Part shown: in pieces, positions 1 through 35,033 of the stretch
How the letters are laid out: each line of letters opens with the position of its first letter
Numbering within the stretch: the stretch's first letter is position 1
The notes under the pieces: generated by a model
Told to the model about the DNA's origin: nothing
What the model saw: the letters and a program-made list of their open reading frames with translations, nothing else
Databases searched by the model: none
Source of the DNA: Ralstonia pickettii
GTDB taxonomy: Bacteria; Pseudomonadota; Gammaproteobacteria; Burkholderiales; Burkholderiaceae
Reading direction: 5' to 3'
Assembly (NCBI RefSeq): GCF_000607165.1
Contig: NZ_JFZG01000035.1
Location: 1 to 35,033 of the forward strand
DNA: 35,033 nucleotides
Position numbers and translations under genes: made by a program

Positions 1-68
1 TGTCCGCGTAGCGAAGATAATTAGAAAATAGCGAAGTAGATTAGAAAATATCGAAGTTTGGATTGGGT
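1..68 (+). repeat. Left terminal end with three tandem TnsB-type repeats
   Basis: After the 8-base tip come three repeats at exact 20-bp spacing: 9-28, 29-48 and a degenerate copy at 49-68. Copies 1 and 2 share TAGCGAAG and ATTAGAAAA and differ at only a few central bases. Copy 3 keeps TATCGAAG only. The tight tandem array resembles the dense overlapping TnsB sites of the Tn7 right end. Confidence 0.9.
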
Positions 69-146
69 GCTACCCAGCGAGAAGCCGCACTACAGAGCCA
101 TTCCCCTCACTTTTTCGGCTCTACGAAATGATGCGCCGCACCATTT

Positions 147-161
147 GATGCGCAGCGCATC
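147..161. promoter_or_regulatory. Perfect dyad GATGCGC-A-GCGCATC near the left end
   Basis: Seven-base arms around a single central base. A further GATGCGC lies upstream at 130-136. It could be an operator for a transposon-encoded regulator or an end-associated protein site. No function is established. Confidence 0.4.
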
Positions 162-300
162 CGCCCATCACGTCGTCCGACCACAACGTTCGCGGCTGCG
201 AACCAAGTCCAGTACTTCGCCGGATAGCCTCAGCCTACCTGGTGTTGTATGGTTCAAGAACGTGGTTACACGAGCCGCATCACACCTTTCATACCTCCAT

Positions 301-436
301 GGCTGCCAAAGACACCTGCCGTCACCAATCGACCCCAGCGGTCGATGTCGGCAGCCGCGCGTTCGCTCCGTCAGAGCGAACTCACTCGCGAATAGCTGAC
401 TGACCTCGGGCTTCTTCGGCTCCCGGCGTTGCCGGG
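301..436 (+). ncRNA. Hairpin-rich non-coding segment upstream of the AAA+ gene
   Basis: Four inverted repeats fall within 136 bases. An outer 7-bp stem (301-307 with 350-356) encloses a perfect 7-bp hairpin (328-334/340-346, loop CCAGC). An 8-bp hairpin follows (361-368/374-381, loop CGTCA), then a 6-bp hairpin CCCGGC-GTT-GCCGGG (422-436). A smaller hairpin lies upstream at 188-203. No convincing ORF with a ribosome site covers this stretch. It may be the structured 5' leader of the ATPase operon or an independent small RNA. This is inferred from pairing alone, and no known RNA family was recognised. Confidence 0.4.
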
Positions 437-484
437 TTCGATGGCTGCGGCTGCAAGCCATTGATTCGCGTATGGAGAATCATC

Positions 485-1705
485 ATGTCTGCTCCCCGGC
501 AACCTTCGGAGCACCCACCTGGATTTGTTCCTTTAGGGGATCTGTCCGAGCAGCGTAGTGCGGCGGCATGGCATCTGCTCATCCCCTCGAACACGCACAC
601 CGTCCTTGAGGCTGCCCGACAAGCCAAACTGGACCTTGCGGTGATAAAAGAAGATGAGCATGAATCCTCATCTGCTGGACCGGCTGTGGCGACGCCGGCA
701 GAAGTGGTTCCCGCTCCTCGCCGTGCTCGGCCCCGGCATATTCAGGTTTTTGGGCCTGAAGCGCTGGCGCTCGCCAACGAGCACATGCAAGGTGCAGACC
801 GCAGCCAGCGGCGGTGCGCCGAGACATTGTTGGAGCGAGCCGGGAGCAATGAGGGCTACCGCGCACTACCTCGTGTTCGATCTGCCCTGAAGAAGCTCGA
901 AACGGCGCGGAGCGTGTTCGGCAACCTGAGTGAGCCGATTGAGAAGCTCAGGATTGATCTCACGTTGAACAGTGCGATGCGGACAAAGGATTTCCGGATT
1001 CGGCCGATCCTGCTGACAGGACCACCAGGCATTGGAAAAACGCACTTTGCGCTGAAGTTGGCAGAGCTTCTGAATGTGCCAATGCGGAAGTGGTCCGCTG
1101 GAAGTGCCCAGGCAAGCTTCCAACTGACGGGCGGCGATAGCGCCTGGCACAGCGCTCGACCTGGGATGGTTATTGAGATGCTCGCCCGTGGCAGCTCGGC
1201 GACGCCTGTGCTCATCTTGGACGAAGTGGACAAGATTGGTAGCGATGTCCGCTACCCGGTAACTCCTGTACTGCTGGATCTACTTGAGTCCGAGACAGCA
1301 AGCACATTCCAAGACATGTTCTTGCATATGGCGTTTGACGCCAGTCGGATCATCTACGTCCTGACGGCCAATGATCTCAACGCTGTGCCTTCCCCGCTAT
1401 TGAGCCGCGTAGAGGTGTTTGACATCCCGGCACCTGAGCCCGAGCAGCGGTTGCTGCTTGTTTTGGCGGAGGTGCAGCGGCTGCAGCGTGCCACCGGCAA
1501 GCGCATTGAGTTGGACGCCAGCGCGGCAGAAGCCTTGGCAGGACGGAGCGACCTAGATCTGCGCGCAACACATCGTTTGGTCCAGGATGCTTTTGCGACT
1601 GCGATGGCATCAGGAAAGCACGTCGCCGCGCCCAAGATGCCGCGGCGCGCCGGGCGGCAGGCGATCGGCTTCGTGGCAGACCGACAATCTGGTGAGCGGG
1701 CCTAG
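485..1705 (+). CDS. AAA+ ATPase, Lon-like ATPase domain without protease
   Basis: A 406-aa protein from the ATG at 485, chosen over the in-frame TTG at 461 because a GGAG ribosome site lies 7 bases upstream. Walker A is GPPGIGKT, Walker B is LILDEVDK, and a sensor-1-like YVLTAND precedes an SRV arginine-finger-like segment. This is the layout of the ATPase part of Lon/ClpX-type AAA+ proteins. No Lon Ser-Lys protease domain follows, and the ~170-residue N-terminal region is not recognised. It probably remodels a protein or nucleic-acid complex. It leads a unit with a 75-aa protein and a metallophosphoesterase. Whether it serves transposition, defence or neither cannot be decided from sequence. 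Confidence 0.8.
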   Translation: MSAPRQPSEHPPGFVPLGDLSEQRSAAAWHLLIPSNTHTVLEAARQAKLDLAVIKEDEHESSSAGPAVATPAEVVPAPRRARPRHIQVFGPEALALANEHMQGADRSQRRCAETLLERAGSNEGYRALPRVRSALKKLETARSVFGNLSEPIEKLRIDLTLNSAMRTKDFRIRPILLTGPPGIGKTHFALKLAELLNVPMRKWSAGSAQASFQLTGGDSAWHSARPGMVIEMLARGSSATPVLILDEVDKIGSDVRYPVTPVLLDLLESETASTFQDMFLHMAFDASRIIYVLTANDLNAVPSPLLSRVEVFDIPAPEPEQRLLLVLAEVQRLQRATGKRIELDASAAEALAGRSDLDLRATHRLVQDAFATAMASGKHVAAPKMPRRAGRQAIGFVADRQSGERA

Positions 1706-1820
1706 GGGCAATGAATCACCATGCCCGCGACCTACGCTATTGCAATCGCCCTGTGGAGAGACGCGCTGCCGCGAAGGCGTGGACGGAGTAATCTGGGGGG
1801 CAGGACAAATGGAGCAAGCC

Positions 1821-2048
1821 ATGCCGGCAGACAAATTCGGCCGATTCATGACCAGCGATACATTTTTGACGCGCGCGGACGCGGCAGTTGCCGCGGCAGT
1901 ACGCCGCCTCGAAAAGCAAGGCATCGTACCGGCTTACATCCGACGCCAACCAGAGCCGCAGGCAAAATCTGAAGCGGCCCCAAGCGACATCCCTCCTGAT
2001 GTGAGCCAGGACGTCACGAGTAAGCATGAATCTCCTGGTTCTAAGTGA
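1821..2048 (+). CDS. Small hypothetical protein (75 aa)
   Basis: Start ATG at 1821 has a GGAG six bases upstream. An in-frame ATG at 1809 is the alternative. The N-terminal half looks helical (alanine-rich, TRADAAVAAAVRRLEKQ) and the C-terminal half is a polar, proline-rich tail that is probably disordered. The last 23 bases overlap the start of the metallophosphoesterase, which indicates translational coupling. I do not recognise the family. It may be an adaptor between the ATPase and the phosphoesterase, but this is inferred from position only. Confidence 0.6.
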   Translation: MPADKFGRFMTSDTFLTRADAAVAAAVRRLEKQGIVPAYIRRQPEPQAKSEAAPSDIPPDVSQDVTSKHESPGSK

Positions 2049-2802
2049 CCTGCACCTCGAATTCACTACCCTCGACATCGACACGACGGGCGCTGATGTC
2101 ATCGTGCTTGCTGGTGACATTCATATAGGCAAGCGAGGAATGCCTTGGATTGAAGCCCAGAGTCGTGGCCTGCCGGTCATCTATGTGCCTGGCAACCACG
2201 AGTTCTACAAAGGCGAGCACAGCAGAGTGCTGCGAGATCTGCGGGCGGCATGCGCGGCAACGTCGAACGTTCATCTCCTCGACATGGATAGATTCGTGAT
2301 CGGGGACGTAGAGTTCCTAGGTGCCACGCTCTGGACAGACTTCGCTTTGTACGGGGGTACAGAAGAAAACGTGCGTACCGCCGAAGGCTACGCTGGTCGA
2401 GGCATGTCCGACTTCACCGGGGCCATTCGTTTTGAATCGCACGGGGTGTTCAGAAAGTTGCAACCGCGGGATACGACACGGATGCACCACGTCGCGCGCG
2501 ACTGGCTCCGCACGGAACTAATGTCCCCTTCACAGCACAGGCGGGTGGTCGTTACCCATCACGCCCCTTCGGCCAAGAGTGTCTCGTCGCGCTATCAAGA
2601 TGATCCGCTGACGTCTGCATATGCCAGCCGCATGGATGATGTGGTCCAACTGGCCGATCTATGGATTCATGGCCATATGCACGACAGCTTCGACTACAGC
2701 GTCGGCGCATGTCGCGTTATATGCAATCCACGGGGATATGCACCGAAAGGACACCCAGCGGAAAATCAGGCCTTCAGTACTGGATTAGTGCTTGAGATAT
2801 AG
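2026..2802 (+). CDS. Calcineurin-like metallophosphoesterase
   Basis: A 258-aa protein with the full set of metallophosphoesterase metal-ligand motifs in order: LSDLHLE near the N-terminus (D-x-H), LAGDIH (GD), PGNHEFY (GNHE), VVTHHAPS and WIHGHMHD (GH-x-H). Members of this superfamily hydrolyse phosphomonoesters or diesters, including nucleotides and nucleic-acid ends, using two metal ions. Substrate cannot be assigned here. There is no signal peptide, so it is cytoplasmic. It is the last gene of the AAA+/small-protein/phosphoesterase unit, overlapping the upstream frame by 23 bases. Pairing of an AAA+ ATPase with a predicted phosphoesterase fits a nucleic-acid processing or defence module, which is inference. 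Confidence 0.85.
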   Translation: MNLLVLSDLHLEFTTLDIDTTGADVIVLAGDIHIGKRGMPWIEAQSRGLPVIYVPGNHEFYKGEHSRVLRDLRAACAATSNVHLLDMDRFVIGDVEFLGATLWTDFALYGGTEENVRTAEGYAGRGMSDFTGAIRFESHGVFRKLQPRDTTRMHHVARDWLRTELMSPSQHRRVVVTHHAPSAKSVSSRYQDDPLTSAYASRMDDVVQLADLWIHGHMHDSFDYSVGACRVICNPRGYAPKGHPAENQAFSTGLVLEI

Positions 2803-2973
2803 CCCCGTAACCCATCGTTGGGGAATCACACCGATTGGTAGGCACTCTTGCGGCGCCGCACATTACCTCGGGCGATGAGGCTACACGCGTGAAAGTCGCA
2901 TGCTGAGACACGGCACTAGCGTTGCTTTTCCCATGCTTGACTTCCGCGCGCACCTCTGGCCAAATAGCGCCCC

Positions 2974-4185
2974 ATGACCAGTAACGTGCGCCGAACTCCG
3001 TCCAATCTCATTGAAGGGGCATTCCATGCCCCTTCAGGCGCAGTCATATGGCTTGAATCTAGGAAACAACAGCTTGCCGCAGATATTGTTTCAGCCCACG
3101 CCGCCTGCACCAACGCTCTGACGTTCGGCAACAAGGACTTTGTCCGAGGATTGCATGTTGCTGCCCGCGGGCTTGGGGAGCGAATTGGATACAGTGGCAA
3201 GCTTGCGGCATTGTTCGAGCGCCACCGTCACTGGTTCAAAAACGGCCAGAACATCGATGTTCATGCAATAAAGCCCGCGCTCCGACTGGTGCAAACGACA
3301 GAGGAAGAGCAGCTGTGGACGTTGGCTCGTGCGTGCTGGTCCATGCCGTACTCGAAAGGATACGGCCGCAGGTTACGCTTCCTTGTAGTGGACGAAACCC
3401 ATGGCGGCCTGATTGGTATCCTGGGACTGCAATCCCCTCCGGCAGACCTTGCCTGCCGAGACACACTATTCGAGTTTCCCGCTGGTCGGAAACTCGAGCT
3501 GGTCAACCAAACGATGGACGCCTACACCATCGGCGCGATCCCGCCTTATAGCTTCCTGCTAGGAGGCAAGCTTTGCGCGGGACTACTCGCAGCGGACGCA
3601 ATCCGGGAGGCGTACTGGCTAAGATACGCGGCGAAGCGCACGACAATGCAACGCCAACAAATCCAGCAGCCGCTCGTAGCGATTACAACGACCAGCGCGT
3701 TTGGCAAGAGCGCGCAGTACAACCGCCTGCGATACGATAGCCGTCTGCTGGCGGAGCCGATTGGTTACACGAAGGGATTCGGGATGCTCCATTTGGAGCA
3801 TCTCTACGATCGCATGTGCGATTTGCTGGTAGCCCATGGACAGCTGACACCCAACGGATATGGAAACGGCCCCAAGGTTCGCTGGCAAAACGTTACCAAA
3901 GCGCTGATGTTGCTTGGGTTACCGCTGGACCTACTTGCACATGGCGTGCAACGTGAAGTCTATCTATTCAACCTAGTCAGCGACCTCCACTCTGGCATGG
4001 CAGGCGGTTCTTTCGGAGCCCCCCAAAGACTATCTGTGGATGAGTACTCGGATTACTGGAAGCAACGATGGGCAGTACCTCGATCCCACCGCTACCCAGA
4101 TTGGCGCGAAGTCGATGCACAAAATCTAGTGCGCGAGAAGGTCCAAGAATGGGACCTTCTCACAGCGCAAAAAAAACAGCGCTAA
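2974..4185 (+). CDS. DUF4338 / DruA-like protein
   Basis: A 403-aa protein of about the length of the Druantia type I protein DruA. The central DUF4338-type core is visible: RRLRFLVVDE, GLIGILGLQSPPADLACRD, then IGAIPPYSFLLGGKLCAGLLA and, further on, IGYTKGFGML. DruA is required for type I Druantia anti-phage activity, but its biochemical role is uncertain. None of the other Druantia genes, notably the very large DruE helicase, is present, so this is a solitary homologue. A strong hairpin lies at codons 13-21 and another in the last ~17 codons. The stop overlaps the convergent gene's stop by 4 bases. The start ATG at 2974 lacks a clear ribosome site. Confidence 0.75.
   Translation: MTSNVRRTPSNLIEGAFHAPSGAVIWLESRKQQLAADIVSAHAACTNALTFGNKDFVRGLHVAARGLGERIGYSGKLAALFERHRHWFKNGQNIDVHAIKPALRLVQTTEEEQLWTLARACWSMPYSKGYGRRLRFLVVDETHGGLIGILGLQSPPADLACRDTLFEFPAGRKLELVNQTMDAYTIGAIPPYSFLLGGKLCAGLLAADAIREAYWLRYAAKRTTMQRQQIQQPLVAITTTSAFGKSAQYNRLRYDSRLLAEPIGYTKGFGMLHLEHLYDRMCDLLVAHGQLTPNGYGNGPKVRWQNVTKALMLLGLPLDLLAHGVQREVYLFNLVSDLHSGMAGGSFGAPQRLSVDEYSDYWKQRWAVPRSHRYPDWREVDAQNLVREKVQEWDLLTAQKKQR
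3012..3036. repeat. Perfect 11-bp inverted repeat inside the 5' end of the DUF4338 gene
   Basis: Arms TGAAGGGGCAT (3012-3022) and ATGCCCCTTCA (3026-3036) are separated by TCC. With no T-run after it, it is not a classic terminator. It may be a translational hairpin or a structural end, as discussed in the findings. Confidence 0.6.
4135..4161. repeat. Perfect 10-bp inverted repeat at the 3' end of the DUF4338 gene
   Basis: GAGAAGGTCC (4135-4144) and GGACCTTCTC (4152-4161) flank a 7-base loop. A CAGCGC-A8-CAGCGC direct repeat follows. The hairpin is within the last coding segment, just before two convergent stops. It could end transcription from either side, although the poly-T that rightward termination needs is absent. 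Confidence 0.5.
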
Positions 4186-5399
4186 CAACTTGGACGTCTT
4201 TCACGTGACGTCTCAATTTTCGTTTCCAATTCCAGCTCGCCGATCTGTTGAAGTCGGCCAAGAACCCCTGCCAAGTCTTCGAAGTGCAATCGCCACAGCG
4301 TCCCAACGCCACTGGAGTACTTGCCAGCGTTGAACTGCTTTGGGCGCGCCCGCAGAACTGTGACCTCGTTACGCACCTGCAGCGCAAGTGCGACGCCAAC
4401 CGCCTGCAGTTTCGATCCCATGTGAATGAGCCAGACGTTCGATCCCGCGCTTTGATCAATCTGGCTGACCAGAGTGCCCAATGTCTGGCGATAGTCTCGC
4501 GTACTGCAAGTATGGTGGTTGCGCTCACATAGTGACGGAGCGGTCGTATCAGAAGGCTCCTTACCTACCATTACTGCCAGCTGACGATTTACGATTCGAC
4601 GCTGCAGATCCAATCGCCACCTCATGGAAGACGCGGGTGGCTCACCAAGGATCCAGAAGATGGATGACACTGGCGACACAAGTGGCTGATCGCTGATGTG
4701 AGCAAGGCAGCGCACCAACCGAGATGTGCGTAACGAGGGCAGCGCGATAACTCGATCAGGGCGATTCTCTGCGTTCAAACCAGGATACAGCTCGTTGACG
4801 TCCACATCGGAGACACCTTGCTCGGCAAACGAGCTGTCGTCACCATCCGACAAGGCTTCTTGGACCAACTCCTCGAGCCTCGATTCATATTCGAAGCGCG
4901 GAGGAGCATATTCCTCTGGCTCTGCGTAGACGATGTCGAGTACGAGTCGCGGTGCCTGTGGAATGAGCGTTGCAAGAACGGACAGGATCAACGTACTTGA
5001 TGCGCCGCTAATATCGAAAGCGACGCGAACTTTCTGTCGGCTTTGCCGAAGCTCCTGCAGCGCAGCTTGCACGGCGCATTGCACCTCATGCGGACTTTCG
5101 GCGCTGAAGGTGCGAATTTCGGAACAAAAACGCGACAGAGCCCCGCGGATGGCATCCCCATTACCCTCGTTGTCCTGAGTATTGATGTCGTAGCAACCTA
5201 GCAAGGCAATAGCCGCCCCACCCTGAGGTAAGCGCTCAGCGAACAATTGGGGGATAGCGGAAGCTCGATCCTCAAAACCAAGGGCACTAATTAGCAGATC
5301 GGGAGAAACCTCATCTCCATCCCACGGTTCAACTTCGGGAAGAGACACCTGTACATCGTCAAAGCAAATTCGTTTGACGAAAGCCTGCTTGTCAGTCAT
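4182..5399 (-). CDS. Unrecognised Rossmann-like protein paired with the kinase-ATPase
   Basis: A 405-aa protein from the ATG at 5399, which overlaps the upstream kinase-ATPase stop as ATGACTGA. The longer reading frame back to 5477 is rejected because of this coupling. Visible features are LLISALGFEDRAS near the N-terminus, a strand-turn AIALLGCYDINTQD, and VRVAFDISGASSTLILSVLA followed by LVLDIVYAEPEEYAP. Alternating hydrophobic strands and helices suggest a Rossmann-type nucleotide or ligand-binding fold. A second alpha/beta segment, SNVWLIHMGSKLQAVGVAL, follows. No nuclease, membrane or toxin motif is recognised. As the second gene of a tight pair it is likely the sensor or effector partner of the kinase-ATPase, which is inference. 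Confidence 0.65.
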   Translation of the reverse strand: MTDKQAFVKRICFDDVQVSLPEVEPWDGDEVSPDLLISALGFEDRASAIPQLFAERLPQGGAAIALLGCYDINTQDNEGNGDAIRGALSRFCSEIRTFSAESPHEVQCAVQAALQELRQSRQKVRVAFDISGASSTLILSVLATLIPQAPRLVLDIVYAEPEEYAPPRFEYESRLEELVQEALSDGDDSSFAEQGVSDVDVNELYPGLNAENRPDRVIALPSLRTSRLVRCLAHISDQPLVSPVSSIFWILGEPPASSMRWRLDLQRRIVNRQLAVMVGKEPSDTTAPSLCERNHHTCSTRDYRQTLGTLVSQIDQSAGSNVWLIHMGSKLQAVGVALALQVRNEVTVLRARPKQFNAGKYSSGVGTLWRLHFEDLAGVLGRLQQIGELELETKIETSRERRPSC

Positions 5400-8100
5400 C
5401 TGTATCCTCGAACAATTCCCCACTGAACCGATCCGCGCCGCTCTTGGTGGCATACGACATCCTTGCTCGATCCGCAAAACGCTCCGGAGCCGTCAGGAAT
5501 GTTTGCAGCTCCTCAATGTCGCGCACCCCTAGATAACTATCACGCTTGAGCGAAAGTCCGAATGCTGGATTGAATATTCGCCGCAACTCCCAACGCATAG
5601 TTTGCTTTGAAAGCCCCTCCTTGGCGCGACTGTCTTGTAGCTCAATAAAGATCGCTCGCCGGAGAAGCTCGCGCGCGAGAGATCCTAGCTCTGGGTCAAG
5701 ATCACGTAACAAGGCAATCGTCGATCTCGGTTCATCCTTGGTCATCTCCAGACGGTAAAGTCGATACGGCTCCTTCGCAGAGTTCAGTCGCCCCTTAACC
5801 ATCACGTCACGGACGGCCGCTCCGTACTGTCCAAGAATCTTGGCCATTAGCGCTCCGAATGGATGCAAACCATCCACGCGCTCCTTGAACGCCTTTGAGA
5901 TAGAAACGATCGCCTCGTGTTGAGCAGCCTTGGTAATGGGTGCCGTGGTATCGCGCTGCACGCTTCCCTTGACGAACATCTCACGAACGATCTGTAAAAC
6001 CGTGGCGGTATCGCCACTCCATAGCCGCCCAAGAGCGTGCAACCCATGATAGTAGTAGCGACGCCCCTGAGTACTGCCATGCTCGCGAATATAGCTGGCA
6101 AGCTGAACATCATCAGCATATGGTTCCGAAGATCCAATAAGCTTCTCTGCCCGCCCCGCCCAACCAGCTCTGCTCAGCCGTCGATCAATCAGGTTCGTCA
6201 CAAACCGTTTCGCAGCATGATCATCGACGTCCGCCAAAGCTCGGCTACCTGCGTCGATAGTGGTGAACTCGCGCGTCTCCTCTAGTGTGACCCCATCGAT
6301 ATCGCCCGGATCAAAACCGAACTTCTCGCAGGAAATCTTGAAGTAGTGAGTTGGAACGCGCTCAAAAATTATCTTATTAAGTATTCGTTGAATTTCTTCC
6401 TGCACTCGGTTTGACGAGTAGTCATCCAACAGGAATACCACTTGATGCCTCTTGAAGTAAGGGAAGACAGATCCCAACTTTCCAGTTAGATCAGCAAGGA
6501 ACGTATCCGGAAGATGATCGTTCCATTCGCCATCTCGAAGCAAAGTTCCATGGAGCTGAACCCGTAAGGCATCAAGGTCATCTGCGAAATGAAGGATGCG
6601 ACTGCGATTGGTCAGTCTTGCCGATTCAACGGGACGACTGAAGTACGACGAGATAAGTGCAACGATATTATCGAAACCAGCTTCATCTAGTCGAAAAGCG
6701 CGGTTCGCCACTGAATCGGCATAGGCCATACCAAGAGATTTTAGAAGCTCACGAGCAACTATCAATTGGAAGTAAGTTGCAATCTCATGCGCCCTCTGCT
6801 CAGCGCGCCCCTCCTTGCGAGCCAACCAGCTAAGGTTGTTTTGAAGATGTGCAGCGCAACTGATATATACCCCAAAAGAGTCAAAAGGGCTTGCACGTCC
6901 GCGTTCCGCATTCTGAGCACGTAAGCCCAAATGTGTTCTTACTGCAAGATAGCGGAATATCATTGACTTACCGCACCCGCGTGGACCAGTGAGCACGATA
7001 GGTTTACGCTCCTGGATGTCCTGCATCCACGGCAATGTTTCAACGAAAAGCTCCAGCAGCGTCGCGTCGTCGGCTAAATGCTCGGCCGAAATGGCCTCAA
7101 ACGGCTGGAACTTTGACTCATCAATCTCCACCTCTTCGAGTTCACGCTGAAGAACTTGCAACTCCTGGGCAATTTGGTTCTCAATCGGAAAATGCCTCGC
7201 CTGGTCCTCATCCACCAACTTTTCGATGAACTGCAGGAACCGGCGCATGAAGTGAGGGTGACTGGAGGCGACACGACGGTTCCGATGTAGACCGTTGTAA
7301 AGCTCCACCAATATCTGAACAAAACAGATTTTGTCGTCTCGGCTCTTGCTTGTAGTCTGATTGGATGGTTTTAGACTACCCAAATCGATAATTGATACTT
7401 CCAATCGATGCTCGTCATCAGCGAGCAGAGCCAATTCCGCTGGCACCTGAGAAATCATGACGTTGCCCACGTGCAGATCGTCATGTTTCAACTCAACCCG
7501 CTTGAGGTAGGTGATAGCTCGAAGCACCTGCATTGCTACACTGCAGACAAAATCGATCTCGAGCGAGTCCTCTTGGAGATACTGCTCCAAGGTCCTCCCC
7601 GTAACCCAGGGGGCTATAAAGCAAACAAAGTCTTCTTCGGCATCCGGCATACCCGGCGGCGGCGCAGAAAGGCCGACTGACATCGGGCAAACAAAGAGCG
7701 ATTTAGCTGGACGAAGTTTGGATGTATACAGCAGCTCTTGCTCGAGCCGTGGCTGCTTGTAGTCGCCGGGGACTGCAAGCTTGGCAGCAAACTCCTCATG
7801 GGTCGCCGGGTCGCGAACCCTCAAGACGAACCCCTTCCACCCGCGGCGTTTGTGCAAACCGTGCACACGCCCCTCCGCATCTCGATCCAGAACTTCATAG
7901 GTATGCGTTGACTGGCCATCGAGTGCTCGTACCGTCAACGTGGCAGGAATAATGGGAGCGCCATCTATCCAGTTGCGCTGTGCCTCACTAAGTGCGTCCA
8001 TTGTTTTGTTGCCTATGATCTGCGCTACGTCGACCATCGCCGAAGTTGCAATCGCCATCCCCACTACCGTACGGCCGGCACACGTAGGCCTGACCTGCAC
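5392..8100 (-). CDS. Protein-kinase-like domain fused to a P-loop ATPase (902 aa)
   Basis: The N-terminal ~300 residues carry a protein-kinase-like fold: AAKLAV with candidate Lys107, a catalytic-loop variant KHDDLHVGNV (~205-214) and IDLGS (~238-242) in place of DFG. A second module has Walker A GPRGCGKS (~372-379) and Walker B VVFLLDDY (~554-561), resembling ORC/STAND-type ATPases, followed by ~300 mostly helical residues. No membrane segment is seen. The GTG start at 8100 has GAGGGG six bases upstream. The stop overlaps the next gene's start. Kinase and STAND-like ATPase fusions occur in prokaryotic conflict systems, so an anti-phage role is plausible but unproven. GC looks lower than in the metal island. 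Confidence 0.8.
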   Translation of the reverse strand: MQVRPTCAGRTVVGMAIATSAMVDVAQIIGNKTMDALSEAQRNWIDGAPIIPATLTVRALDGQSTHTYEVLDRDAEGRVHGLHKRRGWKGFVLRVRDPATHEEFAAKLAVPGDYKQPRLEQELLYTSKLRPAKSLFVCPMSVGLSAPPPGMPDAEEDFVCFIAPWVTGRTLEQYLQEDSLEIDFVCSVAMQVLRAITYLKRVELKHDDLHVGNVMISQVPAELALLADDEHRLEVSIIDLGSLKPSNQTTSKSRDDKICFVQILVELYNGLHRNRRVASSHPHFMRRFLQFIEKLVDEDQARHFPIENQIAQELQVLQRELEEVEIDESKFQPFEAISAEHLADDATLLELFVETLPWMQDIQERKPIVLTGPRGCGKSMIFRYLAVRTHLGLRAQNAERGRASPFDSFGVYISCAAHLQNNLSWLARKEGRAEQRAHEIATYFQLIVARELLKSLGMAYADSVANRAFRLDEAGFDNIVALISSYFSRPVESARLTNRSRILHFADDLDALRVQLHGTLLRDGEWNDHLPDTFLADLTGKLGSVFPYFKRHQVVFLLDDYSSNRVQEEIQRILNKIIFERVPTHYFKISCEKFGFDPGDIDGVTLEETREFTTIDAGSRALADVDDHAAKRFVTNLIDRRLSRAGWAGRAEKLIGSSEPYADDVQLASYIREHGSTQGRRYYYHGLHALGRLWSGDTATVLQIVREMFVKGSVQRDTTAPITKAAQHEAIVSISKAFKERVDGLHPFGALMAKILGQYGAAVRDVMVKGRLNSAKEPYRLYRLEMTKDEPRSTIALLRDLDPELGSLARELLRRAIFIELQDSRAKEGLSKQTMRWELRRIFNPAFGLSLKRDSYLGVRDIEELQTFLTAPERFADRARMSYATKSGADRFSGELFEDTDD

Positions 8101-8443
8101 GATATCCCCTCGACCATTTCTCAGAACCCTAAGATTCTTGGCTGAGGAGTGTACCCTCAGACGGTTAGATAGCTCAGTGATCTAGCCCCCCCCAATTAGA
8201 GGGATATTTAATCTCATACATCACTGGATTGGCGCAGATACCTCCCATACTGGGCTCCAAGAAAATTTGGCAACCACAATTAAAATACTCTTACACCTGA
8301 TATAGATATCTCGGAATTCGCCTCCCTTCGGGCGAGGGGTGCGGCAAGCGAATTCGCCGCCGTTAAATGTACGTTGGGCATCGCGGCAACCCACGAACGG
8401 CCCGCGTGCATTTTCGATTCGTACCCGCAAATCAGATTGACTT
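8101..8443. other. Divergent intergenic region, no gene seen
   Basis: This 343-base gap lies between the leftward kinase-ATPase and the rightward membrane-protein gene. It holds a run of eight C at about 8186-8193 and an AT-rich patch at about 8190-8310, likely containing both promoters. No hexamer pair is good enough to call. No RNA gene was recognised. Confidence 0.5.
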
Positions 8444-8797
8444 ATGAATACGTTGTTCGCAAAAACCTTTGGTGGCCTCTCTCGTGCTTACTACTTCCGC
8501 CATTTCCTGTTTGGCGTGATTTTTCCCGCGTTCATATTCCTCTTCGCGAGCAACGCCGGAAAACCGCTCCCCTACCAGATGGTTCTGTTCGCCCTCATCA
8601 GCACCGTGCTCTATCCATATGCCCGGTTCGTGTACGAAGGCGTGATGAACTTCATTCTCGGCAACAACGTCTTCTTCGTGAACGCAATCGTGATGCTGTT
8701 CGCCAAGTTCAGCACGATGCTGATCTGTTGGGCTTTCGCGATCTTCATTGCGCCGATCGGACTGGTGTATCTGTACCTCCGTCATAGCCGGGCGTAA
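8444..8797 (+). CDS. Small integral membrane protein, unknown function
   Basis: A 117-aa protein with about three hydrophobic helices: HFLFGVIFPAFIFLFAS, YQMVLFALISTVLYPYA and a long C-terminal stretch through MLICWAFAIFIAPIGLVYLYL. It ends in a short basic tail RHSRA. No family is recognised. It stands alone 90 bases before the TnsE-like gene, on the same strand. The start ATG at 8444 has no strong ribosome site. A role as a membrane effector or immunity protein for the neighbouring defence genes is possible but not supported by a motif. Confidence 0.6.
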   Translation: MNTLFAKTFGGLSRAYYFRHFLFGVIFPAFIFLFASNAGKPLPYQMVLFALISTVLYPYARFVYEGVMNFILGNNVFFVNAIVMLFAKFSTMLICWAFAIFIAPIGLVYLYLRHSRA

Positions 8798-8886
8798 GCA
8801 ACAGCCAGAAATTCGTCATCGGCGCTCGGCCGCGGCCAGGTAGATCCCCGTGCCGGGCGACGCTTTGACGATCAGATCAGGATCAC

Positions 8887-10569
8887 ATGTTCCGCATAAA
8901 CGCGTTTCCAAAAAGGGAAGGCCGTTGGCGCGTGGATTGGTTCGGCCCCATCGCCTTCCCCGATCGCATGGTGCGACGGCGCCATCCGTCCGTTCTGGTC
9001 TCCTTGTCCAAGGACAAGTGCCCTGAAGGCAGCAGTCGCTTATCGCTTCTCTCGCTCCGCGAAACCGAAAGGCAGCAGACCCGATGCTGGGTTTCAGTCG
9101 GAACCACAATGCTCCTGCGTATCGGCGACGTGTGGCGCGAACAGAGCTTGGAATCCCGTGCCGCTGACGAAGAACTGCATTGCGAGAACCTGGAGATCAG
9201 CCAGGACACCTGCGAGCTAGTAAAAGCTGGATCGAGCTTCGAAGACGGCAGTTTCATGCTGCCGCTCCATGAGCATGCTGGACATCGCGAGAACACGCAC
9301 TCCTATTGCGTTCGAGTCACCTTGCCAGACGGGAAGCTCCTTGTCGTGCCCTGCATGGAGTTGATCCGTTTCTACTTCGGCTCGTCCAGTGAGCTCCTCA
9401 ACAGGCTGTTCCACCCCCAACTCGATAGAGGGCATCTTTACACGGGGACGCCGGCAATAGATCGGCACAACCGGATGACGCTTCAACTTGCCGACCGTAT
9501 TCCGCGCGCAAGCGCCGAGGACGTCGCAAGAATCGCCGGCAGTCGGCTGGCATGGCGCGCGGCCAAAATGATTGGAGCCTCCTGCGTACGCGCCGCTCAG
9601 GCTCGCCAAGAGGTTTACCCGCAGACCCTATTTCCGTTCGAAGGAACGACAACACTGCGAGCCGCTGGGAAGTGGCTGTCGCGAGGCAATGATCCCAAAG
9701 GAACGTTCCTCGTCTATCAACTCCTGAGTTGCTCGCACCCGTTCCCCTTCAAGTCACTGCGGTTCCATGTGACGGGTGGAAAGAAAGCTCACACTACCGG
9801 AATGGTGCCCGATACCCCGCCACAGGAAGCACCGCCCACAGCCCGGAAAGCCAAGGAACCCGCCCAAGTCAGCCTGGAGGAGCATGACCCTTCGTCGCAG
9901 CTTGCTCCGGCTACGATGCCCGTGCGCGGCAATCGGCGATTCACCGACCTGGAAAACAAATACGTCTTCGCCGACCGAACAATAGCCGGACAAAAGCCTC
10001 GCGCTAGTGCCTCGTCCGGCGAACCGATCAACGAGCACGCGATCGGCGAACCGGGCTCCACAAAGCGCATCCGCGAAACACAGATCGTCGACGATGACAG
10101 CGAGATTCCAGACCCGCCGGCATTCCTCGAACACGCTGTCAAAGCGCTATCCACGCTGAATGATGCTTCCGTGCGAGTCCTGACGGCGAGCCGCGACGAT
10201 GGCTGGACCGTCCCGATGCCACTGATCTCAGACGAGGACGGTGTGCTGAACGAGCACCTCTTGATGCCTGAAGACAATCACCGGCTCAAGCGTGTAGCTG
10301 CCTTTGCTGTTTCCTCAAAGGAAGCATCCACGTTGCTCATGGTTCACGAAGCCAACCCGCCTATATCGTTTGCGGTTCCCTTGAAAAACCAGAGCGATGA
10401 AGCGATACAACGTGCAGTCCAGGCCGCGACGGGAGCATTCATCTCAGTACAGGACGGTGGCGACCATCGTGTGATGGCGTTGGAACACACGCAGGCCAGT
10501 ACTCCCGACGAACTGCGCTCCTGGATCTCAATGCAGCTATACCACGCAGCCATCGCGTATCTGCGGTGA
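8887..10569 (+). CDS. TnsE-like transposition/targeting protein (candidate)
   Basis: A 560-aa protein with AGGA five bases before the ATG. Its size and layout resemble Tn7 TnsE (about 538 aa). There is a beta-rich N-terminal half, then a P-x-x-EL-x-R-x-x-F element (VVPCMELIRFYFGSSSELL, ~150-170), and PFKSLRFHVTGG (~300) before a long polar, acidic and proline-rich linker. The C-terminal beta-rich domain starts near 410 and contains LLMVHEANPP. In Tn7, TnsE directs insertion into conjugal plasmids and lagging-strand DNA. The match rests on remembered TnsE features, not an alignment. Unlike in Tn7, the gene faces the tns operon and overlaps tniQ tail-to-tail by 33 bases. Confidence 0.5.
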   Translation: MFRINAFPKREGRWRVDWFGPIAFPDRMVRRRHPSVLVSLSKDKCPEGSSRLSLLSLRETERQQTRCWVSVGTTMLLRIGDVWREQSLESRAADEELHCENLEISQDTCELVKAGSSFEDGSFMLPLHEHAGHRENTHSYCVRVTLPDGKLLVVPCMELIRFYFGSSSELLNRLFHPQLDRGHLYTGTPAIDRHNRMTLQLADRIPRASAEDVARIAGSRLAWRAAKMIGASCVRAAQARQEVYPQTLFPFEGTTTLRAAGKWLSRGNDPKGTFLVYQLLSCSHPFPFKSLRFHVTGGKKAHTTGMVPDTPPQEAPPTARKAKEPAQVSLEEHDPSSQLAPATMPVRGNRRFTDLENKYVFADRTIAGQKPRASASSGEPINEHAIGEPGSTKRIRETQIVDDDSEIPDPPAFLEHAVKALSTLNDASVRVLTASRDDGWTVPMPLISDEDGVLNEHLLMPEDNHRLKRVAAFAVSSKEASTLLMVHEANPPISFAVPLKNQSDEAIQRAVQAATGAFISVQDGGDHRVMALEHTQASTPDELRSWISMQLYHAAIAYLR

Positions 10570-11598
10570 GCTGCTCATCGCAATTGGAAGCTCAGCGGGC
10601 AAGTCTCGACGCGCGTGAAGAGACGCCTCGCGCCGATACCCAGCCAAGATATCCTTAACAAAATGGTGGTGCAACGGAGCAGTGGGCTTGACAGGCTGCG
10701 CGTGCGCCTCGGGATCGTGCTGAAGCAGCCAAAGGGACCACAGCAATACTGCATGCCGAGCCAGTACAGATTGCAGTTCCAGCGCCGGCTTTCTGGTGCG
10801 CACAATCTCCAAGTCGGAGTAACCGAAGCGACAGGCTAGACAGTCACAGAGACGCGGCTTGACCTTGCACGACAACATCGTCACGGCCATAGCGTGCAAA
10901 CGATCCAACAGGTCTCGCGGGCCCGCGGCGCCCAACGAAGAGAGATCGCGCGTCAGTTGCTGCAGCTCGGAAAGGAGACCACTGCCTCGATCATCTACGT
11001 TGGGCGCCTCCGCCATCCGAAGATCGAAGTCGCAGTTGTGGCAATGGCAAATGCCATCGATCTCCGCGTGACACAAGTTTGTATCGACGCGCTGAACAAA
11101 CAAGCTCGCGCCACAACGGGGGCACCTATCGAGCAACAAACGCTGGTGCCGCTCACAGAATGTTTGCAGTGCGACTCGCCAGCAGCGGCGGAAGTACGGT
11201 CTTGGATCAGTCCTTAGACAGTACGGGCAAAACTGAAGACCTGGGCCAAGCCGGGCGCTTCGCGGCAGCTTGATCGAGATCACCCACGGAAGAATTCCAC
11301 CAACGTGGAACTCTGGATACAGCGTCCCTTCATAGAACCGCAGCGTCGTCTGACGAACTGCCTCCAACGGAGTCCCCGTGTGCAGTGCCAGCGACTCCAG
11401 AAGCCATTGTGGGCTGCGCCGGTCGATGTCCACTGTCAACACGCGTGCGTCAGCTCCGAGTGCCAGATTGCAGAATGACGTCAAACTCATTCCGTGGCCA
11501 TGCGCCAATCGAACAACCCAGCTCGACAGCAACTCGCCCGGTATCGGTTTATACCGAATCGGCCAGAGCAGCACGTTGGCGCATGACCAGGTTTTCAC
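10537..11598 (-). CDS. tniQ: TniQ/TnsD-family target-selection protein
   Basis: A 353-aa protein beginning with the TniQ signature region (PIPGELLSSWVVRLAHGHGMS). It carries zinc-ligand pairs C124/C127, C148/H151 and C159/C162 (FCPYC, FCERH, CPRC) and further Cys clusters CHCHNCD and CDCLAC. TniQ/TnsD proteins recognise the target or an adaptor and recruit TnsC. At 353 aa it is shorter than Tn7 TnsD (about 508 aa), so a site-specific DNA-binding C-terminus may be reduced. The ATG overlaps the tnsC stop (ATGA), placing it last in the operon. Its 3' end overlaps the convergent TnsE-like gene. It is the only TniQ in the element, so attachment-site choice probably rests on it. Confidence 0.9.
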   Translation of the reverse strand: MKTWSCANVLLWPIRYKPIPGELLSSWVVRLAHGHGMSLTSFCNLALGADARVLTVDIDRRSPQWLLESLALHTGTPLEAVRQTTLRFYEGTLYPEFHVGGILPWVISIKLPRSARLGPGLQFCPYCLRTDPRPYFRRCWRVALQTFCERHQRLLLDRCPRCGASLFVQRVDTNLCHAEIDGICHCHNCDFDLRMAEAPNVDDRGSGLLSELQQLTRDLSSLGAAGPRDLLDRLHAMAVTMLSCKVKPRLCDCLACRFGYSDLEIVRTRKPALELQSVLARHAVLLWSLWLLQHDPEAHAQPVKPTAPLHHHFVKDILAGYRREASLHARRDLPAELPIAMSSSPQIRDGCVV

Positions 11599-12500
11599 AG
11601 CCTTCGCCTGTAGGTCTTGCGCTTGGAGGGCGGCACCCAGTCCAATGCTTCGAGCTGCTTTTCGGTAATCGCTTCCTCGCCGGAACGGATAGCGTCAACC
11701 GCCGCCGTTTTCACGAGATCGAAGATGTCACCGAGAGTGGACTCGCTCTTCATATAGATCGCCTGCATCATCTCGGGGTAGTGCAGCCCTGATGGCTTGC
11801 GCAGCGGCGTCCGGCGCTCCAGCGTCTTCAGCAACGTCCCTAGCTGCCGGCCGGGCGTCCAACTGGGCATCTCGATCGGAACGAATCGACTCGACATCTG
11901 CGGATCGGCATTGAACGCGTTGTATGCCTCTTCGATCCCTGAGGCGACGATACTGACCTTCGCCTCATTGCTCAGGCTCTTGAGTGCGTTGCGAAACTCG
12001 CGTTGCTTGGTCAGGCCACCGGCAATTAGATGGTGGATCTCGTCGATGATGAGGATGCGCACATCCATCTCGCCAAAGAGGCGTTTGACCTGCGAGTACT
12101 TTTCATAGACTGGGGCCGTCGGCTTATATGGCGTCATCAGACTATCCATGATTCGACTGTAGAAGTCGGATAGGTCGGGCTTGGGTGGTGCGTCGACCAT
12201 CACCACCGGACACCGTGTTGCCTCGTGCTCGGGATCCACGTCGGGAAGATGTTGATCGCGGAATCGCTCAAGAATGGATGTCTTGCCGCTATATGACGGA
12301 CCAACAATCAGGTAACTCGGCATCCGCGTTACCTTTGGATAGTCGAGCAGATCCTCCAGCTTCTGGAGCGTGGTCGTCGCATGGTCGAGCTGTAGCCACG
12401 TGCCCTCCTGAATCTTCCGAATCCGATCCTTGGTTGGCAGGTCCAGGTACTCCTGTGCCTTTGGACTGAGGTGGCCATACTCAACCGTCGTGCTATTCAT
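11595..12500 (-). CDS. tnsC: TnsC/TniB AAA+ transposition regulator
   Basis: A 301-aa ATPase with Walker A GPSYSGKT (67-74) and Walker B ILIIDEIHHL (D153, E154). TnsC-family proteins form ATP-dependent filaments on target DNA and link TniQ to the TnsAB transposase. The length is that of the short TniB type rather than the ~555-aa TnsC of Tn7, so a long TnsA-contacting C-terminal extension is probably missing or reduced. The start overlaps the tnsB stop by 8 bases and the stop overlaps tniQ by 4, consistent with translational coupling and fixed stoichiometry. Confidence 0.92.
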   Translation of the reverse strand: MNSTTVEYGHLSPKAQEYLDLPTKDRIRKIQEGTWLQLDHATTTLQKLEDLLDYPKVTRMPSYLIVGPSYSGKTSILERFRDQHLPDVDPEHEATRCPVVMVDAPPKPDLSDFYSRIMDSLMTPYKPTAPVYEKYSQVKRLFGEMDVRILIIDEIHHLIAGGLTKQREFRNALKSLSNEAKVSIVASGIEEAYNAFNADPQMSSRFVPIEMPSWTPGRQLGTLLKTLERRTPLRKPSGLHYPEMMQAIYMKSESTLGDIFDLVKTAAVDAIRSGEEAITEKQLEALDWVPPSKRKTYRRRL

Positions 12501-14415
12501 CGTCGCTCAGTGCCTGAATATCGTCTGGGTCGTACCCACGGACTGCCGGCGCAAGCCTGGACGGCTCGATCTTCGAGGCCCGTGGCAGGTCTTTAGATTT
12601 TTGCGCGCGAGCTTTGTCCTGCTGTTTGCGCTGCTGCTCAGCACGACGTGCCGCCTTGCTTTTTTCAGCGGCAGCTTCTTCGAGTTCGCGCTGCCGCGCG
12701 ATCAGCGCAAACAAGTCCCGTTCGCTGTATTCCTTCATGCCCGCAGCCTTCGCTGCATTGTTGGCTGCACGTATCTCCCAGATGCTTGCCGGCGGCAAGC
12801 TCGAATCTCGATAGGGAATCGCCTGATACCGTTTGAGATCGGTATCGAAGAAGTACAACACGCTCATGTCGCGTGGGTCATAGCGGAACCGGAACTTCTT
12901 ACCTCGCTTCGGATTGTCAGGATCGCGTTCCCCAATCCACGGTCTCAAGACATCGTGGAAGTAGTGGATGTTGTCGTTGACAACTCCATCTCCTCGGATC
13001 GCTCGCTCCTCGAATGGCATGAAGTCGATGCGGACCTTCTCGGGATCGGCGACTATCGGTGGGATTCCACGGCCCATCTTTCCCCGTGTGCCGAGAATGC
13101 CTTCGGTCCATTTGGTCAGCGGCGTCGTGCCAATGCCCGCGTGAACGTCTCGATGATATCGAGCGAACATCAGGACAAGCCATTTCTCCAGCTCATCGAT
13201 AGTCATGCAGGCATTGCCCTCGGCGTCGTACTCTCCTTTCTGCTGGGGATTCGCGAACGTTGCCCCTTTGAGCTCTTTCAACTCCTCCGATACGGTGCCC
13301 ATGAGCCGCTCGATGTGCGCACCGTAGCGAGGCTGCTTTACCGGCCGGAGGTGAATATCGATGTGGTACTCCCTCGCAGCGACGGCCAGCATCTTGCCTC
13401 TGAATTCCTTGGCGTTGTCCATATGGAGTACGTCTATGGGGCCGCGGAAGGGCCACTCAATATCTCCGCACCCCAGCCGCGCCATCCATTCCCCCTTATC
13501 CAACATGGCGTGCGAGATGCACATGCCCGCGGACATCGCTGAAGGTGGATCCAGAGACAAGTACATGCCCAAACATGCGCGGCTGAAAACATCGATTGCC
13601 AAAGTGATCCAGGCCCGTCCGATCGACTTGCGGTGCTTGTCGTCCACGATGATGACGGGCAACAGAGTGTGATCGACCTGCACCATGGCAAGAGGCCACT
13701 CAGCATCCGGAATGGATCCCTTATTCACGCTAAATCGTTGCTCAGCGGCGCGGCGCCCCTCACGACGCTTGAGCGCTTCTTGTTCATCCAACCAACTTAG
13801 ATGCCGGTGTATCGTCGACTCGGCCGGAAGAGGCTCAAGCTCCGCGACATAGCACAGGCGGCGAATTTCCCTGGCCGCCTTCGCTACGGACGGCTTTTGC
13901 ATGGTCAGATAGTGCTCTTGAACGTAGTTGTCCAAGATCAGCTTCACTTCTGGCGCGAGGCGACTGCGCCCGCGGCCACCGCTCTTGCGCGTCGGTATTA
14001 GCGAAGACAGCTGTTCAGACGCAAGGTAGGTCCGCAGCCAGTTGTAGAGCGTCGCGATACTCACGTCTGCGTCGGCTGCCACAGCGACGTAGTCTGCTTT
14101 CTTTCGATTCCGCCGAAGAGCGAGCAGAGGACTAATGATGTCTAGGCGGCTTTGCGCCTCTTCCCAGTCGTCATCCGATACGTCTTCGAGGTCGATCTGG
14201 CCTTGGGGCTCGGGCGAGCCATCACTGCCTCTGAACGGAGGCTTGAGCGACCCTATGTTCAAAATGACAATCGCTCCCGACGCGTCCTCGCGTGCGAGAA
14301 CCTGGTCCAAGGCGGCGTAGCGGAGAATTGTGTATGCGCGCCCATCGTGACTGTAGCTGCTGCCCTTCTTAATCGGCAGAAGAGTCGGCGTCTTTCCTAA
14401 CGACTTGCTTGCCAT
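12493..14415 (-). CDS. tnsB: TnsB DDE transposase
   Basis: A 640-aa rve-type integrase/transposase. The catalytic triad is visible as D248 (MVQVDHTLL), D333 (LHMDNAKEF) and E369 (GAHIERLMG). Upstream, residues ~95-210 hold helix-turn-helix modules (DADVSIATLYNWLRTY, then ESTIHRHLSWLDE) that should bind the TAGCGAAG end repeats. After residue ~440 is a Mu-type C-terminal beta-barrel region, and the tail from ~560 is charged and coiled-coil-like. TnsB joins the 3' ends of the transposon to target DNA. It begins 2 bases after the tnsA stop, in the same operon. Confidence 0.95.
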   Translation of the reverse strand: MASKSLGKTPTLLPIKKGSSYSHDGRAYTILRYAALDQVLAREDASGAIVILNIGSLKPPFRGSDGSPEPQGQIDLEDVSDDDWEEAQSRLDIISPLLALRRNRKKADYVAVAADADVSIATLYNWLRTYLASEQLSSLIPTRKSGGRGRSRLAPEVKLILDNYVQEHYLTMQKPSVAKAAREIRRLCYVAELEPLPAESTIHRHLSWLDEQEALKRREGRRAAEQRFSVNKGSIPDAEWPLAMVQVDHTLLPVIIVDDKHRKSIGRAWITLAIDVFSRACLGMYLSLDPPSAMSAGMCISHAMLDKGEWMARLGCGDIEWPFRGPIDVLHMDNAKEFRGKMLAVAAREYHIDIHLRPVKQPRYGAHIERLMGTVSEELKELKGATFANPQQKGEYDAEGNACMTIDELEKWLVLMFARYHRDVHAGIGTTPLTKWTEGILGTRGKMGRGIPPIVADPEKVRIDFMPFEERAIRGDGVVNDNIHYFHDVLRPWIGERDPDNPKRGKKFRFRYDPRDMSVLYFFDTDLKRYQAIPYRDSSLPPASIWEIRAANNAAKAAGMKEYSERDLFALIARQRELEEAAAEKSKAARRAEQQRKQQDKARAQKSKDLPRASKIEPSRLAPAVRGYDPDDIQALSDDE

Positions 14416-14417
14416 GG

Positions 14418-15065
14418 CTAGCTCGGTAGAAATAGCTGCGTGCTATCCGTCAACGGAATCTGCAAGTCCGCTTGGATTTCGCCGTGAGCAACAAGATGCC
14501 AAAGCACGGGAATCAGGCCTGCGCGCATCTCTAAGGTGTCCGCCAAACTACCAAGTAGTGTCTCGGGGGTCGTTGGACTGTCCAGCCGGCGCATCGCAGC
14601 AAGCAAGCGCTCCACTGCGACCGGGTCCGCGGGCGTATGGCGATACCGATGCAGAAACTTCAGGTTTTGAACGTGCTGCGTCCGGATGTCGATCTCTGTT
14701 CGGGTAACGAAGACCCAGCCTCTCTCTTCGGCGACGACAGTTGCCGCTGCAAACTTCTCGCGATACGTCTCGGCGTGTCGATCAAGGTATTCCCGCTTCT
14801 TGATTTCCACCAATTCTGGAGACCGCTGATTGCCCGACGGAGAACAGCGGTAGGTCACCAGCAGATCTGGAACATAAACTCGGCCGCGAGACAGTGCAAT
14901 TTTGACCGGCTGACATTCGTACGATTCCACTTGGGGATCCGAGTCCAGCAGGAGCATGTACTCCTTCTCCAGAATCGACTCGAATTCAATGACCTCATCC
15001 GCCAGCGGGGAGGGATGACGTCCAGTGACAAAGAGGTAGTTCTTAGGGATCCGGCGCACCGGCAT
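14418..15065 (-). CDS. tnsA: TnsA endonuclease subunit of heteromeric transposase
   Basis: A 215-aa protein from the ATG at 15065, preferred over the GTG at 15086 because GGAG lies 6 bases upstream. The restriction-enzyme-like core is conserved: E33 in ESILEKEY, the QP pair at 52-53, D67 in YVPDLLV and E87-x-K89 in LVEIKKRE. These match the E, D and K catalytic residues of Tn7 TnsA, which cuts the 5' ends so that the element is excised. TnsA presence separates this element from the replicative Tn5053/Tn402 (TniA-TniB) family. The C-terminal domain (after ~110) likely contacts TnsC. It is the first gene of the tnsABC-tniQ operon. Confidence 0.93.
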   Translation of the reverse strand: MPVRRIPKNYLFVTGRHPSPLADEVIEFESILEKEYMLLLDSDPQVESYECQPVKIALSRGRVYVPDLLVTYRCSPSGNQRSPELVEIKKREYLDRHAETYREKFAAATVVAEERGWVFVTRTEIDIRTQHVQNLKFLHRYRHTPADPVAVERLLAAMRRLDSPTTPETLLGSLADTLEMRAGLIPVLWHLVAHGEIQADLQIPLTDSTQLFLPS

Positions 15066-15362
15066 AAAGCGCTCCACAAAGCACACATCCGTGGATTCTT
15101 GCTTTCCCCACCCTGACTTGTCGACCCTCCATCGCGAGGGGGCTCAATGCACTGAGCGCGTTTCAGTCTAGGTCGCTGAGAGCAACTTATGTAGTGCACA
15201 CACGGGGCCCTCCTGACTATCGATCGGGGGTGTAACGCACCGCGTTACCGATGGCGTTGCGGGCCGGCGGCAAGAAATCCCGCTCGCGTCACGCAGTCGG
15301 ACGTTTTCGCCGTCATATATGCAGAGGGCTACGTCCTTTGGTTCGGTGCAAATGTTGCTCCC
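15066..15362. other. Divergent control region between tnsA and the Ni/Co regulator
   Basis: No gene is seen. The tnsA leader, read leftward, contains a CCCTC-GCGATG-GAGGG hairpin at 15127-15142. A perfect dyad lies at 15232-15248. The tns promoter should lie here, but no convincing hexamer pair was found. Confidence 0.45.
15232..15248. promoter_or_regulatory. Dyad GTAACGC-ACC-GCGTTAC upstream of tnsA
   Basis: Perfect 7-base arms around 3 bases, 167 bases upstream of the tnsA start. This is a candidate operator controlling the transposition operon. No dedicated regulator gene is identifiable next to it. Confidence 0.4.
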
Positions 15363-15404
15363 TTGGCAGCCGAACTCAATGTAGTATACCCCCCTATAGT
15401 ATAT
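15363..15404 (+). promoter_or_regulatory. Promoter and RcnR/CsoR-type operator of the Ni/Co efflux operon
   Basis: TTGGCA (15363-15368) and TATACC (15385-15390) form a promoter with a 16-base spacer. The -10 lies within TAGTATA-CCCCCC-TATAGTA (15382-15401), an AT-flanked C6/G6 tract with imperfect dyad symmetry, typical of RcnR/FrmR/CsoR-family operators. Binding of apo-repressor would block the promoter, and metal would release it. The regulator gene starts 16 bases downstream of the C-tract flank, so the system is autoregulated. Confidence 0.75.
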
Positions 15405-15419
15405 TTAATGAGGTGATCG

Positions 15420-15698
15420 ATGAGCCACACCATCCGTGAGAAGCAGAAGCTACTCAACCGCGTTCGCCGGATTCGGGGCCAGCTGGATGCCATTGAGCGC
15501 GCACTGGAGGAGGAGCAAGGGTGCGCCCCCGTGCTCCAGCAGATCACGAGTTGCCGCGGCGCCATGAATGGCCTGCTGGCCGTCGTGCTGGAAGATCACA
15601 TACGCACCCACCTGACCGAGGTGGATGACGAACATGAACACGCCGAAGGCAGCGCCAAGGAGCAGCTGATCGAGGTCGTGCACAGCTATTTCAAATGA
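15420..15698 (+). CDS. dmeR: CsoR/RcnR-family nickel/cobalt-responsive repressor
   Basis: A 92-aa all-helical repressor with RVRRIRGQLDAIERALE and GCAPVLQQITSCRGAMNGL. Predicted metal ligands fall exactly at His3, Cys35, His60 and His64, the RcnR fingerprint for Ni(II)/Co(II). FrmR-type formaldehyde sensors have a different residue at 64, and CsoR copper sensors use a Cys/His/Cys set. Without metal it should bind the G/C-tract operator 15382-15401 just upstream. GAGG lies six bases before the ATG. The gene stops 7 bases before dmeF, so the pair forms one autoregulated transcript. Confidence 0.9.
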   Translation: MSHTIREKQKLLNRVRRIRGQLDAIERALEEEQGCAPVLQQITSCRGAMNGLLAVVLEDHIRTHLTEVDDEHEHAEGSAKEQLIEVVHSYFK

Positions 15699-15705
15699 GC
15701 CAGCC

Positions 15706-17010
15706 ATGAGCAATTTCTACGACACGCCGTTCGGTATCGGTCATGACCACGTGTTCCTGGGCGCAGGGCACGAGAAAAACGAGCGCAAGACATGGGCCGT
15801 GATCGTGCTGTGCACGCTGATGATGGCCGCTGAGATCATCGGCGGCAGCATGTTTGGCTCGCTGGCCCTGGTGGCCGATGGGCTGCATATGTCGACGCAC
15901 GCAGGCGCCATGCTGATCGCGGCGCTGGCCTACACATATGCGCGGCGCCACGCGAACGACTCACGCTTCGTGTTCGGTACAGGCAAGCTCGGCGACCTGG
16001 CCGGCTTCACCAGCGCCATCATCCTGGCGATGATCGCGCTGCTGATCGGCTACGAGGCTGTGGTGCGATTCCTCTCGCCGGTGCCGATCCACTTTAGTGA
16101 GGCGATCCCGATTGCGGTGGTCGGCCTGCTGGTGAACATCGCCAGTGCCTGGCTGCTGAGCGGTGGCGACCACGATGGCCACAGCCATGGCCACAGTCAT
16201 CACCATGGTCATGCCCACGGACACGATCACGGCCCAGCCGGACTTGGCGACAAACATGCACACGGCAAGGAAGTGCAGCACATCAACGCGCCAGCAGGGG
16301 TGTTCGCGCTGTCGATCTTTGAAGACGACGTACCGCCAGTTTTCCGCTTGGCTGGAGAAACCATCCCGCTGCCCAGCGACGTGGCGACGGTGACCACCAT
16401 CCGGCCGGACGGCAGCCGCCAGGAATTCCTGATGGTCCGCAAGGCGAACTACCTAGAATCCACCACAGAGATTCCGGAGCCGCATGCCTTTACTGCCGTG
16501 CTCGGCATCGGCGGCCAGGAATACAGCGTGGCCTTCGAAGAGCATGAGCACGATCACGCCGATGGACACGGGGCGCACCATCGCGACCACAACATGCGCG
16601 CGGCCTATGTGCACGTCTTGGCCGACGCCGCCATCTCTGTCCTGGCCATCATCGGGCTGTTGCTGGCCAAAACCTTCGGCTGGCTCTGGATGGACCCGCT
16701 TGCAGGTATCGTCGGTGCGCTGGTCATCGCCAACTGGGCGTACGGACTGATGCGCGACACGGGTGGCATCCTGGTCGACATGACACCAGACAAGCAAATC
16801 GGCGGCCGCATCAAGACTGCACTGGAAACCGATGGCGACGCGCTGCTCGATCTGCACGTCTGGCGCATCGGCCCTGGGCACCTGGGCGTGGTGGTCTCGG
16901 TCGGCACACGCCAGGCGCATCGCGGGCCGCAGTTTTATCACGAACGGCTGCGGCGATTCCAAGCGCTGTCACACGTTACGATCGAGGTTCATTCGTTACC
17001 GACCAAATAA
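15706..17010 (+). CDS. dmeF: DmeF-type CDF Co(II)/Ni(II) efflux transporter
   Basis: A 434-aa inner-membrane cation diffusion facilitator that exports divalent metal to the periplasm using proton antiport. Transmembrane helix 2 has HMSTH (H61, H65) and helix 5 has HVLAD (H303, D307), the metal-site positions of the family. Between helices 4 and 5 lies a His-rich loop (~155-173). This is followed by an inserted ~85-residue beta-rich segment (~194-280) and a second His/Asp cluster (~280-295). This makes it longer than classic CDF proteins of ~300 aa. Pairing with an RcnR-type regulator supports Ni/Co rather than Zn as the main substrate. Confidence 0.92.
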   Translation: MSNFYDTPFGIGHDHVFLGAGHEKNERKTWAVIVLCTLMMAAEIIGGSMFGSLALVADGLHMSTHAGAMLIAALAYTYARRHANDSRFVFGTGKLGDLAGFTSAIILAMIALLIGYEAVVRFLSPVPIHFSEAIPIAVVGLLVNIASAWLLSGGDHDGHSHGHSHHHGHAHGHDHGPAGLGDKHAHGKEVQHINAPAGVFALSIFEDDVPPVFRLAGETIPLPSDVATVTTIRPDGSRQEFLMVRKANYLESTTEIPEPHAFTAVLGIGGQEYSVAFEEHEHDHADGHGAHHRDHNMRAAYVHVLADAAISVLAIIGLLLAKTFGWLWMDPLAGIVGALVIANWAYGLMRDTGGILVDMTPDKQIGGRIKTALETDGDALLDLHVWRIGPGHLGVVVSVGTRQAHRGPQFYHERLRRFQALSHVTIEVHSLPTK

Positions 17011-17015
17011 CCTGA

Positions 17016-17067
17016 CGTCCGACCTGGACATATCCTCCGGACGATTAGAACGGGGGCGGTACCCCGC
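17016..17067 (+). terminator. Possible terminator region after dmeF
   Basis: CGTCCG (17016-17021) can pair with CGGACG (17038-17043), followed at once by ATTAGAA and then a second GC-rich inverted repeat around 17050-17067 (GGGG...CCCC). The long first loop and lack of a T-run make termination uncertain. Confidence 0.3.
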
Positions 17068-17141
17068 CATGTGGGTGCCGCATTCGCCCAACCAAAACAA
17101 GAAAACATTGTCGCGGCCTGACCGCGGACGCTCTCCCGGCC

Positions 17142-18095
17142 ATGTACCACCCATCTAGATTTGCCCGCATTTGCGCGGCAGCGTTCGCTCTTGCTGCGCT
17201 CGTCTCCAGCCCATCACATGCGCATGGCATTGCTGGCAACCGCTTCTTTCCGGGAACGCTGAATTTCGACGACCCCGCTGTTGCTGACGAATTTTCCATC
17301 ACCGCCGGCGCTGTGCAGCACCCTGACAACAGCCGCAACGTCACGGATCGCGGCGCGACAGTCTCATTCGCGCGGTTGCTGACACCTGAGGTCTCGATCG
17401 GCTTTGACAGCGGCTTCATCCGGCGCGACTGGGACAGTGCACGCCAGCCAGGCGCAACCGGTTCCGACCTGATTCTCAAATCCCGGCTCTACGAAGACGA
17501 TCTGAACGAGACGCTTGTTGCCGCCTCGCTGATCTATGGGCTGCCCCAGACCGGCGCCAGACGACTCGGCGCCAGCACGTCAGCGACCATTGCCCCCAGC
17601 CTGTATGTAGGTCAGGGGTTGGGTGCCTTGCCTGAGGCGTGGTCTTGGCTTCGGCCGTTGGGCATCACCGCTGGCGTCAGCGTGGCCGTGCCGACCAGCA
17701 AAACATCGGACAACTTGAGCTACGACCCGATGACGCGACAGTTCAACCCTGTGAGGACAGCCAACGTCACCACGGTGCATTGGGGGTTCGCATTGGAGTA
17801 CAGCACGCTCTATTTGACGGATCGGTTTGTACCAGGCGTGCTCCCCAAAGAGGAGCCGCTCCATCAATGGGTCCCGTTGGTCGAATTCGCATTCGACTCA
17901 CCACGGGGCCAGCGTACGCGTGGCACCGTCAACCCAGGCTTCGCTTATGTCAAGGATACGTGGCAGGTGGCAGCGGAACTGGTCCTCCCCTTGACCCACG
18001 GATCAACGCGCGGTGTCGGCGCGAACGTTCAGGTGTTGTTCTTTCTGGACGATTTCCTGCCGGCGCTGTTCGGAAGGCCGATGCTGACTCACTAA
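17142..18095 (+). CDS. Putative outer-membrane beta-barrel protein in the Ni/Co cluster
   Basis: A 317-aa protein with a signal peptide (basic MYHPSRFAR, hydrophobic ICAAAFALAALV, cleavage after SHA near residue 27). The mature part alternates polar and aromatic/hydrophobic residues in short strands, and the C-terminal ~40 residues form a strand-rich segment. This suggests an outer-membrane barrel. The mature N-terminus starts HGIAGNRFFPGTL. No specific family function is known to me. It follows dmeF by 131 bases on the same strand and precedes a second CDF gene, so it may take part in metal export across the outer membrane or in envelope protection. The start at 17142 is the only ATG before the signal sequence. 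Confidence 0.7.
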   Translation: MYHPSRFARICAAAFALAALVSSPSHAHGIAGNRFFPGTLNFDDPAVADEFSITAGAVQHPDNSRNVTDRGATVSFARLLTPEVSIGFDSGFIRRDWDSARQPGATGSDLILKSRLYEDDLNETLVAASLIYGLPQTGARRLGASTSATIAPSLYVGQGLGALPEAWSWLRPLGITAGVSVAVPTSKTSDNLSYDPMTRQFNPVRTANVTTVHWGFALEYSTLYLTDRFVPGVLPKEEPLHQWVPLVEFAFDSPRGQRTRGTVNPGFAYVKDTWQVAAELVLPLTHGSTRGVGANVQVLFFLDDFLPALFGRPMLTH

Positions 18096-18438
18096 CGAAT
18101 TGTCTTAGCGTGCATGTTCAAAATGGTCGATAGGGACTTAGATTCGCCCCTTGCCAATTGCATCTGGCATGAAGCACTCGGTTCGATGCAAATGGCTTTC
18201 TGACCCCGAGGCAATCTGATCCGGCTTGTGGCTGAAAACGCCGCTTTCCTAGATCAGGGATCCCGGTATTGCACTTGTGCCCACCAGTGCACCAGCGAAT
18301 GCGAACGCCTCTCATGCGGATTCTTTTCTGCGGCTGCCGGTTATTCCCCAAACGGTCAATTCTCAACCTATGATCGCGGACAAATCCAGGCGCTCGCCCT
18401 CAAGGTGACCGGTCCTCGACCATCAGACAAACCAGACC
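18096..18438. other. 343-base gap before the second CDF gene
   Basis: No ORF with a good ribosome site and no RNA gene was recognised. The sequence is of mixed composition without a strong hairpin or a convincing promoter. It may hold the promoter of the downstream CDF gene. Confidence 0.4.
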
Positions 18439-19362
18439 ATGCAACAGCCAACCGAGATCGATTTCGACAGCGAGACACCGGCCATCAAGCGCGCGGCGAA
18501 ACGCAGCACTCTCGTGAGCGTGGGTGTCAATTTGGCCCTAACGGCCGCGCAACTGGTTGCTGGCGTTCTTGCCCATTCACAAGCGTTGATAGCCGACGCA
18601 ATTCACTCGCTTTCCGACCTGGTTTCGGATTTCGTCGTCCTCTTTGCCGGACACCATAGCCAGAAGGAACCGGACGCAGAACATCACTATGGTCACCTTC
18701 GGTTCGAGACAGCGGCATCCCTGGTTTTGGGCTTGCTGCTACTTGGCGTAGGCATCGGGATGCTTTGGAGTGCGGTGACAAAGCTGGAGCATCCGGAATC
18801 AATTTCACATGTGAAGTTGATTGGCTTGTGGGTCGCACTTGGCGCACTGGTGAGCAAAGAGCTGTTGTTCCGGTACATGCTGGCCGTCGCCGAGCGCGTG
18901 CGCTCCAGCATGCTGATAGCGAACGCCTGGCATGCTCGCTCCGACGCAGCCTCCTCGTTGGTGGTCGCACTCGGCATCATCGGCAATTTGCTTGGATTTC
19001 ACCTGCTCGACCCGGTAGCCGCACTCATTGTGGGGCTGATGGTATCCAGAATGGGGTGGCAGTTTGGCTCGAATGCTCTGCACGATCTCATGGACAGAGC
19101 CGTCGATGAAGAGACAGCGACCGAAATTCGGCAAGTAATGCTCGGCACGCCAGGCGTGCTTGGCGTTCATGACGTTCGGACACGCAAGATGGGCGACATG
19201 ATCCTGGTGGACGCGCACTTGGAGATCGAAAGCACCGCAACCGTGAAGGTCGGTCACGACATCGCGCTGGAAGCAAGGCGACGCGTCATGGAAAGACATG
19301 ATGTTCTCAATGTCATGACCCACGTCGATCCCGTAGACAGGCTCACAGCCGGTACAAGCTAG
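18439..19362 (+). CDS. CDF-family divalent metal efflux transporter (FieF-like)
   Basis: A 307-aa inner-membrane transporter of standard CDF length. The helix 2 metal site is HSLSD (H56, D60) and the helix 5 site is HARSD (H165, D169), a pattern common in Zn/Cd/Fe CDF proteins. The C-terminal ~90 residues form the cytoplasmic ferredoxin-like domain with LGVHDVRTRKMGDMILVDAHLEI and a late MTHVDP. It lacks the long His-rich loop of the DmeF paralogue, so the element carries two different CDF exporters. Its stop overlaps that of the convergent histidine kinase by 4 bases. Confidence 0.9.
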   Translation: MQQPTEIDFDSETPAIKRAAKRSTLVSVGVNLALTAAQLVAGVLAHSQALIADAIHSLSDLVSDFVVLFAGHHSQKEPDAEHHYGHLRFETAASLVLGLLLLGVGIGMLWSAVTKLEHPESISHVKLIGLWVALGALVSKELLFRYMLAVAERVRSSMLIANAWHARSDAASSLVVALGIIGNLLGFHLLDPVAALIVGLMVSRMGWQFGSNALHDLMDRAVDEETATEIRQVMLGTPGVLGVHDVRTRKMGDMILVDAHLEIESTATVKVGHDIALEARRRVMERHDVLNVMTHVDPVDRLTAGTS

Positions 19363-20966
19363 CCGTTCAGTCGCGGTAAGAACACGTTGAATCTTGAGCC
19401 TTTGCCTTCTTCGCTGGTCACAGTGATCGTTCCTCGGTGCAGTTCCACGACCAGCTTCACCAAGTAAAGCCCGACACCTGCTCCAACCGTCCCTGCAACG
19501 TTGCCGCCGCGCACGTAGCGCTCGAACAAGCGCTCGATATCGCGCTCTGGTATGCCCAGGCCCCGGTCTTCCACAGTTACCGACACACCGTCGGCATCGC
19601 TGCGCATACGCACACTGACCGGTGCGCCTGGCGGCGAATACTTAACGGCGTTGCCGACAAGATTGCTGAAGGCCTGGAATAAGAGCCGGGCATCGCCGAA
19701 GAATGTGTTCGGCTCATCCGTCTCTATGCACACCTCGATCCGAGCGCTCGGCGTGCCTTCCAAGTGCATTTCGCAAACCTCGTGCAGAAGCGCTGCAAGC
19801 GGGAAATCGGTGCGCCGCATCGCTGCTGGCGTCGTGGAATCCAGCCACTGCGAAGAGTCGAGCAAGTGATCCATCAGGTGCGTCATGCGCTGCACGGCCG
19901 CCCGGATTTTCCCGCAGCGTTCTTCGAGCGCCTCGGGCTGCAACGCATCACGCGTGCGTATCAACCGCTGGGCCTGGCCGTCAATCACGCCCAGTGGCGT
20001 ACGGAATTCATGCGACGCCATTGAGATGAAATTGCGTTGGAGTTCGGCCATGCGGCGCTCTTTGTCAAGCGTCTCCTGCAATACGGCCGCCTGGGCGGTC
20101 AGTACATCTTTGCTGCGCCCCAGTTCGATTGTGTTTTCTCGAAAACGCGCCACGGCTTGCGCGATGTCGCCAATCTCGTCGTGGCGGTCCAAGCCTGGGA
20201 TGTCGATCTGGGTATCGTTGTTGGCAACGCGGTGCATGCGATCCACTAGCACGGCAATCGGGCGCGACACGGCAAAGACAAGGTAGATCACGGCCAGCAC
20301 GACCAGACATGCCGCCACAACGATCGCCCCAACGATGAGTTGCCGCGCATCGTGGTAGGCCTGCGCCTCTCGCTCGGTTTCTGCCGTGGCGCCAGCGACA
20401 CTGCGTTCGGTCATCACGCCCAAGGTGTCGTTGGCCAAGTCGAATGCGTGTTTGGAATCCGCGTGATAGAGCCGCGCAGCACCCGCTACGTCGCCTGCCT
20501 TGGCAGAAATCATCAGCCGTCGCGCAAGCTCGCGATACGTGTTCCATTGGGTGACAAACTGGCTGTAAAGCTCGTGCTCGGCGCTGTCGTGTTCGATCTT
20601 GTCGTAGCGGGCCTGGGACGTGGCAATCGCTTTGTCGAGCATGGCGACCTGTTCGTCGGCGGCTCGCAGGTCAGCGCGTGATGAGGCGATCAGAAAATCG
20701 CCTTCGGCCGCGCGATAATCCGAGATGTAGTTGTTGAGGTCGCCCAGAATCCGGCTGTTCTGTAGCCAGCGCCCGCTGATCTGCGCAGATACGCTGTGGA
20801 AGCTCGCCAGTTGGTCGATACTGAAAGCGCCGACGCCGACCACCAGCAGTAAAAAGATCACGAACACCAGCGTCAGCCGGACCCGGATGGGACGCAGGAT
20901 CAACGGCGATGCGATTCCAAAGCGCCGCCCGTCTGGCGCGGCTGTGACCGTTTTTGGCGATTGCAT
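19359..20966 (-). CDS. Sensor histidine kinase with four-helix periplasmic domain
   Basis: A 535-aa membrane kinase. Order: TM1 (~29-50), periplasmic four-helix-bundle sensor of MCP type (~51-207), TM2 (~209-233), HAMP (~234-285), short coiled coil, HisKA with H319 in MASHEFRTPL, and HATPase_c with NLVGNAVKYSP (N box), DRGLGIP (G1) and GAGVGLYLVK (G2). It is not a close match to CzcS/CusS architecture, which lack the 4HB-MCP sensor. The partner regulator gene is divergent, with its start 78 bases away. The location between a CDF gene and an RND efflux cluster suggests control of metal efflux, but the ligand is unknown. Confidence 0.9.
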   Translation of the reverse strand: MQSPKTVTAAPDGRRFGIASPLILRPIRVRLTLVFVIFLLLVVGVGAFSIDQLASFHSVSAQISGRWLQNSRILGDLNNYISDYRAAEGDFLIASSRADLRAADEQVAMLDKAIATSQARYDKIEHDSAEHELYSQFVTQWNTYRELARRLMISAKAGDVAGAARLYHADSKHAFDLANDTLGVMTERSVAGATAETEREAQAYHDARQLIVGAIVVAACLVVLAVIYLVFAVSRPIAVLVDRMHRVANNDTQIDIPGLDRHDEIGDIAQAVARFRENTIELGRSKDVLTAQAAVLQETLDKERRMAELQRNFISMASHEFRTPLGVIDGQAQRLIRTRDALQPEALEERCGKIRAAVQRMTHLMDHLLDSSQWLDSTTPAAMRRTDFPLAALLHEVCEMHLEGTPSARIEVCIETDEPNTFFGDARLLFQAFSNLVGNAVKYSPPGAPVSVRMRSDADGVSVTVEDRGLGIPERDIERLFERYVRGGNVAGTVGAGVGLYLVKLVVELHRGTITVTSEEGKGSRFNVFLPRLNG

Positions 20967-21043
20967 AGGTAATGTCCTGCGCAGTTTTTCTTGACGACGT
21001 CATGAGCGGAGCATCAGTCACCATACCACCAGCTGAAATCCCC

Positions 21044-21649
21044 ATGAAGCCAGCCAACCCCAAGATCCTCTGCATTGAAGACGACGTTGAAACCGCCGAG
21101 TTGATCACCGAAGAACTGGCCGAACACGGCTACACCGTGATCACGGCGAACGATGGTGAGTCCGGGCTGGCGATGCTCCTGCGCGAAGCCCCCGATCTGG
21201 TGCTGTGCGACGTAGGCATGCCGGGCATGACCGGGTTCGAGTTGCTGGAGCAATTGCGCACGCTCGCGCCACGTTATGCTGAAATTCCGTTCGTCTTTTT
21301 GACGGCGATGGCGCAACGCGACTCTGAACTGCGTGGGCGTCGCCTGGGTGCTGATGACTATGTGACCAAACCGGTCGACTTCGAAATCCTGATGAGCATT
21401 GTGCAGACCCGGCTCGCCAGACGGCCGCGCACGCATACCGCACATCCGCCCGTACAACTGAGCGAGCGTGAGGTCGAGGTGCTAGCATGGTCTGCGCGCG
21501 GCAAGACATCGGGTGAGATCGCCACGATTCTTGGGCTCTCCAAGCGCACGGTCGATTTCCATATGGACAATGCGCGCGAAAAGCTGGGCGTCGCCACGCG
21601 CATCGAAGCCGTGGTCAGGGCTTCCAGCTCGGGCATTATCAAACCATAG
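21044..21649 (+). CDS. LuxR/NarL-type response regulator
   Basis: A 201-aa regulator from the ATG at 21044. Upstream in-frame starts at 20972 and 21002 would add residues before the receiver domain and nearly abut the kinase gene, so they are less likely. The receiver domain has acidic pair EDD (11-13), phospho-acceptor D56 in LVLCDVGMPGM and Lys in YVTKPVDF. The C-terminal LuxR helix-turn-helix is LSEREVEVLAWSARGK ... SKRTVDFHMDNAREKLGV. A NarL-type output is unusual for a metal-RND regulator, since CzcR/CusR are OmpR-type. It may act on the divergent RND promoter region, which is untested. Confidence 0.88.
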   Translation: MKPANPKILCIEDDVETAELITEELAEHGYTVITANDGESGLAMLLREAPDLVLCDVGMPGMTGFELLEQLRTLAPRYAEIPFVFLTAMAQRDSELRGRRLGADDYVTKPVDFEILMSIVQTRLARRPRTHTAHPPVQLSEREVEVLAWSARGKTSGEIATILGLSKRTVDFHMDNAREKLGVATRIEAVVRASSSGIIKP

Positions 21650-21650
21650 G

Positions 21651-21673
21651 GGCCGCCGCACGAAGCGGCGGCC
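21651..21673. terminator. Strong bidirectional hairpin between convergent genes
   Basis: GGCCGCCGC (21651-21659) and GCGGCGGCC (21665-21673) form a perfect 9-bp GC stem with a 5-base loop. It begins one base after the response-regulator stop and ends 5 bases before the RND-pump stop. No T-run follows, but position and strength suit a shared terminator or 3'-end stabiliser. Confidence 0.65.
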
Positions 21674-21678
21674 ATCGC

Positions 21679-24600
21679 TCAGACCGGCGCTTCCTCAAGG
21701 GGCGAGTCTTCAGGCGGCTCCTTGCCGAGGAATACCATCCGCAACGCAGGCACGATCACCAGCAGCATCAACGGGCCCACCAACATGCCGCCCACAACCA
21801 CGGTGGCTAGGGGCCGCTGCACCTGGCTGCCGATGCCCGTGGAAATCGCCGCCGGGAACAGGCCGATACACGCCGACAGGGCCGTCATCAGCATTGGCCG
21901 CATGCGCTGTTGCGCCGCATGGAACATCGCTTCAGTTGGCTGGAGGCCGCGCTCCCGGCGCAAGTCGTTGTAGTAGGTGATCATCAGGATGCCGTCCATG
22001 ACCGATACACCAAACAACGAGACGAACCCAATGGCCGCCGAGACGCTGAAGTCCAGCCCCGTCAGGAACAGTGCCGCTACCCCACCGGTGATCGCAAACG
22101 GAATACCGGCCAGCGCCATCAGGCTATCGCGCAGCGAATTGAACAGTCCATAGAGCAGGACCAGAATCAACAGAATGCTGATCGGCACCATGACCGCGAG
22201 CCGCTGCTTGGCCTGTTCGAGTTCTTCAAACTCACCCGCCCACTCGATGCGGTAGCCTTGCGGCAACTTGACGTGCTGGGCGATGCGCTGCTGCGCTTCT
22301 TCCACCGTGCCGCCCAGGTCGCGCCCGCGTACACTGAACTTGACCGGAATATAGCGGGCGTTCTTCTCGTGATAGATGTACGACGCCCCCGTATCCAGCG
22401 TGATGTCAGCCAGCGCCGAGAGCGGAATGTAGGCGTTGCCGCCATTCGCGTTCGAGTAGGCGACGCGGATGTTGCGCACCGCATCGATTGTGGCACGGTA
22501 CTCCGGGGCCAGCCGCACCGTCAGTGCAAACTGCCGATCGCCTTCCAGGATGGTGGTCGCCTGAGAGCCCGACAGGGCCGCTTGCACCACGGTGTTCACA
22601 TCCCCAGTGTTGAGCCCATAGCGCGCGGCCGCCTCACGGTTGATGCGCACGTTCAGGTTCGGTTGACCGAGCACGCGGAAGATGCCCAGGTCTGTGATGC
22701 CTTTGACCTCGCTCATCTCGCCCTGTACCTGATCGGCAAGCCGCTCCAGCACCTGCAGGTCCGGGCCGATGATCTTGACCGAGTTGGCCCCCTTCACGCC
22801 CGACAACCCTTCTTCCACGTTGTCCTGGATGTACTGCGAGAAGTTCAGGCCGACCCCGGTGAACTCACTGGTGAATTCTTTCTGGATCTGCGCGATCAGC
22901 TTCTCCTTGGTCATCCCCGCCGACCATTGGTCGAACGGCTTGAGGGGCACGAAGAATTCAGCGTTGTAGAAGCCCGCGGCATCACTGCCGTCGTCGGGGC
23001 GACCGTGGGCCGACACCACCGTGCGCACCTCGGGGTGCTTGAGCAAAATCTGGCGCATGCGCGCGACCGGTACCACGCCCGATTCCAGCGACGCCGTTTG
23101 CGGCATCGTCAGCCGAATCCACAGGTTGCCTTCTTCAAGCGCCGGCAGGAACTCCGTACCCAGCAGCGGCATGAGCGCCGCCGTTACCGCCAGCACGACC
23201 GCGCCGATCGTCACGGCAATGCGCCGGTTGGACAAGGACCACGTCAGCGCAGGCTGGTAGACCTTGTGCAACGCGCGAACGAGCCAGGTTTCCTTCTCTT
23301 CGATCTTCTTGGGCAGCAGGTACGAGCACAGCGCCGGCGTGACCGTGAAGGTGGCGATAAGCGCGCCCGCCAACGCGTAGCCATAGGTACGCGCCATCGG
23401 GCCGAAGATCTGGCCTTCCACCCCCTGCATGGTGAACAGTGGAACAAATGCGGCCACAGTGATCAGTGCGGAGAAGAACACCGCGCGATCGACCTGCAGC
23501 GCACTGACGAAAATCATGCGCAAGCGCTCCGGCACGCGGAAGCCCAGCATCTTCGCGTCACGGCTCATCAGCAGGCGCGTCTGCTCCGCCGCCGGCATCT
23601 GGAAGTTGCGGAAGATGTTTTCGACCAGGATGACCGACGAATCCACGATGATCCCGAAGTCCACCGCGCCCACCGATAGCAGGTTGGCGGATTCGCCGGT
23701 CAGCAAGAGGATCAGGATGCTGAAGAACAGCGCAAACGGAATGTTGGCGCTAACGATGATGGCGCTGCGCAAATCGCCCAGGAAGATCCATTGGATGAAG
23801 AACACCAGCAGGCAGCCAAACAGCAGCGCATGCATGACCGTGTGCGTGGTGACCGAGACGAGCTCCGAGCGGTCGTAGTAACGCTCGACCTTCACGCCTG
23901 CCGGCAGCGTGCCATCGGTGTTGATCTTGTCCAGCTCGGCCTTGACGCGCGCCACCACGTCGTTGGTCTGCATGGTGCGGTTCATCACCACGATGGCGGT
24001 GACGACGTCGCTTTCGTTGTCACGGCCGGCAATGCCCAGACGGGGCGCGAAACCAATCTTCGTCTTCGCGACATCCTTGACCTGCACGGGCACGCCATTG
24101 GTCTGCGTAAGGACGATCTTGTCGATGTCCTTCACGTCTTGGATCAGACCCACGCCGCGGATGTTGACTGACTGCTGGCCAAAGTTGATCGTGCGCCCGC
24201 CGACGTTGATATTGGCGTTACCGAGCGCCGTCATCATCTGCGGCAGGGTGACGCCATAGGCTTCCAGCTTCTTCGGGTCGACCTCGACGTCGTACTCCTT
24301 GGTCGTGCCTCCCCAACTGACGACCTGCGCCACGCCCGGTACGGTCTTCAGGCGGCGCTGCAACACCCAATCCTGCAAGGTGCGCAGGTTGGTCAGGCCA
24401 AAGTGGGGCGGGCCCTTCAACTGATAGCGCACCACTTCCCCGACCAGGCTGGACGCCTGAATTTGCGGCTGCACATTGTTGGGCAGGCTGACGTTCTGCT
24501 GGAGGGCAAGTGCCGCCTGCGTGTAAGCAAAGTAGTAGTCGATCCCGTACTTAAAGGTCACGCGCACGAACGACAACCCATAGAACGACGTGGAGCGGAT

Positions 24601-24843
24601 GTTCTCCACACCGGGCGTCGCCGCGAGGCCGATCTCCATCGGCACGGTGTAGTACCGCTCCATTTCTTCGGCCGACAGACCGGGCGTTTGCGCCGTGATT
24701 TCGAGAATGACGGGAGCGGGGTTGGGGTACGCCTCGATGTTGAGCTTGGAATACGCGAACAGCCCTGCCGTCACGAACGCCAGCAGGAACAACAGGATCA
24801 GCGGCCGTCGCAGCAGCGACAGCTTCAGAATCGCTTTGAGCAC
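21679..24843 (-). CDS. Heavy-metal efflux RND pump (CzcA family)
   Basis: A 1054-aa inner-membrane RND transporter, typical length for the HME group. Helix 4 carries DFGIIVDSSVILVEN with D395, D401 and E408, the proton/metal relay of CzcA-like pumps for divalent ions. The monovalent Cu/Ag pump CusA has a different sequence here. The family-typical DFG-x2-VDGA has become DFG-x2-VDSS, a mild variation. It drives export of Zn/Co/Cd/Ni-type ions from periplasm or cytoplasm through the adaptor and outer-membrane channel encoded next door. It is second in a leftward operon, 12 bases after the adaptor gene. Confidence 0.93.
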   Translation of the reverse strand: MLKAILKLSLLRRPLILLFLLAFVTAGLFAYSKLNIEAYPNPAPVILEITAQTPGLSAEEMERYYTVPMEIGLAATPGVENIRSTSFYGLSFVRVTFKYGIDYYFAYTQAALALQQNVSLPNNVQPQIQASSLVGEVVRYQLKGPPHFGLTNLRTLQDWVLQRRLKTVPGVAQVVSWGGTTKEYDVEVDPKKLEAYGVTLPQMMTALGNANINVGGRTINFGQQSVNIRGVGLIQDVKDIDKIVLTQTNGVPVQVKDVAKTKIGFAPRLGIAGRDNESDVVTAIVVMNRTMQTNDVVARVKAELDKINTDGTLPAGVKVERYYDRSELVSVTTHTVMHALLFGCLLVFFIQWIFLGDLRSAIIVSANIPFALFFSILILLLTGESANLLSVGAVDFGIIVDSSVILVENIFRNFQMPAAEQTRLLMSRDAKMLGFRVPERLRMIFVSALQVDRAVFFSALITVAAFVPLFTMQGVEGQIFGPMARTYGYALAGALIATFTVTPALCSYLLPKKIEEKETWLVRALHKVYQPALTWSLSNRRIAVTIGAVVLAVTAALMPLLGTEFLPALEEGNLWIRLTMPQTASLESGVVPVARMRQILLKHPEVRTVVSAHGRPDDGSDAAGFYNAEFFVPLKPFDQWSAGMTKEKLIAQIQKEFTSEFTGVGLNFSQYIQDNVEEGLSGVKGANSVKIIGPDLQVLERLADQVQGEMSEVKGITDLGIFRVLGQPNLNVRINREAAARYGLNTGDVNTVVQAALSGSQATTILEGDRQFALTVRLAPEYRATIDAVRNIRVAYSNANGGNAYIPLSALADITLDTGASYIYHEKNARYIPVKFSVRGRDLGGTVEEAQQRIAQHVKLPQGYRIEWAGEFEELEQAKQRLAVMVPISILLILVLLYGLFNSLRDSLMALAGIPFAITGGVAALFLTGLDFSVSAAIGFVSLFGVSVMDGILMITYYNDLRRERGLQPTEAMFHAAQQRMRPMLMTALSACIGLFPAAISTGIGSQVQRPLATVVVGGMLVGPLMLLVIVPALRMVFLGKEPPEDSPLEEAPV

Positions 24844-24855
24844 GGTGAACTCCCC

Positions 24856-26076
24856 TCAATTAGCGCTATTGACGCTGCCGGAGGCAGCCGTGCTCAGATA
24901 CAGTGCCCCTTCGTTGGCGGCCAGCTCGCCTGCGTTCAGGCCTTCGAGCACCTGCACAAAGCCATCCTGCTCCAGGCCAAGCTTGATCACGCGCCGCGCA
25001 AAGCGCTTGCGGTCGGTCGTAACCCACGCGGTCATGGTGCCGTCGCCTTCGCGGACCACGCCGTCCATCGCCAACGCTGGGGATTGGATGGGCGCGCCGG
25101 TGGTGATGTCGAATGAAGTGAACATGCCGGGGCGCAGTTCGTGCTTCGGGTCGTCGATTTCCGAACGCACCAGGATGCGGTGCGTGTTGGCGTCGACCGA
25201 TGCACCCACGGTGGTGATCTTGCCGTTGAAGACCCGGCTTGGGAACGCCATGACGTGAATCTTGACCGGCTGGCCGACGTGCAGCAGCGGTGCATCGGCT
25301 TCCGGCACGAACGCCTGCATCCACATGGTGGACACATCAGCCACCGTGAATGGCGCCGTACCGTTGCCGGGCTGCAAGAGCAAGCCTGGCTGCGCGCTGC
25401 GCGCGGTCACCTGGCCCGAGATCGGGCTCACCACCGTCAGCAGCGAATCAGTCTTGCGCGTCTGCACGATCTGGTCCATCTGTGCGGGCGTCTTGCCGAA
25501 CACAGCCAGGGCTTCACGCGCGGCCTTGTAGGCCGCCTCGGCGGCTTGCTGGTCGGAGATAGCCTGGTCCAGATCCTTCTGTGCCAGGCCCTGGATCTCA
25601 TACAACTGGCGCGCACGAGCGAGCGCATCAGTCGTCAACTTGCGCGTACCAGCAGTGGAAATCAGCGTGGATTCCGCTTGCACCAGATCAGGGCTGTCGA
25701 TATCGAACAGCGGCTTGCCCTTGGCAACGATGTCGCCCACCTTGGCGTAGGTGTTGCGGATCTTGCCTTGGTACGACGTGAAGACCTGCACAGCGCGGTC
25801 CTCGTTGAAGTCGATATTGCCCACCGCCTCGCGCCGGTTGGCGAATTCGCGCAACTCTACGGGCGCAACCTTGATGTACTGCAATTGGCCCTGGCTCAAG
25901 GTCACGGCCTGCCCATCGCGTGAGGGTGGCGCTGGCACGGTGACCGGCGCGGCTGCATACGATGGTGTGGGCGCAGCTTCCGAGCGCTTTTGCCCCCAGA
26001 TTCCCCACATCAGGCCGCCAACGACCAACCCGGCGACAACGCCCCCAATGGCTGCGGACTTGTAATCAACCTGCAC
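24856..26076 (-). CDS. RND periplasmic adaptor (CzcB-like membrane fusion protein)
   Basis: A 406-aa protein with a single N-terminal membrane anchor (AIGGVVAGLVVGGLMWGIW) and a Pro/Ala-rich linker. The lipoyl half-motifs are YQGKIRNTYAKVGDIVAKGKP and VVSPISGQVTARSAQPGLLL. They flank a helical hairpin (~125-210), and beta-barrel and membrane-proximal domains follow. It bridges the pump and the outer-membrane channel. The start is a GTG at 26076, with a weak GGGGT ribosome site. I see no long His-rich metal-binding extension such as occurs in C. metallidurans CzcB. It is the first gene of the leftward adaptor-pump operon, divergent from the channel gene. Confidence 0.92.
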   Translation of the reverse strand: MQVDYKSAAIGGVVAGLVVGGLMWGIWGQKRSEAAPTPSYAAAPVTVPAPPSRDGQAVTLSQGQLQYIKVAPVELREFANRREAVGNIDFNEDRAVQVFTSYQGKIRNTYAKVGDIVAKGKPLFDIDSPDLVQAESTLISTAGTRKLTTDALARARQLYEIQGLAQKDLDQAISDQQAAEAAYKAAREALAVFGKTPAQMDQIVQTRKTDSLLTVVSPISGQVTARSAQPGLLLQPGNGTAPFTVADVSTMWMQAFVPEADAPLLHVGQPVKIHVMAFPSRVFNGKITTVGASVDANTHRILVRSEIDDPKHELRPGMFTSFDITTGAPIQSPALAMDGVVREGDGTMTAWVTTDRKRFARRVIKLGLEQDGFVQVLEGLNAGELAANEGALYLSTAASGSVNSAN

Positions 26077-26137
26077 AGCAGTACCCCAGTTGATAGAAAT
26101 TTTGCCCGCATGATGCTGCCCGCACGTGGAGCGGTCT

Positions 26138-26155
26138 ACTGTGATGAATCACAGT
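26138..26155. promoter_or_regulatory. 18-bp palindromic operator candidate ACTGTGAT-GA-ATCACAGT
   Basis: Perfect 8-base arms around GA, in the middle of the 137-base divergent region between the RND adaptor and the outer-membrane channel. The half-site ACTGTGAT recurs at 28709-28716 in another divergent region. It probably binds a dimeric regulator serving both directions, for instance the LuxR-type response regulator. Confidence 0.6.
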
Positions 26156-26213
26156 TCGCAACGATTCGACGCCCCCATAGAATCGGCGCCATTCGACCAA
26201 ACTGGGTGCTTCC

Positions 26214-27731
26214 ATGCCCGCCAACACTGCCCACGGCATGCCATCGTCCGCCACTGTTCTTCTGCGCCTGACCATCGTGGCGGCGGCATGCCTGTTGACC
26301 GCCGCCTGCGCGGTCGGACCGGATTTCAAGACTCCGGATGCTCCGAAAGTGACTGGCTATACGCCCAAGCCGCTGCCGCAGCAGACATCGGCTGCAGCCA
26401 CGCAGGGCGGCGAAGCACAGCGCTTTGTCTCGGGGATGCCAGTTTCCGATCAATGGTGGAAGGCGTTCCAGTCAGAAAAGCTGAACAAGACGATTGCCGA
26501 TGCGATTTCCGCCAGCCCCACGCTGGCCGCCGCCCAGGCTGCACTGCGCGTGGCGCAGCAGCAAACGCGCGCGCAACAAGGAGCGTTCTTCCCAATGCTG
26601 CAAGGCTCGTATCAACCGAGCCGACAGCAAAACGCCGTCGGCACGATTTCGCCCACGCTCACCTCTGGCGCACCGATCTACACCCTGCACACCGCGCAGC
26701 TCACGGTGAGCTATGCCCCAGACGTCTTCGGCCTGAACCGCCGGCAGGTGGAATCACTGAAGGCCACCGAAGAGGCACAGTACTTCCAGATGGAGGCGGC
26801 TCACCTCACCCTTGCGTCCAACATCGTGGTGGCGGCAGTGCAGGAAGCCTCGCTGCGCGCGCAGATTGAAGCGCAACAACGCATTGTCGGCATCAATACG
26901 CAGTTGCTCGACAACCTGCACAAGCAGTTCGCGCTGGGCGCGGTAACGGGGCTGGATATTGCAGCTGCCGAAACGGCGCTTGCGCAGGCCGAGCAGGCGC
27001 TACCCAACCTGCAAAAGCAACTGGCGGTTCAGCGCGATCTGTTGGCTGCACTGGCCGGCAAGCTGCCTAGCGAAGGCATCGCCGAGACGTTCACCTTTGC
27101 AGACTTCACGCTGCCGCAGGACTTGCCCGTGTCGCTGCCATCGGATCTCGTCCGGCAGCGCCCTGACGTGCGCGCAGCCGAAGAACAGCTGCACGCCGCA
27201 ACAGCGCAGGTGGGCGTGGCGATCGCCAATATGCTGCCCCAACTGACGATCACCGGCACCAAGGGCGGCACCGCAGAAATCTTCAGCCAGATGTTCCGGG
27301 ACGGCAACGTCTTCTGGAGCCTGGTCGGCAATGTGGCGCAGACCTTCTTCGATGGTGGTGCGATGCTGGCGAAAAAACGGGCAGCCGATGCGGGGGTCGA
27401 TCAAGCGGAGGCGCAGTACCGTGGCACCGTCATCACTGCATTCCAGAACGTCGCCGATACCCTGCACGCGCTAGATGCCGATGCCGACGTGCTGAAAGCC
27501 GCGCTCAGATCCGAACAGGCAGCACACCGAACTCTAAACATCACGGATAGGCAGCGCGCGATCGGCCAGGTCAACATCCTCGCTGTGCTGAATGCAGAAC
27601 AGGCCTACCAGACTGCTGTGCAAGCCACGATTGGGGCGCGTGCAAACCGATTCGCCGATACGGCAGCGCTGTTTCAAGCCCTAGGTGGCGGGTGGTGGAA
27701 CCGGCCCAACGCTGACGTCGCACGGCGCTAA
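26214..27731 (+). CDS. RND outer-membrane channel lipoprotein (NodT/OprM family)
   Basis: A 505-aa TolC-like outer-membrane efflux protein. The signal sequence ends in the lipobox LTAAC, with lipidated Cys32 followed by AVGPDF, the classic start of NodT-type channels. Two internally repeated helical segments are seen: one around TLAAAQAALRVAQQQTRAQQ and one around DVRAAEEQLHAATAQVGVA. LVRQRPDVRAAEEQL is a family hallmark. It is transcribed away from the adaptor-pump operon, which is unusual since OMF, adaptor and pump genes are commonly codirectional. The shared palindrome in the divergent promoter region could coordinate both arms. Confidence 0.92.
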   Translation: MPANTAHGMPSSATVLLRLTIVAAACLLTAACAVGPDFKTPDAPKVTGYTPKPLPQQTSAAATQGGEAQRFVSGMPVSDQWWKAFQSEKLNKTIADAISASPTLAAAQAALRVAQQQTRAQQGAFFPMLQGSYQPSRQQNAVGTISPTLTSGAPIYTLHTAQLTVSYAPDVFGLNRRQVESLKATEEAQYFQMEAAHLTLASNIVVAAVQEASLRAQIEAQQRIVGINTQLLDNLHKQFALGAVTGLDIAAAETALAQAEQALPNLQKQLAVQRDLLAALAGKLPSEGIAETFTFADFTLPQDLPVSLPSDLVRQRPDVRAAEEQLHAATAQVGVAIANMLPQLTITGTKGGTAEIFSQMFRDGNVFWSLVGNVAQTFFDGGAMLAKKRAADAGVDQAEAQYRGTVITAFQNVADTLHALDADADVLKAALRSEQAAHRTLNITDRQRAIGQVNILAVLNAEQAYQTAVQATIGARANRFADTAALFQALGGGWWNRPNADVARR

Positions 27732-27745
27732 AACCGATGAGGCGC

Positions 27746-27766
27746 CAGCCTTCTCGCTGAGGGCTG
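27746..27766. terminator. Hairpin between convergent channel gene and outer-membrane protein gene
   Basis: CAGCC (27746-27750) pairs with GGCTG (27762-27766), extended internally by CTC/GAG across a TT bulge. It lies in the 39-base gap between two convergent stops. It is modest in strength and without a T-run, so it is only a candidate terminator. Confidence 0.4.
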
Positions 27767-27770
27767 ACGG

Positions 27771-28559
27771 TTAACTCAATGGGACTTCAAAGATCCATTT
27801 GAACGTCCACCGGTCGGTGGCGCGCGTTAAGCCTCTGCCCACGCCAAAGTTGAAAACGAACGGCTTGCGATCCACGTCAAACGCGAGAAAGGCCGTGTGC
27901 TGCTGTTCGTATAATGGCAAGACATGGTCGACGCGACCCAGACCGGCGTAGTACTCCAATCCGGCACGAATGCCTGTGGACACCGTACGGGCGATCTTGA
28001 GGGCCGGGGCGAATTCAGGCACGCCACTGCGATCCTGGCCGGAGAGATTCCAGTCGAGCACCGGGTTGAGCGCCCATAGCCATTGCTCATTCTGATAGCC
28101 ATAAATCGGCCGGAGCTCTACCGCTTGTTGTGATTGCTCAAAGCGACTTGCAACATGAGCAAGCTCGACGTTGAGACCAGCGAAGTAACCGACACCGTCT
28201 TCGGGTCGGACGGGCATCCATTTGACGCGCACCTTTGGCCCGGTGACGTAGTAGGTATTTTCGCGCGTGAGCGCGGTTGGGACGTACACACCGAGTTCCA
28301 CCGAAGGCGTCAAGCCGTAAGAGAATTCAGCAGTGCCCCGCCAGCCATGCGGTGTCGTGACCTCGCGCGGATAAGACGGTTCTCCAATGCCGCTTGGCGT
28401 CGTGTTCAGATGCAACTCCAGTCCAAACTCGCCGGGCGCGTTGATGTCACCGGTGTAGACCTGAATCTCATCAGGAAGGACGGCATACGCCGGAAGCGCA
28501 GTTAGACCCAGTACCGTTGCGATGACTCCAACAAGGCTGGATAAGCGAGTGTGTTGCAT
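27771..28559 (-). CDS. Putative outer-membrane protein, unknown function
   Basis: A 262-aa protein from the ATG at 28559, with GGAG 6 bases upstream. The open frame extends further upstream but without support. The signal peptide is MQHTRLSSLVGVIATVLGL... with likely cleavage after AYA. The mature protein starts VLPDEIQVYTGDINAPGEFG and is built of alternating beta-strands with Gly/Tyr/Trp turns, ending in WTFKWIFEVPLS, typical of an outer-membrane barrel. I do not recognise a defined transport family. It is convergent with the RND channel gene and divergent from a lipoprotein gene, across a region carrying CACTGTG repeats. Confidence 0.7.
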   Translation of the reverse strand: MQHTRLSSLVGVIATVLGLTALPAYAVLPDEIQVYTGDINAPGEFGLELHLNTTPSGIGEPSYPREVTTPHGWRGTAEFSYGLTPSVELGVYVPTALTRENTYYVTGPKVRVKWMPVRPEDGVGYFAGLNVELAHVASRFEQSQQAVELRPIYGYQNEQWLWALNPVLDWNLSGQDRSGVPEFAPALKIARTVSTGIRAGLEYYAGLGRVDHVLPLYEQQHTAFLAFDVDRKPFVFNFGVGRGLTRATDRWTFKWIFEVPLS

Positions 28560-28861
28560 GGGGGGCTCCAATTTCTGGCAGCCGAAGCATAGACGTCGTG
28601 CATGCGTTTTTCCGAATAACCCGGTGACGCAAACGAAAACCTGCATGAGATGCGTTTTCGTTTTCACTCTGTCGGTCTTCCTCTTTTACCGCGTTCGACA
28701 AATAGCGCACTGTGATTTGTACGGTATCACTGTGTGGGAGACGTGACCTACACTGAATGGAGGGCAGGACTTTTCAAGTATGCGCTATGCCTATCGAACA
28801 GGTTCGTGGCCATAGGTCCAAATGGAGTATCAAGAGGCAGATGATGGTAGGAGTTCTCAGA
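28560..28861. promoter_or_regulatory. Divergent control region with CACTGTG direct repeats
   Basis: This is the intergenic space between the outer-membrane protein and lipoprotein genes. CACTGTG occurs at 28708-28714 and 28728-28734, exactly 20 bases apart. GTGAT (28712-28716) and ATCAC (28726-28730) also form a dyad. The ACTGTGAT half-site matches the palindrome at 26138-26155. No RNA gene was seen. Confidence 0.45.
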
Positions 28862-29281
28862 ATGCGCTCTCTTCCTTCCGCACTGCAGATGCGCACCATG
28901 AGCACAATGCTGGTCATGTCCCTCGCCGGTTGCTCGACTATCTATGAAGGCAAATATGCCTACGACGAGGGATGGAGACTCGGAGAAATCGAAAAGATTG
29001 GTGCACCAGCGGATCTGGGGCGGTTCGGAGCGCTGTGCCGCCAAAGGCGAGACCTGTCTGCAGCGTATCCTCCGGTTGCTGTCGTAAGGTTCGACTTCGG
29101 AACCACGGCCGGCAGATATATGCATAGCAGCCATAAACTGCAACACGTGGTGGTGCAACTGCCTCTCGACAGCCCGTTGAAAAAGGACGCGCACGTATAC
29201 GTGAACATCCGGGATTGCGAGCAACCCCTTGTCCCCGTTGGCAAACTGGACTCAAAACCGCTTCAGCTACCCGGCGCGTGA
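28862..29281 (+). CDS. Small lipoprotein, unknown function
   Basis: A 139-aa protein from the ATG at 28862, chosen because AGGAG lies 8 bases upstream. The frame is open back to 28757, but those starts lack ribosome sites. The signal sequence MRSLPSALQMRTMSTMLVMS ends in the lipobox LAGC. The mature lipoprotein is small and mixed alpha/beta, with two Cys residues (ALCRQRR and IRDCEQP) that could form a disulphide. No family is recognised. It is divergent from the neighbouring outer-membrane protein gene and convergent with the NRAMP-like gene, with a 31-base gap. Confidence 0.6.
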   Translation: MRSLPSALQMRTMSTMLVMSLAGCSTIYEGKYAYDEGWRLGEIEKIGAPADLGRFGALCRQRRDLSAAYPPVAVVRFDFGTTAGRYMHSSHKLQHVVVQLPLDSPLKKDAHVYVNIRDCEQPLVPVGKLDSKPLQLPGA

Positions 29282-29312
29282 GGCAAGATGTATGTAGGCT
29301 GTTGGCCTAGCC

Positions 29313-30956
29313 TCATCCCGTCACCAGCCCAGCGATCCGCACCAGCACCAGTCCAGCGGCCACCACGAGATAAGCCCGCAGCACAAACATCCACGTGCGC
29401 TTGAGCGGTGTCCAACGTGCTGGCGTGAGCTGCTCCAGCGGCGGCATGGTCCAGTGGTCGCGATCGAGCACGCTCACGCGCAGTGGATGCTGGGGTCGAT
29501 GACTGCGCCGCTCGATGTGCCACAACACCAGCGACATGACAATGGCGATGAGCGAACCGCCGATCAGGATCGCGCCGATCTCGAATTCGCCGATGCCGGG
29601 AAACAGCACCGCCGCCGTCAGGATGACGGAGAGCATCACCAGCACCGCCACCACACCGCCGGTGAAGATGTTCATCGCGCGGCCGTTCGTCCAGGGGCCC
29701 AGCACAGCCTTGTCATTGCACAACAGCAGCAGGAACACCGTCGCGCTCGGCAGCAGCACGCCGGCCAGTGATTGCACCGCGTTGGTCAACAGCCCGAGCG
29801 GCACACCCGGCGTCAGCACCAACCCTGCGGCCAGCAGCGTCAGCCCGAAGTAAATCGCATAGAAACCCTTGGCCTCCGTCGGCTTGCGATGCAGCGAATG
29901 CCGTACAGCGAACACATCGCCGATAGCATAGGCCGTGGACAGCGACACCGCGCATGCGCCGATGATGCTGGCGTCCAACAGCGCGATCGCAAACAGCACA
30001 CCGGCCCAGCGGCCCGAGTGCGCTTCCAACCCTTTCGCCGTGCCCAGTGCATCGGTGTAGTTGCCAAACTCTGGCGTACCGTGGAAGGCCTGCGCGCTGA
30101 AGGCGATCATCGCCACGGCACCGGCAATCACGAGCACGATGCCCAGCCACAGGTCCGCTCGCTCATAGCGGATGAAGCGCGCGGTGATCCGCTTGTCGAT
30201 CACGTAGCTCTGCTGGAAGAACAACTGCCACGGCGCCACCGTCGTCCCCACGATGGCGATGATCAGCAGCATTACCTCCGCCAGCGGTGCACCGGCCGGT
30301 AGAGCAGGCACGAAGAAGTCGCGCGCCACCTGCCCCATCGGCGGGTGCACCATCACAAAGATGGGAATAAGCGTGAGGCTGCCCGCCACCAGCAGCAGCG
30401 CAAAGCGCTCGAAGCGGCGGAAGTCGCCCGTGGAGGCGGCCAGCATCACCAGCGCGGCCGCTGCACACACGCCCCAATGACGCGGGATGCCGAGATACTC
30501 CAGCGCCAGGCTGATGCCGATGAATTCCGTCACCAAGGTCAGCGCGTTCACCAGAAACAGGTCGATGACGGAGAAGCTGCCCCAGAACTTGCCGAAGCGC
30601 GCAAAGATCAGCCGCGCATGGCCGACGCGCGTGACGGCGCCCAGGCGCAGCACCATCTCCTGGTTCACGTACAGCACAGGGATCAGCAGCAGCAACGTCC
30701 AGAGCAGCGTGGTGCCGTAGTTCTGCCCGGCCTGCGTGTAGGTGCCGAAGGCGCCGGCATCGTTGTCGCCGACCATCACGATCAGGCCGGGCCCGAGGAT
30801 GGCGAGCAATGTACGCAAGCGCGCACGCCAGCTATCACGCGCGCCGGTGTCATGGTGGGCGATGGTGCCGAGCGCCCCACGGATGTCGCCCACATGGGCG
30901 TCGTCGAGAGCGGCATGACGTGGTGGTGTGTCGATGCCCGAAGTCAGTTGGGTCAT
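29313..30956 (-). CDS. NRAMP-related divalent cation transporter with altered metal site
   Basis: A 547-aa membrane protein from the ATG at 30956, with GGAGG five bases upstream. The frame extends to 31262 without support. The NRAMP (SLC11) fold is recognisable: GPGLIVMVGDNDAGAFGTY in helix 1 and GTTVAPWQLFFQQS in helix 6. However, the canonical DPGN of helix 1 is GDNDAG, and the MPH of helix 6 is APW. These motifs hold the transition-metal ligands of MntH, so Mn/Fe selectivity is doubtful. It resembles the NRAMP-related magnesium transporter group, which is inference. At 547 aa it is longer than MntH (~412), with an extra ~70-residue C-terminal segment. It lies downstream of a leader ORF and a porin gene on the same strand. 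Confidence 0.82.
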   Translation of the reverse strand: MTQLTSGIDTPPRHAALDDAHVGDIRGALGTIAHHDTGARDSWRARLRTLLAILGPGLIVMVGDNDAGAFGTYTQAGQNYGTTLLWTLLLLIPVLYVNQEMVLRLGAVTRVGHARLIFARFGKFWGSFSVIDLFLVNALTLVTEFIGISLALEYLGIPRHWGVCAAAALVMLAASTGDFRRFERFALLLVAGSLTLIPIFVMVHPPMGQVARDFFVPALPAGAPLAEVMLLIIAIVGTTVAPWQLFFQQSYVIDKRITARFIRYERADLWLGIVLVIAGAVAMIAFSAQAFHGTPEFGNYTDALGTAKGLEAHSGRWAGVLFAIALLDASIIGACAVSLSTAYAIGDVFAVRHSLHRKPTEAKGFYAIYFGLTLLAAGLVLTPGVPLGLLTNAVQSLAGVLLPSATVFLLLLCNDKAVLGPWTNGRAMNIFTGGVVAVLVMLSVILTAAVLFPGIGEFEIGAILIGGSLIAIVMSLVLWHIERRSHRPQHPLRVSVLDRDHWTMPPLEQLTPARWTPLKRTWMFVLRAYLVVAAGLVLVRIAGLVTG

Positions 30957-30999
30957 AGCGACCTCCGATTTGTTATTGGGTGATTGGATGACCCACCGG

Positions 31000-31206
31000 T
31001 TACCAATAGGTGCGCGACAGCCGGACGGCAGCGGCAGCGTAGCCGTGGTTGGAGAGCGGCTGCCCACCGTCGTCAGCACGCCGGTTGGAGGTGGCGGGCA
31101 CGGCGTTGGCACGCTCGGGCGCACCGGCCCGGGCCTGCACGAACGGCGAGCTGAACGGCAGCGCGATTGCCGAGAAACGACGGGCGGGGATGTTGAATTT
31201 GCGCAT
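31000..31206 (-). CDS. 68-aa leader-type ORF upstream of the NRAMP-like gene
   Basis: The ATG at 31206 has an excellent GAGGAG ribosome site five bases upstream. The product begins MRKFNIPARRFSAIALPFSS, is basic and rich in Ala/Arg, and ends in RTYW. It resembles no known protein. It ends 43 bases before the transporter start. Its last two sense codons (TAT TGG, 31003-31008) can pair with CCAATA (30974-30979) just upstream of the transporter's ribosome site. That arrangement fits a translated regulatory leader, though a genuine small envelope peptide is also possible. Confidence 0.6.
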   Translation of the reverse strand: MRKFNIPARRFSAIALPFSSPFVQARAGAPERANAVPATSNRRADDGGQPLSNHGYAAAAVRLSRTYW

Positions 31207-31217
31207 AGGTACTCCTC

Positions 31218-31285
31218 GCCACATGCGCACGACGGGTGCATGGCATGCGGCAATCGCCGCACAGGGGTCGTCTTACCCTGGCGGC
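31218..31285 (-). promoter_or_regulatory. Leader with three mutually exclusive hairpins next to a ribosome site
   Basis: Read leftward, helix A pairs GCCGC-CAGGG with CCCTG-T-GCGGC (31256-31285). Helix B pairs GCGGC with GCCGC around a 4-base loop (31247-31260). Helix C pairs GCCGCATG with CATGTGGC, including one G-U (31218-31251). B shares a strand with each of A and C, so B excludes both. Helix C ends directly against the GAGGAG ribosome site (31212-31217) of the leader ORF. A further hairpin CTTGCC/GGCAAG lies upstream at 31324-31340. No known riboswitch family was recognised. Confidence 0.55.
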
Positions 31286-31442
31286 AGATTCAAACAATCA
31301 AGGAGCGATGCAGACACCGCTGCCTTGCCTGGGCGGCAAGTCAGCAGCAGGGAAAACCGTGCGGCGGACTGGCCTAGTGGGAAACTGATGTGGTTGTCGG
31401 ATAAGGTCGACTCGGACTGTCCATATGGGTCCTCCGTAGGCG

Positions 31443-32891
31443 TTAGAACTCCGCGTGGGCACGAATGCCAAAGAACTTGGCAGGCCCGCGGTCCCGGTTG
31501 TAACCGGGGTTCTGGATCAACTGAAAATCGGGGCTGAGCGTGATGCCCTTGACCGGTTGAAAGCTGTAGAACACTTCGAGTATGCGCTCGTGGCCATAGT
31601 TCAGTGCGCCGTCACCCAGGAAGGCGCCGCTGCCGCCCGCCGCCAGATAGGCACGATGATCCGGGCCCAGCATGTTGAGCGAAAAGGCCGCCCCCAACAC
31701 ATCATTCGGCCGCCCCCAGGACGTGCCCTTGAGCAGACCGCCGAACGACACGTTGCGGCCCACCTCGGTAAAAGCATAGGTCTCGGTCTTGTCATCCGAC
31801 CAGTTCAGGCGGGTGAACAGGCCCAGGTTTTCGCCCACTTTCTGCTCGAACGACAGGCCGACGCCCACCTTGGCGTGCTCGCGCCGCACCTGGCTCAGGT
31901 CTGGCGCGGCACCGGTGGCCTGCCCGAGCGCAATCGCATCATCAAAGCGGCCCATGCGCGCGAAGTTGCGCCAGCCCAGCAAGCGCACCTTGCCCTCCTG
32001 GCCGAACAGCGTGTAGCGCTTTTCAAGCTCCAGCATGTCGCCGTAGTGCTTCAGAAAACGCGTGTCGAGCGGCAAGCCGTTGGACTCAAGCGGTTGCAGG
32101 AATCGGCCCGCGCGGACGGCCCAGCCCAGCTCGCTGTCGATGTACTCCAGCGCAACGCCCCAGCTGTAGCCGCGCGCATCGGCCGCATAGTCGAACGACG
32201 GGTGCGTCATGAACGACCAGTTCAGGAACTGCGTGCGCGGGTCGTGCGCGTACTCCACGGCATCAAAGACATCGAGCACCGGCAGATTGCCCGCGGTCAG
32301 CACCACGCGACGCTTGTCGACCACGTCAGCGAACTGGTTGAAGTCGGCGTCGACCTTTTCTGTGTCACCGCCCAGGCCCCAGGTCTGACGCATGAAAACG
32401 CGGGCGCGGTACAGCGTCGGGTCAGTGCCCGTGACCTTGGCCAACTCGCCGTTGGTGGGGCCACCCAGGCCATGCAGATCGGAGAACGCCTTGCCCATCA
32501 CCACTTCCGGGTTGAAGTGGAATTCCGCGCCCTTCCACAGCCGCATGCCCAGGTCCAGCGTCGTGCTGAAGGAATAACTCGTGGCGCGGCCCGCCGTCAG
32601 GCTGTTGTCGCCGCTGTACGGCGACTTGAAGGCGGGCTTGGCTTGCCAGACCCACGTCGATTGGCCATGGAAGCCGAAGCGGTCGCCCAACTCACCACCG
32701 GCAGGCAGCGCATCTGCAGCCGGAGCAGAAGCCGGAGCTTCTTGCGCTTGGGCAGCATGCGTGAAAGCAGAGAACAAAGCCATCGCAGCCAGCAAGGCCG
32801 GACGACGGAGGGGACGCAGAGCAGCAGCGCGCACCAGAACGAGCGGACGCACTGCAACCCAAGCGTACTGCAGCATCGAGAAAAACAGCAT
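31443..32891 (-). CDS. OprB-like carbohydrate-selective porin family protein
   Basis: A 482-aa outer-membrane porin from the ATG at 32891, with GGGAGG just upstream. The frame extends to 33050 without support. It has a long basic N-region and a hydrophobic core LLAAMALFSAFTHAAQAQ, with cleavage near AQA|QEA. The mature barrel has family-typical FGFHGQSTWVWQ, NPEVVMGKAF and NDVLGAAFS, and C-terminal strand FFGIRAHAEF ends in Phe, as outer-membrane barrels do. OprB family members admit sugars, but here it precedes the leader ORF and NRAMP-like gene on the same strand with no strong terminator between. Passage of metal or a metal-chelate is therefore a reasonable guess. Confidence 0.8.
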   Translation of the reverse strand: MLFFSMLQYAWVAVRPLVLVRAAALRPLRRPALLAAMALFSAFTHAAQAQEAPASAPAADALPAGGELGDRFGFHGQSTWVWQAKPAFKSPYSGDNSLTAGRATSYSFSTTLDLGMRLWKGAEFHFNPEVVMGKAFSDLHGLGGPTNGELAKVTGTDPTLYRARVFMRQTWGLGGDTEKVDADFNQFADVVDKRRVVLTAGNLPVLDVFDAVEYAHDPRTQFLNWSFMTHPSFDYAADARGYSWGVALEYIDSELGWAVRAGRFLQPLESNGLPLDTRFLKHYGDMLELEKRYTLFGQEGKVRLLGWRNFARMGRFDDAIALGQATGAAPDLSQVRREHAKVGVGLSFEQKVGENLGLFTRLNWSDDKTETYAFTEVGRNVSFGGLLKGTSWGRPNDVLGAAFSLNMLGPDHRAYLAAGGSGAFLGDGALNYGHERILEVFYSFQPVKGITLSPDFQLIQNPGYNRDRGPAKFFGIRAHAEF

Positions 32892-33518
32892 GAGACCTCC
32901 CTCGTCTGCTTCTATGACAGACGTAGGCATGGGCCGACCACGAGCCTCCCAGGAACCACGCACGCAAACGCGTACGCGGCCACATGGCCGTGTCGATAAA
33001 ACGATCGAATGATGGGAGAGGCTTGTGCGGAGAACCCGCTCAAGATCCACTACCCGCCGTGCAATGCGGCTAGGCAGTGGTGAAGCGCAGCGATGCGCCC
33101 AAACTGTCTAGCCGTTCAACGTGCGACCCAAGGTCGACTAGAACAACTGTCCATGGAGATCACTCCGAGTTCTGACGGGGCGAAGGGTAACAAAGTCATA
33201 CGTAAGCCTGCAAGCAGTTTTTCCGTTGGCTTTGAGCAACGCGTCGCAGCCGTCAAACAACGTGGAATGCCGACCATGGAACGGGAGAACGCTGAACGCC
33301 AAGAGGGAAGAGAATCAAGTGGCGAATAGGAGCGCCTACAAAAAAGGGAATGCGGCGGAATTGGGCAAGTGTCTGCGCACCTCAAATTTCGGCGGGCCCT
33401 CTGGACAGACTACATAGGTAGCTGAGCTAAGCCGGACCTGACGGATCGATTCAAGCCGACTATCTCGCACACGGGATCTATCGCAGCGAGTGAGCGACAT
33501 TGAGGCGTCTTTGTACTT
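32892..33518. other. Non-coding region upstream of the porin, with hairpins
   Basis: The porin leader contains CGTCTG/CAGACG (32903-32908/32918-32923) immediately upstream of its ribosome site, and CGGCCA-CA-TGGCCG (32977-32990). No ORF here has a ribosome site with plausible composition, and no transposase remnant was recognised. The region holds the divergent promoters for the porin and the riboswitch transcript. Confidence 0.45.
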
Positions 33519-33547
33519 TTGCGTGCCAGGGGGGATGCTGATACACT
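33519..33547 (+). promoter_or_regulatory. Promoter of the manganese-riboswitch transcript
   Basis: TTGCGT (33519-33524) and TACACT (33542-33547) are separated by 17 bases. Transcription would start near 33554, exactly where the first helix of the riboswitch begins, which supports the assignment. Confidence 0.55.
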
Positions 33548-33553
33548 CCGGCC

Positions 33554-33689
33554 CGTTGTCATTGGGGAGTAGCCATTCCGGGCGCAATGCTCGGAAGTCC
33601 ACGTCAACAAACTTGAGACCTTGCCGTCTCATGGTGTGGACAGCCTCTGCTGCAAGCAGAGCCGCTAGGCGAGACCTTTGGCCGCGACG
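33554..33689 (+). ncRNA. yybP-ykoY family Mn(II) riboswitch
   Basis: The two conserved loops of the family are present: GGGGAGTAGC (33564-33573) and GGCGAGACCTTTG (33668-33680), with the conserved GTCAACA (33602-33608) between them. The closing helix P1 is CGTTGT (33554-33559) with GCGACG (33684-33689), and an internal hairpin CTCTGCT-GCA-AGCAGAG sits at 33644-33660. Known members bind Mn(II) between the two loops and switch on Mn exporters. The P1 3' strand GCGACG could instead pair with CGTCGT at 33714-33719, giving a possible expression platform before the exchanger gene at 33761. Confidence 0.88.
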
Positions 33690-33760
33690 TGCACACCCAG
33701 GCCGGGCGACGCGCGTCGTTGCGCCATTGGTTTATCTCGTTCGCCTGGCTACCTCATTTC

Positions 33761-34771
33761 ATGCTCCTCACAATCGGTCTTTTCCTGATATCGGCAGGCG
33801 CCATCTATTTGGCCTGCGAGTACTTCGTCAACGGCATTGAATGGTGCGGCAAGCGACTGAATCTCGGCGCCACAGCCGTCGGCTCGGTGTTGGCCGCCTT
33901 TGGCACAGCACTGCCTGAAAGTGCCGTCACGTTCGTTGCCGTGGTCTTCGGTTCGACGCCTGAGCAGAAAGATCTCGGCGTCGGTGCTGCGATGGGCGGC
34001 CCGCTTGTTCTGGCCACACTCGCATATGCGGTAGTTGGTTTGGCGTTGATGATGAATCGACGCGAGCTTGGCCGTCCCACCGCGGAAGTCAAAGTCGACC
34101 ATGCACGCATGAGCCGGGACCAGGCCGCTTTCCTGGGCGCCTTTGTTGTCAAGGTTGCCCTGGGGCTTGTTGCCTTTGCATACAAGCCTTGGCTGGGCAT
34201 TCTTTTCCTGGTCGCCTATGCGATCTATGTCTGGCGCGAGATCAAGGACAGTGACACGGCACCTGAAGAAGAGGAACTGGAGCCCCTCTCGATTCGCCCG
34301 AAGTTGGCGGAACCTCCACTGGGGTGGGCCGTGCTGCAAGTGCTGCTCGCGCTGGTCGTGATTGGCGGCGCTTCACACGTCTTTGTGGCACAGCTTGAAG
34401 CGATTGGCACAGCGCTGCACTGGCCAGCACACCTTGTCGCGCTATTGCTCAGCCCCGTTGCGACGGAGTTGCCCGAGACGATGAACGCTCTGATTTGGGT
34501 CCGCCGGGGCAAGGAACGCCTCGCCCTGGCAAACATCTCGGGGGCCATGATGATTCAGGCCACCATCCCGAGTGCACTGGGGATCTTCTACACTCCATGG
34601 CGATTTGACGGGCCGCTGCTTGCGTCCGGCATCATTACTGCGGTCGCCATCTTGTTCTTGTGGATGATGTTCCGGCGCGGAGTCGTGCATGGGCGAACCC
34701 TGGTAGCAGTCAGCTCTTTGTACGCGCTTTTTGCGTTTGTTCTCGCGATCGGGTTTCCAGTGACCCGCTAA
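33761..34771 (+). CDS. NCX/CaxA-type cation exchanger, probable Mn/Ca exporter
   Basis: A 336-aa integral membrane protein of the sodium/calcium exchanger superfamily. The two inverted alpha-repeats are GTALPESAVTFVAVVFG and VATELPETMNALIWVRRGK, each with the key Pro-Glu pair. About ten hydrophobic helices are split by a charged loop with a Glu cluster (APEEEELEPLS). The ATG at 33761 is preferred because the longer GTG frame from 33689 would start inside the riboswitch P1 helix. Its own ribosome site is weak. Control by a manganese riboswitch points to Mn(II) efflux, possibly alongside Ca(II). It is the last gene before the right end. Confidence 0.87.
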   Translation: MLLTIGLFLISAGAIYLACEYFVNGIEWCGKRLNLGATAVGSVLAAFGTALPESAVTFVAVVFGSTPEQKDLGVGAAMGGPLVLATLAYAVVGLALMMNRRELGRPTAEVKVDHARMSRDQAAFLGAFVVKVALGLVAFAYKPWLGILFLVAYAIYVWREIKDSDTAPEEEELEPLSIRPKLAEPPLGWAVLQVLLALVVIGGASHVFVAQLEAIGTALHWPAHLVALLLSPVATELPETMNALIWVRRGKERLALANISGAMMIQATIPSALGIFYTPWRFDGPLLASGIITAVAILFLWMMFRRGVVHGRTLVAVSSLYALFAFVLAIGFPVTR

Positions 34772-34940
34772 CAGGACGCCTTGCATGGGTTCATACTGCC
34801 GACACTCAGCCGGGCATCTGAGGCGGTCGGCGATGGACATCCGGTGGCAAGACGACAATGCTTGACTCTCGCACCGCACTGGTTGCATGGCTGGGCAGGC
34901 TGGCGCCCCGGGGACGGGACACTCGCGCGCGCCTCTTTCA
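34772..34940. other. Short non-coding stretch before the right end
   Basis: Neither a gene nor a convincing terminator is seen between the exchanger stop and the first end repeat. Confidence 0.5.
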
Positions 34941-35033
34941 TGCTCCAGCCTACTTCGCTATTTTTTCTAACTTACTTCGCTATTCTCGCCAGTCAGGTCG
35001 GCGCTTTTTCTAATTTTCTTCGCTATGCCGACA
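34941..35033 (-). repeat. Right terminal end with three spaced TnsB-type repeats
   Basis: Reading inward from 35033, after the tip TGTCGGCA come repeats at 35006-35025, 34963-34982 and 34941-34960. All begin TAGCGAAG. The outer two share TTAGAAAA and the innermost is degenerate. A 23-base spacer separates the first and second, and 2 bases separate the second and third. The looser spacing resembles the Tn7 left end. Confidence 0.9.

Follow-up and report, generated by a model that had tools for sequence, protein, structure and literature searches.

We asked whether the window, a whole contig of 35,033 bp, is a complete Tn7-like transposon that has moved recently, and which feature of the host chromosome such an element recognises. 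The extent of the contig is exactly that of one Tn7-like element. Its tips (8 bp each, TGTCCGCG and TGTCGGCA, Table 1) are of the TGT/ACA kind, in line with the original prediction, which had also placed 20-bp repeats at the same offset from both ends; the first predicted TnsB site indeed begins at base 9 from either tip. The repeat TAGCGAAGNNNNTTAGAAAA occurs four times without mismatch, at the ends only (shuffle expectation 0.11 with up to three mismatches allowed), and with two or fewer mismatches the whole genome holds no place beyond these four. Counted from the tips, the sites lie at 9/29/49 on the left and at 9/52/74 on the right, the third being in each case a partial repeat (TATCGAAG on the left, TAGCGAAG on the right). 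The contiguity at a 20-bp period and the 23-bp gap after the first right-end repeat were thus as predicted, whereas the three contiguous repeats turned out to be two full repeats and a partial third, at each end.

This geometry recurs in relatives, and the same repeats are present in elements whose TnsB is identical or 85% identical, as they should be if they belong to the element. Six left ends were compared (that of the window and that of the copy in R. pickettii H2Cu5, genome G008, being identical): five have the core exactly at 9/29/49 and the sixth (G002) keeps these positions with changed bases. Among six right ends, 9/52/74 is exact in four; in G002 a single base differs at 52, and a remnant (G010) keeps the first site only. 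Read by eye from the sequence, the right ends of two more distant elements (L020 and L023, TnsB 62% and 61% identical) are also 9/52/74, and that of a third (L026, TnsB 43%) is 9/52/73. The 23-nt right-end spacer is conserved in length and not in sequence; this end geometry has been kept while TnsB diverged to ∼43% identity. Asymmetric arrays of putative TnsB sites are a mark of Tn7-like elements and, by analogy with work on Tn7, the asymmetry would set the orientation of insertion.

Table 1. Ends, transposition genes and cargo of the 35,033-bp window
Feature	Position	Strand	Basis or remark
Left-end 8-bp tip, TGTCCGCG	1..8	+	seen in sequence; also in H2Cu5 copy
Left-end TnsB-like array, compact, 20-bp period: full sites 9-28 and 29-48, partial third 49-56	9..56	+	repeat search; faces operator side in H2Cu5
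AAA+ ATPase with Lon-like ATPase domain	461..1705	+	cargo beside left end; occurs apart from tns genes as well
153-aa ORF	1587..2048	+	no Pfam match; related ORFs in the elements of G011 (50%) and G002 (46%)
Calcineurin-like metallophosphoesterase	2026..2802	+	
DruA-like protein (DUF4338)	2974..4185	+	
Protein resembling PADLOC CARF models	4182..5477	-	start codon uncertain; overlaps next ORF
Kinase-like and ORC-CDC6-like ATPase protein	5392..8100	-	resembles CARF_STK_AAA candidate defence model
117-aa ORF	8444..8797	+	no Pfam match; conserved in the element of G011 (79%)
Divergent TnsE, 560 aa, convergent with tniQ	8887..10569	+	predicted fold
tniQ, 353 aa, putative landing-site selector	10537..11598	-	PF06527, E 1.6e-26
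tnsC/tniB AAA ATPase	11595..12500	-	PF05621, E 5e-63
tnsB transposase, 640 aa	12493..14415	-	Pfam Mu-transposase C over cut-off; alignment to Tn6677 TnsB
tnsA endonuclease	14418..15086	-	PF08722 and PF08721
FrmR/RcnR-like metal repressor and DmeF-type Co/Ni efflux transporter	15420..17010	+	repressor: Pfam match, NCBIfam below cut-offs
Second cation diffusion facilitator	18439..19362	+	
Sensor kinase	19359..20966	-	
Response regulator	20972..21649	+	
CusA/CzcA-family RND pump	21679..24843	-	
Adaptor	24856..26076	-	
Outer-membrane channel	26214..27731	+	
NRAMP-family metal transporter	29313..31262	-	
OprB-family porin	31443..33050	-	
Na/Ca exchanger-family protein	33689..34771	+	
Right-end TnsB-like array: full sites 35006-35025 and 34963-34982 (23 bp between), partial third 34953-34960	34953..35025	-	repeat search; faces oxyR stop codon in H2Cu5
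Right-end 8-bp tip, TGTCGGCA (35033-35026)	35026..35033	-	seen in sequence; also in H2Cu5 copy

The core ORFs tnsA, tnsB, tnsC and tniQ are all open, as had been claimed, and the genes for TnsA, TnsC and TniQ lie in one cluster with Pfam matches over the cut-off, as is characteristic of Tn7-like elements. TnsB matches the PDB sequences of the Tn6677, Sh and Tn7 TnsB proteins, and its D248, D333 and E369 align with the D, D and E of Tn6677 TnsB that we take to be the DDE transposase residues. The structure model of TniQ is weak (pLDDT 62.6); its comparison with known structures (Foldseek, VIA) listed TniQ/TnsD chains first and is silent on specificity. The predicted fold identifies the 560-aa ORF as a divergent TnsE, the fold comparison having recovered the TnsE C-terminal fold. 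At E 10, PF18623 (TnsE_C) matched nothing across the genome, and Pfam scans of 28 members and PDB sequence searches gave nothing useful for the identity of this protein; the source of one homologue (P0087) labels it 'TnsE C-terminal domain-containing protein'. The absence of PF18623 is compatible with the extreme divergence reported for one TnsE branch in the available text of PMC10293859.

We then considered whether the element has moved. The H2Cu5 copy differs from the window at one position in 35,033 bp, whereas the 1-kb flanks of the two genomes are just 92.8% and 91.9% identical (88–93% over 500–1000 bp on both sides). The proposed check for a 5-bp target duplication found ACGGT in H2Cu5 and GACGG in the window's own genome, the latter read from the starts of two flanking contigs (C2 and C26); GACGG is also duplicated in G011 and G002. 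The duplications of the own and the H2Cu5 copies are therefore one base apart, with the own placement read from contig ends. A near-identical element at one locus in two species might reflect the exchange of a chromosomal segment by homologous recombination, and not two transpositions into the same site, but the single mismatch in 35,033 bp, the ∼92% identical flanks and the shifted duplications argue against exchange through flank homology as well as against vertical descent. Spread by recombination is contradicted as far as tested, and we consider it very improbable. One difference in 35 kb between species points to recent movement, and the open core ORFs together with this identity suggest that the element is probably still active.

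The site of insertion was compared in 16 Ralstonia genomes. Four carry an element at oxyR-dps with duplications (the own genome, H2Cu5, G011 and G002), two carry remnants there (G005 and G010) and nine have an empty site; the sixteenth, G013, has a left end beside the oxyR promoter. When the H2Cu5 flanks were joined minus one copy of the duplication, the junction aligned without a gap to the empty site of G007. With exact ends, 5-bp duplications, empty sites and open core ORFs, the prediction of an intact Tn7-like element held. A second copy in the own genome might explain why the contig stops exactly at the tips of the element. Among 60 readable contig ends of this genome (14 ends of seven small contigs were masked), three pairs share a 5-bp end; one is the known flank pair C2–C26 and the other two are near the ∼1.7 expected by chance. 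The tns region had no megablast match in 72,556 plasmid records, of which 4,892 matched TnsB by tblastn, all at <60% identity (best 41%), and no plasmid vehicle was found among them.

In both near-identical copies, the own one placed from flanking contig ends, the insertion falls in the interval bounded by the oxyR stop codon and by an OxyR-like operator ahead of dps-katG. By NCBIfam, the catalase/peroxidase flanking gene is over the cut-off, and OxyR and Dps are the best matches of their genes but below the cut-off. The orientation is constant in 5/5 readable insertions at this site (H2Cu5, G011, G002 and the remnants G005 and G010), a count that leaves out the own copy, as no link joins its contig (C35) to the flanks. 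With six of 16 genomes occupied, the insertion is site-specific and orientation-controlled, as in Tn7-like elements. A family-wide scan for the ends in 398 genomes returned ten with matches, six Ralstonia and four of another genus (G273, G340, G389 and G409); the latter are single TGGCGAAG-type matches that we judged to be chance. The element thus seems to home to an oxyR-dps site, of which literature searches found no description.

Which sequence at this site is read? In Tn7, TnsD reads glmS and insertion shortly past the stop codon is the usual layout. TniQ could similarly read the 3′ coding end of oxyR, the adjacent hairpin and operator being incidental, and insertions 19–31 nt past the oxyR stop codon in 6/6 cases, like those of distant relatives at the very end of the lipA coding sequence, are in keeping with this. 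However, the distance to the oxyR stop codon is the more variable one (sd 3.9, against sd 1.3 for the 20–24 nt to the operator-side box in the same six insertions); for the four duplication-bearing copies alone, a small sample, the values are 2.3 and 1.1. These four lie 21–24 nt from a GCGCACG motif and 36–39 nt from the OxyR-like 15-mer. Moreover, the compact left end faces the operator and not oxyR in the copies whose orientation is readable, and the G013 left end lies upstream of oxyR, where the oxyR 3′ end is absent. We therefore regard recognition of the oxyR coding end as possible but rather unlikely. Given the tighter distance on the operator side, the sequence that is recognised probably lies on the side of the compact left end. 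This layout agrees with the available text of PMC11406308, in which the end with overlapping sites appears nearest the att sequence read by TniQ.

Alternatively, the landmark could be the OxyR operator, as DNA or with OxyR bound to it, so that the element homes to OxyR boxes. AGATAAAANCNATC lies 37–41 nt outward from the left tip at all six Ralstonia left ends that border host DNA (H2Cu5, G011, G002, G013 and the remnants G005 and G010), and in the own genome it is 38 nt away from the boundary on the dps side. Of the 16 genomes, 13 contain the pattern GATAGATWWWAWCWWW, each at a single place, and three lack it. That place in G013 is the box of the oxyR promoter, with the left end 39 nt away; the oxyR promoter of the other 15 genomes has 1–2 mismatches to the 14-mer. 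Both patterns were, however, composed after both sites had been seen, and their rarity is therefore not an independent test. The G013 case is one left end on a 13.7-kb contig that lacks a right end, a duplication and a visible tniQ. The boxes at dps-katG and at the oxyR promoter presumably bind OxyR, as judged from its consensus, and the lipA-site elements show that the same lineage can sit at a coding end. We hold an operator landmark as a tentative possibility, somewhat below even odds. That the lineage as a whole homes to OxyR operators, with a short TniQ, alone or via bound OxyR, reading a stress-regulator site ∼40 nt from the insertion, is unlikely; if true, insertion would be guided by the operator of a host transcription factor, and elements of this kind could settle beside either box, that of dps-katG or that of the oxyR promoter. 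A short TniQ with no known partner could then read an intergenic regulatory site, which would bear on the evolution of target selectors.

The short TniQ also suggests a partner, and the chromosomal target selector might be another protein of the element, for example the 117-aa protein or the left-end ATPase of AAA/Lon-like type, which are conserved in the G011 element (79% and 73%, respectively). Neither gene has a match in the G002 element or in the complete G422 element described below, and a Burkholderia record and a Rhodoferax plasmid carry the AAA gene with no tns genes in the 41.2 kb and 14.8 kb read, so this assignment seems quite improbable. The same occurrence apart from tns genes disfavours the AAA/Lon-like gene as a core transposition gene.

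Our preferred reading, to which we give a probability of roughly 0.86, is that of a complete, recently mobile Tn7-like transposon with TniQ-directed insertion in a single orientation at oxyR-dps, a second route through TnsE, and metal and defence cargo. The ends, duplications, empty sites, recurrent insertion at one site and gene content were observed directly; TniQ would be the protein that reads the site. By homology, TnsB would bind both asymmetric end arrays and join the ends to target DNA, TnsA would cut the other strand to give cut-and-paste movement, and TnsC would link TnsA and TnsB to the target selector. TniQ, with or without a host factor, may then direct insertion between the oxyR stop codon and the operator with the compact left end toward the latter. 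By analogy with Tn7, the divergent TnsE would open another route, probably into plasmids during replication or conjugation.

Distant relatives sit at another site. A left-end pattern search gave 11 matches in 6/10 genomes, three of them in G013; among the other eight, two pairs (2+2) were each one end counted twice and L221 and L225 were dropped (no TGT/TGA tip). The four left ends that remain are all at lipA. G005, G049, G426 (L026) and G427 (L035) had no match to this pattern and G423 (L022) only a dropped one. The lipA end is tied to a complete element, with tns genes, right end and duplication, in G422 only; G428 has a tnsE match beside it and no tnsB in the 20 kb read, G425 has no tns match in the 13 kb read, and in G424 it is known from the end sequence alone. 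The G422 element (L020), from an Ideonella MAG, spans 20,687 bp at the lipA 3′ end with a GTGGC duplication. It shares with the window the TnsABC-TniQ lineage with TnsE (TnsB 62%, TniQ 45%, TnsE 40%), the end geometry and a compact left end toward the target, but this end is at the lipA 3′ end instead of oxyR-dps, and its tnsA match begins 134 bp from the right tip. Both oxyR-dps and, for the related element, lipA are thus added to the known Tn7-like landing sites.

Compared with known systems, the element resembles Tn7 in having TnsA, TnsB, TnsC, a TniQ-domain protein and TnsE, a 5-bp duplication, TGT/ACA tips, one compact and one spaced end, and a fixed orientation at a chromosomal site. It differs in its intergenic oxyR-dps site (glmS in Tn7), its short TniQ, its tnsE convergent with tniQ, its compact end on the left and the 19.9 kb, holding cargo, that separate tnsA from the right end. 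Tn5053/Tn402 elements are res-site hunters that have no TnsA and resolve cointegrates by a site-specific recombinase. They share TniB/TniQ-type proteins and a single TniQ with the window element, which, by contrast, has TnsA and uses a stress-operator region on the chromosome; conjecturally, a protein-bound DNA landmark could be common to both. CRISPR-associated transposons (CAST) carry Cas effector genes and a CRISPR array. No resolvase or Cas family was found among the 26 ORFs scanned with Pfam. Tn6022-family elements insert in comM, unlike the intergenic insertion here, and pair TniQ with TnsF (orf3/tniE). That family is described in the available text of PMC10293859 as having a short TniQ and, encoded on the other strand, a strongly diverged TnsE, and both traits recur here. 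The Burkholderia BGImetal islands, also in Burkholderiaceae, combine tnsA, tnsB, tnsC and tniQ with metal-resistance cargo, according to the available part of PMC10702557, where no attachment gene is named and the word oxyR is absent from the main text.

Finally, judged by its sequence, the cargo consists of metal efflux and candidate defence genes (Table 1). The window is thus a delimited, probably active element with a natural replicate, as near-identical copies lie apparently one base apart in two species, and it would be a vehicle for metal-resistance and candidate defence genes between Ralstonia species.

A nearly exact copy of the element was found in R. pickettii H2Cu5 (G008), differing from the window by a single mismatch across 35,033 bp and bordered by the direct repeat ACGGT, which is the 5-bp target duplication that the original prediction had called for. 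When the window's own genome (G000; 5,746,538 bases in 38 contigs) was searched with the H2Cu5 flanks, both were found at contig starts, C2 on the dps side and C26 on the oxyR side, each 92% identical. These two starts have GACGG in common, offset by one base from the H2Cu5 duplication. The contig of the window, C35, is exactly 35,033 bp long and was assigned between C2 and C26 because no other contig carries end sites of this type; as C2 and C26 do not overlap C35, we infer this placement, and the orientation there is unread. The own and H2Cu5 flanks were 92.8% (oxyR side) and 91.9% (dps side) identical over 1000 bp, and 83.8% and 91.4%, respectively, over 3000 bp with gaps. The genome set holds one genome per species, and the own genome and H2Cu5 are different species in it. 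The simplest account is that practically the same molecule inserted twice, separately.

The tips and repeats by which the element had been delimited were located on inspection where the original prediction placed them. The sequence TAGCGAAGNNNNTTAGAAAA has four perfect matches in the window, at the ends only (0.11 expected with 3 mismatches allowed), and with up to 2 mismatches it matched no places in the whole genome beyond these four. The proposed asymmetry of a compact and a spaced array held, but the proposed full third repeat did not, as the third copy is partial at each end. The finding is correct, and elements of this kind are already known. The ends of C35 coincide exactly with both transposon tips, which suggests several copies, a subpopulation with an excised element or empty site, or an assembly quirk.

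In the own and H2Cu5 copies the insertion lies 24-25 nt beyond the oxyR stop codon, and the opposite flank carries dps and then katG. The best NCBIfam matches of the regulator and the ferritin-like protein were OxyR (261.7 bits, cut-off 329) and Dps (76.8, cut-off 114); both scores are below the cut-offs, and the names are therefore best matches, not over-threshold calls. The catalase/peroxidase scored above its own cut-off. An oxyR match was present in all 16 Ralstonia genomes. An element boundary 3' of oxyR with a 5-bp duplication was observed in G000, G011 and G002 (GACGG in each) and G008 (ACGGT), and remnants without matching duplications in G005 and G010. Empty sites, also anticipated by the original prediction, were found in nine genomes (G001, G003, G004, G006, G007, G009, G012, G014 and G015); in G013 the sequence at the oxyR 3' side differs from the others. 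The H2Cu5 flanks, joined minus one duplication copy, aligned to the empty G007 site with no junction gap. Joined in this way, the own-genome flanks matched G009 without a gap; the alignment to G015 had one 1-base gap close to the junction, and that to G014 had small gaps. The right end points towards oxyR in all five readable sites of the six occupied. In the G011 element (27,009 bp) tnsA, tnsB, tnsC, tniQ and tnsE are each matched over nearly their full length, with TnsB at 85%, and the G002 element (21,557 bp) looks decayed, since only parts of tnsB, tnsC and tnsE were matched. A right end with the same spaced geometry was also seen in G005, on a contig other than that of oxyR; neither a matching left end nor the context of this insertion was located.

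The oxyR-dps interval contains the inverted repeat CCGTCA..TGACGG, whose first arm is where the insertion lies. After it comes the box pattern GCGCAYGYCTAANYNATAGAT, which has one match per genome in 15 of 16 genomes. The core, ATAGATAAAAACAAT, resembles the OxyR consensus. From the oxyR stop to the insertion we counted 25, 24, 24, 19, 20 and 31 nt in G000, G008, G011, G002, G005 and G010, and from the insertion to the GCGCACG box 21, 23, 22, 24, 20 and 21 nt in the same order. According to PMC11406308 (section 11), the end with overlapping sites appears nearest the att sequence. Both this statement and the tighter box spacing locate the recognised sequence towards the operator.

Counted outward from the left tip, AGATAAAANCNATC lies at 40 nt in G008, 39 in G011, 41 in G002, 41 in G013, 37 in G005 and 38 in G010; in G000 its distance to the dps-side boundary is 38 nt. 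One left end in G013 is upstream of oxyR, and ATAGATTTTATCTTA in the promoter of that gene is 39 nt away from it. A second G013 left end was left out of this count because its flank is element-type DNA, 2 kb inside the first. The pattern GATAGATWWWAWCWWW, composed after both sites were seen, has a single match in each of 13 of the 16 genomes and none in G003, G006 and G014. The sole match in G013 is the oxyR promoter, and in the other 15 genomes that promoter has 1-2 mismatches to the 14-mer. These patterns are suggestive, not proof, of an OxyR-like operator as the landmark; the case for an OxyR operator in this role is new and testable.

The two left ends in G013 are oriented alike and enclose an AAA/Lon-like gene, suggesting nested or successive insertions. 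Separately, a pattern requiring GGAG upstream detected a conserved 24-codon ORF (consensus MSLPLASNTVATVLEWLAAYGESH) ~112-118 nt past the GCGCACG box start in 15 of 15 loci (L188-L202). Synonymous changes are numerous in this ORF downstream of the OxyR-like box, and its stop codon swaps between TGA and TAG.

In the genomes with the distantly related loci L020, L023, L024 and L043 (Ideonella, Roseateles, Aquabacterium and Variovorax), all four left ends were at the 3' end of the lipoyl synthase gene, lipA. The lipA frame enters the element by 19 nt in three of them, the tip giving the last codons and stop, and in the fourth the lipA stop exactly precedes the tip. The Ideonella left end (G422) is part of a complete 20,687-bp element, which has matches to tnsA, tnsB, tnsC, tniQ and tnsE and the duplication GTGGC; no complete element was tied to the other three, which are left ends alone. 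In G422 the right tip and the start of the tnsA match are 134 bp apart; the corresponding interval in the window measures 19.9 kb and consists mostly of metal cargo. Thus the related elements keep the end geometry but use other landing sites.

Among the matches listed by a full-text literature search (titles and abstract starts; subscription papers mostly outside it), no paper described Tn7-like elements attaching at oxyR or lipA. An E. coli ST302 paper was the only one there in which Tn7-like, oxyR and attachment site co-occurred, and Tn7-like, lipA and TniQ did so in a biotechnology review. The word oxyR is absent from the main text of PMC10293859, PMC8649781, PMC10702557 and PMC3384475, the last of which describes a different Tn7-like island, without tnsE, in Cupriavidus. 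The landing site and the duplicate insertion in two species, apparently one base apart, are new here.

Coordinates of element copies, ends, neighbouring contigs and cargo features
Feature	Record	Position	Strand
Element copy in H2Cu5	G008 C61	137272-172304	
Mismatch to H2Cu5 copy	Window	33273	
dps-side neighbour, start	G000 C2	1	
oxyR-side neighbour, start	G000 C26	1	
Left array cores (compact)	Window, left end	9, 29, 49	
Right array cores (spaced)	Window, right end	9, 52, 74	
Right end, 9/52/74 geometry	L080 (G005 C2:276268)	11268	
Paired left ends	L078 (G013 C87)	10062, 12073	
lipA-site left ends	L217, L218, L220	1490	
lipA-site left end	L219		minus
AAA/Lon-like ATPase, metallophosphoesterase	Window	461-2802	
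Similar gene order, Rhodoferax plasmid	L187	11560-14818	
AAA/Lon-like ATPase, Burkholderia	L186	20001-21188	
DruA-like protein	Window	2974-4185	
CARF-like protein, kinase/ORC-CDC6-like ATPase	Window	4182-8100	

Within the cargo, a CARF-like protein and a kinase/ORC-CDC6-like ATPase both match one PADLOC model, CARF_STK_AAA, and from sequence they could form a split signalling defence system. The DruA-like protein matches PF14236 (E 3.4e-62), and a PADLOC scan of 7 proteins gave no other Druantia match. A metallophosphoesterase follows the AAA/Lon-like ATPase in the window, and a Rhodoferax plasmid has the two in a similar order. The ATPase occurs alone in a Burkholderia record, in a stretch with no tns matches; this module is perhaps mobile by itself.
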